The position numbers and the translations under genes were made by a program. Under the pieces are notes generated by a model that was not told the DNA's origin, did not search any database, and saw only the letters and a program-made list of their open reading frames with translations. DNA of 64,000 bases. It comes from Limonium bicolor (Eukaryota > Streptophyta > Magnoliopsida > Caryophyllales > Plumbaginaceae). Shown one piece after another: positions 1 through 64,000 of this stretch (position 1 is the stretch's first letter; each line of letters opens with the position of its first letter). Location of the stretch: assembly GCA_023374045.1 (NCBI GenBank), contig CM041779.1, positions 299,780,167 to 299,844,166 on the forward strand. Reading direction: 5' to 3'.

Positions 1-459
1 TACCAATAGTTTTTTTTGTTGGCAAAAGACAATTCTTTTGCTGTGACAACTAAAAAATATAAAAAAAAATTTAAGGAAAAGAATGTGATGAAGTTATTTA
101 TTAATCTAAGAAAAAAGTGAAAAGTTTTGTAAACAAAAAAAAAGGTTAAAATATACTCACAAATTGATTCGATTCCACTTAATCCATTACAAATTCCTAT
201 TGGCCCGACCTAAACAACGCATTATATATTCCAAACCAATCAAACCAGAACCTAAGTATTGCATATACCAGTCAGCTTCCACGCACAATTGTAACCTTTT
301 CGCTGGTGCCGGCCATAATCCATCTTAATAAAGTGTAGTTTCCACCCGCAACTCACTATTAACCTCACGCGTAAGTGGTGGGAATATAGTTAGGTCAGAG
401 ATCGAAAACTCAGCAACCATTTCCAGAGCCATCACAAAGCTTGCTAAGAAAAATCAAGT
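1..459 (+). promoter_or_regulatory. Upstream region of the DUF599 gene
   Basis: This is AT-rich noncoding DNA leading into the first gene. A TATA-like stretch (TATATATT, 223-230) lies about 230 bases before the start codon, which would leave a leader of roughly 200 bases. The start ATG at 460 has a purine at -3 and G at +4. No other element is clear. Promoter assignment is by position and composition only. Confidence 0.3.
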
Positions 460-1248
460 ATGGGAAATTGGGGAAACTACTTAGACACCATCTTAGTTCC
501 TTTGAGTCTATTCGTCACAGTAGGGTACCATGCTTACCTCTGGCATAGTGTCAAGTACAAACCTTATATCACTACTTTTGGTATCAACACTCTGAAGAGA
601 AGAGATTGGCTTCTAATTGGGATCAAGGAGGTACGGTACTAGTTCGTACATACTGTTTTAATTAGTCTCTTTTCTCCCTCTTTCATTTAGTTATATATTA
701 ACCCTTAATGTACAGTACAACCGATCATGGATTCAATTATGGGTTTTACTCAGGGTAATGATAAAAAAGAGATGCTTGCAGTTCAGAGCTTAAGAAACAC
801 TTTAATGGAATCCATCCTAACAGCCACAATCACTGGCTTAATCCAAGTCGGATTAGCTGCCCTCGCCAGTCTTTCGTATACACCCAATAACAGTCACGCT
901 GGTGGTGCCCATTTCTTCACTGCCTCTTCATACGGCCTGCCGTCTGATAAGATCATCCTTGTGAAATTCGGGGTCGCCTCCACCTTCCTGCTTACAAGCT
1001 TCCTATTCAGCACGATAGCAGTGAGTATGCTTATTGAGTCCAACTTTCTCATCAATAGCGGTGGGGAAATCATCACGCCGAGTTATAAGAAGATGTCGTT
1101 TGAGAGAGGGTTTATGATGTCTGTTATTGGGAATAGAGTGCTTTGTGTTGCGTTGCCAATGGTTGCTTGGTTGCTTGGGCCAATTCCTGTAGCATTATCA
1201 GCTATGGCTATGGTTTGGGTACTGTATGGGCTTGATTTTTCCAGTTGA
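460..1248 (+). CDS. DUF599 family membrane protein (two exons)
   Basis: The gene is read as exon 1 at 460-630 and exon 2 at 754-1248, joined in phase 0 to give 221 residues, a usual length for plant DUF599 proteins. Family hallmarks are the LDTILVPLSLF and YHAYLWH block near the N-terminus, the NDKKEMLAVQSLRN block at the exon junction, and GNRVLCVALP followed by VLYGLDF at the C-terminus. Hydrophobic segments at about residues 11-28, 77-97, 124-151 and 177-217 predict four to five membrane spans. The biochemical role of the family is not established. The protein looks complete with no internal stop. It is the only apparently intact host gene in the window. Confidence 0.85.
631..753 (+). other. 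Intron of the DUF599 gene
   Basis: The donor is GAG|GTACGG at 630/631 and the acceptor is ACTCAG|GGTAAT at 753/754. The 123-base insert is AT-rich and contains stops after the exon 1 reading. Removing it joins the conserved RRDWLLIGIKE and GNDKKEMLAVQ blocks without changing phase, which is how related plant proteins read. Confidence 0.8.
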
Positions 1249-1485
1249 GGTTGCAGGGAAGCACTCGTGATGCGATCGTATGAGGTGCAGTGAGCAGTAG
1301 TTTGTTGTGGATGATATAGCTTGTTGAGATAGAAGGGATGCATGATAAGCGTGTTGAAAGAACTTGTGATGAAGATTTTCCATATGTCGACTCATGTGTT
1401 AATGATGTAATTTCGTTACGCCATATAGATTTTGTAGTGTTTTAAACTCTAATTGCCTTAAGAGCACATATTGCCGCAATAGCTT

Positions 1486-1500
1486 AATAAAGACAATAAA
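1486..1500 (+). terminator. Poly(A) signals of the DUF599 gene
   Basis: Two AATAAA hexamers (1486-1491 and 1495-1500) lie about 240 bases after the stop codon, in an AT-rich 3' region. They are the best polyadenylation signals near the gene. Confidence 0.45.
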
Positions 1501-2017
1501 AAAGTTGCCCTATTGACGATAAATGATTAACTATGGGAACGTTTAACAATGGGTGATATTTTTACACCATGGAGACCGGTGTGTTATATGTTGATTGAAA
1601 AGTGTCAGACTATGGTTAGGACATATATAAAGAAAATAAATAAAGGAAAAAAGTAAAAGAAAAAAAATGTAGTGAGGAGCGTTGAGTTATGAGTTTTGGG
1701 GAGGGGATTGAATGTGATTTTATTAATAGAGAGAAATATTTTTTTTTCAAAATGTTATAACTCACAAAATATAAGTGTAAAAATAAAAAAAATTATACTA
1801 TTGTTTATCATTTTTCGTACTCTTCAAAACAAGATGCATTATGGATATGTTTTGGTAAACTTAAAATTTTATGTTTTTAGAAGAAGTATATATTACGTAT
1901 TTTTGAAGTGAATCTTATTCATTAACAAAATGAATCTTCTTTAATAATAAAATGAACCTTATTCATTAACAAAATGAATCTTACCCCAACACACTCTAAA
2001 AATCACCATAGGAAATG

Positions 2018-2350
2018 GTTTGTAACGAGCCTAAACCCTAAACCACAAACTCTAAAAACATGTCGAGTCAGTAACGACAATATAAACTGTAGACTATACA
2101 AAAGATTACCCTACCCTCCCCCCCCCCCCCCCCCCCCCCCAACACCCTAAAACCCACCCTAAGGAAGCTAAAACGTCGAATGCATTTTTATGGTTTGTAG
2201 TGCAGGGTTTGGGGTCTAACGTCCCTAACCCTAAACCACAAACCCTAAAAACCTGTCGAGTCTGTAACGACGATATAAAGGGTAGAACCAATGTCAAATA
2301 GATTACCCTACCCCCCAACACCCTAAAACCACCATAGGAATGCTAAAAAC
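2018..2350. repeat. Tandem duplication of a unit of about 180 bp
   Basis: Two diverged copies follow each other (about 2018-2195 and 2200-2350). Both contain CCTAAACC-type words, then 'gtcgagtcNgtaacgac', then 'agattaccctacc', a C run, 'aacaccctaaaacc' and 'aacgtcgaa'. The CCCTAAA words resemble plant telomere repeats but are too few and irregular for a telomere. Confidence 0.65.
2118..2140 (+). repeat. Poly-C run, 23 nt
   Basis: This is an uninterrupted run of 23 C inside the first copy of the duplication at 2018-2350. The second copy has only a short C run at the equivalent place (about 2310-2316), so the tract has expanded or is a consensus artefact. Confidence 0.9.
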
Positions 2351-2439
2351 GTCGAAGGATTCACATTGTTTTATATGAAATGTTCGCTTTTCTTAAACAA
2401 AAGATTAATTTTTTTTAAAAGAATGATTCACTTTCAATA

Positions 2440-2990
2440 AATGAAAGGTTCATACTCTTCTCGTATAAGTTTGTGGTAGGATTAACTTTTACTAGTATAA
2501 ACAAAATATTCACTTTTCTTAAACCTTTGATTCACCTTTAAAAACTTTTGATTCACTTTTCTTAAACCTCTTATTCACGTTAGTTAAACAATATTTATTT
2601 ATAGAATCACTTTTGTTAAACCTCTGATTCACTTTTTAAAACTCATGCTTCACTTTATAAAATCTCTGATTCACATTTCTTAAACCTCTTAATCGCTTTA
2701 GGTAACAATTTATGCTTATGAGTTTCACTTTTCTTATTACTCTGATTCACTTTGTAATAACTTGTTATTCAATTTTTAACAACCTTTGATTCACTTTCTA
2801 AAACATCTGATTCACATTAGTCAAACAATCAGAATCATTTTATTTAAACAATATCTATTTATGAGATTCGCTTTTTTAAACCTCTTATTCACTTTAAAGC
2901 AACTCTCTGATTCACTTTTAACATCCTTTGATTCACTTTTTAACAACCTTTGATTCACTTTTCTTAAACTTAAGATTCACAATGAATCTT
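2440..2990. repeat. Degenerate array of a TGATTCACTTT word
   Basis: The word TGATTCACTTT and close variants occur more than fifteen times, separated by T-rich linkers that usually read 'tcttaaacctc'. Spacing is irregular at about 22-40 bases, and 'aacaatNtNtatttatgag' interrupts the array in places. It is noncoding and fills the interior of the inverted-repeat unit. Confidence 0.7.
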
Positions 2991-3176
2991 AAAACATATG
3001 TACATACAAAAGTAAAAAAATATAAATTTATCAAAACATACTCATATTGGGTTTTATTTTGAAGAGCTCGACTTATGATGAACAATGATATAAAATTTAT
3101 GTTACTTGGACATATATATAATAAAATACAATATTTTAAAATTATACAAAATGATAAACCAGAAAAAGACAAAATA

Positions 3177-3200
3177 GGTGCCACCTTGTAAGGTGGCACC
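3177..3200. other. Near-perfect palindrome, 11-bp arms
   Basis: GGTGCCACCTT and AAGGTGGCACC flank a two-base centre. It sits at the outer edge of the right arm of the inverted-repeat unit and could extrude as a hairpin. It is unlike the surrounding AT-rich DNA. Confidence 0.75.
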
Positions 3201-3326
3201 ACCTCCACCTTCGAATCCGCGTATTTTTAGGAGCCGAACGACAGTTTTGCTGCATTTGTCATTCATCTCTCATGAAATCTTAAAACAACTACCTAGGCAA
3301 TTTATTTAATTCTTATTACTTGTATC

Positions 3327-3341
3327 AAATGAGAAATAAAA
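3327..3341 (+). repeat. LINE target-site duplication, left copy
   Basis: AAATGAGAAATAAAA, 15 bases, is identical to the copy at 9324-9338. It marks the 5' side of the LINE. Confidence 0.8.
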
Positions 3342-4403
3342 ATGATATCTAACTTGTAAACTGACATGATTACAAAAAGTAACCGTTGTTCGATACAACG
3401 CGCCTTACACGCTTGAAGTTTCTCCTCCCTCTACTTCCCAGTCCAGCGTTTTCTTCTCCCTCTGCCTGTGCCTGCCAGCGCCGCCCTCCCTGCCATTGCT
3501 GCGCCGCTAGTATCTCCGCCGGAGCCTTAGTGGTCCCGCCTCCAATTGGGCTCTCGTCTGGCTGGGTTAGCCTCCACCACGGGGTGCTTCCCCATCCTTT
3601 CCCACCGTCGTTCCCCTCCTCCTCTACTATGGCCGAGCGCCGCCCCTCAACCAGGGCCACCCCACTGCCCTCTTCCCCGCCCCGATCTACTCCAGTTTTT
3701 GAGGCTCCCCTTCCCCTCCTTTAGTGAGACGACCAACATATCTGTTCGAGCTGGTGATGGTTCTCCAGGCATTCCCACGTCGCCTGCTGGTGTCGGTTCC
3801 CCCAAGCTCCCCCAGCGGTGTTGGCTGGGTCTGTGGCTCTAGTGGAGCCGGTTGCTGGCGGTTCGTCTGTGGCTCCCCCAGTTTTCGATGAGGAAGGTGA
3901 CGGGTTTGCCGCTATCGAGCGTAGGCGGACGTCGTCTCCTGCTCCCCCTCTACAACTGATGGCGAATTCGTGGATATTTTGAGTTGCTCAGCGTGGTTAC
4001 TGCGAAGGTTAGTGCAGCCCCTATTCCTCCTCTGCGGAGGTGGTAGGCCAACATTTTCAATGGCTGGGTTGGTCCCCTCTGGTATCCTCGATTTGGCTGG
4101 GTTAGTCCCCTCTGGTTGCCACGATTTGGCTATCCCGATAGATTCTCAGCCCCTTGTCTGTGGGAACAACAATTCGGTCGATCCCAAGCTGGACTCTGTT
4201 CCCTCTCTCGTCCTAAGACTTTTGGTATTGGGGGACCATCAAATGGTGTCCCCCAAGTTATCTTCCATGGCAACGGTTCTGTCCAGCTGGTCCCCGAGGG
4301 GTCCCTCTCCGTAGCTCCGGCCCTTGATCTTATAGTTGACCTCTTGGGGCCCCCAGTTGATTCGGCCCTCTAGGAGTTTCTCAGCTGACCTGATCCCCAG
4401 CCG

Positions 4404-5235
4404 GTGGTTGTGAAGTCTCCCTCTAGTCCGGCCCAGGCCCCGATTGCAGGCAAGCCCCCGACTGCAGGCAAGCCCCCGACTGCAAAGCGATCGGCTAAAT
4501 TCCCGATCTCAGGTAAGTCCCCTAACCTTTCCTTTCTAGATATGCTGCTGGCTAAGCAAAAGACTAGTTCTGGGACGTCCCTGCAATTGAATGATCTGGA
4601 TATGCCCAAATCTGAGTGCTCATATGTTTCAATTGAGGTGGAGGACATATCCTTAGAGATTGATTATTGGAAAAACTCGCTAGTAGGATACATCTGGGAA
4701 AAAAATTTGATTTCAATATAGTTAAGGAATTTGTTAAGAGGGCATGGAATTATGTGGCTACCCCTCAAATTCTGCATGAGGAAGGCTGGTTTTTTCTATT
4801 CCAGTTTGACAATGAAGAGGACCTCCAGCTGGTCTTAAGTAAGGGGCCCGGCCTGGCTCCTAAACTCCTCTCCCCTAGTCCTCAAGAATTGGTCACCTGA
4901 TTTCTCCTTCCCCCAAAGATCTCAATCGCATCCCAGTCTGGATCTAACTCCCTAGGCAACCAATTAGCCTCTGGTCTCAATCCATTCTAAGGAAGATTTG
5001 CTCTAGAATTAGGCTTCCTCTTCACACTGACCAATCTACTATTATCAAGTCAAGAATCTCTTTCGCAAGAGTGCTTGTCGTGGTTGACTTCAGCAAGGAA
5101 ATCCTAAGAGAGATCGAAATTTCTCTCCCTTCAAAACTTCATTTCAACCCGTTGTCTATGAATGGGAGCCTGTTTCCTATGCTTCGTGTGACCAGCTAGG
5201 CCACTCCTCAGTTCGTTGTCTGGGAGCTACCCCCT
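4404..5235 (+). pseudogene. LINE ORF1 remnant: DUF4283-type domain and zinc knuckle
   Basis: The reading passes through two frames. The first gives a block ending in YWKNSLVGYIWEKN at about 4665-4705. The second continues as FDFNIVKEFVKRAWNYV and GWFFLFQFDNEEDLQLVLSKGP at about 4707-4850. This is the pattern of the DUF4283 RNA-binding-like domain found in plant L1 ORF1 proteins. Further on, reading the frame at about 5150-5225 gives VVYEWEP and then a CDQLGHSSVRC knuckle remnant whose first cysteine is missing. The upstream 3386-4380 stretch is low-complexity and may be the N-terminal linker or leader. ORF1 would coat the element's RNA. It is broken and surely inactive. Confidence 0.65.
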
Positions 5236-5302
5236 CTGGCGCTCACCCTCCACCCAAACCCCGTGGGCCCTTGCCTACCTCCACTGCTCCGCCCGCCCTC
5301 CT

Positions 5303-5314
5303 CCCCCCCCCCCC
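5303..5314 (+). repeat. Poly-C run, 12 nt
   Basis: Twelve consecutive C lie between the ORF1 and ORF2 remnants of the LINE, in a very C-rich proline-coding stretch. Such runs shift frame readily and may explain part of the decay. Confidence 0.8.
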
Positions 5315-5669
5315 TCCACTCCTATGCCTACCCTATCTACCATTCCCCATCCTGCTCCCTCTCATACCCTTCTCCTCCCATGTTCCAATATCCCCCCTAT
5401 GGCTGAGCCCCCTGCCAACCCTGTCCTTACCCCTAGCACCTCCTACCCCATTCGTGTTTCTTCTTCCTCTCTCTAAATCCCCCCCTTAGGCCTCTACCCT
5501 CATGTCCCCTCTCTTCAAATGTTTCTTGTCCCTTATTCGGACTAGTGGAGTGTTGTTCCCCGGAAGAAGGACTCTAATAAAGAGATAGCCAAATCCCCCT
5601 TGGAAGAGGACTTCTCCCTCCAGCTCGAGAATTCCTTCTCTGCAATCGCCCAGGGTGCTGCTCCTATTG

Positions 5670-5686
5670 CCCCCCCCCCCCCCCCC
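5670..5686 (+). repeat. Poly-C run, 17 nt
   Basis: Seventeen consecutive C lie just before the endonuclease remnant. A CT microsatellite follows at about 5843-5880, inside the endonuclease region. Confidence 0.85.
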
Positions 5687-5709
5687 GCCTCCTTCTGTCC
5701 CTCACTCTT

Positions 5710-5839
5710 AATGAATATAGCAAATATGGAATGTCAGGGGGTGCATGACCCCTCCAAAATCCATGAGATTCAAAAGTTTATCCATTTTCACAAGCCTTGT
5801 GTCTTTTTGCCTTCTGGAAACCCATGTCTCGTTCTTAAA

Positions 5840-5874
<35 letters not shown>

Positions 5875-8800
5875 CCTCTCTTACGTAGCTTCTTCCCCTC
5901 CTGGTCTCTCATACATAACTATGTGGCCCACCCCAATGGGTGCATCTGGATCCTCTTTAATCCCCCTCTCATCTCCCTCTCTCAGCTCCATCAATCATCC
6001 CAAATGATTTCCTGTAATGCCACTCTTGGAGCTTCCTCGTTCACCCTATCAGTGGTCTATGGGAGCAATAACCCCACTCTTAGATCCCACCTCTAGGAAG
6101 AGATCACTAATCTGGGCAACTCGACTACGGGACCTTGGGTAGTGGCTGGAGACTTCAATAGTATTCTCTATTCCCAGGAAAGACTTAGTGCCAGGCCTCC
6201 CTCTCATAGAGACTTTCATGAGTTTGCTACTTGTGTTGCTAGTAATGAGCTTCAGGATCTCCGCTACTATGGTCAATTCTACACTTGGTCGAATAATCAA
6301 CTTGATCATAGTACGGTCATGGGGAAAATTGATCGAGTCCTTGTTAACGAAGACTGAATTCTGGCGCACCCCACTAGCTTTGCCTCCTTCCTGCTCCCGC
6401 TTATCTCGGACCATAGCCCTATGATCATCATGATCCCTCAAGCCCTTCCCCTTAAAAATAGCTTCAAGTTCCTTAACATCTGGATTAAGGACCCCTCCTT
6501 TCCCCCCTTATTCGGGAAGCTTAGAGTCTTCCCTTGGAAGGGAGCTATCTGTACACCCTTGTCAATCGGCTGCATCACTTAAAAAGGGGCTCTCTGCTCT
6601 TCATAAATCAGAATTCAGCTCCCTCGTAGCCAAAGCCCATTCTATTCGGAGTGAGCTTAGTGATGTGCAATGTGCGATAGATCGCAATCCCTGGAACCCA
6701 TCCCTTATTTCCAAGGAAAAATCTCTTAGGCATTCCCTGCCGAGGCGGAACATCAGGAAATTCTCTTCTTGCGGCAGCTGTTAAAAACCTGATGGCTCAA
6801 ATTTGCAGACTCAAACACTACGTTCTATCATAGAGCCATCAAGTCTAGAAGGAACAAAAATTGCATTTCCTCCATTGCCAAGGACCTAGGGGAGGTGGTT
6901 AGGGACCCCGACCAAATTAGAGGCATTCTGGTCCAGCACTTCAAGAGTAGACTTGGTACTACAAATACCCTAAATAAAACTCTCCAGGACTTTAACCTGG
7001 ATAACTCTAGAACACTGGGCCAGGACAGATGGGCCCCCTTGACGTGGCCGGTGGACAAAAAAGATATTAAAGAGGCCCTTCTATCCATCAGTGATGACAA
7101 GGCCCCTGGGCCAGATGGCTACACAGCCAAATTCTTTAAAGTGGCCTGGGATGTTATTGGAGATGACGTCTGCCAGGATATCAAAGGTTTTTCCATAGTG
7201 GATGGCTCCTTAGAGAGATCAACTCCACTTTCATAACCCTTATTCCAAAGTCCGAGGCTGCCTCCTCTCCTGGAGACTACAGGCCTATCTCGTGCTGCAA
7301 TACTCTTTACAATATCATCAGCAAGATTATGGCCGACAAGCTTAATGACACTCTGCCCTCCCTTATTAGCCCTTGTCAAGGTGCCTTTATCAAAGGGCGC
7401 CTTATCTCGGATAATATCCAGCTGTGTTCCTCTCTTATGAAACACTACCAATGGGCCCATGTCTCCCCTAGGAGCATAATGAAGATGGACATTAGCAAAA
7501 CGTTTGACTCTGTCGATTGGACCTTTCTCGATGACTCCCTCCGCTTCATGAACTTTCCACTAACATTCATCGGCTGGATCATACAGTGTGTGACCTCCGC
7601 CTCTTTCTTCAACAATGTCAATGGCTCCCCCTACGGCTTCTTCCCAGGGCAGCAGGGATTAAGACAAGGAGACCCCCTATCTCCGTACCGTTTTGTGATA
7701 GTGATGGACATGCTCTCCCATCTCCTCGACCAACTCCCCACTCTCCTTCCTTTTGTTATCACCCCTCCTGTAGATCCTTGCGCCTCACCCACCTTTCTTC
7801 ACGGATGACGCACTGCTCTTCTATAGAGGAGACCACCCCTCTAATTCACTGATGATCAGCAAAATCTACCTTTTCTCGGAAGCCTCTAGTCTCAGATTAA
7901 ACCCCTCAAAATCAGGCATATTCCTTGGGGGTGACCCAGTCCAATATTGACCAGATCCTTCGTTCTTCTGGATTTAACTTAGGCTCCTTCCCCTTCCTCT
8001 ACTTGGGCGTTCCTATCACCGCTAGGAAACCTAGATCCGCTGACTTTAACCACTTCATTGACAGTATCAATAAAGCCATCTCTTCTTGGCATGGGAAATC
8101 CCCCTCCTGTGCCAGTCGGCTCTCCCTCATCCAGAGTACCCTTTATGACATTGTTGGCTTCTGGGCGTCTTGTATCATCCTCCCAAAGAATATCATCTAG
8201 CTCATCATTAAGAGGCTCTGAGCGTTTCTCTGGTCCAGGGATACCATTGCTAAATCTACCCCGGTGGTCGCTTGGAGCGCCATATCTATGAGTAAGCGTA
8301 ATGGGGGTCTTGGTCTGAAAGATATCCATAATTGGAATATGTAATTCTTGCTCAAAACCATCGCCTCCATTTCTAGTGACCCTGGGCAGCTATGGATTTA
8401 GTGGATTCATAATCACTTCCTAGACCAGGGTAACATCTGGATGACTAAGAGTAAGGGCGATGACCCTTGGGCTTGGAAATCCACCATTCAAGCTAAGGAT
8501 TGGTGGATCTTGCAATGTGGTTCCATCGTTGACGCTGCCTCTCTCATGGATGCCTACCTTCTTCCTCCCCGGGTTAGCATGCTTTACAATGACGCCCTTA
8601 ATCCCACTAACCCCTTCACCTGGTACAACATCTGCTGGAAGACCTGGTCTCCCCCTAAGACTAAATTTATCCTTTGGTTTGCCCTTAAAGGCAAGCTAAA
8701 AACTTTTGATAAACTCCAATCCTGGGGTATTTGCCTTACTAACCATTGTTGGCTCTGTGAGATAGCTCTAGAGACCAGTCGCCATCTTTTTCTTTGAATG
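5710..8800 (+). pseudogene. LINE ORF2 remnant: endonuclease, reverse transcriptase, zf-RVT
   Basis: Endonuclease traces are NIANMECQGVHDPSKIHEI (from 5710), GPWVVAGDFNSIL (about 6130) and ISDHSP (about 6402-6420), matching the APE-type fold of L1 elements. Reverse transcriptase traces are DKAPGPDGYTAKFF (about 7095), QGAFIKGRLISDNIQ (about 7375), MKMDISKTFDSVDW (about 7480), QGLRQGDPLSPY (about 7652) and FFTDDALLFY (7795-7824), so the catalytic aspartate pair is still readable. The 3' part holds FLYLGVPI and a zf-RVT block with WSPPKTKFILWFALKGKLKTFDKL and a CWLC...HLF pattern (8640-8800). At least four frameshifts and several stops separate these pieces. The intact enzyme would nick target DNA and copy the RNA in place. 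Confidence 0.8.
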
Positions 8801-9323
8801 TAGGTTCTCTCGCAGGTTCTAGTGGAACTTATGCAATTGGTTTGGCCTCCTTACGAACAGGACGAGCTTGCGAAGCTGTGCAGTGTGGATCATCCGTTAT
8901 TATAAAGGGAACTGTTCAGGAGACCTAGTTAGAAGAGCGGTCATGGCCAGCGTAGTCTACTACATCTAGAGAGAGGTGTAAGCGTGCTATGGTGAACCAA
9001 TCCAAGGATCCTGATTGTGTCATCACCGACATCAAGCGTGCCATGAAGGCTGTCATTGAAACAAAGATGAGAGATTCTATTAGATTTTGATTGGTTAGAG
9101 AGGGTCTTGAGCTCATAGGTCCCCTTGATTTTGTATCTACCCCTCCACTTTTGACCTCATTTTGTAGGCTTTGAGCCTTTTTTGTATATGGCTCCTTTGA
9201 AGTTTTTGTCTTATACTTCCTGTTGCCACTTTTGAATATCTCGTTGCTGCTCGATATATAGGTGACTATATATCCCTCTGTACAGTTACCTTTCCTCATT
9301 AATATATTTACCTTTTACTTCAA

Positions 9324-9338
9324 AAATGAGAAATAAAA
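9324..9338 (+). repeat. LINE target-site duplication, right copy
   Basis: This is identical to 3327-3341. It overlaps the short A run that ends the LINE, as is usual for target-primed insertion. Confidence 0.8.
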
Positions 9339-12274
9339 GTCCCCCATTTGATGTCAAATGCAGTAAAATTGTCCGAGTTAACTAGAACATAAAGTCTTAT
9401 CTTAAGGTGGTTATTTCACGTATTCTTTAAAAACTGTCACAATAGATTATTTATAAACTCTATTTCAACCTTTTATATTGTAATATAGATGAAGTGGGTA
9501 AACAATATTAATCTATTTGGTGATGAAAAAATAAGCTTATTTCACCCGTTATGCTTTAGGAACCGGCGAATAAAACAGTTAGATATATATTCGACGTTAT
9601 TTCAGAGTTATTTTACTACTTGTTTTTTTTGAACCATGAAATACAATCCTAAATAATCAAACAATTTTGATCCCACTCCTGTCTTTGTAATCTTTAATCT
9701 AATTCCTGTTGTCTTGCCTCTCTGTCTTTAACCCTCTCGACTTCCATTCGTCTGCTTAAGATACACAACACCACGACAGCCTCTGCTCGCCATGGACATC
9801 CATCTTCGCCGTCTCTGTTCATCGTCGACGCCCATCATTGCTGCTTATGCTCGCCGCCAATGAGTAGCTGCCACCATTTTCAGTTGCCACACCCCTTGTA
9901 GTAGTGCCACAGGTGACCACTGAGCTATATTATTTTTTTTTTTTCCCATATTTTTCAACTTAACTTGCTTGTATGCATAAATGGAGTTTGATTTTGTTAG
10001 GATTACGGGCCTATTTCCTCAGGATCTTGGTGAGGTCGACATGGTTACTGAAGAAGAAAAAATCACAAGATAATATAATGATAAACTAGTGACACAAGGA
10101 TATACGTGGTTCGGTCCAACATGACCTACGTCCACGAGAGGAGATATAACAACTTTCATTAAGAAGATAAGGATTACAAGTTCACATTAGGATTACCCAA
10201 CCAACTCATCAACCTGTGTTTCCCTGGATGTTTTACCTGAGTCCCTTTGAGTTCCCATAAAACCACCTTTGACTCTCTTGGATGTGATCCCCACAAGTTG
10301 GGATGATCCAAAGCTACGAGTTACTATATCTATTTATAATGCTAGATCTAAACCCTTCATTTATCCCAATGTTAACCTTGTAACAACCGCTTAATAACTC
10401 ACAAGTTACAATGGTTACAACTTAATTAACACCAACCATTAACACTTAGAAACAACTAACACTCAGGTATCTAGAAAGCTCGAAGTCATAACTTCTTTTT
10501 TCAAAGATTTTAACGTCCTCATAATTCTTCTCATAATGTTAGAAAACCAAATGTTTTAGACTCCATTAATTTACACCGCATAAATGCTCTTACTAATGCA
10601 TCTTTAACTTCCGTGAAACTCTTCATAAATAATAAATTAATTGGATGACAAAACCAATTATCTTCACAAGAGTAACTCAATGGATTTAACATTAATTCTA
10701 ACAGATTAATATAATTGACTACGGTGTAGATAGTATTATCTACTTTACCTAACCCAGTTATAATTACATCTAGAAAAGTAAGAAAGAGCTCCTGCTGTGG
10801 ATTAAGGGGCTGGTACAATGAACCTTGTTTTCATTAATTTGGTATCTAATGCCTTGTGGACAGTAGAAGAATCTAAGCAATATATTCATAGCAGTATAAA
10901 CATTTGAACATACACATGAGACCATAAGACAAGGTGCTTGTAATTATATTTATCAATCTTAGTTTTACTATCTGTTAAGCTTTTGTTGGTCTCACTTTGT
11001 AGGTGAATGAAAAGATCCTAATACAAGGTGCTTCCAGTTAACTTATGACCTCCGGGTGTGATTTTAAAACTGCTTTTCCTCTTTTTTTATTTTTTTTGAT
11101 AAAGTCTTCATTACCTTTAAGCCACCATTTTTATCAATTTAAATAAGTGGACATCTCAAACGGTGACGAACCAGGTCCTTATTAGGATTATTATAGATAA
11201 TTATCCTAATCTTCTTATTTTACAATTTCTAAATGCAGTTAGTGTTCTCTATTCTATAACATTATGTAGCCAGGATGATGTATACTACTATGAGTGTCTG
11301 AGTGTTTGGATTTGTCATGTTGGATGTGTGCTTTTGATGAGTGTTATTAGTTAGGTGAAATTGAACATTGTTGCTTAATTTCCTTTCTTAAAATAGAGAT
11401 ATGTAGGCTTAAAGTGAGTTTTCAAGGATGATTGAAAAACTACGGCGTAGTATTGTTTTAAAAATCAAATATGGATTACCAATACCCCGTTCGTTCAGTG
11501 GTGATTAGGATTGAATTTGGTAGGGAGAACCATGTTTGATCCCCTACAATGACTATTAAGAGAGGACTGGAACCTATCCACTTAAAACTGATCCCTGATC
11601 CGGATGCAGTTCAATAGGGAGAACCGGGTAGAAGACTAAAAAATCAAATATTGGTTCTCTATAAACTAAGGCCTTATGCATATGTAATGTTATCCTTGTT
11701 CTATGTTCCTTTGTCAAGTACATATTACTTGATTGCAATTGCCACTAACTTTAAAAAACTTCATTGTTTTTTTTAAAGGAAGCTGCAAATGCCTTTCACT
11801 AGATTTTTATGAAGGGATCCATTAGTACTAAAAAGTCTATATTTTGACGTTGTTTGTGGTTGCTATTATAGTTTTCACTTTGTTTTTCATTTGTTTCATT
11901 ATGATTATGATTATGATTATCTAATGTAGGCAATCTATACTATGGGAGAAATTAACGACTCTTTCTCCTCTCATTGATATTTTAAAAGTGCTTCTACCAT
12001 AGTAAACCCTTTATATAGTCAAGTTATCAAATGCTAAGATGCTGAAGAAAATAAGGGTAACTATTCGTTGTCTGTGGCTAATCCATGATACTATTTCTAG
12101 AGACCACTTTGGTGTAGCAGCATTCATGGTTGGTTAACGTCTGTCAATTTTTTATGTATTTCTATTAAAAAGAAACAATAGTGAAGACATCCAATGAGAT
12201 ATCAATAGTCACTGATCATGCAGGTCAGATCTCATGTTTTCCTTTATCCCTGCAGGGGTGGGAAAGGTCACGAC
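9339..12274. other. Intergenic repeat-like DNA with no recognisable gene
   Basis: No convincing gene is seen in about 2.9 kb. About 9760-9930 is C-rich and leader-like. About 10080-10160 contains 'acgtggttcggtcc' and 'gacctacgtccacg', words I have met in dispersed plant repeats but cannot assign to a family. A 95-codon minus-strand reading at 10531-10818 has no motif I recognise. About 11460-11660 contains the near-repeats 'gggagaacc' at two places. A poly-T run occurs near 9942 and an ATG-ATT microsatellite near 11905. The rest is featureless and AT-rich. Confidence 0.5.
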
Positions 12275-14221
12275 TGTAACACCCTAGACTTTTCAAATGA
12301 AAGAACACGTCGATATGGATCTAATGCCGCAAACGGAATTGAAAACGGACTCTAAATGAGCCTTAAAACTGTAAAAGAAGCTTTGTCCGAACTTGTGTCC
12401 GGACGTTGATGTTCAGACACAAGCAGAGGAAAAAACATGTTGAAAAACCCCGAGTGTCCGAACTTGTGTCCGGACATTGATGTTCGGACACAAGTCGAGA
12501 GTTTGCAAACAGAAGGTGAAACTGTCCGAACTTGTGTCCGGACAGTGATGTTCGGGCACAAGTCGAGAGTTAAACATATAGGCGTTCGAACATGTGCCCG
12601 AACATGTAAGTTTGGACACAATTTCTGATAAAATCCAAGTAGGTGGTCCAAACATTGGTCCGAACATGTAAGTTCGGACCAATGACGAGACTTACATTTT
12701 ACACCCGTCCTCACATGTTGTCCGAACATGTAAGTTCGGACACACACATACTATGAAAATAAATCACTCTCAGGGCCTGTCCGAACATAAATGTTCGGAC
12801 GAACACTCGGACAGGTCCCTAGTTGCAAAAACATAATGTAAACATAGTTAGAAAGAGTTCCGAACAACCATAATATTAAAGACAATAGATCGTGACTGAT
12901 TCATAAGAAAATGTTGTGAATGTTTACCATAAAACACAGTGGAAAATACTTTCAAATCCAGAGTGTTGCCACCACACTCAACTCTTGAGTGCTCAGGCTA
13001 ATCCTTTACCAATTCAACAAAAATAAGTTTCCATAATATTGTAACTCAAATGTTGTAGCTCAAATATTATAGCTCAAATATAGTAACTTAATCATAGAAC
13101 AACACTCCTAATGCTATGTGATAGCGCGTTTCCCAACCTTAATTTTAGCAATCCATACCTGCGATCAAAATACAATATACAAACATGAAGGGATCACGCA
13201 AATCAGTGAAATTGAGTAAACTCTACCTCATTGTGTAAAATACATTTTGAAACTCCTTTTTGAATAGTCAAACAAATAACACAAACAACTCCATTTCCAA
13301 ACCAACACTATTTCCAACAATCACCACTCATCAAAATAAAGCGGGAGAACTTTCACCCGGAATCAATCACAAGTATACGCGGACGGACACGTAAATTGAG
13401 GCTGCAACAATAATAATACCATCTCACCCTAAGTCATTAAGTGTGCACATCCCCTAGAAAGTACTTCTGACCCAAGGAGTAGATCATATAACTTAACCGC
13501 GTTTCACTGTTCGTAGTGTAAAAATATATAAGCATGGGTATAAAGTACCATCAATTACACAGAGTAGCAAAGGTACCAAAAATTTACATGGAGCACCACT
13601 CAGTACCAACAAGGAAATTAATCTTGTGAAAGTCTCCCAAACAGTAATCAATTCCAATTTGTAAACCATTGAATCCAGAATACGCAGGGGAATAAATTCC
13701 CAACTTCCAAAATCTTAATTTAGGTTTTAGATAATCCTTAAACAATTCACAATCCACAAAAGAAATTGACTATGAGTGCAGAAGTTTACCTGATTACTCA
13801 CACCACCGAAGAGGACGGTTCAGCAGGATCACAAATAGTGTTCGTCAACGAATTCGGTGTCTTGAATTGTAAGAATCACTACCTAGAACCCATCAATTCA
13901 CAACCAAAATAATCCAAAACCTTACCAAGGTATTAGACCTTACCCTTCTACTCTAATTCGGTACCATGGAAGAGACTTGGGAAGAGCAGGGAAAAGGAAC
14001 AAGATGTTGTGAATCTGAAGAGGAAGAGCGTAAGAGCAACGTGACGTGGATGAAGAAGATGATGGTGGAGATCGTGTTATGATAGAAAGTTATTTAAAGA
14101 GAGAGGAATAATAATAATAATTAGATAATAATGTAATTAGTTTTTTGAAGAGGAAAATAAATAATTGATGTTGTAAATAATTTTAGAAGAGGAAATAAAT
14201 TCCTATCAAGTAGCTAACTAA
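12275..14221 (-). mobile_element. Probable gypsy LTR in minus orientation, perhaps solo
   Basis: The left edge TGTAACACCC reads on the minus strand as ...GGGTGTTACA, a common 3' end of chromovirus (Tekay-like) LTRs. The minus strand also shows a TATA-like 'tttaaataac' near 14090 followed by a C/T-rich leader-like stretch, as in LTR promoters. No primer site, gag or pol adjoins it, so it may be a solo LTR. The right boundary is set only by the next element at 14222, and I could not find a target duplication. Internal hairpin repeats are listed separately. An alternative is a composite of unrelated repeats. Confidence 0.4.
12383..12830. repeat. Hairpin array of GTCCGAAC / GTTCGGAC units
   Basis: Six or more diverged units carry the words 'gtccgaac' and 'gttcggac' in inverted order, for example 'tccggac' then 'tgatgttcgga', with spacers such as 'acaagtcgagagt'. 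Unit spacing is about 60-80 bases. Each unit could fold as a short hairpin. The array lies near the 3' end (U5 side) of the proposed minus-strand LTR. Confidence 0.75.
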
Positions 14222-14330
14222 GGGGCCGTTCGTTTACGGCTGGTAGAAAGCTACAGAGATTAACCTCACTAGATTAATCTGGTTGTCCAAATCCAGAAGA
14301 AAAAAAGCTGCTCGTTACGGGCTGGAGGTT
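14222..14330 (+). mobile_element. Possible left end of a DNA transposon (Harbinger-like)
   Basis: GGGGCCGTTCGTTT starts immediately after TAA (14219-14221). Terminal words of this kind with a TAA target site occur in PIF/Harbinger-type elements. I see no matching right terminus or transposase in the following 1.5 kb, so the element is either truncated here or wrongly identified. Confidence 0.25.
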
Positions 14331-15469
14331 GTGAGACGGTTTGTAAAAGTGGCATAAGCAAAAAGACTTCTCTGCCCCCACTCACTCCTACACAAGCACC
14401 TTTCTTTCTTCTCATCTTCCTCCTCCGGATCTGATTTCTCTCGTAATTGTCTCCACTCCAAAAATGTCGGACCACAAACAACCTAAAAATCGAACATAAT
14501 CCCCCACCTTCTTCAACCTTCTTCATTGATCTAATTTTCCTCATTCGAAATATACCCTTCATTTACCTGTTCGAATTCGACCACAACCGATAGTGGACAT
14601 TCATCCACCATCTTTCCCTCTCGCTCTCGGTTCTTTTACAAAGAACAAACCTACCCGACATTTTTTAACCAACCATGCTGTTAGAGACTCATCCTCCCAT
14701 TCGCCTCCTCCTCCGATCCTGAGCATTGAAGCTCTAAACCCATCTTCTCTTTCTCTATCGATCTTTCCCTAAGATTCTATCCTTTCGGTTTATCCTTTCT
14801 TACCTTTCCATCGTTCTCAAATTTTCTTCAAAAATTGAAGAAGACTAATCAGAAAATCAGTAAAACCCAAGTTGTAGTGTGTAGACACCAAAAATTCTCA
14901 CCCATTTTATATTGAAACAAAAAATACAAAAATAAACATGCTTTTAGAAACGATGCGGTCGTCCCTATTTTCAAACAAAGGAATTTCTTTTTCCCGACAT
15001 TTAAATCTCATATTCCTACGGAAAAGGAGCACGAGCTTTTTTATTATAGTCTGTTTTAACCTGTTTCATTTTGTATACTTATTTTGTTACTTTTATTTTA
15101 AAACCTTTCATTGTTTTGTTATTACGTTGCATATTTTACTTACTCGTTTGATTTCTATCCTTTTTATCTATTTCCTTAGATTTTCCATCATCATTTCTAT
15201 TGTTTATTATGTTATCCATTTATTTTATTCGTTTTATCCCCATTTCACGGGCATTATTATTTTCATCATTTCATGTACATGTGTTATTCTTTTATGTTAT
15301 TTCTCATGACATTTGAATCTCATTTTTTTAATTGTATTCCATGATTTCATCTCACTATATTTCCGTTCTTATTTTTATTGTATACTTTCCTTTTGAAACG
15401 GTAGCATTTTTGGAAGAGTTATCCCGGTCTGGGCTAAAACTCTAGTATTATTTTTTTTTCGTGAAGATA
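14331..15469. other. Noncoding, pyrimidine-rich then AT-rich DNA
   Basis: About 14380-14860 is C/T-rich and looks like a transcript leader; about 14930-15380 is strongly T-rich. The open readings here are low-complexity and carry no domain. I see no gene. Confidence 0.45.
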
Positions 15470-15715
15470 CTGATTTTCGACTCAGCATAGCCGGTTTAAC
15501 ATGTTCTCCACGTAATCCAATGGCCCCGGGTTCGACTCTGGATGAAGGCATTTTTATTTTTCTCCATATAGCTTGAATAAGAGTTTTAGTTCGATTCATT
15601 GCAGTCATATACTGAAATGTTGTCTTAGCTTAACTGGTCACTAGGCTCTTTGAGGATGCAAATGCCAGTGTTCGAATCCGGGGAAGTGCATAGTTTTTAT
15701 TCTTTTTCTAGACAT
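15470..15715 (+). mobile_element. Two tandem tRNA-related (SINE-like) units
   Basis: Each unit has an RNA polymerase III-type A box and B box at tRNA spacing. Unit 1 has CAGCATAGCCGG (15483-15494) and GGTTCGACTCT (15529-15539). Unit 2 has TAGCTTAACTGG (15626-15637) and GTTCGAATCC (15670-15679). Both B boxes are followed by a GAAGG/GAAGTGCAT word and a T-rich tail that reaches another 'ata' end. Neither folds into an obvious tRNA with a complete acceptor stem, so these look like tRNA-derived SINE heads, in tandem, and not functional tRNA genes. The family is not identified. Confidence 0.55.
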
Positions 15716-15739
15716 ATTGCCAACAAGACAAGACCTTGT

Positions 15740-15880
15740 TTCGGTCCAGATTAACCGTGGCCCAACCCTCCAATCGGGTCTGATTTTTACCAATATCCCA
15801 AATAAAGCCCATCTCCTTTATCAGTCCATAGAATCAACAGACTTTCCCAAAGAAGCCCCACCCCTTCTTATAAAAGAGCT
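15740..15880 (+). promoter_or_regulatory. Promoter-like block with GCCCA elements and TATA box
   Basis: TATAAAAG lies at 15869-15876. Upstream are GTGGCCCAACC (about 15758) and AAAGCCCATC (about 15806), which match the plant site II element (TGGGCY in reverse complement) common in promoters of ribosomal and mitochondrial-protein genes. Transcription would begin near 15900. No matching coding gene is recognised downstream before the retrotransposon stack. Confidence 0.35.
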
Positions 15881-17844
15881 ACAAAAAAACCCTACTGTTC
15901 CCAGAGCATCCGAATTAGACACAGATCCCCAGCATTCTCATTTTGAAAGAATAGAAATGTCTTGCATTCTTTCTGTCTTTTCCTCTTGAACTCGACTCGA
16001 GGAAGTTTCTCTTCGCCGCCCTCGATTCGCCGGGAAACTCATCCTGCTTCATAAAATCTGCTCCCGTCAACACTCTATTCCACCGGAAAATTCGAACGCA
16101 GTTAATCTTCTCGTTGTTGACAGCGTAAGTTGGTTTCGCCACCTTTGCACTCAAAGCTTTTCCCGATTTCAATGGTTTTCGTTTCGGTTCTCCTTATCAT
16201 GATTTTCCAAAGCGCATGTTTCCCAAGGGCTCAAATCGATGACGGTGGATGTTTGTGGTTCAGTCGAGAAATTGTTTTCGGCGTAAAACCCATCTCCGTC
16301 TCCTTCTGCTCTATCCTTCCGTTTCTTTCGAAAAAACCGAAGCAGGCCTCGAATCCTCAGTTTTGCAGGTCCTTGGCTTCAGAGATTTTGAACTTTTAGT
16401 TTCCGTCTTAGATTCGGACTCGTTTTCTTTCTTCTTCGTTTTATCTTTCCGCGTAGATTTAATCACGAGGAGTGAGTGTAGTTCCGGTAACCATCCCGAT
16501 TATAACTCATATTCACTCCTCGGTTTGCTGTTCATCATTCCCGTGCATCATTTGTAATCCGTTTCGGTAACCTTATATTATTGTTGCATCTTGAGCGGTA
16601 TAATGACCTGGTATGGACATTGCAGTCCACGATAGGTCGAAGAAGCATCTTTAACGTTAAACTTTCATGCATCCGCGTTCGAATTGCCCAGGGATTACTA
16701 TTTTTACGATACTGTAACTGGTCCACATCCAATCATAGTTCCATCTGTTTCCTCTCGTTATTCTGGTTGGATTCGCGAACTGGTCCTCCTCCAGTCTCAA
16801 GAGTTACATCCTGTATTGCTAATTTCTTTGCGATTATACTTTGGTATCGTTCTGGGCTGTTGTGTTCATTCCTAAGCCGCAATGAATCTGGGAACATCTC
16901 CGTTACAAGGTAATGGTTGTTGGTTCGAATGGTCTGATTTTGGTTATTCAGATTTTCTGCTTATCAGACTAATGTTTTGTTTAGTCTCTTGTTTTTGAGA
17001 CCCTGCGGAAATTACATATGCACCACTTTGGTATTGATTTCTGACCCTTTTAGGTGCTGCTGCTCAACGTTGTGTGCCTGCTTCAAGTGTTATAAGCATT
17101 CTAATACATTTTGATTCCTGAAACATATGTCAGTAAGGTTTCTTTTCTTCTAATGTGTTGTGAATCTTTTGTGCTTCGCCTATCTCTATGAATCTGCTTT
17201 GTTAAGTCTTAATCTCTGAAGCCTGTTCATATTGGCGTGAGCATGAGAAATGACAGAAAGTTTAGGAGTCAATAATGGCAATCTTTAATCTGTTACACTA
17301 GGTGTTATAGTTTAGTTGAAAGTTCTGTATAAATCCAAGTTCATCTCACTGATAACTGGCAATCCATTAAGGAATAACGCTCCATCATATCTGTACAGTT
17401 AGGTATAATAATGTTGGAGATAGTATGTTTCACTGTAGGTTATGTTCTTCTGAATAATTGGAAAACAGGTTCATTGGTTTCAGCTAAAAGAAATATGAGT
17501 TAGGCTTTGAATTAGTTGTAGACTGCTCAACTTTTTTTTTTTTACATAATCTGGTAGGTTCTTAGACAACTCGACATTGGCTTTTAAGGGGCATTGAGCA
17601 AGAATGAAGTAAAAACTGATCCAAATGATTTAGGTCGCTGTCTGTCTTGCTTAGAATAATCAATGAACTTCTCTGTATTCAAGTCTCGATTTGTTTTGCT
17701 TATTTGTAATTCATGTACACAACCTATTTACAGTTTTCTGCTTTGATCCATGTTCCCTTGCCCTGTGCTTTATTTGTACATATTCTACCCTTTTAGTTAC
17801 TGCAGTATTTTGATGCTTGTATACTAATCTATTTACTAAGCCCT
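15881..17844 (+). other. Leader/intron-like region, no recognised product
   Basis: 15900-16900 is a C/T-rich, moderately GC stretch like a plant 5' leader or first exon; 16920-17840 is T-rich with 'ag' acceptors and looks intronic. One short reading from 16160 begins with a signal-peptide-like run (MVFVSVLLIMIFQSA) but then continues into sequence with no family resemblance; another from 16684 (MPRDYYFYDTVTG) is equally unassigned. This could be the 5' end of a host gene separated from its body by the adjoining retrotransposon stack, or a gene fragment. I assign no function. Confidence 0.35.
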
Positions 17845-18780
17845 TGTTATTAGACCTTTAGGACCAAACCTTAGGATAGAGGGTGAACCCTATGATTTAG
17901 GTGAGCCATGGTCCCACCTAATAAACTGGGTAATCCCTAGACCCAAACCACATCTTATTATATTAATTTGTATATAAAAAATGCCTTCTCAACAATTCAT
18001 CATAGCTCAATTTGTCAGATTATCTCCACACTTTCCAAGCCCCAAACCAAATCTCATTTGTCTCTCGAAATTTTTTTATTACACTCGGTTCTTTGAAACT
18101 CATTTCGAAAATCCTTTCCTTATTTATTTTTCTTCAAAAAAAAAAACAACACAGAAGCCAAACTTCAAAACCAATTCCAAAATCAAATTCAGAATCATTG
18201 CAAGTTCAAATGCGGCCCAAGCCCACAGCCCCGGCCCAAAAAACTTGTGAATCTGGCCCAAACCACCAATCCGGCCCAATCCATCAGCCCAAGCCCACAG
18301 CCTACAGCCCTGGCCCCAAAAAACCCGTGAATCTGGCCCAAACCACCAATCCGGCTCAATCCCTAGCCCAAAACCCATGGCCCACAATCCAAAGCCCAAA
18401 CTTAGCCCAAATATCCAGACTCGGCCCATTACCTAGACTTGGCCCAAATGCCTAAACCTGACCCATTACCTTCTCAGATCTGACCCATAACCCACTTAGA
18501 CCCGATCCAAAACCCGTTCAAACCCAAAGCCTAAATTCGAAGCCCAGACCCAAAACCCACTTAGGGCATAAGTCCGCGTGGAGCCCATCGAGAGCGGGTG
18601 TAGTGCACACTTGCACTCTCCCTTATGCTTTCTAGGAAAGACGGACGATTTAGTAGGTATTTGAAGGTTGCCACATTAACGGGTTTTCACCCTCCATGGA
18701 ATGGCATTTTCTAGGATCTAGGTTTCTTAGTCAGACCATACTTAGATACACCCCCTCATACCGAAAAATCACCCTCCACA
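17845..18780 (+). repeat. Element E 5' LTR
   Basis: The right end is well placed: the LTR ends CTCCACA, then three bases, then the PBS. The left end TGTTATTAGACC is a guess based on the TG start and on a TATA box (GTATATAAAA, 17970-17979) at a suitable distance. About 18215-18560 is packed with GGCCCA/GCCCA words in a purine-poor stretch. A second copy of the 'tcaccctcca..gaatggc' word, which precedes the PBS, occurs near 18687. No 3' LTR is in the window to confirm length. Confidence 0.5.
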
Positions 18781-18783
18781 GAA

Positions 18784-18800
18784 TGGCGACTCTGCTGGGT
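18784..18800 (+). other. Element E primer binding site (tRNA-Arg type)
   Basis: TGGCGACTCTGCTGGGT follows the LTR end after three bases. It resembles the complement of a plant tRNA-Arg 3' end, the primer type used by Tat/Ogre elements, and matches the primer site of element B (38681-38698) in position and most bases. Confidence 0.75.
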
Positions 18801-20398
18801 AAAACTTGAGTAAGTTTTTCTCAAACTCAAGGAAGACTGAACTCCATTCAAAATTGTCGAGACTTTCCCACTTCTTTCAAAACCTTCAAGAGATTCATTT
18901 CAAAGCCTCTAGGATTATTCTACTCCACAGTTAGAGTGTGTACCTGATGAGGATAGTTAGGACTTGATAGATCCTCAACAAACATTATAACAATTGGGTC
19001 AATGATTAGCTCATGATTAGAAAGAGACACTTAGGATTGAATGAAGCTAACTTCCCTTTAGGTTAATAAAAACCAAATTGGAATCACTAATCTCAAGATA
19101 AAATCCTTAGCAAATAGGTCGGTGCTAACTTCGTTTGTTTCATTTACTGCTTTCATATTTATGTTACAATTGCGGGGTGCATGACTGGGTAGCTTAGGAC
19201 ATGCATTCCTCTGTGTCACCCAATTTATCCACAAGTCACGGGATCCCGACCGGTCCACGGTTGATTCCCCATGAGCTAGGTCATTTATATAAATGGATAA
19301 ACCCACGGGGCAAGATGGTCGTCGACCTACGCCCTGCAGGCTCATGATCCAAAAATACCCTCCATTATCCGAGTCTAAGCCAGCATATAGTGAACCATGA
19401 GCCTTCAGTGTCCAGTTGCCTAATCCGGTGTCTAAGACGGGTTTTATGGGTAGTCACCCCCTTGTATGCCGCCTGTCTGACCACCCGTCTACCTTACCCT
19501 GAAGATTGCATGGGCTCAGTTCTCCATTGTTCCTCTGCACCACGGGTGTCTCTAAAGCCCAATGTCACGCTACACGTCCATAGAGGATCCCGTATTTACC
19601 GGATACCCATACATGGTACAACATAGTCAGTGAATAATTTGGACTTTAGACACATCTGACTGTGCAGATGACGAGAGACCCGTTCCCATGCAATACTTCC
19701 CCGAGTTTCCTGAAAAGTGAGCATGTTGTCGGATCATCACTGGTCGTGGTGTATGTTTCCTTATCACTTTGGGTATCCTGACCTTTCGAACTTACCCACT
19801 CAATGAGGGGCCTTCTTTATAACGTGCCCCACCAGGGGCATAGCAGAGAAAAACCCTGAGAGATGATAGTGAAGGGACGACGGTTCCCCCGGTGAGATGG
19901 AGTCATAATTGACCTAGAAAGTGATTATCCCAACATTAACACTTATAGATCCACAAAAAAACAGCCATGATTTATTTTATGTTATACACGTGTATGAAAC
20001 TTTTTCTAAACCAATCTTTCCCAAAGAATTTCACAAAAAAATATGTTCGGAATTCTCCCCTGTACGTTTCCCAAAAACTGCCTTACGTTCCATTATTTGA
20101 GACTCTTTGAAACCAACCGTCCCATCTTTCAAAAGGTTTTCTCCTTCAAAACCAAAATCAATTTTCAACTACATTTTCAAAAAAAAAAAGAGGAGGAAAG
20201 AGGGTTTTCAAAAACAGTTTTTTAAAAACAGTTTTTCAAAAACATTTTTCGAAAGCAGTTCTTTTAGTTTTTTTTAACTGGTTTCCATTTTCAAAAGCAA
20301 AGGCCGTGCTAGTAATTGCTTAGTCATCTCCTTAATCCGAACTCATCACATTCTTTCCCTTTATTTTCCTTTCGCTACTTTCTTTTGCAGATCTAATC
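18801..20398 (+). other. Element E 5' untranslated region
   Basis: This stretch of 1.6 kb lies between the PBS and ORF1. It has no sustained reading frame and ends in an A/T-rich stretch with repeated 'cagttttt' words (about 20210-20265). Long 5' UTRs are normal in Tat elements. Confidence 0.6.
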
Positions 20399-21800
20399 AT
20401 GTTCAACAGATTGGTACCCGTACCTAAAGAGGAAAAGAAACACCGAAGGGCCCAAGGAGAACCAGGAGAGGGATCCATAGCCAGAACACAAGTCCAGCCC
20501 TCCCCTTACCAACAAGAGATGAATGAGGAAAAAGATTTAGCCTGGGAGCTTCTGAATCGGTGCATAGAAATAAAGGACACATGCAAGCCACTCTTGATCG
20601 GACTAGTGTACCTATGCAAAGTTGACATGGTTTATGAAGCTTTATTTGAGTCCGTCAGCTACTGGGACCCAACAGACCATCTATATCGTTTCTTTCTGCA
20701 AGAGCTGATCATACTGCCCGCCGATATGGATACATTCCTCAAGATAAAGCCGCATCAGGAGATGCCAGTTATTCCTATTGACCGAAGCCAAACCCCGAAG
20801 TTCACAGCCAGATTCTTGGAGGTCAACCTGGAGGAAGTTGAAAACTTTGGGCATATGGGTTTGAGCTTACGTGATCTCCTGAACCAGTTCTACAGACCTT
20901 ATATCTCCTCTGAAACCCGAAGGCGTGTGTTGGATCTGTGTCTCATGGGCCTCTATCTCTTTAGACAGAGAGCCTGAAGAATGAATAAGCGAGTAATCTA
21001 CTTACTAAAAGCCTTTGAGAAAGGTTGCAGTATTGGAACAGTAGTGGTGGCTGAGATAGTTTGATCCCTAGACCGATGGAAAGAAGTAGGAACCGTAGAG
21101 ACCTTCTTCGTGGGTAGTCCTCTACTTCTTCAGATATGGTTGTTTGATCACCTATGGGTGCTACCTTGGTCCTCTAAGTATGTGAAGGTCAATATGGACA
21201 CATATATGACAGCACAAAAGCAGGAGTTGAAACCAGATGAGGGATGGAGAGTTTTCTTCCGGGATATTACTAGTGACAAACAGATCAAGTGGGTCATCAA
21301 AGATTAGGATGTCCAAGGAGGGGCCGTCCAATCAGCAGGTAACAATGGTCTGATCCTCATAGGCCTTGATAGATTCATCACCATTTATCCATAGAGGGGG
21401 ATGCGTCAATTTGGGCTTGAACAGACCATTCCAGGAGCAAGCATAGAGGGATTCAGAAACCACCGATACATAGATCCTACAGTCAGATACCTTACCCAAG
21501 CCTACGGCTCCGGGATGAAATGGGTTGTCCGCGACATTCATCCATGTCACATGAGCTTAGGTCCCGAATATTCAGCATGGTTGGAATGCAGAATTGATAG
21601 ATTGATACCCCACACCTATTCCTTAGAGCATTCGATGATCAAACATGATCCCCGCCTTCCGATCGTTGAAAGCCTGTAGCTTTTGGAATTTGACGTCTTG
21701 CAGAAGAAGAAAGAGAAGAAGAAACGACAGAGAAAGGAAAAATAGAGGCGGCAGAAAAAGAAAAATAAGGAGATGAAGCGTCAGCAAGCCATGAGTTGAC
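20399..21800 (+). pseudogene. Element E ORF1 remnant (DUF7745-like)
   Basis: The first 192 codons from 20399 are open and include LAWELLNRCIEIKDTCKPLLIGL, an aromatic-rich middle and LLNQFYRPYI. The frame then hits stops, but the same protein continues through YLLKAFEKGCSIGTVVVAEI and SPLLLQIWLFDHLWVLP (about 21000-21170), a later Trp-rich part and a Lys/Arg-rich tail ending near 21800. This order (variable start, 'LLQIWLFDHL' core, basic tail) is that of the DUF7745 protein encoded upstream of gag in Ogre-type elements. Its role is unknown. At least four stops make it inactive. Confidence 0.6.
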
Positions 21801-21869
21801 CTTCTAGATGGATATGGTACCTCTTTCTCACTTTAGACTATGGTGTAGTGACTAGATGGATGTGATTGG
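21801..21869 (+). other. Element E sequence left of insertion D
   Basis: This short noncoding stretch of E ends in ATTGG (21865-21869), the left target duplication of D. E resumes at 30944. Confidence 0.7.
21865..21869 (+). repeat. Target duplication of D, left copy (ATTGG)
   Basis: ATTGG here matches ATTGG at 30939-30943 on the other side of the solo LTR. Confidence 0.75.
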
Positions 21870-22059
21870 TGATAAGTGCAAAACATATAGACTTATTAAG
21901 GTTTAATCACCTTATAATTTGTAGCATTATAAGTAATGTTTCTCACTTATCTTGGGTTTTTCCTATAATTATGTTGTGATATTAACTGATGTATTAGATG
22001 TGTTAAAATGTAGGAAAAATGCCATATAAATATATATATATATCAAAAGGGATTAAAGC

Positions 22060-22350
22060 GTCTGCCCTGTGTCCACAGAATTAAAGGCGGACAACAAAGG
22101 AGTAGAGACGTTCGTGTCACGTCCGCCCCGTGTCCACAGAATTAGAGGCGGACAAGAGTGTGAGACGTCCGCAGAATTAGAGGCGGACAAGAGTGTGAGA
22201 CGTCCGCAGAATTAGAGGCGGACAAGAGTGTGAGACGTCCACAGAAGTAGAGGCGGACAAGAGACAGAGAAGAAGACCGTGAGACAACCGGGGAATAAAA
22301 CCCGGACAGAAACCCGGACATATACCTGCCCGCGGAAATAAACGCGGACA
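22060..22350 (+). repeat. GTCCGC / GGCGGAC hairpin array in D
   Basis: Repeated units pair 'cgtccgc' or 'cgtccac' with 'agaggcggac', separated by 'agaattag' and joined by 'aagagtgtgaga'; three near-identical 33-base units lie at about 22150-22260. The array is about 200-490 bases upstream of D's TATA box, so it is in U3. Confidence 0.8.
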
Positions 22351-23271
22351 TAAACACGGACGCGTGTAAATGTCCAAATCCAGATACAGAAATTAACGCG
22401 ACTGGTTTTCTTCGCCCACTGTCTTCCCCAAGTTGCTTCTTCCTTTGCGGCGCCTGTAAACATATCTATCTACTCTCATCAATATCAGGCGCCGCAGCAC
22501 ACCTTAAATTCCTCACACGGTGTTCCCTCTGTCTTCTTCCTCTTCCTTTCTTCTATAAAACCCACGCTCCATTTATCTTCTCCAATGTTCCCTTCCGGGG
22601 TTCCAATCATCTATCTGCGATCCATTACACCACAATTCACACGTTCATCTCATTTCTCTCCTCCCGTCTTCTCCATTTTGTTTTCTTTTCATTCCACCAT
22701 ATCCACCTTTAGTCTCATGTATTCAAATAGCAGATCAATTATTTAATATGTTAGGCTAGAATACGTATACTCTGGGAATGATTATTATGTATTTCTATTA
22801 ATTATGCAATATGTTTTACTGGTTTTATTTTAATACAATTCATTACGATTAAAGTTCATCTCTCACCTTTTTAATAAACCTCATGAATTTATTAAAATGC
22901 TTCACAAAATCTATTTTTAATCTGATCGGTGATAAAATAGATAGGTTAATTAAGCCGTAAAACTGTAGGAAACTTGTTTTCATTGGATAAGTTAGTACTC
23001 AGTTGCAAGAATATTATTCCTTTTACAATGCCGTTTACTAGTGCCTGCTTGAGTTTTCATTGGACCTTGCATTTTCTGGTAAACGAGTTCTTATGAGTCT
23101 ATGATTAGTCCTTAAGATAATAAGAGGAATTTTGCCAAACAATTATAATTAAACCAGTAGACATAGCATGAAAGAGCAGATATTATTAACCTGAACCAGA
23201 GTCCTATTTAATTTACCTATTAACTTAGTTTATTTTATCTTTCCTTTTTATTTGTAAAAACAAGTCAATTA

Positions 23272-23276
23272 ATCCC
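23272..23276 (+). repeat. Target duplication of C, left copy (ATCCC)
   Basis: ATCCC here matches 30746-30750. It is in D's LTR. Confidence 0.75.
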
Positions 23277-24937
23277 TGCAAACGTGTATATCTGAGTGGT
23301 TAGAACTGGTGTAATTAAAATAAAAGTAAAGAAATTAAAACTCAAATTAAACGTCGGGCTGCAAACAAATCCCGGTCGTGGTAGTATAGTAAGTGTAAGC
23401 GACCGAATATCGAACCGTGGGACTAAGGTGAATATTTTAGTACCTAAGCGTGTCACAAAAGGGGGAAGTTAATTGACTTGTTTTTGAAAAGTAAATAACA
23501 TATTAATTTAGTGAATTGAAGATAAATTAAATGGAACTCCGAGTTTTTGGTTAATATGATTGAGTTGTGGTTAATATCTCTACCGGTTTAATATAATAAT
23601 TTGGCAAGATTCCTATTATTATCTTAAGGTCCGATGAAAACTCATAAGAACTCGTTTACCTGAAAATGCAAGGTCCGATGAAAACTCAAGCAAAATGCGT
23701 ATAAACGGCAGAGGAGTGTGAGGAATTTTATTCTTGCAACTTGTACTAACTTATCCGATGAAAATAAGTTCCTACAGTTTTACAGCTTAATTAAACTATC
23801 TGTTCGTCACCGATCAGATTAAAAACAGATTTAGTAAGGCTTTTTAATAAATCGATGAAATTTATTAAAAAGGGAGCGTGATAAACTTTAATCGTAACAA
23901 ACTGAATTTATTTTAACCGGTAGAAATATAGATTACACAACTAAACAAACCATAATTAAACCTTCGCCCGGAGTAAATCCTCCTTAGCCTGACATATTAA
24001 CTGGTAATAAGTCAGACAGAGGTTGGACGTAATATTAATGCGGAGGTGTGGATGGTGAATGGAGAAATGGAGAGAACGGAGAATGAAACGTGTACGTAGG
24101 ATATTATATGTGGAATGAGTGAATTGGAGTGTTTGAGTTCTGGGGATCGAATGATGTGTTGTGGTGTACGGGAGAGAATGAATGGAAGTGAATGGTAACT
24201 GTGGTGAGCGATGGTCTGATTTTCTGGTTTTCTCCGTACGCCTGTTTAAGGTTGCAGGTGCTGGGTTTATATAGAGGAAGGGAAGAGGCACATCTGGAAG
24301 AATTGATTGCAGATTGATTGCTCATTGATTGCTCATTAATTGCAGGGGACAGAGCTGGAGACGCGTGAGAGAATTAAGGTAGGCGCTGCTCGGAGTAGAT
24401 GGATATGGCAGAAGCAAGTTGCAGACAGTCGGCAAAGAAGAAAACTGTTCGCGTCTGAATTTAGTCGCGTCCGCCCTGTGTCCTCGTTGGCATCCGCCTC
24501 TGGCTATGCGGACGTAGCCTTGTCCGCGTATGCAAGTGGAACCGCCTCCCTGTCCGCCTCTGGCTACGCGGACGCAAGTGGAACCGCCTCCCTGTCCGCC
24601 TCCGGCTACGCGGACGCAAGTGGCCCTCCTTGTCCACCCAAGTCCATGCGGTCACTTGTGTGGTCATAAGTTTTTGACTTATTTTCTTCTACGAACTTTG
24701 ACCAGCTCCAGATTCTTCGTTTGGACTCCGTTTTTCGAGCCGTCTGCGCCTATGCGTTCGTATCTTCGTCTACTTTACTCCCAGCTTGGTTTTCCTCATG
24801 TTAAAGACAAAAATTTGTGAGATAACAATAAAACATAAACTAGAGGAAAACTAACCGAAGTGGAGAAATGAGCAAGAAAAGTGCTAATATTATATATGAA
24901 ATACACCTATAAAACATGCTCATTTGGACACTTATCA
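23277..24937 (-). repeat. Element C 3' LTR
   Basis: On the minus strand it starts TGATAAGTGTCC and ends CACGTTTGCA; length is 1661 bases. A TATA box reads CTATATAAAC (plus 24265-24274). A GTCCGC hairpin array lies upstream of it (plus 24470-24640). It differs from the 5' LTR by scattered substitutions and by array length. Confidence 0.85.
24470..24640 (-). repeat. Hairpin array in the 3' LTR of C
   Basis: Units pair GTCCGCCTC or GTCCGCC with CGCGGAC across a 'tggcta' centre, joined by 'gcaagtggaaccgcctcc'. About four units are present, against more in the matching array of the other LTR (30240-30450). Confidence 0.8.
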
Positions 24938-26052
24938 CACCCCCACACTTATCTTTTTGCTTGTCCTCAAGCAAAACCACGGACCCAAGTAAGTAGGAAA
25001 TGCTCAATACTAACGAATATTATTATGAAGGGTAGGATAAAGAGGTGAACAGTTCATGATCTTTTTAACTTATTAAGGAGTGTGAAAAATCAACTGCTGG
25101 TGGCATAGGTGTGCTCAGGGTAAAAATAAAATATAGAGTTTCGGGGTATGATCTAAGGTACTTCAATGTTTCTTTTGTTTAGATGACTCTGAGAACTTTT
25201 ACCATGGCCAACTTCTCTCAAGAATGGGCATTTGAGGAGAAAACAAAAGGAAAAATTAGATTCATGCATTTGTTTCACTTTTGCATAAGGGATGAGAAAA
25301 TGTAGGCATCACGCCTTTGTATTCAAGAACACTCAACTCTCTCTGTTGGTTACCAATGGTGTCTCGCAAGTCCCTTATTTTTTTTATTCTTCTTTCTCTT
25401 TTTTTTTTTAAACAGAGAAGCACCCCTTAGCAATCCCTAAGAGAGAAGACAGAAAGAAACCCTGAGCAATAAAATCCAACCATTTGTAGAATATTGGGTC
25501 ACCCCGCATAAGAAAAATGCTCCTCAAAAGTAATCAAATGAAAATTTTTAAAATTTGTACCATTTATCCCACAATTCATAATAGTATTTGTTTTTAAAGA
25601 GAACAACCTACATTAGCAGGGTACATAATTTTAATTTTTTGAACAAATGCAAGAAAAGCAGAGAGATTTAAACAATTTAAGCACAAAATGCCCTGAAAAG
25701 GCTCTTCCTCCACACTTAAGCTCAAGCAATATCCTCATTGCGTAGATGAAAATAAATTAACAGGGCATGCAATTAATAAAGGAAAGAGTGTACTCCCCCG
25801 ATTTCGTAGAGTGTGTAGAGCTCCCCCACACTTGAGTGCAGCTATGGAATGTCATGAAATGAACCTGTAAAGAATATTCTACACAGCCAGAAGAACTCAA
25901 GTAAAACCTGCATTTAATTATAACATATAAAGGGAAATATAGTACAAAAAGGAAAACAACATTAAATTAAAGGAAAGACAAAAGATAGATAGTGGGTTGC
26001 CTCCCACCAAGCTGCCCGGGTTTAACGTCTCTAGCTAGACGCATGTTTTTTA
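24938..26052 (-). other. Element C 3' UTR and polypurine tract
   Basis: Read on the minus strand, this follows gag. It begins with the block 'gacgttaaa', 'gggcagctt' and 'gggaggcaaccc' (plus about 25995-26040), continues through sequence closely matching element A's 3' UTR (for example plus 25090-25380 against 53340-53650 in reverse), and ends with AGTGTGGGGGTG, the polypurine tract next to the LTR. There is no open frame of note. Confidence 0.75.
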
Positions 26053-27456
26053 TTATCCCGGATCATAAATGAATGTTGACAATGGTAGTACCGGGAACAG
26101 GAAATTGGCAATATGTAGGACCGAACCACCAGGATCAAAACAAAGAATTACGGCAACAATTACAGTAGGAAAAGACAAACTCCACAAAACCTGGTTTTGA
26201 AGGAGGTGTTTGCTGCCATTAATATTGTATTGAAAACAGGGTGATGGTTGTAGTGCTTCCTCAAATTGGAGAATGTAAACATTCTCCTTTTGTTGTTTAG
26301 CCGTATGGATGCAAGATGGCAGTGGTGGTGCTTGCTCAGAGTCGAGGACGTAAATTTCCTCCCCTGGAATGAAAATGAAGATGGAAGTGGGCTTCAACGG
26401 GTGGGTTGGGTGGGCATTATTTTTCTTTGGAGAAGGGCCCAGATTTTTCAATGGATGTCCCTTGGTGCGAGGATTAAAGTTGGATGGCTCCTCCTCCTCA
26501 AATTTGAGGATGTAAATATCCTCATCTTTTTGAAGAGGCTCATAGGAAGAGCCCTGGTTGATTTCAACTTCAGAGGGAGATGGCTCCTTGAAGGTGATTT
26601 TGGTGTTTTGTTTGGATGTTCTGGCGGGAGCGAGCATTTCCTCCTCTTCATTTTTGAGGATGTATCTATCCTCATTTTCTGGATATAGCACAGAGAAGGA
26701 GGGAAAATAACGGTAATTAACTTCAAAGGGAGGAGACTCCATGAAGTTGAGGTAGAAGTTGTCCTCTGATGGCTTGTCTTCAAGCTCAAGCAGAAGGTTT
26801 GATGCCGTTTGCTCATTTTTGAACGGGGGTGGTGATATAGAGTAACTCAAATCCTTAGGGTAGTCGTCCACTATATGAACCAATTTGCTCTCCGGTTGCT
26901 GTGATGTAAGGTCTAGTGGACCTTCCATCATTTCGTTTATCGCAACTAATTTGGCATAGAGCTTCATTTGGTTCATGTCGAGGTATTCTTCCTCAGCCTG
27001 CTGCTCCACTACAGGGACCATTTCACTCTCGGGTTGTTGCTCCCTTTGAGCTAATGTGATGGGCTGGTCCACTACGTAAATTGCTTTTGCATACTCTTTT
27101 GGATTTGGATTGGTTTGTGAGGGGAGTTGGCCAGAAGGTCTTTGCTGAGTTAGAAGTTGTTGTATTTGGGACTGCAAGGCTTTTTGGTCATTACGAAGGG
27201 ATGTGACCTCCTCTTGCGTGTCTTGGGACTTACCCATCATTGCTTTAAACATCTCTTGCATTTGAGACATATCAGACTCAGGATTCGAAGGAGGTTGAGC
27301 TGGTCGACTTGAAGAAGCTTCATTGCCATAAGGCTGTTGTTGGTATTGGCTTTGGCCTCCTTGGAAATTGGACTGAGGTTTGTAATTTTGAGATGGTTGA
27401 AGTGTATGTGGGTTTTGAATATTGTCGTTGTTTGAGTAGCGAAGGTTGGATTGCAT
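26053..27456 (-). pseudogene. Element C gag, C-terminal part with repeated hydrophobic-acidic motifs
   Basis: This is a 467-codon reading that continues the gag of 28636-27458 after a frameshift near 27458. Residues 1-60 are Asn/Gln-rich, 60-110 are Gln/Met-rich and probably coiled, and the rest is acidic. Six short motifs with a hydrophobic x hydrophobic hydrophobic core next to acidic residues recur: IYVVD (126), VHIVDD (193), RYILKNEEEE (264), IYILKFEEEE (314), IYVLDSE (368) and VYILQFEE (393). They resemble SUMO-interacting motifs. The tail (430-467) is hydrophobic. No protease signature (DLGA-type) follows, unlike element A. It may instead be translated by frameshifting from the upstream part. 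Confidence 0.65.
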
Positions 27457-27457
27457 G

Positions 27458-28636
27458 TTATCCTGAACTGTTGGTGAGATAGTTTGCCTCCTCTGTTGCT
27501 TTTAATTCTTGTAGTTGGGGGCATTGTTCATAGTCATGAGGCCCGCCACATTGCGTACAAGAAATAACAGGAGATGATTGGGACAGAGGTGCATAGCCTG
27601 GAGGGATTGTAGATGATCGGGAAATCATCGACTTAGCTTGCTGGGGGTAGGAGTTCATAGCCATCTGTTCAACCACTTTCTGCAGAGTACTTACTTTTGT
27701 TGCCTGCTGAGCATTGTTTTCCATGAGTTGCTCATGGCTTTTCATCAGCTGGTCAAACTTGTTATCACTTTCCCCAACATGGTATAAACCTGGAGTGCCA
27801 CTCTTTGATCCACCGGAGGCCCAGTCTCTGATTTCTTCACAGAGAGACTCCATGCTATTCAGAAATTGTGCTCCTGGCTTTTTCAGAATGTTAGCCCCTA
27901 ACGAAGACAGTACCATTGTTCTGCACGGACCGATCAAGCCTTTGTAGAACAATTGTGATACTTGTTCTTTCGTCAGACCATGGTGAGGACAAGTAAGTAG
28001 TAGTCCTTTGAAACTATCCCAAGTTTCACAAATATTCTCCGACCCTGGTTGCTTGAAATTATAGATTTCAGCAATCATCTCCAACGTTCGGCTCGGGGGT
28101 AGGAATTTGTCATAGAACTTGGTGGCCATGTCATCCCAAGTCCCAATGGTACTTGGTGTCAAGCTATGATACCACTTGCTCGCACTTCCCGTCAGGCTGT
28201 GAGGGAATAATGACAATCTTGCGTACTGGAGTACTGCGTCGGTTGCAGTAAGACTGTTGGCATGTTGTAAGAATTTTGTAACATGTAACAGGGCTTCGTC
28301 TGGACTGGAACCATCAAACATGCCCAACTCCTTCACACATCTGATTTGATGATATGGCTTCAGCTTCTGCCACTCATCGTATTCGAATGGGCTAAGATGA
28401 GTAAGGATGATAGCAGGCTGTTGTCCTAGGTTAGACGGCCTGTTGATATTTCGAACTGTCGCTGGTGTAGATGCCATGTCAGCTTCCGGGTCAGATTCTA
28501 TCACTGTGGTGGTAATGTTTTGTTGAGTTCGGTTCTGCCTTAGGGAGCGCAGAAGGGTTCTCTCGATCTCTGGAATGTAACCAACCGTGTGATTATTAAT
28601 ATTTTCTGGGAGGCTGTTTGACCTGGTAAAAGGCAT
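27458..28636 (-). pseudogene. Element C gag, N-terminal part (Athila-type)
   Basis: The reading has 392 codons from an ATG at 28636, the first after the 5' UTR. It matches Athila gag: an LTHLSPFEYDEWQKL-type segment, LFPHSLTGSASKWYHSL and FYDKFLPPSRTLEMIAEI in the retrotransposon gag domain (about residues 90-270), and a knuckle C-x2-C-x3-H-x4-C at residues 360-372 (CTQCGGPHDYEQC). Gag packages the element's RNA in virus-like particles. It ends at a stop just before the second gag ORF, which starts in another frame, so a one-base shift separates them. The counterpart in element A is 47068-49077. Confidence 0.8.
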
Positions 28637-29046
28637 TCACCACTCAAAACAGAGAAAAGAAACTCGTTATGTGTTAGAATAAATAAAAATGTTAGGAATT
28701 AGTTGACAGAAATTTTAAGTTAGTAGTTAGAGACAATGGAAAGAAATGACAGAAAATTGAAATGACAATGGAAAGAAATGACAGAAAATTAAAGTTAGTA
28801 GTTAGTATACGGGAAATTTGAAGGACAATGGAAATTAAATGACAAAAATAAATGACAATAATATTAAGATGTTAGAAGTTAGACGTCCAAAGTCAGAAGT
28901 CCGAAGTCCAAAGTCAAATGTCCGAGGTCAGATGTCCGAAATTGGATTAACAATTCAATAATATTATCAGATTATTATATATAACAGGTGAATTAACCGG
29001 GGCTTAGGGACTAGAATAAATCAAGTCCCCGGCAACGGCGCCATTT
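28637..29046 (-). other. Element C 5' UTR and primer binding site (tRNA-Asp type)
   Basis: The PBS TGGCGCCGTTGCCGGGGA occupies plus 29026-29043 and starts three bases inside the LTR end. The rest is a short leader with repeated words 'caatggaaagaaatgaca' (plus 28735-28790) and 'agtccgaagtc' or 'tgtccgaggtc' (plus 28880-28945). The same repeats, in sense, occupy the leader of element A (46520-46830). Confidence 0.75.
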
Positions 29047-30745
29047 TGCAAACGTGTATATCTGAGTGGTTAGAACTGGTGTAATTAAAATAAAAGTAAA
29101 GAAATTAAAACTCAAATTAAACGTCGGGCTGCAAACAAATCCCGGTCGTGGTAGTATAGTAAGTGTAAGCGACCTGATATCGAACCGTGGGACTAAGGTG
29201 AATATATTAGTACCTAAGCGTGTCACAAAAGGGGGGAGTTACTTGACTTGTTTTTGAAAAGTAAATAACAGATTAATTTAGTGAATTGAAGATAAGTTAA
29301 ATGGAACTCCGGGTTTAGGTTAATATGATCTGATTAGTTATGCTATCTCTACCGGTTTAATATAATAATTTGGCAAGATTCCTGTTATTATCTTAAGGTC
29401 CGATGAAAACTCATAAGAACTCGTTTACCTGAAAATGCAAGGTCCGATGAAAACTCAAGCAAAATGCGTATAAACGGCAGAGGAGTGTGAGGAATTTTAT
29501 TCTTGCAACTTGTACTAACTTATCCGATGAAAATAAGTTCCTACAGTTTTACGGCTTAATTAACCTATCTGTTCGTCACCGATCAGATTAAAAACAGATT
29601 TAGTAAGGCTTTTTAATAAATCGATGAAATTTATTAAAAAGGGAGCGTGATAAACTTTAATCGTAACAAACTGAATTTATTTTAACCGATAGAAATATAG
29701 ATTACACAACTAAACAAACCATAATTAAACCTTCGCCCGGAGTAAATCCTCCTTAGCCTGACAAATTAACTGGTTATAAGTCAGACAGAGGTTGGACTTA
29801 ATATTAATGCGGAGGTGTGGATAGTGAATGGAGAAATGGAAAGAACGAAGAATGAAACGTGTACGTAGGATATTATATGTGGAATGAGTGAATTGGAGTG
29901 TTTGAGTTCTGGGGATCGAATGATGTGTTGTGGTGTACGGGAGAGAATGAATGGAAGTGAATGGTAACTGTGGTGAGCGATGGTCTGATTTTCTGGTTTT
30001 CTCCGTACGCCTGTTTAAGGTTGCAGGTGCTGGGTTTATATAGAGGAAGGGAAGAGGCACATCTGGAAGAATTGATTGAGATTGATTGCTATTGATTGCT
30101 CATTGATTGCTCATTAATTGCAGGGGACAGAGATGGAGACGCGTGAGAGAATTAAGGTAGGCGCTGCTCGGAGTAGATGGATATGGCAGAAGCAAGTTGT
30201 AGACAGTCGGCAAAGAAGAAAACTGTTCGCGTCTGAATTTAGTCGCGTCCGCCCTGTGTCCTCGTTGGCGTCCGCCTCTGGCTATGCGGACGTAGCCTTG
30301 TCCGCGTTGGTGTCCGCCTCTGGCTACGCGGATGCAAGTGGAACCGCCTCCCTGTCCGCCTCCGGCTACACGGACGCAAGTGGAACCTCCTCCCTGTCCA
30401 CCTCCGGCTACGCGGACGCAAGTGGGAACCGCCTCCCTGTCCGCCCAAGTCCATGCGGTCACTTGTGTGGTCATAAGTTTTTGACTTATTTTCTTCTATG
30501 AACTTTGACCAGCTCCAGATTCTTCGTTTGGACTCCGTTTTTCGAGCCGTCTGCGCCTATGCGTTCGTCTCTTCGTCTACTTTACTCCCAGCTTGGTTTT
30601 CCTCACGTTAAAAACAATTAATTTGTGAGATAACAATAAAACATAAACTAGAGGAAAACTAACCGAAGTGGAGAAATGAGCAAGAAAAGTGCTAATATTA
30701 TATATGAAATACACCTATAAAACATGCTCATTTGGACACTTATCA
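29047..30745 (-). repeat. Element C 5' LTR
   Basis: This is 1699 bases in the same orientation as the 3' LTR. TATA is at plus 30034-30043 and the hairpin array is at plus 30240-30450. The array is longer here than in the 3' LTR and accounts for part of the length difference. Confidence 0.85.
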
Positions 30746-30750
30746 ATCCC
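30746..30750 (+). repeat. Target duplication of C, right copy (ATCCC)
   Basis: This matches 23272-23276. D's LTR resumes at 30751. Confidence 0.75.
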
Positions 30751-30938
30751 CCCTTTTTGTGACAAGCTTAGGTACTTAATAATTCCCCTTAGTCCCACGG
30801 TTCGATATCCGGTTGCTTACACTTTACTATACTACTACGACCGGGATTTGTTTGCAGCCCGACGGTTATTTTGAGTTTTAATTTCTTTTCTTTTATTTTA
30901 ATTACACCAGTTCCAACACTCACGATATACAGTCTGCA

Positions 30939-30943
30939 ATTGG
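30939..30943 (+). repeat. Target duplication of D, right copy (ATTGG)
   Basis: This matches 21865-21869. Element E resumes after it. Confidence 0.75.
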
Positions 30944-31210
30944 CTATGTAATAAAAATTTGACTATTCAGATGTAGTTTTCCCCTCTTTTGAATTTGGAT
31001 GTAACTCCCCTTCCCCCTTATTATGGAGTCTGGCAATGTAATCAAAATTTGACTATTCGGAGGTAGTCTTCCCCTTTTATGAATTTGGATGTAACTCCCC
31101 TTTCCCTTTATTATGGAGTTCGGCTATGTAATAATATCTAACGCCTGATTAACTAATATTATGTTTCCCCTATGAACTTGGATGTAACCCCCATTTTCCC
31201 CGATATATGC
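30942..31210 (+). repeat. Element E 90-bp tandem repeats between ORF1 and gag
   Basis: Units 30942-31031 and 31032-31121 are each 90 bases and near-identical. A third, more diverged unit runs from 31122 to about 31210. Shared words are 'ggcNatgtaatNaaaatttgactatt', 'tttggatgtaactcccctt' and 'ttattatggagt'. The region is noncoding and belongs to E, between insertions D and B. Confidence 0.75.
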
Positions 31211-31270
31211 AATTACGACTGAGCAATGAAATAGTACGGCGTTTATTCTTGGAAATGGAAACCGGCTTGT

Positions 31271-31275
31271 GTGCC
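31271..31275 (+). repeat. Target duplication of B, left copy (GTGCC)
   Basis: GTGCC here matches 42895-42899 across element B. Confidence 0.75.
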
Positions 31276-33019
31276 TGTGAGCCTCGATTTTAAACCCTAT
31301 CCTATGTTGATTAAATGGATTGGGATCTAGTCGGGTTTTAGGTCCACTTATAACCTAAGGTTAATAACTATGTCATAAAACAATAATTATTAAAACCTAA
31401 GCTAGCTCACTGGAACCTATTATGAGTCGCCACCTAATTTTAACCTAGATCAAATTAGGAAAGGAGAGTTCGGGTTCGGGGGCTTGATATTCGACTTATT
31501 TAGGGTTCAAATTACTTTCATTACCCTTCCTAGGTTGTTTTTCCTCTACTTGGTTTATTTACGGCTTATTACGAGTCGTTTTAACCTAAGTGCGCGAGCT
31601 TCTGTTTTTTTGTGTTTTTATCATTTTTTGACAGAAAATTAAAGTGAAATTAAAAGCTACCTAAACTAGGGTTTTGGAGGCAGAATTAGGTCAAATGTTA
31701 GTTTTGTCCGTAGCCACGGACCTAATGTCCGAAACCACGGACCCCAGTTGAATTAAATGATTTTGAAAACAGAACTAAAATAAAAACGCAAACTTGAAAA
31801 GTCCGGGGCCACGGACAGGGTGTCCGTGGTCCCGGACATGTATTGACAGAAACCCTAAAATTTGAAAAATATAAAATCCCGCCACCGTCCGTGGGTGTCC
31901 GTGGTCCCGGACCAAGCGTCCGAGGTCACAGACCACCCACAGACAGTGGGTTTTTGATGGTTCCCGACGGTGTTTTGAGCTCAAATTTTATGGGTGTGCA
32001 GCCTGAAAGATTTTAAACACGTTAGTAACTGAAAGAACTCAATTTGATATCAAAATTAATACGAAACTTTGCAAACAAGTAACAAGACAGTAGCTAAAAC
32101 AATTAACGATATAGAAGCGAAAAAGAGTTGTTTTAAGCCCAAATTTTAAGGCAAGACTGGTAATAACGTGAGGAGTTGGGGAAGTGAAATTTCTACCCGT
32201 TTTACCTTCGGATTCCTGATGATTCTTCACACCGGGATTCGTCGAGTGCTCCGTTGATGGCAGACCCGAAAGGATTTCGAACCAAGCTTCTGGTTGTCGG
32301 TTGTTCTTGCTGTTCTTCACGTTTTGGAAGCGTTTTGGTTGATGTTTGATGATTGTTGATGTGTTGGGAGTTGGAAAATGTGTTTAGATGGTGATTTCGG
32401 GGGATTTTTGATGAGATTTTGGTGCTTGGATGTGTAAAAACGTGAAGGGAATGAGACGGCTGGCTTCTTTGAGAGTCTAGGGTTCTTGAGGTTCTGATTT
32501 GATCATGGGATAAGGTTCCTTATATAGGCTCCCTTAAAGATAGAAAAATCCGGTAAAAATCGAGATTTACCGACGTTTTAGCACAAGGGCTTCCAAAAAG
32601 AATTTGATTATGAAATTTTACACATGGATAAAGGATGATATTCCTGATTTTTCTAAAGTGGAATCGAATTTTTTGGATATTGGAATATTTTTAAATTCAA
32701 TTTCTCGTCAGATTCAATCAGAAATTGCTAGAAAAATATTGGAAATTCGAAAAATCAAAATTCCAACGCCATTACGCTTAAAATGTCATCCTCTATCATG
32801 GGTTAAAATTTCAAAGCATTTTGAATTGATTTGACCCTTATTTGGAGGAGAGAGAAAGCCTATAGGGGGCTTAGGAGCCTTGAAAAATTACGAAAATGCC
32901 CCTGGAGATGACTAAGCTGTCCCTAGTACTCTGAAATGTGTCGATCGAACTGGGAACCCGCGCTACTAGCCTATTAGTAGAGACTCTCTTCCGAGGGGGT
33001 TGAAATTTTGGGTATAACA
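31276..33019 (-). repeat. Element B 3' LTR
   Basis: This LTR is 1744 bases with a minus-strand TATA box (CCTATATAAGG, plus 32519-32529). The array of GTCCG/CGGAC words is at plus 31695-31930, about 600-820 bases downstream of TATA in the minus sense, so it is transcribed. It is nearly identical to the 5' LTR except that the latter has one extra 21-base array unit. Confidence 0.85.
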
Positions 33020-33370
33020 GATTGCCCCCCGTCAACTAGACTTTGTAATGGAAATGAAAAGGCTAGTTGATGCTTAAGTGATACCCCAAAATTTTGGATC
33101 TTAAAAGACCCCACATGCAATTGGAATCCGATAAGTTGTGTCGAGCTGTTCTAAGGCGCTGACTACCTATGAGTAAAGTGGAAGGATGTCGAGCGATTCT
33201 AAGGCGTCGACCACCCACAGGTAAAAATGAGGTAATGTCAGACTATTCTAAGGCGCCAACTACCTATAAGAATGATATGATGTCAAGCTATTCTAAGGCG
33301 TTGACTACCTAAAATGTGAAATTGAGATAATGTCAAGCGATTCTAAGGCGTTGACAACCTAACAAGTGAA
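33020..33370 (-). repeat. Element B 3' end: polypurine tract and tandem repeats of about 50 bp
   Basis: The polypurine tract is plus 33020-33030 (gattgcccccc). About 33136-33370 holds five diverged units built on 'tgtcgagcNattctaaggcg' followed by 'ttgactacct'. Tandem repeats at this place, just before the 3' LTR, are typical of Tat elements. Confidence 0.7.
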
Positions 33371-33399
33371 AATTGGGTGGTATGCAAATGCAAGGATGT

Positions 33400-33505
33400 T
33401 GAAATGCTAATGATGCTGATGATGCTGATGATGCTGACGACGCTGATGATGCTGATGATGCTGACGATGCTGATGATGCTGATGATGCTGATGATGCTCG
33501 GATGC
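33400..33505. repeat. GATGATGCT microsatellite
   Basis: This is a nearly pure run of GATGCTGAT and GATGATGCT with a few GACG variants. It gives a poly-Ala-Ser reading on the minus strand that is not a gene. Confidence 0.85.
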
Positions 33506-33539
33506 TTCTAGGGACCGAAACCCGTTCCAATGCTCCTGG

Positions 33540-34060
33540 TTGGTAAACTATGGGGACTTATTGCCTCTGCCCACCAACTGGGGTGCTGGGATAACTTCTA
33601 GATTACCAAGGGGACTTATTGCCACTGCCCACTAGTTGTTTCTCCCAAGAAGTTGACATGAAGATGGGGACTTATTGCCTCTGCCCCGCCAGCTTAGATC
33701 ACGCTCTGTCTCGTACCTGTCTCACACTAAAGATGATACTAGGTCTCGCACTGGTCTCACACTAGATGATGACGCTCGGTCTCGCACTGATGAAGGTGAT
33801 GGGTCTCGCACTAACGAATATGATGGTCTCGCGCTGATGAAGATGCATGGTCTCGCACTGAAGAAAATGATGGGTCTCACACTGAAGTCTCATACTAAAT
33901 GGATGAAGAAAAAGTTGGATTTCGCACTGATTCTGGGTCTCGCACTGAATGAAGATGCCGGGTCTCGTACTAAAGTCTTGAAAATGATGGGTCTCGAACT
34001 AAGAATGAGTCGGAAAGATAATGGTCTCGTGCAAATGATGAAAACTGATTACTGGAGTGC
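33540..34060. repeat. Minisatellites in the 3' UTR of B
   Basis: 'ggggacttattgcc' followed by 'ctgccc' recurs three times between 33555 and 33690. 'gggtctcgcactgatgaag' variants recur about ten times between 33700 and 34030 at a spacing of 20-35 bases. The plus-strand open frame here reads repeat units and is not a gene. Confidence 0.7.
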
Positions 34061-36163
34061 CAAACGTGGCAATGATGATAATATGTATGCAATCAAAATA
34101 TATGAAGGATACTCGTTCAAAACAGGAAACTGTTGGAAAAGGTGCCAAACTTGGCGATGTTGAGGTGTTATGCAAAAGTTGTAAAATGCAACTAAAGTGT
34201 TTGTTGGAAGCTTGCCAAAACAAGGAACTGTTGAAAAATGTGCCAAACATGGCAATGCTTGAGAAAACTCTACTGAAAAAGGAAAGTGAAATGATCATCT
34301 CCTGACTAAAAATTTCACATCTGCAATTTGTTTCTTAAGAAAATGAACATGCCGCTGGTGGAAGTGTGTGGTGTTTGTTGTGGTGTTAAAGGCTTTTTCT
34401 GGTGTTCAGGATTTGTGATAGACCTGGGATCAGGCTGTGATTTTGGATGGTGGTCAGGGTTATGACTGGCCTGATGTTTTGGTGGAGGTAAGGCCAATAA
34501 CGGGCTTGAGAATGAGTGTGTGGTGGTAAGGGCTTATGTGTGCCTGTGGTGGGATGGTGGTGCTCAGGCTTTGGGTTTTAATTGGTGTTGACATGGAAAT
34601 TGTTGGAACCAACAATTGCCCCCAGTATTTTTCCTTAGGACAAGCTGAGCTAGAGTTCATGGCAATCGATCGAAACGATCGATTGCCCCCAGTATTTTCT
34701 TTGATTAAGCGCGAGAACGAGTCTCGTCCTCATAGGGTCACGGCTTATGTTTCGATGTGGTGCTTCCTAACCTACACTCAGCGTGTTTGATGCTTGTACT
34801 TGTTTTCTACTCACGGTCACAACTTCTAGACCATTGAATTTGACATTTGGTGGATTTACGCGTTCGATCTGTTACTTTCACGTGATTGATACACAACTAT
34901 CAAGTCGGAAGTCTTTAAAGCTTATAACGTGGCCATGGGGTGTGATGAAAGACAACGGGACCATGAAGGGATGTTTGAGGTATATAGAGCTTAAATGGGT
35001 GACCAAAGCTGCAACTTGCGTCTTCTCTTAGATTCATCTTCCTTGTCTTGAAGTCGTCTAACTGCTTCATGTTGACGTTGTTCTCGAGCTTCTGGACTTG
35101 GACTTTTGAAGTTTTCCTTTACACCATTTCTCTTTTCGTCATTTGGATTTCTTCGAGGCACTTCGGGTTTGCCTTTTCGTTTTATCCTTTCTTGACTTTG
35201 CCTTCGGGGTTTTTGTGTTTCCCGGTTTTGGGCTTCGAGAGTTGTTTTGATGTGAGCTCTTTGGATCCTGTGTCACTCTGGGACCATTTGCGGATCACTT
35301 CGTCATGGTGATAGCGGCATCGCTTCTTTGGACTGATGAGAATGTTATCTGAGAGTCAGGTTCCTCGCTTCCTTTGGTCACCGGGTCGGACATTCATCAT
35401 TGGCGGGGTTATTTTGTGGAGCTCATAATATCAAAAAGGGATATATGAAAGGCTCAGCGGGGGTGCCTAGGGTTTAATGACAGGGTTTACAAGCTTTTGG
35501 CTATGTGGTGCTGTACCTAGGTGCTTCGTCATTCCTGATAGTTGTGTATCCGCTCTTTGTTACTTTTCACAGGTCTAAGAGTAAATTTACAAATTATCTC
35601 CTTTGGTCGGAGTTATGCCATTTACCTTTTCCTTTGTATGTGGTCTCACCGGAGTCGTGTAAAAATGACACGCTCGTTCACTCATAGTTTTTCCGCTCAA
35701 GACACTCTCGTGAATTTCACTTAGAGACTAGTTCACATGCTTAAATGAAAGATTAAAGATGACGATCCCGAACTCAGACTGCCCCCAGTATTGACCTGGG
35801 GTTTATGACAACACTTAAACAGCTATGGATTTGGAACCGCTTCTTGGGTTATTTTTGATACTTTGGGATAGGTTGTGGTGCTTGGCAACGCATGTTCACC
35901 CTTTTAGAAACAAAAGACAAGTCGTTATGTTCCATAGTCGGGGAATGATTACTCCGTGATCCTTTTCCTTAGAAAACAATTTTGTTTTTCTTTTTCCGAT
36001 GAATGAAAATGGTTTGTACAGGAATTGTGAAAATGGAACTATGATTTTATTTATGAAAGAAACGTAAAGATTACAATCGGAGGTGACTGAAAACTAACTA
36101 AGAAAATAAACAACTAGGAAAATTTGAAGATGCAAGAAAACATAAATAAAACAATCTGCATAC
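34061..36163 (-). other. Element B noncoding interior
   Basis: No protease, RT or integrase trace is found where pol would be. Words 'attgcccccagtatt' (about 34615 and 34682) and 'gactgcccccagtatt' (about 35777) resemble the element's own polypurine tract. The rest is a mixed sequence without sustained frames. Confidence 0.6.
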
Positions 36164-37413
36164 TTAGAAAAATTGTACTCCTTGCTCGAGGAGGTCTTGA
36201 ATCTTGTGCTTCAATGCTCGGCAATTGTCAGCATAATGGCCAGGCAACTGATGGTAGTGGCATAATTGATTAAGATGCCTTTCCAAATGAGCGGTTCCTG
36301 GCCAAGGGGCCAAGGGCTGTAGCAAGTTTCTCTTCTGAAGCTCTTCAAATGCCTGACTTGGTGTTCGGCCAATGTTGACGAATTCCCTTTGCGATGAATC
36401 TCGGCGTGGTAAGGGTATCATCCTAAAGTTTTGATGCGGAGCTCTAGGTCGTTGAACCATATTCACTTCTGGGAAACTGCTTTGAGCGCAAGCTACTGGC
36501 TGAAGATAAGCCTTTTCTGGTCCTGGCTTAGATAATTTGGAGCCACTGCCGGAGTTTCTTGAGCTCCAACCCTTCCTTATGAATCCTTTCCTCTAGAATA
36601 CCGACTTGTCCCATCAACATGTCTAAACTCGGAAAGTACATAAATTTTAGCTCATGGTTGTGTTGTTTCCGTATGTTCTCAATTATCATGCGGATTTGCT
36701 CTTGCTCGTCCATTTTGGTGGGCATGGCTGCAGCCTTTCTTCTCCAACGCTTGATGAAGTCAGACATGGGCTCACCGTCTTTCTGTCGAGTTCCTACCAG
36801 ATCGATTCTGGTGACCTCGAGGTTCTTAGCATACTCGAAATGATTTAGGAAAGCCTCGCAGACCTCCTCGTAGGTTTTGGTATTCACCTTCTGAGTGAGA
36901 TACCAACGCTGAGGAGTCTCGTCTAGATAGCGTGCAAAAACTTTGGCTTTTTGCATGTCATCAAGCCCTAATGGACATTTCCCGGTCGAACATGGCCAAA
37001 TGAATTTGTGGATCCGAGAAACCCTTGTGCAAAGCGAGTGTAGGCAGCTTCAGCTTTGGGGAAAGATCCACTTTAGGATACGACGCCGTGGAGAAATAAT
37101 CGAATCCAGCTGGTTTGTTGGCTTTCTCTATGCGCTCAATCCTTTTAAAAACCCTTTTAACCTCTGCAGCTAGTTGGTTGTCAGGAACATCCTTCCCCAC
37201 ACATGTTTGAGGATCTTGGGCCCTAACGGAGTCAATCTCGATGTAACTACGGTTAAGATTCTCATCCACAAGCTTTTCCAGAGTGTGCTGATTTGTCTCC
37301 TGGAGATTAGCCTTACTCCTCAATTCCTTGACAATGGTCTCCAAGACCTTGCACCTTTGCTGCTCAGCGGCCAACTGGGCATCCGTGTTGATCGGATTTC
37401 CTTCTTCTTCCAT
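36164..37413 (-). pseudogene. Element B gag remnant (Tat-type)
   Basis: Three minus-strand frames carry consecutive parts. 37413-36961 gives an N-terminal, coiled Glu/Lys-rich part ending in SDPQIHLAMFDREMS. 36956-36528 gives ARYLDETPQRWYL, VCEAFLNHFEYAKN and a retrotransposon gag domain. 36466-36164 gives a knuckle-like CHYHQLPGHYADNC followed by LKHKIQDLLEQG, the usual end of Tat gag. Two frameshifts break it, so it is inactive as read. Gag would form the particle and bind RNA; element E carries its counterpart at 43179-44689 and 55522-55800. Confidence 0.75.
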
Positions 37414-38701
37414 ATCTGGATTCGGGCTTGCCTGTTTCCAAGAAGTCCATTATTAGCTAACAAGAGGAAGTGGGTTGAAGGACACTAAGGTAAGAATGAC
37501 ACTTCACAAGGTAAATCGAAACGGGCTTAGGCTGAAAGCAAGTGGGCCAGGATACCCAGAAAATGAGGTGTTTGGGCTGAAGTATCCTTCAGGCTATGAA
37601 CTGGAATTTGGACTGAAATCTAAACAGATGGTTTTGATTGGACCCGAGAGATGACACCTAAATCTAGGGTTTTGGGTTAGGGTCATGATAAGAAGTCTGC
37701 CTAGACTAGAATGAGCCCTTGGGCCGGAATGTGTTTGGGCCTGAAGTAAGGTGCATGAGCTGGAATAGTCCCTAAATCACGAATGGGCCTAATCTTCTTT
37801 GGGTCAGAGAAGATGGTTGCTAAGCCAAAGAATGTTTCATTTGTGAGTGATTTCAAGTTCAGGATGGCTGCTAAGCCAAAGAATGTTTTATTTTCAAGAC
37901 ATGTGAGTAATTTCAAGTTCAGGTGAATTTCTTTTTTTTGTGGGCCTAGAACTAATTGGATAATTCAAATTGGGCTAGAAGAGAAATCACCTAAATCCAA
38001 ACTTTTGGGCCAAAGCCCGAACAAATAACTCACACGTTTAAATCAAACAAGGCCTTTGGGCCGCAAGCAATAAAGCCGTGATATCGGGTTGGGCTGAGTT
38101 GATGTAGGAAAAGTTCCTATCAATTTCTAGGCTGGGCAGTGGGCCGATCATGCAGGTAAACAAGGCCCACACAAATTCAACATGTCCTCACTAGATGTTA
38201 AAATCAAACCGGGTATGGATCGATCCGGAGAGGTGCTTGGGGCATGGGCCCTAGGTCACCACAAAGGAATAGGGCTTGCACTCTATTCTCTTTGGGCTTC
38301 CCCACTTTTTTCACATCACCTAAAGGTGTGCGTCTACGGTCGGGTCTTTGACTGACCAAACAATGGGCTAGGTAAGGACACTGCCAGGAAAACGCTTGGG
38401 GCTAAAGCCCAGGTATTAAGGGGATGTGGTTAGACGACATCCTCCTCTTTTCCCTCGCTTATTCACATCACCTAAAAGGTGTGAGTCCCTGACAGGGGAC
38501 CCACAAACTGGTCCCGGGGTGGAATCGGTTTGCGTGGACCCTCGCTCTCATATGATGCAAAGGTGCAGAAAATTAAAGTGCGCATGAAAGTAAACAAACA
38601 GAGTAATAAAGCCATAAATAAACATTTTCGTGTTAAGCCCTCTTTCTTAAAACTAAAACAAGTTAAAATTAAGAGGTTTGTCCCCAGCACAGTCGCCAGT
38701 C
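37414..38701 (-). other. Element B 5' UTR and primer binding site (tRNA-Arg type)
   Basis: The PBS TGGCGACTGTGCTGGGGA lies at plus 38681-38698, three bases from the LTR end. The leader is full of TGGGCC/GGCCCA words and contains a local duplication (about 37810-37925) built on 'gctaagccaaagaatgtttcatt' or 'ttatt' and 'atttcaagttcagg'. No frame is sustained. Confidence 0.7.
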
Positions 38702-38955
38702 TGTGAGCCTCGATTTTAAACCCTATCCTATGTTGATTAAATGGATTGGGAACTAGTCGGGTTTTAGGTCCATTTATAACCTAAGGTTAATAACTATGTC
38801 ATAAAACAATAATTATTAAAACCTAAGCTAGCTCACTGGAACCTATTATGAGTCGCCACCAAATTTCAACCTAGATCAAATTAGGAAAGGAGAGTTCGGG
38901 TTCGGGGGCTTGATATTCGACTTATTTAGGGTTCAAATTACTTTCATTACCCTTC

Positions 38956-38960
38956 CTAGG
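38956..38960 (+). repeat. Target duplication of F, left copy (CTAGG)
   Basis: This matches 41384-41388. The intact site can be read in B's other LTR near 31531. Confidence 0.8.
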
Positions 38961-39106
38961 TGATAAGTGTGAAATATATATATTCTTAGAGCCTTATTAC
39001 TTCCTATTTTCATAATAATTCATGTCACATTTCACACTTATCATATGCTTTTACTTATATTTATGTTTAGATAAGAGCTGATGGAATTTATGTGTCAATC
39101 GCAGAA

Positions 39107-39149
<43 letters not shown>

Positions 39150-41383
39150 GTGGGATAATTCGGTGTCCATGTTATGTTTTGCCCATCATAATCTTCACCG
39201 TAATATTACGTCTGTACATTCACAACAAATTGAAGGCAGCACCAATCAGAGGCAGCCATTCACGTACAAACTTTGAGTGTACTGCACTGCACGTGGAGCA
39301 TATTGACATTGGGTGATAACAATTATGGGTTGCATGTTCATGAGGAGGCGCCACAGACCACACACCAGCGCCTCAACGCCCCATTCACCCCATCTCCATT
39401 CACACACTACCACCTCCACACCATCCACCGATTCACGCCTCATACCATTTCACCATACCTACACCACCGGTCATCTTCACTACGCTCATCAATCACCAAC
39501 CGACGAACTCCGCATCACTGTCATCCATTACACCACGCCTAGATCATCACCGCCACCATCACACGTCGACTCTATCCTCTGTCTCCATTCACAACACCAT
39601 CGTCTCACACTCACCATATTCCATCGCACCATCAAACCATAGTCGTTCATCATCGTCGTGCATCTGGCGATACTCTCGTTCTCGCAACACCACTGCACCG
39701 CCTCTGTTTCTTCGTTTCACCATCACCACGAACAACTACCACCGCACGAGGCCATCATCTTCACCGTCGTCGCTTCCACACAATCATTCTCCATCGACTC
39801 ACTGCATCTTCTTCAACATCATATTTTCGCCACCGATATCATTCTCCATTTACGCCACGACTCACGCATCACCATTCACCTCGCCGACACCACGTTTCTC
39901 TTCGTCATCTTCACCATCAGAGCATCGTCTTCATCATTCCGCCATCACCATCGTCATCAACAGATCACCACCTTAGTCCATTTTCGCCGCCAGTTCTTCG
40001 TCATCGCATCGCATCCGTCTTCATCTTATTTACGCCACCGTACCACACCACGGTCTCAGGTGCACACTCCACCGTCATTGTCGACACCACCACACCGTCT
40101 CCACCATCTTCGTATCGTCACAAATTCATTGTCGTGACCATCATCCACCGACTCTACTCGCACCACCACAACCATTCCAGCCACCATCGTAATCCTCCGC
40201 CACTCATCGTCCTTCAGTATCCTCGCCGATCTTCAAGCCTATTTTCTTCTCCGTCATCCATACGAGGCAGAGGAGAAGCGAATCGAGAAGAGAAGGCGAG
40301 AGTGTGAAGTAGTACGTCGGCGAGTCGCAACGAAATACAGAGGCGGTGGAGGTACGAGAACGACAAAGAGAAATGAACAGGGCGAGAGGGTGAGAAACGA
40401 CAAAAAGAATAGATCTGGAGATGACCGGTGCGGGGGAGAAACAACAGAGAACCGAACCGGGAGTGATAATTTGTGAACCAGACCAGAACAATTAATAAGG
40501 GGTTTTTACTAAACTCTCCTTATTTATATGTTTGTTACATGTTATTTACTCCTTGTTACATTCTTTGTTGTTCCATAACATTTGATAATTGTTTTAATGT
40601 GTGTTTTAATTCTTGAAATAATGTGTGAGTAGTTTAATTTTAGTTTTCCGAGTTGGGAAGTGACCCTAATTCCTGATGATTATGCTTATTAATTTTCCGT
40701 ACAACTTTATTATTATAGTTAGTTTGATTCCTGTTCTTAATATGTTTTAGTTATTTGGCCAATAATTAGAACGATCCTTGTAGTTTTCTAATCAACATGC
40801 GAGAGCTGAGATAGTTAACTAGACATAGGAAGTCGAACCTGATTAATGACTAGAAGCGTGATCCCGCCTATAGGTTAGTCGGACTCCAATAGAAACTGTA
40901 CTTTATGCGATTAATTGTGTCCGGATTAGAGCATTAGTCTGCTGCTAGTTCTAGCAATTAATTAGGGTTCGTTAGACTTAGCCGTTGATGAATTAATTAA
41001 AGTTTCTGAGTTAATTATAAGGGAAGAATTAATAATAAAATCTGAGGAATTAGGTGAGCAGAACAACTCGGGGAGTGTCTTTTAATTATTATATTTTTAA
41101 CCTGTTATTTGTTTTATTTTATTTGTTTGTTTTATTCCTTAATTTGCTTAATTTATTTTACTTTCTTATTTTATGTTAGTTTGTTAAGTAATTTATTTTT
41201 ATTAAATTAATTAAAACCCGAAAAAGTGACATTTCCGGTTTTTCTTAGTTTAGTTTCTCAGTTAATAAATAAATTGTCAGTTAATTGAACGAGGTCCCTG
41301 AGATCGACAACCCACTCATTCACTATACCCGCAAAACGATAGGTACACTGCATAGGTAGAAGTAGTCACATATTTCTACTACA
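38961..41383 (+). mobile_element. Element F: solo LTR (Athila-like) inside B
   Basis: It runs from TGATAAGTGTG to CTACTACA, 2423 bases, and is flanked by CTAGG. B's uninterrupted 3' LTR shows the empty site, so the boundaries are firm. The TGATAAGTGT start and the end block with 'ataggtacactgcatagg' resemble the LTRs of A. It contains a (TA)n run (about 39105-39145), a C/A-rich stretch of about 0.9 kb (39340-40140) with long but low-complexity readings, and no primer site or coding domain. The first 15 bases recur inverted at 39029-39043. Confidence 0.8.
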
Positions 41384-41388
41384 CTAGG
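41384..41388 (+). repeat. Target duplication of F, right copy (CTAGG)
   Basis: This matches 38956-38960. Confidence 0.8.
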
Positions 41389-42894
41389 TCGTTTTTCCTC
41401 TACTTGGTTTATTTACGGCTTATTACGAGTCGTTTTAACCTAAGTGCGCGAGCTTCTGTTTTTTTGTGTTTTTATCATTTTTTGACAGAAAATTAAAGTG
41501 AAATTAAAAGCTACCTAAACTAGGGTTCCAGAGGCAGAATTAGGTCAAATGTTAGTTTTGTCCGTAGCCACGGACCTAATGTCCGAAACCACGGACCCTA
41601 GTTGAATTAAATGATTTTGAAAACAGAACTAAAATAAAAACGCAAACTTGAAAAGTCCGGGGCCATAGACAGGGTGTCCGTGGGCCCGGACATGTATTGA
41701 CAGAAACCCTAAAATTTGAAAAATATAAAATCCCGCCACCGTCCGTGGGTGTCCGTGGTCACGGACAACCCGTCCGTGGTCCCGGACCAAGCGTCCGAGG
41801 TCACGGACCACCCACGGACAGTGGGTTTTTGATGGTTCCCGACGGTGTTTTGAGCTCAAATTTTATGGGTGTGTAGCCTGAAAGATTTTAAACACGTTAG
41901 TAACTAAAAGAACTCAATTTGACATCAAAATTAATACGAAACTTTGCAAACAAGTAACAAGGCAGTAGCTAAAACAATTAACAATATAGAAGCGAAAAAG
42001 AGTTGTTTTAAGCCCAAATTTTAAGGCAAGACTGGTAATAACGTGAGGAGTTGGGGAAGTGAAATTTCTACCCGTTTTACCTTCGGATTCCTGATGATTC
42101 TTCACACCGGGATTCGTCGAGTGCGCCATTGATGGCAGACCCGAAAGGATTTCGAACCAAGCTTCTGGTTGTCGGTTGTTCTTGCTGTTCTTCACGTTTT
42201 GGAAGCGTTTTGGTTGATGTTTGATGATTGTTGATGTGTTGGGAGTTGAAAAATGTGTTTAGATGGTGATTTCGGGGGATTTTTGATGTGATTTTGGTGC
42301 TTGGATGTGTAAAAACGTGAAGGGAATGAGACGGCTGCCTTCTTTGAGAGTCTAGGGTTCTTGAGGTTCTGATTTGATCATGGGATAAGGTTCCTTATAT
42401 AGGCCCCCTTAAAGATAGAAAAATCCGGTAAAAATCGAGATTTACCGACGTTTTAGCACAAGGGCTTCCAAAAAGAATTTGATTATGAAATTTTACACAT
42501 GGTTAAAGGATGATATTCCTGATTTTTCTAAAGTGGAATCTAATTTTTTGGATATTGGAATATTTTTAAATTCAATTTCTCGTCAGATTCAATCAGAAAT
42601 TGCTAGAAACATATTGGAAATTCGAAAAATCAAAATTCCAACGCCATTACGCTTCAAATGTCATCCTCTATCATGGGTTAAAATTTTAAAGCATTTTGAA
42701 TTGATTTGACCCTTATTTGGAGGAGAGAGAAAGCCTATAGGGGGCTTAGGAGCCTTGAAAAATTACGAAAATGCCCCTAGAGATGACTAAGCTGTCCCTA
42801 GTACTCTGAAATGTGTCGATCGAACTGGGAACCCGAGCTACTAGCCTATTAGTAGAGACTCTCTTCCGGGGGGGTTGAAATTTTGGGTATAACA

Positions 42895-42899
42895 GTGCC
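42895..42899 (+). repeat. Target duplication of B, right copy (GTGCC)
   Basis: This matches 31271-31275. Element E resumes after it. Confidence 0.75.
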
Positions 42900-43178
42900 T
42901 TTTCTGCTTTATCATTTTACAAAAGGATTTAATCAATGGAATACGTCGTTTCATAAAGATCGGGGACGACCTCCTTTTCCGCTTTATCATTTTACGAAAA
43001 GGATTTACTCTCATACTGACATCTTCCACGTATTCCACATTCCCCGGTATCGTAGAAACCAACCAGAGCAGAGTGTCAGGAGTTTTCTTCCAGTTTTACC
43101 AACATTACTCGACTTTGGAAGAGAGACTCCAGGGGTAGGCTGGCTAGCGATACCACGACCGAAACTTCATCGGAGACT
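42900..43178 (+). other. Element E sequence before gag
   Basis: Noncoding leader of E's gag. 'ctttatcattttacRaaaaggattta' occurs twice (about 42907 and 42981), a local duplication. Gag starts at 43179. Confidence 0.55.
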
Positions 43179-44689
43179 ATGGATCCAAACTTGATTAATC
43201 CAACCGCCCCGGAAGCTGCCCCAGCCACCTCGGCCGTTGAGGCGAGTGCGAGTGCAGTCGTAGGAGCTAGCGACTGCAGCTTACGTCTTATTGATCCAAG
43301 TGTTCTCTACCGTATGCTTGAACAGTCAACGAGGAATGAGAATATGCTGAAACAGACCGTTGAAAGACTAGAAGAGCAACTGCGCCAAGAGAGGGAAGCC
43401 AAGGGAAAAGACCCATACCTTACTGACCCTGACGATGATTATATTGAGGACACTCCACACCACAACCGATGTTGAAGCAATCAAAACCCTATGTTCAACA
43501 CCACCACCACACCACAACCGATCACAGGGAAAGAACGTACCGTCATCCACCGAGTGACCATAATGTTTCAAACAGCTCACCTACTTTCTGAAGCTCCCAT
43601 GCCACCTCCGATCCTGACCACGGTTCCCACAATACCAACCACCTTCCCCCGACTACCACCGCTCCCACCTACTGGAGTCGCTGCCCCGACGACCAATATA
43701 TATCAAGTCAAACAATCTGAGCCCATTCATCCCAACTCACCACACCCTGACCCCATCCAACTCAATCCATATCAGTACACAGCCCCGGACACACTGTCCG
43801 TTTCGAGGAAGCAATTCCCCATACCCAACTGCTACCACAACCGTCTGACCATTTGATTCATGGCTATAGTCAAGCCCCACCTGCTGAACGCCTTCCAATT
43901 GACTTCGATCAAATGAAAAAATCCCTGGAGGAAGAGCTACTAGCAGAGATGCAGCTCGGAGAGCGAGCCAAGATGTTAGGTTTCCGTCATTTCCAATTGA
44001 AGCCAAACTCCAAGTTACCTGAAAATCTGAAACTGGCAGAAATCTCTAAATACTCCGGGAAAGGGGACCCTAGGCACCATCTTGCCCAGTTTGACCGGGT
44101 CATGACCATGTAAGGGCTAGATGATGAAATGAAGATAATCTGCTTCCCCAACTATCTCGAAGGGTCCGCCCAAACTTGGGTTTCAAGGTTGGACTTCTCT
44201 GGGAAGAAGTTGGAAGAAGTTTACCAAGCTTTTGTGGAGCAGTATAGCTATAACACTCACCTAGGGGTCACCCGGAGAGACCTGGAGACTATGAGACCAA
44301 GAAATCATGAGACAGTGATGGAATTCATTATTAAGTGGAGAGAGAAGACGGGCCAGATGTTAGACCGCCCAGTGAAGATGAGCAAATAAGAATCATCATT
44401 GATTGTCTAGAAAATCCTTACTCAGATCACCTCAAATCCTTGGGGATTTGTGATTTCAAGCATCTGAAAGCAGCTGCCACGGCCGCAGAAGAACTAGCTC
44501 TAGCTGGAAATTTGAAAGGTCTAAGTTTCCAGGGATCGTTTCCCCGACAGTCAAATTACCAAAACAAGTAGTCCAAGACAGACACGGGCAGCAAGTTTGT
44601 CCCTCCCGTCAACCAATCAATCTTAAACACCAGTGTTTCAAGCCCAAGTTAGTGGGTCAACCTCAAACTATTCTGCAACTCCACCACCA
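43179..44689 (+). pseudogene. Element E gag remnant, part 1 (Tat-type)
   Basis: The reading starts MDPNLINPTAPEAAP with a coiled EQLRQEREAKGKD stretch (43179-43475). A proline-rich linker (43491-43856) follows, then the gag domain with LKPNSKLPENLKLAEISKYSG and DPRHHLAQFDRVMTM (43853-44113), FPNYLEGSAQTWVSRL and FVEQYSYNTHLGVTRRDLE (44129-44330), and IDCLENPYSDHLKSL (from about 44398). A stop at 44111 and frameshifts near 43850 and 44370 break it. Element A inserted after 44694, inside gag; the frame here is the same as the one that resumes at 55522. Confidence 0.75.
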
Positions 44690-44694
44690 AGCAG
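44690..44694 (+). repeat. Target duplication of A, left copy (AGCAG)
   Basis: This matches 55517-55521. Confidence 0.8.
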
Positions 44695-46418
44695 TGATAA
44701 GTGTCCAAATGGGCATGTTTTATAGGTGTATTTCATATATTATATCAACACTTTTCTTGCTCATTTCTCCACTTCGGTTAGTTTTTCCTCTAGTTTATGT
44801 TTTATTATTATCTCACAAATTTATTGTTTTAACATGAGAAAAACTGAGCTAGAAGCAAAGTAGACAGAAGAGACGAACGCATAGACGCAAACGGCTCAGA
44901 AAACGGACTTATAACGAAGAATCTGGAGCCGGTTGAAGATTGCAAAAGAAATTACAATATATATATATATATATGTCCGCCCAAAACAACGACGTCCGAG
45001 GCGAGGACATTGTGATGTCCGCCCCATTCAGTGAGGTACACACGCGGACGTCTCACACACCAAGGCAACCGCCCTAATATAGGCGGACAACAATACAAAC
45101 TAGGCAACCGCCCTAATATAGGCGGACAAGGCTAAAAAACTACCGCATGGCAACCGCCTATTTGGAGGCGGTCAAGACACAAACAACCGCCTATTTGGAG
45201 GCGGACACACTAGGCGGACTCAAGCTACAACCGCTCCAGTTCGTGCGGACTCAAGACGGACAAGAGACGCCGCCAGTCTTCTTCTTCGCGACGTTCTGCA
45301 AATTGATTGCGCTATCCATCTACTCCCGCACCGCCTACCTTAAATCGCTCCACTCGTCGGCTCTGTCCCCTGCATTAAATGAAGCAATCAGTCTGCAATC
45401 AGTGCTCAATCAATGCTCTTCTTCATCTGCCTCATCCAATCCTCTATATAAACCCAACACCATAACTGCAAAACAGGCACCACGTACGACCAGAGGCTGA
45501 AGAAATCACAAACAGCTCCACACTCCATTCTCTTCCATTTAATTCCTCCCGTAACACCACAATCCCATCTTTTATTTATTTTCACCATTTCACCACATTC
45601 ACGTACGTACTCAAACAGAAGCAGTATTTTTACAAAGAGAGAAAAGAGGCAGGCGAGTGCAGACCCGTTCTTCACAAGACGTTCCTGAATAATGACTATT
45701 TCAATCTCTACTCTGTTTTTATTTCTGTCAATGTCTGAGTAATCTTATATTTGTGCTTAGGAGGGTGTCTAACCCCAAAATAACTCAGCATATTTATAAT
45801 ACCGAGTTTGCTTATAAATATTTGTTTTGTCTCTCTCTATTTTTAAATGTTTAAGAACTGATCATTTTTATGCATTTACGGTTTCTCTAATTTCAATGAT
45901 TTTGTAAACTAGAGAATAGACCACAAAGAGAGACAAACGTCAGATATTATCTCCTTGATTAGCAGATAAAATCCTTCGCTGTTATAAAAAGAATTCTCGC
46001 TTAAGGCTAATTAATGATTTTAGACTTCTTCTGATTGTAAAAAGTCTACTGAATTAATTAAGAGTTGTCCTTACTATGATTTAGAAAGGCCACAGATAAA
46101 ATTCTTAACAGACAAATAAGAGCAAACTAGGATTATATTTAATATCTGAGTTATAATAGGGCGATTTCACCTTCCTTAGCACATTTTCCATCCACTTAAC
46201 ACAATGTTTTTACTGTTTTTTATTATTTTTGTACTAATCCAACAACAAATCCAGCTTGCTCCGGCTAAACCCCTTTTACAGTTTTCTTAACTACCTAAAC
46301 TAGGATAATTGAACAATCTCTTGCGGATACGACACTTGTTTTACTACTCCGTATAGGTACACTTGCCTATCAGTTTGCTATAAATCTGTATTTATTATAG
46401 TGTAGTTTTATCCGAACA
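44695..46418 (+). repeat. Element A 5' LTR
   Basis: It starts TGATAAGTGTCC and ends TCCGAACA. The TATA box CTATATAAAC is at 45444-45453. The hairpin array at 44980-45260 is upstream of it. The U5 side matches 54540-55516 closely. Confidence 0.9.
44980..45260 (+). repeat. Hairpin array in the 5' LTR of A
   Basis: 'gcaaccgccctaatataggcggac' occurs twice and 'accgcctatttggaggcgg' twice, the latter forming CCGCCT/AGGCGG arms. 'cgtccgaggcgaggac' and 'acgcggacgtc' flank them. The same array is at about 54067-54350 in the 3' LTR. Confidence 0.8.
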
Positions 46419-46424
46419 AGTTTT

Positions 46425-46442
46425 TGGCGCCGTTGCCGGGGA
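46425..46442 (+). other. Element A primer binding site (tRNA-Asp type)
   Basis: TGGCGCCGTTGCCGGGGA lies six bases inside the LTR end. The same 18 bases are in element C (29026-29043, minus). This primer type is usual in the Athila lineage. Confidence 0.85.
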
Positions 46443-47067
46443 GATTGATTCCATCAATTTCCCTAGTTTCCGGTAGTTCACCTGTTATATATTATAATAA
46501 TCTGTTAATATTATCTTGTTAATAAATCTGACTTGGACATCGGACTTATAATCTGACTTGGACATCGGACTTCTGATATGACTTGGACATCTAACTTTGG
46601 ACTTCGGACTTCTAACATCTTAATATTATTGTCATTTATTTCAGTCATTTCGTTCCATTGTTATTTCTTTCCATTGTCATTTCTTTCCATTGTCCCTAAC
46701 AACTAACTTAAGATTTCCTGTCATTTCATTTCCATTGTCCTTAACATTTCATTTCCATTGTCCTTAACATTTAATTTCCATTGTCCTTAACATTTAATTT
46801 CCATTGTCCTTAACATTTAATTTTCCCAGTATACTAACTTATAATTTCTGTCTCTAACAACTAACTTATAATTTCTGTCAATTAATTTCCCTTGTCATCT
46901 TATTTTCTGTCATTTTACTCTTGTTAAAAAAATAGAAAAATATATATATAAAAAAAAGTATAGAAAAAAAATATGTGTTGTTTATCAGCCTAACCAATAT
47001 CTCTACCTTATTCTATTTTACTAACTAATTTTGCAGTTTCTGACGAACCGCAAGTTATCTTCTGTGC
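46443..47067 (+). other. Element A 5' UTR with tandem repeats
   Basis: 'tgacttggacatcggactt' variants occur three times at 46520-46600. 'atttccattgtccttaacattt' occurs about four times at 46725-46825. A poly-A/TA stretch lies near 46925-46970. Similar repeats, in sense, occur in the leader of C. Confidence 0.7.
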
Positions 47068-49077
47068 ATGCCAAATACTCAAACCCGAGGTTCTCCACCA
47101 ATCAGTCCGAGACTCGAACCCGAGCGAACTTTATTAAACGCACGAAGAAACCTGAGAAACCAAGACATGGCAGACGACCAAAACCAAGTTATAGATGAAA
47201 TGGACCATGCAAATCAACCAGAACACCGTGCCCTATCTGATTACCACCAACCGGATACCGAAGGAAGAGCATCAGCCATAGTTCTCCCCGAACTAACACC
47301 GCTAGAAACCGGACGATGGGCTTTCAAAACCCACTACATCACCGCCGTCCGGGATTTAGGCAAGTTTAGTGGAGCGAACCCAGATGAAGCCCCAAATCAT
47401 CTGAGTCTCTTCCTAGACTTCTGCAATTCCTTTGGTCAAACCGGCAACGTCAAAGAAAGAATCCGTCCACAACTATTTCCTCACTTGTTGTCGGATTCAG
47501 CTAACAGGTGGTACCGAAGCCTTCCCTCCCGATCAATCACCACATGGCTGCAAATGGCCCAAAAATTCCTTGCCAAATACTACCCAACCAGTAGAACGAG
47601 GCAATTGATCGGTGAAATCAATACTTTCTGTCAGGAGCCTGGAGAAACATTGTACGACGCATGGGACAGATTCAAGGACATGCTAATGAAGTGTTCCCAC
47701 CATGGTCTTGACAATCAATCCCTCTGCCTGTCATTCTTCAACGGTCTAGATGATGGGAACCGACTACTCGTCAATTCCTCTGCAGGAGGAAGTTTCATGA
47801 TGAAATCTCCTAAAGAAGGAATGGACCTTCTCGAAACCATGACGAGCAATACAAGACAGTGGACGAGATCCAAAGGACGAACACCACGAGCAGCAGGCCT
47901 ACTCCATGTTGAGCCTACAGATCATTTATCGGCTCAGATCTCGTCCCTTGCAAAGATGGTGGAAAAGCTAACGACATCTCAAAACGAAATTGTAAAAACA
48001 ATAGCTTCCCCACCTACAAGTTCATCGTCAGTTCCACCTACAGAAGGATGTGTCATATGCGCCGGTCCTCATGAAACCCATCAGTGCGAGGGTAAAAACC
48101 AATACGAGGATGTAAACTTCATAGGAAACCGCCCCGGTAATTCCTACAACAACAACTTCAACAACAACTACCCATGGAGAAATCACCCGAATTTCTCATG
48201 GAAGAACAATGATCAAAACCAAGGAGGGCAGAACAACAATTCCAATACCTATCAGGGAAACAGACCCCAACCAAATTCTAATATAGGTTATAGAGCACAA
48301 GGTGCCCCTCCAGGTTTCCAGCAACAACAACAACCACCCTCGACCTCTTCTGATCCAAACGAGGAATTCAGGAACTTAATGAAAGGATTCATGACTACGA
48401 CTCATACCAGACTCGTGGATCAAGAAGCCACTAACAGAAGGGTTGAAGCCCAGATACAACAAACCAACCAACAGTTGGAGCAAATCAGCCAGCAGCTTGC
48501 ACAAAGGCCACCCGGTGCCTTCCCTAGTCAGCCAAATCCAAGGGAACAGGCCAAGGAAGTGACGTTAAGGAGTGGTAGGCCGCTCAACTCATCTCTTCCC
48601 CGAGATGATACTGATAATCAAGAGCAGCAAGCTCATGAGCCTCAAGAAAATCTAGAAGGAGAACAGGAAGATGCTGAAGAAGCCCCACCTCCTACGAAAA
48701 TTGTTTCCGAGGAGAAGGAGCCTCCTGAATCTACTCCTTCCTCTCTCACTAAAATTCTTCCCCCACTTCCTTTTCCAAACAGAATAAGAAAGAAAAGTTT
48801 AGATGAACAGTTTGGAAAGTTTCTAACTCACTTCAAGAAACTGACGATTAACATTCCTTTCGCCGATGCTTTAAAACAAATGCCAATATACGCAAAGTTC
48901 ATGAAGGATATCATCACCAACAAAAGATCGTTGCAGGAAGTGGAAACTGTACACCTTACACAGGAAGTGTCAGCAGTACTTCTCAAGAGTCTCCCTCCAA
49001 AACTTGGAGACCCAGGTTTGCCAATTATTCCATGTCAGTTGATAATGATTGTTGTGGTAGTGGGTTATGTGATCTAG
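47068..49077 (+). CDS. Element A gag (Athila-type)
   Basis: The open frame has 669 codons. Gag domain blocks include LFPHLLSDSANRWYRSLPS and FLAKYYPTSRTRQLIGEI (about residues 80-270), and a knuckle C-x2-C-x3-H-x4-C at residues 328-340 (CVICAGPHETHQC). Residues 350-440 are Asn/Gln-rich, 440-480 likely coiled, 480-570 acidic and proline-rich, and 570-650 (RIRKKSLDEQFGKFLTHFKKL) match the segment that precedes the protease in Athila. The frame ends just into the protease, which continues in another frame from about 49032, so one base has been lost or a frameshift is used. The start is the first ATG after the leader. It packages the element's RNA. Confidence 0.85.
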   Translation: MPNTQTRGSPPISPRLEPERTLLNARRNLRNQDMADDQNQVIDEMDHANQPEHRALSDYHQPDTEGRASAIVLPELTPLETGRWAFKTHYITAVRDLGKFSGANPDEAPNHLSLFLDFCNSFGQTGNVKERIRPQLFPHLLSDSANRWYRSLPSRSITTWLQMAQKFLAKYYPTSRTRQLIGEINTFCQEPGETLYDAWDRFKDMLMKCSHHGLDNQSLCLSFFNGLDDGNRLLVNSSAGGSFMMKSPKEGMDLLETMTSNTRQWTRSKGRTPRAAGLLHVEPTDHLSAQISSLAKMVEKLTTSQNEIVKTIASPPTSSSSVPPTEGCVICAGPHETHQCEGKNQYEDVNFIGNRPGNSYNNNFNNNYPWRNHPNFSWKNNDQNQGGQNNNSNTYQGNRPQPNSNIGYRAQGAPPGFQQQQQPPSTSSDPNEEFRNLMKGFMTTTHTRLVDQEATNRRVEAQIQQTNQQLEQISQQLAQRPPGAFPSQPNPREQAKEVTLRSGRPLNSSLPRDDTDNQEQQAHEPQENLEGEQEDAEEAPPPTKIVSEEKEPPESTPSSLTKILPPLPFPNRIRKKSLDEQFGKFLTHFKKLTINIPFADALKQMPIYAKFMKDIITNKRSLQEVETVHLTQEVSAVLLKSLPPKLGDPGLPIIPCQLIMIVVVVGYVI

Positions 49078-52000
49078 GAGCTAGTATCAATTTAATGCCA
49101 CTCTCAACTTTCAACAAACTTAAGATTGGTAAATGCATGCCTACTTCTATTCAATTACAACTAGTAGATAGATCTTTAGTATTCCCAAAAGGGATAATAG
49201 AAGATTTGATTGTTACTGTAGGAACTTTTGTGTTCCCCGCTGACTTTATTGTAATTGACATGGAAGAAGACACTAGGGTGCCCTTAATCTTAGGACGACC
49301 TTTCATGAGAACTGCTAGAGCACTAATCGATGTTGAAAAAGGAAAAATCATTTTAAGGCTGCATAACGAAAGTTTAGAATACGACATGTCCAAGGTTATT
49401 AAGAAACCCGCTCATTTAGAAGACACCTTTTCCATAGACATTGTCGACTCTATTGTGCAGGATAATTTATCTGCTATTATTCGTAATGACGCTCTTGAAA
49501 ATGCTTTGTCTGAAATCTGTGATAACCAACTAGTGTACCCTGACACAATCGAAATGGTAGCAGCTCTGGATAAGATAAAATCATATACGAAACCACGCTA
49601 CCCACCACCAGAACCATTAGAGCTATCTACCCAGAAGTTACCACCATCCATTGAACAACCCCCTCTCGTAGAAATGAAACAATTGCCATCACATCTGAAG
49701 TATGTTTACCTTTCTGATTTTTGTACTTTACCTGTTATTATTTCTTCATCCCTAACAAGTACACAGGAAGAACAGCTTATGAAGATCCTACAGAGCCACA
49801 AGAAGGCAATAGGCTGGTCCATTTCGGACATCAAAGGTATGAACCCCCATTTCTGCACACATCACATATATATGGAAGATACCTACAAGCCTTTAGTTCA
49901 ACCACAGAGAAGGCTGAATCCCAACATGAAAGACGTAGTAAAGAAAGAAGTGCTCAAACTTCTCGACGCTGAGATAATCTATTCCATCTCCGACAGCAAA
50001 TGGGTGAGCCCCGTCCAAGTGGTCCCGAAAAAAGGAGGTCTCACTGTGGTCCCCAACGTCAAAGGTGATCTAATCCCCCAGAGAACCACGACGGGATGGA
50101 GAGTCTGCATTGATTACAGGAAACTGAATAGCGCAATGCGGAAGGACCACTTTCCTCTACCATTCATTGATCAGATGCTAGAAAGATTGGCTGGCCAAGA
50201 TTACTACTGCTTCCTGGATGGCTATTCAGGATACTTTCAAATACCCATTGCCTCTGAAGACCAAGACAAAACCACATTCACATGCCCGTACGGGACATTT
50301 GCATATAATCGGATGCCTTTTGGTCTATGCAATGCCCCAGCCACATTTCAATGATGCATGATGGCAATCTTCAGTGACTATCTTGAGAAGAGCATCGAAG
50401 TCTTCATGGACGACTTCTCTGTCTTTGGTCCCACTTTCGAATCCTGTCTAAACAATCTGGATGCTATCCTCAACCGATGTGAAGAAACTAACCTTGTGCT
50501 TAACTGGGAAAAATGCCATTTCATGGTTAAAGAAGGAATAGTTCTTGGGCACAAAATATCTTCAAAAGGGATTGAAGTTGACAAAGCCAAAGTCGAAGTT
50601 ATTGAAAAATTACCACCACCATCGACGGTGAAAGACATCAGAAGTTTCCTTGGCCATGCTGGGTTCTATAGAAGGTTTATCAAAGATTTTTCCAAAATTT
50701 CAAAACCTCTATGTGATCTCCTAGCTAAAGACGTCAAGTTCGATTTCACTGACAAATGCCTACAAGCCTTCAACACACTGAAAGAATGCCTCATCTCCGC
50801 CCCCATTGTGATATCACCAGACTGGAGCCTTCCATTCGAAATTATGTGTGACGCCAGCAACTATGCCGTGGGTGCCGCTTTATGCCAAAAGAAGGAGAAG
50901 ATCTTGAGAACCATCTACTATGCAAGTAGAACCCTTAACGACGCTTAGAAGAATTATTCGACTACTGAGAAGGAACTTCTAGCAGTAGTCTTTGCTCTGG
51001 ATAAATTCCGATCATATCTCTTGGGGAGCAAAGTCATAATTCACACCGATCACTCCGCTCTGAGGTATCTATTTGCCAAAGAAGATGTCATACCCCGACT
51101 CCTCTAGTGGATACTCCTGCTACAAGAATTTGAGATTGAAATTAGAGACAAGCCAAGAGTGCAGAATGTAGTAGCAGACCACCTATCTCGCATAGAGGCA
51201 CCAAGTGATGGCACTTCCATCAATGAATTCTTCCCATATGAGTGCGTTTTTATGATTGGAGACATCGGTGAACCATGGTACACTTACATGGCCAACTACC
51301 TGGCACGAGGAGTAATACCACATGGGCTAACCTACCAACAGAAAAAGAAGTTCTTTTCAGATGTAAAACATTACTACTGGGAGGACCCTCTCCTTTTCAA
51401 GGTCTGTGTAGACGGGATGGTGAGACGATGTGTGCCCCGAGATGAAGTCCAAAACATTCTACGACATTGTCACTCTCTTGAAGCAGGAGGACATCATGGG
51501 CCAGCTCGAACAGCGGCTAAGGTACTTCAATCAGGTTTTTTTGGAAAACCTTACATAAAGACTGTCATTCCTTTGTAGCCTCCTGCGATGAGTGCCAACG
51601 ACTTGGGAACACCTCCAGAAAACACGAAATGCCTCTCAACATCATACTCGAGGTGGAACCTTTCGACGTGTGGGGTATTGACTTCATGGGTCCCTTTCCG
51701 TCGTCTTGTTCAAACCTCTTCATCTTGGTGGCAGTCGACTATGTCACTAAGTGGGTGGAAGCTATCGGCTCTCCCACAAATGATGCAAAGGTAGTACTCA
51801 GGTTCTTGAAGAGGAACATATTTACACGATTTGGAGTCCCACGTGCTATAATCAGTGACCAAGGATCCCACTTCTGCAATAAGCAGTTCACAGCCTTGAT
51901 GACCAAATATGGAGTGAGACATAAGGTAGCCTTGCCTTATCACCCTCAAACAAATGGCCAGGCTGAGGTCTCTAACCGAGAATTGAAGTGGATCCTACAA

Positions 52001-52564
52001 AAGACAGTTAATTCTTCAAGAAAAGATTGGTCCCTGAAGCTAGATGATGCACTCTGGGCGTATAGAACAGCTTACAAGACGCCCATCGGCATGTCCCCAT
52101 ATCGACTAGTCTTCGGCAAAGCTTGTCATTTACAAGTCGAACTTGTACACAAATCATTCTGGGCCGTGAAAGCCCTCAACTTCGATCTACTGAGAGCAGG
52201 TGACAAAAGGAAATTCCAGCTCACTGAATTAGAAGAATTTCGAGAGGATGCCTATGAAAATAACCGAATCTACAAAGAGAAAGCCAAGAAGTGGCATGAC
52301 AAGATGATCCTTAAACGGGAGTTCCATGAGGGAGATTTGGTTCTATTGTACAATTCCAGGTTAAAGCTGTTTCCTGGTAAACTAAAATCCTATTGGGCTG
52401 GACCATTTACTGTCTCCAAGGTCACCCCATATGGATCCGTTGAGTTGGTGGATTCTAAAAAACAAACTTTCATGGTCAATGGATCTAGACTAAAGCATTA
52501 CCAGGGTGGTAATCTCGAGACAGTTGATGCTCGTACAATAAATCTACAAGATCCTCTGATTTGA
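49032..52564 (+). pseudogene. Element A pol: protease, RT, RNase H, integrase (broken)
   Basis: Protease: CDLGASINLMPLS (about 49067) and LILGRPFMRTARALIDV (about 49286). RT: VCIDYRKLN (about 50104), FLDGYSGYFQIPI (about 50212) and the catalytic FMDD (about 50403). RNase H: CDASNYAVGAAL and IIHTDHSALRYLF (50840-51070). Integrase: the HH part is readable to about 51540, a frameshift lies near 51540-51580, and the core resumes with [18 protein letters not shown] and QAEVSNRE, which supply the DDE triad. A C-terminal block ends [13 protein letters not shown] near 52460. In-frame stops stand at 50352, 50946 and 51105. No chromodomain is seen, as expected for Athila. Confidence 0.85.
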
Positions 52565-53788
52565 GTACGCTTCAAAGCGTCTAGCCAAAGACGTTAAAGA
52601 AGGGCAGCTTTCCGGGAGGCAACCCGGACGAACTTATCTTTTATATGCTTTTATGCTCTTTTAATTATCAGGTTCCCTTTAAATTTTGTTTTTGCTAACT
52701 CTTAACCCCGTTTGTAGTATGGTTGCTTCTAGTGTCTTATGCAGGTGCAATTTCATGTCTACACCGCAACCAAGCTACGCTACTTGAGGCTGAAGCTCAA
52801 GTGTGGGGAACTCCTATAACGCAGCAAAAATATCTCAGGGGAGTACCAGTTCTTTAATTATGCTTTTAATTCAATAAAATCTGCAGAGGAGAGTTTATGT
52901 GCTTAAATGATTATACGTGAGCTTTGTGTTCTCTCTATTTTATCTACTTACCGAAAAGGTCTTCTGAAACTTTCCCTTGTTTTTCTGGTGAACAATGTGG
53001 ACATTGTTCAAATTAAGTGTGGGGGAGTGTGCCTTTTCGGTGACATTTTGTGCTAAAATGCTTAATCTCTCTGCTTATCTTGCGTTTGTCCAAATTCAAT
53101 ATCGTGACCCTTTATGTGTGGGTTGTTCTCTTTAAGAATAAATATGTTATGAATTGTGGGATAAATGGTATAAATGGTACAAATTCAAAAATTTTAAAAT
53201 TTTGATTACTTTTGAGGAGCATTTTTATGCGGTGTGACCAAATGATCTGAAATGGTTGGATTTTTATTACTCAGGGGTTCTTCTGTCTTCTCTCTTAGGG
53301 ATTGCTAAGGGGTGCTTCTCTGTCAAAAAAAAGAAAAAAATAAAAATAAGGGACTTGCGAGACACCATTGGTAACCAACAAAGAGAGTTGAGTGTTCTTA
53401 AAAATGAAGGCTTAATGCCTACATATTATCTTCTCATCTCTTATGCAAAAGTGAAACAAATGCATAATTCTATTTTTCCTTTTGTTTTCTCCTCAATGCC
53501 CATTCTTGAGAGAAGTTGGCCATGGTAAAAGTTCTCAAAGTCACCCAAAACAAAAGAAACATTGAAGTACTCCGGATCATACCCCGAAACTCTAATTTTT
53601 ATTTTTGCCCTGAGTACACCTATGCCACCAGTAGGTGATGGATCACACTCCTCTAAAAAGTTTAAGATCATGTACTATTGACTTCTTTATCCTACCCTTC
53701 ATAATAGTATTTGTTAATATTGAGCATTCCCTACTTGTTTGGGTACATGGTTTTGCTTGAGGACAAGCAAAAGGTATATGTGGGGGTG
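52565..53788 (+). other. Element A 3' UTR and polypurine tract
   Basis: It contains the block 'gacgttaaagaagggcagctt' and 'gggaggcaaccc' (52590-52630), an internal purine tract 'aagtgtgggggagtg' near 53015, a stretch strongly conserved with element C (about 53340-53650), and the final tract TGTGGGGGTG (53779-53788). I see no envelope-like ORF; short readings are not domain-like. Confidence 0.75.
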
Positions 53789-55516
53789 TGATAAGTGTCC
53801 AAATGAGCATGTTTTATAGGTGTATTTCATATATTATATCAACACTTTTCTTGCTCATTTCTCCACTTCGGATAGTTTTTCCTCTAGTTTATGTTTTATT
53901 ATTATCTCACAAATTTATTGTTTTAACATGAGAAAAACTGAGCTAGAAGCAAAGTAGACAAAGAGACGAACGCATAGACGCAAACGGCTCAGAAAACGGA
54001 CTTATAACGAAGAATCTGGAGCCGGTTGAAGATTGCAGAAGAAATTACAATATATATATATATATGTCGGCCAAAAACAACGACGTCAGAGGCGAGGACA
54101 TTGTGATGTCCGCCCCATTCAGTGAGGTACACACGCGGACGTCTCACACACCAAGGCAACCGCCCTAATATAGGCGGACAACAATACAAACTAGGCAACC
54201 GCCCTAATATAGGCGGACAAGGCTAAAAAACTACCGCATGGCAACCGCCTATTTGGAGGCGGTCAAGACACAAACAACCGCCTATTTGGAGGCGGACACA
54301 CTAGGCGGACTCAAGCTACAACCGCTCCAGTTCGTGCGGACTCAAGGCGGACAAGAGACGCCGCCAGTCTTCTTCTTCGCGACGTTCTGCAAATTGATTG
54401 CGCTATCCATCTACTCCCGCACCGCCTACCTTAAATCGCTCCACTCGTCGGCTGTGTCCCCTGTATTAAATGAAGCATCAGTCTGCAATCAGTGCTCAAT
54501 CAAATGCTCTTCATCGCCTCATCCAATCCTCTATATAAACCCAACACCATAACTGCAAAACAGGCACCACGTACGACCAGAGGCTGAAGAAATCACAAAC
54601 AGCTCCACACTCCATTCTCTTCCATTTAATTCCTCCCGTAACACCACAATTCTCCATCTTTTATTTATTTTCACCATTTCACCACATTCACGTACGTACT
54701 CAAACAGAAGCAGTATTTTTACAAAGAGAGAAAAGAGGCAGCGAGTGCAGACCCGTTCTTCACAAGCAGTTCCTGAATAATGACTATTTCAATCTCTACT
54801 CTGTTTTTATTTCTGTCAATGTCTGAGTAATCTTATATTTGTGCTTAGGATGGGTGTTTAACCCCAAAATAACTCAGCGTATTTATAATACCGAGTTTGC
54901 TTATAAATATTTGTTTTGTCTCTCTCTATTTTTAAATGTTTAAGAACTGATCATTTTTATGCATTTACGGTTTCTCTAATTTCAATGATTTTGTAAACTA
55001 GAGAATAGACCACAAAGAGAGACAAACGTCAGATATTATCTCCTTGATTAGCAGATAAAATCCTTCGCTGTTATAAAAAGAATTCTCGCTTAAGGCTAAT
55101 TAATGATTTTAGACTTTTTCTGATTGTAAAAAGTCTACTGAATTAATTAAGAGTTGTCCTTATCTATGATTTAGAAAGGCCACAAGATAAAATTCTTAAC
55201 AGACAAATAAGAGCAAACTAGGATTATATTTAATATCTGAGTTATAATAGGGCGATTTCACCTTCCTTAGCACATTTTCCATCCACTTAATTCACAACTG
55301 TTTTTACTGTTTTTTATTATTTCTGTACTAATCCAACAACAAATCCAGCTTGCCTCCGGCTAAACCCCTTTTTACAGTTTTTCTTAACTACCTAAACTAG
55401 GATAATTGAACAATCTCTCTATGGATACGACACTTGTTTTACTACTCCGTATAGGTACACTTGCCTATCAGTTTGCTATAAATCTGTATTTATTATAGTG
55501 TAGTTTTATCCGAACA
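53789..55516 (+). repeat. Element A 3' LTR
   Basis: This LTR is 1728 bases with a TATA box CTATATAAAC at 54531-54540. The hairpin array is at 54067-54350. It differs from the 5' LTR by scattered substitutions and a few short indels. Confidence 0.9.
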
Positions 55517-55521
55517 AGCAG
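55517..55521 (+). repeat. Target duplication of A, right copy (AGCAG)
   Basis: This matches 44690-44694. E's gag frame resumes immediately. Confidence 0.8.
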
Positions 55522-57126
55522 TTACCAATCCAAGCAAAGAGAAATTACACAAGTCTAGGAATGCCGATGGGCAAATCCTATAAGAAGTTGAAGAAGAGCG
55601 GGTTCCTACAGAGACACCCAAATTCGAAACCTGGAGTCACTCAGATGGGACCTGACCTCAACAGCCTATGTGAATATCACATGATCAAGGGACATAGTAC
55701 AGATAATTTCCGGGCCTTGCGAAATGCCATCCAGTACTTGATCGATGCTGGAGAGGAGGAATTCCCGAAAACTAATCCGAACACTTAGAACAACTCATTC
55801 CCCATACATGTGAATATATTGAGTCTGATGGGAGATGGAGAAGAAGAGTCAGACATTAGCAGAATCATAAGGATCAATGTCATCGAGAATTCTTCTGAGT
55901 CAGGCAACCAGAGCACACCTCCTTCGATCGTACTATCCCCAGAGCTAGACGCCTTCCGAGTTCCTCATCCTGAAATTCAGCACGATATTCAACCGCAGAT
56001 GCATGAATATCTAGCTATGATGCATGAATGCGAGACACAGTGGAGCGTCTGGTAGGACAAGGAAGGGTGTCTATACTCACTCTACTGATAGTAGGACGAC
56101 ATATGGAGAAGAACCTAGAATTACTCGTGGGACTGAATTTTGAAGCACAAGAGCTCTATAACACTATGAAAGCATTGGAGGTGGTAGAAGCATGGTGCCG
56201 GCAGAAGATTGCCGAAAGGCGAGGAAGGAGAATCTCTGAGTGCAATGTCATCATGATCACCGACGAAGATGAAAATCTATCGGCTATAACCCCTTTTAAA
56301 GTACCATTTTTGATAGCAGATGAGGATAAACCCGATGATGACTTAGAAAAAAATCAATCACTTAACCAGTTCAGGAAGGCATTTCAAACCCACTGAACTC
56401 GCAGAGGAGCCAGAAACATTGCAACAAAAAGTCCATGACCTTACTCTGAATGACTCAGAGAGCAAGTTGGTGGGAGAAGAAGAACTGTTGAGAAAACTGA
56501 AGACAACCAGCATACCCATTATAATCTGGTCCCTGTTGACGATTTCAGAAGAGCACAAAGATGCAGTAGCTCGACACTTGGGAATGGACAAGAAGCGGCC
56601 GACGTCGGTTGAAAACATCATAGCTCACCTATCTCGAACTCCTGACCTCTCCATAACATTCACCGATGACGAGATCCCTCGTCAATCTGGAAAAGCCCTC
56701 TACATAACTATGAAGGCTGGAGGCTTCCAGGTCCCAAAGACTCTAACTGATGATGGGGCTGAAGTGAATGTCTACCCGCTCGGTGTAGTGCGTCACATGG
56801 GACTCAACGACTTCAAGCTGGTAGACATGGCGTTGAGTGCCTATGACAATAGCCATGGAAAGGTTTTGGGTACCATCTCACTGCCGATCTTGATTGAGGA
56901 TGTCTCCCTGACCATCGAAGCAATGGTCATAGACATATCCTCCACCTTCAACCTTCTGTTGGGGCGGGAGTTCCAGATTAAAGGAGTCCCCTCAGTCGTC
57001 CATCAGAAGCTAAAATTCAAACACGGGGGGGGGGGGGGGGGGGGGGATGAATCGTGGAGGTTTTGGGAGAGGCTAGAGCTGAGTCCCCACTATTTGAGAT
57101 TAAGACACCGGGGGGTCGAGAGCTGA
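55522..57126 (+). pseudogene. Element E gag C-terminus and protease remnant
   Basis: 55561-55788 gives FLQRHPNSKPGVTQMGPDLNSL and CEYHMIKGHSTDNFRALRNAI, the Tat gag knuckle with an altered last cysteine. A stop at 55786 follows. 55810-56400 continues in two frames with acidic linkers. The protease is in 56419-57126: LTDDGAEVNVYPL (catalytic Asp-x-Gly region altered from the usual DSG/DTG) and SSTFNLLLGREF as the flap-side block. The last part runs into a 22-base G tract and loses the frame. Stops and frameshifts show it is inactive. Confidence 0.7.
57025..57046 (+). repeat. Poly-G run, 22 nt
   Basis: Twenty-two consecutive G interrupt E's protease region just after LKFKHG. The run is within a coding remnant and shifts the frame relative to what follows. 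Confidence 0.9.
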
Positions 57127-57484
57127 CGCTCGGGGGCGTCACAGTGCTAAGGCCACATTCACAGGTAAGTCAAACTTCTTTCATCACTCCTCTCTACTTC
57201 GACCCTAGTGTCTATAGCCCCGCATCGCAGCACATGATGTCTCGGATGGACTACAAATAGGGGAGTAGACTAGGCAAGGAGCTGCAGGGCATGGCGGAGC
57301 CACTAACATCATATATTAGAGGTCGAGGAGCCGGGTTGGGATTTACGGAAATGCCAAAGTATGATGTTGACAGATTCACATGTAAAAATTCCCACAAATT
57401 CTTTCTTATCAGTTAACCTTGAACCATATATCTGTGAGTTGTGATAAGTAGAGAGTAGCTCGGGCTCAAGAGAATCAGGAGACA
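57127..57484 (+). pseudogene. Element E region between protease and RT, G-patch-like
   Basis: A reading through 57180-57390 gives ASQHMMSRMDYK, a stop, then GSRLGKELQGMAEPL and GRGAGLGFTEMP, resembling the G-patch segment that lies between protease and RT in Tat elements. A strong splice-donor-like CAG|GTAAGT is at 57162-57170, and 'ttctttcttatcag' at 57399-57412 is acceptor-like. Ogre-type elements are known to carry an intron in this region, but whether these sites are used is unproven. Confidence 0.45.
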
Positions 57485-59600
57485 ATGGAGTGGGGGAGCT
57501 GGTGGACCACTTTATTCTCCCTCAACTCATGCCCTAAAGACCAGGACGACAAGGAATGCGACCAAGGAAAGCCTGAGGAGGTAGCAGAGAACAGTGTAAC
57601 GATCAAATCAGTCATCAAGGCCCCCGCACTCTCGGTAGATAGCCATGGAGCATGCCTTGCCATTTGCTACAGGAAGGAGGAGCCATATTCAGTCAGTCTA
57701 GTCAATAGTGATAGCAGTAATAGTAGTGATAGCAGTAGTTCTAGTGGTACTGATGATGAGAATGATGTCTGTCTCAAATTCAATGAAGAAGAAAGAGAGG
57801 GGGAGCCACCATTTATTTTTGGCTGTAAAAATGGTGGCAATTTTCTAACAATCACTGAGTTACCCAGCTCTTTGAATATTAATGAAAGTTCAGTTTGTTC
57901 AGAAAATTCATCTCTTTTGTCACTTGATTCAATGCAAAACTATGAGACTGAAGAAGAAGAAGAATATGACGAGGAGAATATGCCTCCCACAGAACAATAT
58001 TCCACCCACACTCAGATTGTGGAGGACACTGTAGAAATAAATATCAGAACACCTGATAACCCCAAAACTTTACAAGTCGGTTTGGGTCTAAGTGAAACAG
58101 AAAAACGGGACCTGACTTCTCTGCTAACTGAATATGTCGATGTTTTTGCTTGGAGTTACGCAGACATGCCTGGGATCGACCCTGACATTGTCCAACACAG
58201 AATACCATTGTATCCCAATGCCAAACCTAAGAAACAACGTTTAAGAAGAATGAAACCTGAGCATCAACTGAAAGTGAAAGAAGAAGTTGAAAAATTGTTA
58301 CGTGTCGGCTTTATCCGGGTCATCAATTACCCCGATTGGCTAGCTAATATCGTAGTCATCCCAAAGAAAAATGGAAAGGTGTGAGTGTGTATTGACTTTT
58401 GGGACTCAAACGAAGCCAGCCCCAAAGACAGCTTTCCCTTACCCCATATTGATATCCTTGTTGATAATACTGCCCAACATGCACTACTGTCATTCATGGA
58501 TGGATTTTCAGGTTACAATCAAATCCGAATGGCTGTAGAAGACCAGGAAAAGACGTCTTTTATTACACAGTGAGGAACCTTTTGTTATGTAAACATGCCC
58601 TTTGGTTTAAAAAATGCTGGAGCCACGTATCAAAGGGCTGCCACTACACTATTGCATGATATGATTCACAAGGAAGTGGAGGTATACGTAGACGACATGA
58701 TCGTCAAAGCTGCCCAACGAGAGGACCACTTGACAAACTTGAGAAAGTTCTTTGATTGGATGAGAAAATATCAAATGAAACTCAACCCGGAAAAATGCAC
58801 ATTTGGTGTAACCGGGGGAAAGCTTCTGGGTTTCATGATCACAACCCGTGGAATCGAGGTAGACCCAGATAAGATAAAAGCCATTCAAGAAATGTCTCCT
58901 CCAAAGATCAAAAAAGAAATCAGGGGTTTCTTAGGCAGAGTTCGGTACATCAGAAGATTCATCATGTAGCTAACCGAGACCTGTGAGCCTATTTTCCGTC
59001 TGTTAAAGAAAGACGCGTCTAAAGTCTGGAATGAATAGTGTCAAGAAGCATTTGAAATGATTAAAACCTATTTGCAGAACCCGCCAGTCTTGGTACCGTC
59101 CTAGGAGGGTAAGCCGATGATCCTTTACCTCGCTGCTCGAGAAACGTCAATGGGCGCCATGCTGGCCCCGGAACAAGGATCCCCACCGTGCGAAAAGTCG
59201 ATCTACCATATCAGTAAAAAATGGGTTGATGCGGAAACGCGATACTTTGACATCCACAAATTTTGCGCTGCTTTGGTTTGGGCCACGAAGAAGCTAAGAG
59301 ACTACTTGTTAGGGCAAGAGGTTCATCTTATTGCACGCATGAACCCTATAAAGTACCTTTTGGAAGAGCCAATTTTTTATGGTCGCTTATCCAGATGGTC
59401 CCTATTGTTGTCTGAATTCAACATCACTTTCAAAATTCATAAGTCAATCAAAGGGAGTGCCATAGCCGAGCATCTAGCAGAATGCCCCGCAGCGTCCGAG
59501 TTCTTTGGCAATGATGACTTCCCAGACGAGAAAATCATGACATTACGGAAAACTGCTGGAGGTTATACTTTGATGGTGCCGTCAACCATAAGGGTAAAGG
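57485..59600 (+). pseudogene. Element E reverse transcriptase and RNase H remnant
   Basis: The N-terminal 190 codons are a Ser/Asp/Glu-rich linker. The RT then reads LTEYVDVFAWSYADMPGID, LANIVVIPKKNGKV (stop at 58382), SFPLPHIDILVD, FMDGFSGYNQI, MPFGLKNAGATYQRA (58595) and YVDDMIVK (58682, catalytic), then IRGFLGRVRYIRRFI. RNase H follows with ILYLAARETSMGAMLA and HKFCAALVWATKKL (59117-59330). The final LARMNPIKYLLEEPI-type block ends near 59600. Stops at 58382, 58571, 58967, 59036 and 59102 break it. It is the Tat type of RT by its blocks and by the second RNase H that follows. Confidence 0.8.
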
Positions 59601-59965
59601 GTCGGGATCTTGTTGATCCACCCTGAGGGAGATCTGCTTCTAACTGCAGTAAAAATCAATTACCCGGTCACTAATAACATGGCAGAATACGAAGCCTGTA
59701 TCCTGGGACTTGAAATGGCGTTAGAATTGCAAGTGGAGGAGTTAGAGGTCTTTGGCGACTGTAATCTCGTTATTGCGCAAGTCAACCATACTTGGGAGAT
59801 CATAGAAGAACAATTAATCCCCTACCATGACTACCTTTCACACCTAATCACCTGCTTTCGAAACGTAACTTTCAAGCATCTGAACCAGAGCTAGAACATC
59901 TTTGTAGACTCTTTAGCCTCCCTAGCTTCAGTAGTCCAAGTACCAGGCGGCTCATTATACTTTCC
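59601..59965 (+). pseudogene. Element E second (archaeal-type) RNase H remnant
   Basis: The reading gives LIHPEGDLLLTAVKINYPVTN, NMAEYEACILGLEMALEL and VFGDCNLVIAQVNHTWEI, the pattern of the extra RNase H found in the Tat lineage. A frameshift separates it from the first RNase H near 59600-59625 and a stop is at about 59892. It would help to remove RNA from the hybrid; the exact role of the second domain in these elements is not settled. Confidence 0.7.
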
Positions 59966-61281
59966 CTTATGGATAACGATGACCAATGTACCCTCGTTTG
60001 AAATTGGAGCCATCGAAGCAGGAGAAACCGGAGATGAGTGGTTCGCAGACATTGAGAACTTCCTCAGGAAAGGAGAGTATCCGTTAGAAGCCACTAAGCA
60101 AGACCGCATTGCACTAAGGAGAATGTCGAATCAATATGTGATCTGTGGAACTAGGGTCTACAAGAGAATGCCGAATGGAGTCCAACACTTATGTGTGACC
60201 CAAAAAGAGGCTGATAAGATCATCGCGGATGTCCATGAGGGAGTATGCGGGACCCATGCTGGAGGACATCCCCTATCCCGGAAAATCCTCAGACTAGGAC
60301 ACTACTAGGCAACGATGGAGGCCGACTACCACGCATTTGTGAAAAAGTGATCCAAGTGTCAGACACATGCTAACTTATAACACCTGCCTCCCTTACCCCT
60401 GACAGCCATGGCGGCCCCTTGGCCGTTCTCTATTTGGGGAATCGACATCATCGGAAAAATTCACCCTAAAGCTTCAAATGGACACCGCTACATCCTTGTG
60501 GCGATAGACTATTTCTGCAAATGGGTAGAGGCACGGTCGTTCGCAAACATCGGATCGAAGCAAGTTGCCTAGTTCATCGAGCGAGATATCATATGCCGAA
60601 ATGGAGTTCCCTCAGAGTTTGTATCGGACAATGGTCCTTAATTCGACGGAGACACTATCCGGGTCATGGAAAAATACAAAATCCGCTACCACAGATCATC
60701 TCCATGCAGACCTCAGACTAACAGAGCAGTTGAAGCCGCCAACAAAGCCGTAAAGAGTGCACTGCCAAAAATGGTTGAAATATACAGAGATTGGCCGGAA
60801 AAGCTGCACTACGCTCTCTGGGGTTACCGGACTACTGTCAAAACTGCAACCGGAGCCACCCCGTATTCCTTGGTCTATGAGTCAGAATGTGTTTTGCCAA
60901 TCGAGCTTGAAATTCCAACTTTTAGGGTCACTAATGAACTAAAAATTGCTGAAAGTGACTGGTACAACAACGCTATGATAGCCTAGCTCTTCTTGATGAA
61001 AACGCCTACTGACATTATATCACATCCAGGGTTACCAGAAGAAAATGGCTAGAGCGTTCAACAAAAGGGTCAGAGAGAGAAACATCCAAGTGGGCGATCT
61101 CGTCCTAAAAGAGCTGAGAAAGGATTTGCCAGACCCACGAGGGAAATTCAGACCGAACTGGGTGGGCCCTTATCTGGTCAAGGAGATAACCCCTCACGGT
61201 GTTGTATTACTGACAGATCTATATGGAGAAGAATTTCAAAGTCTTGTCAATCTCAGCCGGTTGAAACGATATTATGTTTGA
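59966..61281 (+). pseudogene. Element E integrase remnant
   Basis: The zinc-binding part is readable as VHEGVCGTHAGGHPL (about 60229) and a decayed KCQTHA. The core shows WGIDIIGKIHP, VAIDYFCKWVEA, VSDNGP and NRAVEAANKAVK, giving the DDE residues (60440-60755). The C-terminal part reads VGDLVLKEL, FRPNWVGPYLVKEI and SLVNLSRLKRYYV (61060-61281), the usual end of Tat pol. Stops at about 60306, 60348, 60571, 60640 and 60985 break it. Confidence 0.75.
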
Positions 61282-63046
61282 ACCGCCATAAAAAATCCAA
61301 AAAATGCATCCATGAAAAAAATGCATCCACACAAAAATCCAAAAATGCATCCACACAAAAGTTATCATTTATCTGCATTAGGTTTAGCTTAATTGCATTT
61401 GCATTTGCATATCCCCAGTCTCGAGGTGTACCCCGATCTTTAATTCTAGGAAAGTCACACAAGTCATCAAAGGTTGTAGAACTCTTGTATCATTTTCCCC
61501 GAAGAGGTCTTGAAAGGATCTCCAACCCCCCCGTGAGAGTTGAGTGCATGAGAGAAACACAGAGCGTGCAAAACCCAGAGCGTTTGACGCATTTAAATTT
61601 CAAAGCGCCATGTGAGGATCTCCCTTCACGAAACCAAATATTGATGAGAAAAGCGCGTTACCATTCATGTCAAAATTTGGGAATAGTAAAGGAAACAATT
61701 ATCTGTCAATAGGAATGACGAGGCACCTAGGATCGAAGAAAACCCCCACAAGGCCAAAAGCCTTATTGACCCTAAAAATGATCCCTTAGTGAACCCCGCT
61801 GAGCCTTTCATTGAAAATCTTTTCGAAAACAGCTCCATGATATGCCACCCCACATCACGCAACCATTCACCCCTGCAAAAGAGGATAAAAGAGCTGGAGC
61901 CATAGTTCCTTCCCCACCATTTAAAGCATGGAAGAAAGTTAAAAAGAGATACCCAAATAGGATGAAAACGAGAGAAGCGGAGCACAAAACGCTCAAAATA
62001 GTAAAGAGAGGAAATGAAAGACTCACATCACTCGATACCTCCACACTTGATAAATAGATGAGACCAGAAATGTCAAACACAAAGAAATGCAAATAGACTA
62101 CTCAAAGAAAGTAGTAAATCAAAAATGACAACATATAATAATCCGCACAAATGCGAAAGGAGTCCAAAAATCACTCCATCCATGGCAAAGGTGAAGCATA
62201 TCCTCCGTTGCACAAAAGCTCCACAATCCTCAAACAAATCCTCCAGTCCCATGTCACATACCCTGCAGCCCCGTTATAACCCATTGAAAGACCTCCGACT
62301 TAGAGATGGTATTTCCTTGATTTGAAAAGTACCAAATTTAAAACATGAATGGCCACGACGCGTCCAATCTTGTCAATACAATCGTGCACAAATGAGTGTC
62401 AAAGAAATCAGGAAGGTGGAGAAAAAACGAGTGTTCATCACCCCGATTAAAGAAAGCCTAACTGACCCTATGAAAGGAAACAGAAAGGTATAGGAGAACC
62501 CGAAGGACCTCTTTTGAGAAGATTTTTCAAGAAGGAAGTGACCTAGAAATGACTAATCTGATTTAATTAGAATTCTTGGTTGAGCTCACCTTGACACGAC
62601 ATCCCCTTTGCATTCAATCATATACAATTCCAGAATAAAATGCATGTAGAATAGATTTTCTTCCATCGGTTCAGACATAATATCCTACACCATGGAAAGA
62701 GAAAGATGAGTATGCTCTTTTAGAAAGGGAAGCCACAGCATAGAGCCTGTCTCCTTCACCAACCGGCACGACAGCCACTCTCAGAGACTACGCAGCCATC
62801 AAAACAAAGGATTAAAAGTCTTCGGGCACCATTCAAAGAAATGCCCCGCAAGACATCCCTCCTCACCACCAAACCCCTCACTTGCCAAAATTCATGAACT
62901 ACGTAAGGTATGATCTCAACAGAGAGTTGAGTACGTAGGCAACCCTTGCAAAGTGCGACCCCATCCCAAACAAAAACCCTCCTCCACTCGAACCACAAGG
63001 CCATTGCCATCACTCTATGAAGAAATCCGTCTCAATCGGGAGGATC
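61282..63046 (+). other. Element E 3' UTR, first part
   Basis: No ORF with a domain follows pol. 61295-61365 repeats 'aaaatgcatccacacaaaaatcc' two to three times. The rest is A/C-rich sequence with short, non-domain readings. The long 3' UTR is a Tat trait. Confidence 0.55.
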
Positions 63047-63210
63047 ATCTCAGGGCTACACCGGAGCCATCTCAGGGCCATACCAGAGCCATCTCAGGGC
63101 CATACCGGAGCCATCTCAGGGCCATACCGACACCATCCCAGAGCTACACCGGAGCCATCCGATCACGTGGGAGCCACCCGATCGTACCGAAGCCATCCGG
63201 GCACATCAAC
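63047..63210 (+). repeat. GCCATCTCAGGGCCATACCG minisatellite
   Basis: A unit of about 22 bases built on 'gagccatctcagggccatac' recurs four to six times, then decays into 'gagccatccgatcacgtggg' type units. It lies in E's 3' UTR. Confidence 0.75.
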
Positions 63211-63575
63211 GCCCTCAGGTTCCAAAGCCAATCATTCAAAAAAAACCATCCATTCAAAGACCAACCACAAAATCACAAAACCAAAAACCAAAAACTCGAA
63301 AGCCATACCATAGCCATCTCGAACCCTGGAGCCAAGAGTCGTACCAAATCCCCCGAAACCATAGTGCACATCGGGCCAAGATCACCAAAAACAAAACCAA
63401 AAGAAAGTCCCACACTAACAAAGTCAATGGCGACATCGACAGAAAACATTCGACCAACACACCCCTCATGAAGGAAATCAGAAAGCATCCAATTCTGGAT
63501 CAACCCACAACTAAAATCAATCTCAAATCAGTCACCCAAATCAGCGAGTTTCGTACAACTCCAATTAAGTATTAT
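63211..63575 (+). other. Element E 3' UTR between the two tandem arrays
   Basis: A/C-rich stretch with 'accaaaaaccaaaaac' and 'gccatacc' words, no gene. It leads into the satellite at 63576. Confidence 0.5.
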
Positions 63576-64000
63576 AGGCTCGTCATAAGTCCTATAGCTA
63601 GACGTCAAGAGGTTTAGTTGAGGCTCGTCATAAGTCCTCGTGCATCCAAATCTATCTATTGTTAGTATTATAGGCTCGTCATAAGTCCTATAGCTAGACG
63701 TCAAGAGGTTTAGTTGAGGCTCGTCATAAGTCCTCGTACTTTCAATTTGCATTATAGGCTCGTCATAAGTCATATAGCTAGACGTTAAGAGGTTTAGTCG
63801 AGGCTCGTCATAAGTCCTTGTGCACCCAAATCTATCAATTGTTAGTATTATAGGCTCGTCATAAGTCCTATAGCTAGACGTCAAGAGATTTAGTTGAGGC
63901 TCGTCATAAGTCCTCGTACTTTCAATTTGCATTATAGGCTCGTCATAAGTCCTATAGCTAGATGTCAAGAGGTTTAGTTGAGGCTCATCATAAGTCCTCG
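63576..64000 (+). repeat. Higher-order satellite, alternating 96 and 84 bp units
   Basis: Units start with AGGCTCGTCATAAGTCCT at 63576, 63672, 63756, 63852 and 63936, so lengths alternate 96, 84, 96, 84 and give a 180-base dimer. Within each unit the AGGCTCGTCATAAGTCC word recurs after 'agctagacgtcaagaggtttagttg'. The 96-base type ends 'ccaaatctatc.attgttagtattat' and the 84-base type ends 'actttcaatttgcattat'. The array continues past the window. Tandem repeats in the 3' UTR are characteristic of Tat/Ogre elements. Confidence 0.9.

Follow-up and report, generated by a model that had tools for sequence, protein, structure and literature searches.

The closest described relatives of the elements at this locus belong to the Athila and Tat clades of the Ty3/gypsy LTR retrotransposons. 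Ogre and Retand carry an archaeal-type second RNase H between RNase H and integrase, and a sense open reading frame (ORF) 5' of gag is the mark of Ogre rather than of Retand. This use of the upstream sense ORF is in part that given in two papers (PMC1142308, PMC11963269). For the Ogre mentioned in the former, an LTR of more than 5,000 bp is reported, and a plant mobile domain is reported in 57% of Ogre elements (PMC6317226, in part). Within the Athila clade, represented by Calypso, Diaspora and Arabidopsis Athila, gag-only elements and recombination between families have been published (PMC2410132, in part). The consulted portion of a survey of nested plant LTR retrotransposons gives 1491 nested pairs (PMC6911290).

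The locus lies in a window of 64,000 nucleotides, the whole stretch of DNA analysed, in which five elements (A, B, C, D and F) are stacked on a host element, E. A and C resemble the Athila clade in their 1.7 kb LTRs and, in common with Calypso and Diaspora (PMC1142308, in part), in a tRNA-Asp-type primer site a few bases past the LTR; A also has the Athila order gag-RT-RH-INT. Unlike Athila, C has a second ORF without a known relative. E is similar to Ogre in its second RNase H, the sense ORF before gag and the tandem repeats past pol, but its presumed LTR measures only 936 bp. Moreover, the plant mobile domain PF10536 was not matched up to E=5 in the three pieces searched, although some Ogre elements are without this domain and it is not required. 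The stack agrees with the part of the nesting survey consulted (PMC6911290) in its 5-bp duplications, in the entry of Ty3/gypsy elements into Ty3/gypsy elements and in insertion into the LTR of a relative. In that part of the survey LTRs are not commonly targeted, whereas here two of the five insertions lie in LTRs, five cases being too few to test.

The nested stack and its target duplications

The stack of five insertions is real. The first-pass annotation had placed the five elements by matching ends and 5-bp duplications, and all five duplications proved exact, each at TG...CA ends (Table 1). At random TG/CA end pairs of the same window, equal flanking 5-mers occurred in 254 of 200000 draws (0.0013). 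The proposed nesting, with E first, D, B and A inserted into E, C into D and F into B, follows from these exact junctions. A, B and C each possess a direct LTR pair with TG...CA ends, a target duplication, a primer site and a purine tract before the 3' LTR, and all three LTR pairs align end to end.

Since repetitive elements are involved, an assembler might have chained them at repeats to give a nesting that is not in the chromosome. However, mis-joins would not be expected to leave an exact 5-bp duplication beside TG...CA ends in all five cases, and each LTR of A, B and C resembles its partner more closely than it does any other LTR with which it was compared in the window, which makes an artefact highly improbable. 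The stack very probably consists of LTR retrotransposons from the Ogre-Tat-Athila group of Ty3/gypsy, in a genome of plant type, with E hit by D, B and A, C in D and F in B. Overall it is ordinary nesting, of a kind frequent in plant-type genomes.

ARAGORN (bacterial code) and Rfam (gathering thresholds) gave no match. The region 1-17844, whose RT is LINE-like, was rejected as the source of a relative of E, as it had no tblastx match to any of the nine other segments at 1e-5.

Table 1. Features of the nested stack (positions in the window)
Feature	Position	Strand	Details
E presumed 5' LTR	17845..18780	+	TG...CA, 936 bp; ends inferred; partner LTR absent from window
E primer-site-like sequence	from 18784	+	TGGCGACTCTGCTGGG; read from sequence
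E ORF upstream of gag	20399..20977	+	192 aa; Ogre-type extra ORF
E segment between D and B	30944..31270	+	90-bp tandem repeat; assigned by position only
E gag left of A	43179..44689	+	start codon position inferred
E gag right of A	55522..55788	+	phase 1; zinc-knuckle-like piece matching B gag
E RT piece, RNase H, second RNase H (RVT_3)	58574..59891	+	
E tandem repeats	63046..64000	+	22/44 bp and 84/180 bp; 3' of pol; E presumably goes on beyond window
D solo LTR, left part	21870..23276	+	final 5 bases are C left duplication
D solo LTR, right part	30751..30938	+	91% identical to C LTR end
D target duplication	21865-21869 (left), 30939-30943 (right)	+	ATTGG
C, gag-only Athila-like element	23277..30745	-	LTRs 23277-24937, 29047-30745
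C target duplication	23272/30746		ATCCC
C primer site	29026-29043	-	tRNA-Asp type
C gag ORF	27458..28636	-	392 aa; PF03732 E=2.5e-22
C second open frame	26053..27501	-	467 aa counted from first ATG; 482 codons between stops
B, gag-only Tat/Ogre-like element	31276..42894	-	LTRs 31276-33019, 38702-38960 + 41389-42894
B target duplication	31271/42895		GTGCC
B broken gag	36164..37449	-	PF03732 piece and zinc-knuckle-like piece
F, probable solo LTR	38961..41383	+	TG...CA block, 2423 bp, inside B LTR
F target duplication	38956/41384		CTAGG
F empty site in B's other LTR	31530..31534	+	CTAGG
A, Athila-like element	44695..55516	+	LTRs 44695-46418, 53789-55516
A target duplication	44690/55517		AGCAG
A primer site	46425-46442	+	tRNA-Asp type, 18-base word

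The host element E

Judged by its predicted domains, E, the oldest layer, is a Tat/Ogre-like element on the (+) strand. It begins with a block resembling an LTR and a primer site of a form common to E and B, continues through the upstream ORF and gag to RT and two successive RNase H domains, and extends past the window edge, with its 3' LTR and its own duplication outside the window. The RT_RNaseH domain falls in 59117-59623 and RVT_3 after it in 59598-59891 (E=7.9e-18), whilst tblastx against A locates the integrase 3' of the second RNase H. This second RNase H is a mark of the Tat clade, to which E is assigned, and the sense ORF upstream of gag points to the Ogre subclade. The 192-aa ORF gave a DUF7745 match under the cut-off (E=0.18), and a protein search with it returned 71 candidates, none at E<=0.001, from a collection of uncertain plant content. 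Scans of viral contigs with the RT pieces of E and A, where plant content is likewise uncertain, gave eight and two pattern matches, respectively, of which none was confirmed. The first-pass statement that E has the most stops agrees with a reading of the ORF list, which is not a controlled count.

E might conceivably be a composite of at least two degraded elements, with different origins for its parts to the left of D, between D and B and to the right of B, as the joints at D and B are based on position and duplications only and tblastx matched the 327-bp middle piece to none of the other segments. Against such a composite, a single Ogre-type element has just this succession of parts, from LTR and primer site through the upstream ORF, gag, RT and the two RNase H domains to the repeats, and the duplications of D and B imply that both flanks of each were contiguous at the time of insertion. 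A composite origin is therefore unlikely, and E is treated as a single element.

Element A and the gag frame of E

A contains gag, RT, RNase H and integrase, with a broken pol. RVT_3 was sought in the A pieces without a match, and in the stretch that separates the matching parts of RNase H and integrase E exceeds A by approximately 475 bp. Hence, with an OTA pol that appears to lack the second RNase H, A is classed as Athila-like. The one open frame searched past the integrase (53238-53525) matched no family, and env was not seen. The 18-base word at 46425 in A and 29026 in C is what we take to be a tRNA-Asp complement.

It had been claimed that removal of A and one AGCAG leaves the gag of E in register. 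A plus one duplication amounts to 10827 bp, which is divisible by three, and to the right of A the frame is phase 1. The left flank, in contrast, is in phase 2 up to 44359 and only then probably in phase 1, such that the claim is consistent with the sequence only after a frameshift in the left flank of E. To the left of A the best of nine phase/frame comparisons was phase 1 with a score of 39, but 4 of 300 shuffles reached 39 (shuffle maximum 47) and significance is lost after correction for the nine comparisons. A weak match (E=0.38) places 44502-44612 in phase 0. The phase-0 frame is likewise open over A's left junction (44454-44837), so openness was rejected as uninformative. Since the gag left of A carries stops as well as the frameshift, the frame test is weak, and the first-pass argument built on it is less strong than it was put. 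The gag of B, inside which no insertion was found, is collinear with that of E on both sides of A, 37077-36723 matching 44003-44359 (E=2e-20) and 36301-36167 matching 55630-55764 (E=9e-11).

Elements C and D

C looks non-autonomous, as a primer site, purine tract and gag are present and pol was not found. No pol domain was detected in its two ORFs, no match to E pol was found within its interior by tblastx at 1e-5, and the A-C matches at 1e-3 lie outside A pol. The second frame overlaps gag by 44 nt; it matched no Pfam family at E<=0.01, and a protein search yielded 3501 candidates but no relative, in a collection of uncertain plant content. D (1595 bp), which matches the C LTR (1699 bp) from mid-LTR through to the last base, has a target duplication and no internal region and is best read as a solo LTR.

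C also looks mosaic. Its non-coding 3' tail and LTR start are 85% and 87% identical to A, respectively, whereas its gag is only 40% identical, and the end of its LTR matches D without a match to A. Strand transfer between families would explain the pattern. It is a plausible though tentative reading that C is a reverse-transcription mosaic of two Athila-like families, in which the 3' tail, LTR start and promoter would be A-like and the rest of the LTR (R-U5) D-like, as would follow if strong-stop DNA from one family had transferred to the R region of a second. Protein coding was rejected as the cause of the likeness between the tails, given 7 to 20 stops in all three frames of both and mismatches by codon position of 43/30/40, without a clear codon pattern. 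Selection may instead have acted on signals for packaging or priming or on the promoter, a possibility that counts against a mosaic. The A/C/D mosaic of LTRs is absent from the first-pass annotation and new in this analysis.

Elements B and F

B likewise looks non-autonomous, with a primer site, purine tract and gag but no pol found, although a degraded pol is conceivable. Seven B pieces gave no pol domain, and tblastx at 1e-5 gave no match to A or E pol within the interior; an ACBP4_C match under the cut-off was, like several other weak Pfam matches, treated as chance. The LTR split by F was aligned as two separate pieces, and the other LTR of B retains the empty site of F, just as first described.

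F has ends and a duplication, with no internal repeat pair, and its identity as an LTR comes only from the first 175 bp, which match the start of D (68.5% over 181 columns, E=7e-11). It is best read as a probable solo LTR. If D and F were instead short TG...CA-ended elements of a different type, this might account for the 2.4 kb length of F, its several long overlapping open frames (two were searched and matched no Pfam family) and its 3' end, which matches none of the window's LTRs. That origin is nevertheless improbable, as D matches the C LTR to its last base, and F contains no pair of internal repeats that resemble LTRs and starts as D does. Matches between the LTRs of A and F are short (17-31 nt) and confined to a single TA-rich spot, and they were left out of account.

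Order of events

The LTRs of A (1724/1728 bp) differ by 26 substitutions over 1715 aligned sites, those of B (1744/1765 bp) by 33 in 1744 and those of C (1661/1699 bp) by 48 in 1660, which corresponds to divergences of 1.5%, 1.9% and 3.0%. Fisher tests gave p=0.007 for A versus C, 0.07 for B versus C and 0.43 for A versus B. This suggests that C is older than A and, as C lies in D, that D also precedes A. The order of D, B and A had been considered unfixable; the divergence would settle it in part, with D before A. Gene conversion may distort LTR ages, as noted in an excerpt of PMC7251063.

The duplications record integration at five sites. E would have integrated first, on the (+) strand, and then decayed. 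D, B and A each entered E through staggered 5-bp cuts, the repair of which gave the target duplications. Recombination between its LTRs may have left D as a single LTR, into which the gag-only C inserted in reverse, and F, now probably likewise a single LTR, entered one LTR of B. We infer the formation of the solo LTRs, its timing relative to C, the mobilisation of B and C by the enzymes of other elements and the finer order.

Implications

Earlier publications already describe nested insertion, solo LTRs, and both gag-only elements and recombination in Athila (PMC6911290, PMC7251063 and PMC2410132, each in part). The stack provides a checked, ordered record of six integrations in 46 kb, that of E itself being presumed, and brings together gag-only elements of both Tat-like and Athila-like kind. 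A single window thereby shows that the parts of an LTR may differ in ancestry. If C is indeed a mosaic, gag-only elements would swap promoters and persist on the enzymes of others, and D, the LTR that C later entered, would belong to one of the parental lineages of C.

Architecture of the stack

The five insertions that the first-pass annotation had placed, directly or by nesting, within E, the oldest host element, all have TG...CA termini and exact 5-bp target duplications. Within the window a flanking 5-mer is common to random TG/CA ends in 254 of 200,000 draws, so that five exact duplications in five are not due to chance. Self-comparison of the window gives three direct LTR pairs, those of A, B and C, with B's pair in two pieces. 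B's other LTR has the same place with a single CTAGG, the empty site that had been noted, and the site of F is therefore doubly fixed. D, in parts of 1407 and 188 bp, appears to be a solo LTR, and F, a 2423-bp TG...CA block in which no LTR-like internal repeat pair was found, is also best read as one. The 10-bp word that opens F recurs inverted 73 bp later. The nested stack itself is thus confirmed and its interpretation supported with refinements, the argument from reading frame being weaker than stated. Outside the stack lies an RVT_1 domain of the LINE-like kind, with a zf-RVT domain after it; a further ORF, matching DUF599 (E=1.1e-28), is probably part of a host gene.

Coordinates of the elements and associated features in the window
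Feature	Position	Strand	Duplication or gag phase
DUF599 ORF	709-1248		
LINE-like RVT_1, zf-RVT	7167-8794		
E, Tat/Ogre-like	17845 to, presumably, beyond window end	+	
D, in E	21870-30938		ATTGG
C, in D	23277-30745	-	ATCCC
42-bp repeat, 2.4 copies	24525-24623		
Second open frame of C	26053-27501	-	
42-bp repeat, 3.2 copies	30311-30445		
90-bp tandem repeat	30941-31134		
B, in E	31276-42894	-	GTGCC
F, in one LTR of B	38961-41383		CTAGG
10-bp word of F	38961-38970, 39034-39043		
E gag, left of A	44003-44110, 44114-44359		phase 2
E, adjoining A	44375-44694		phase 1 (best score)
E, weak tblastx match	44502-44612		phase 0
A, in E	44695-55516	+	AGCAG
E gag, right of A	55630-55764		phase 1
180-bp tandem repeat	63571-64000		

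Coding content and decay

A is Athila-like and carries gag, RT, RNase H and integrase, with a stop inside the RT and frame changes; RVT_3 found no match in it, and its primer site is presumably of the tRNA-Asp type. E carries RT, RNase H and RVT_3, an ORF upstream of gag and a primer site that shares its form with the one in B, and the interval between the matching parts of RNase H and integrase is ~475 bp longer than in A. As had been claimed, E is the most broken, its gag-pol being split among about a dozen frames, where A has about five, as read by eye from a stop-to-stop list rather than from a controlled count. Tandem repeats lie downstream of pol in E. A 180-bp repeat occupies this region at the window end, and repeats of this kind are reported for Retand, a Tat-clade element (PMC11963269). 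The start of a 90-bp tandem repeat coincides with the right-hand target duplication of D.

B has a primer site, gag pieces and a purine tract; no pol domain was found in the seven pieces searched, nor any pol by tblastx from A or E. C encodes a 392-aa gag and has a second open frame, 482 codons long; no pol domain was found in these two ORFs. The second frame ends in a hydrophobic stretch; it matches no Pfam family at E<=0.01, and one protein search returned no relative. Athila families wholly of pol-less elements, some with intact ORFs, have been published (PMC2410132).

The gag frame across A

The gag of E had been described as in register across A. Together with one duplication A measures 10827 bp, a multiple of three, which is consistent with this. 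With B's gag as the yardstick, E matches in different phases on the two sides. In the stretch adjoining A the top of nine phase/frame comparisons (score 39, 19 residues) was equalled or exceeded in 4 of 300 shuffles and does not reach significance once nine comparisons are allowed for; a weak tblastx match (E=0.38) places part of this stretch in another phase. Most likely, the gag moves from phase 2 to phase 1 left of A, the flanks near A then agreeing, with stops between, but the case for register is not strong. Collinearity with B's gag is better evidence than frame agreement. The gap between left and right matches, 421 bp in B, is 443 bp in E when A and one duplication are excluded.

Order of insertion

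The LTRs of A (1724 and 1728 bp) differ by 26 substitutions over 1715 aligned positions (K2P 0.0153 +/- 0.003). Those of B (1744 and 1765 bp), the split LTR being aligned as two pieces, differ by 4 over 259 in one piece and 29 over 1485 in the other (K 0.0192 +/- 0.0034), and those of C (1661 and 1699 bp) by 48 over 1660 (K 0.0295 +/- 0.0043). The larger gaps fit the unequal copy number of the 42-bp repeat between C's LTRs and a 21-bp repeat array within the longer B LTR. Divergence differs between A and C (Fisher, nominal p=0.007 among three pairwise comparisons), marginally between B and C (0.07) and not between A and B (0.43). The slower rate used for LTR dating is 6.5e-9, and rates from this to 1.3e-8 give approximate ages of 1.2-0.6 (A), 1.5-0.7 (B) and 2.3-1.1 (C) million years. 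The faster rate is quoted in PMC7251063. C is probably older than A, and with it D, since C before A places D before A; this order is to be held loosely, because for about one nested element in four the LTRs are reported to be more diverged than the host's (PMC7251063).

A possible mosaic make-up of C

The 1699-bp LTR of C matches A at 1-259 (87%) and 512-827 (72%), with nothing beyond, and D at 1069-1512 (79%) and 1512-1699 (91%), with a further 27 bp at 689-715 around a TATA-like box (704-711). The LTRs of A and D show no mutual match (A5 at E 1e-3; A3 at 1e-4). The switch of partner from A to D thus falls between 827 and 1069, past what we take, by general rule, to be the transcription start. 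Over their final ~800 internal bases, where the number of stops indicates non-coding sequence, A and C reach 85% identity (75% to 97% in 60-bp windows past the match start), whereas the gags share 40% identity over 177 aligned residues (tblastx). That the tails are more alike than the gags points to lineage exchange or to cis signals under strong selection. The A-C LTR match is broken at C 260-511 and the 5' leaders are 72% alike, so that a single simple exchange does not describe the history. Strand transfer between families would produce such a mosaic, and recombination between distant families has been published for Athila (PMC2410132). The nested stack is ordinary for plant-type genomes, and the apparently mosaic element C is the sole part that merits follow-up.
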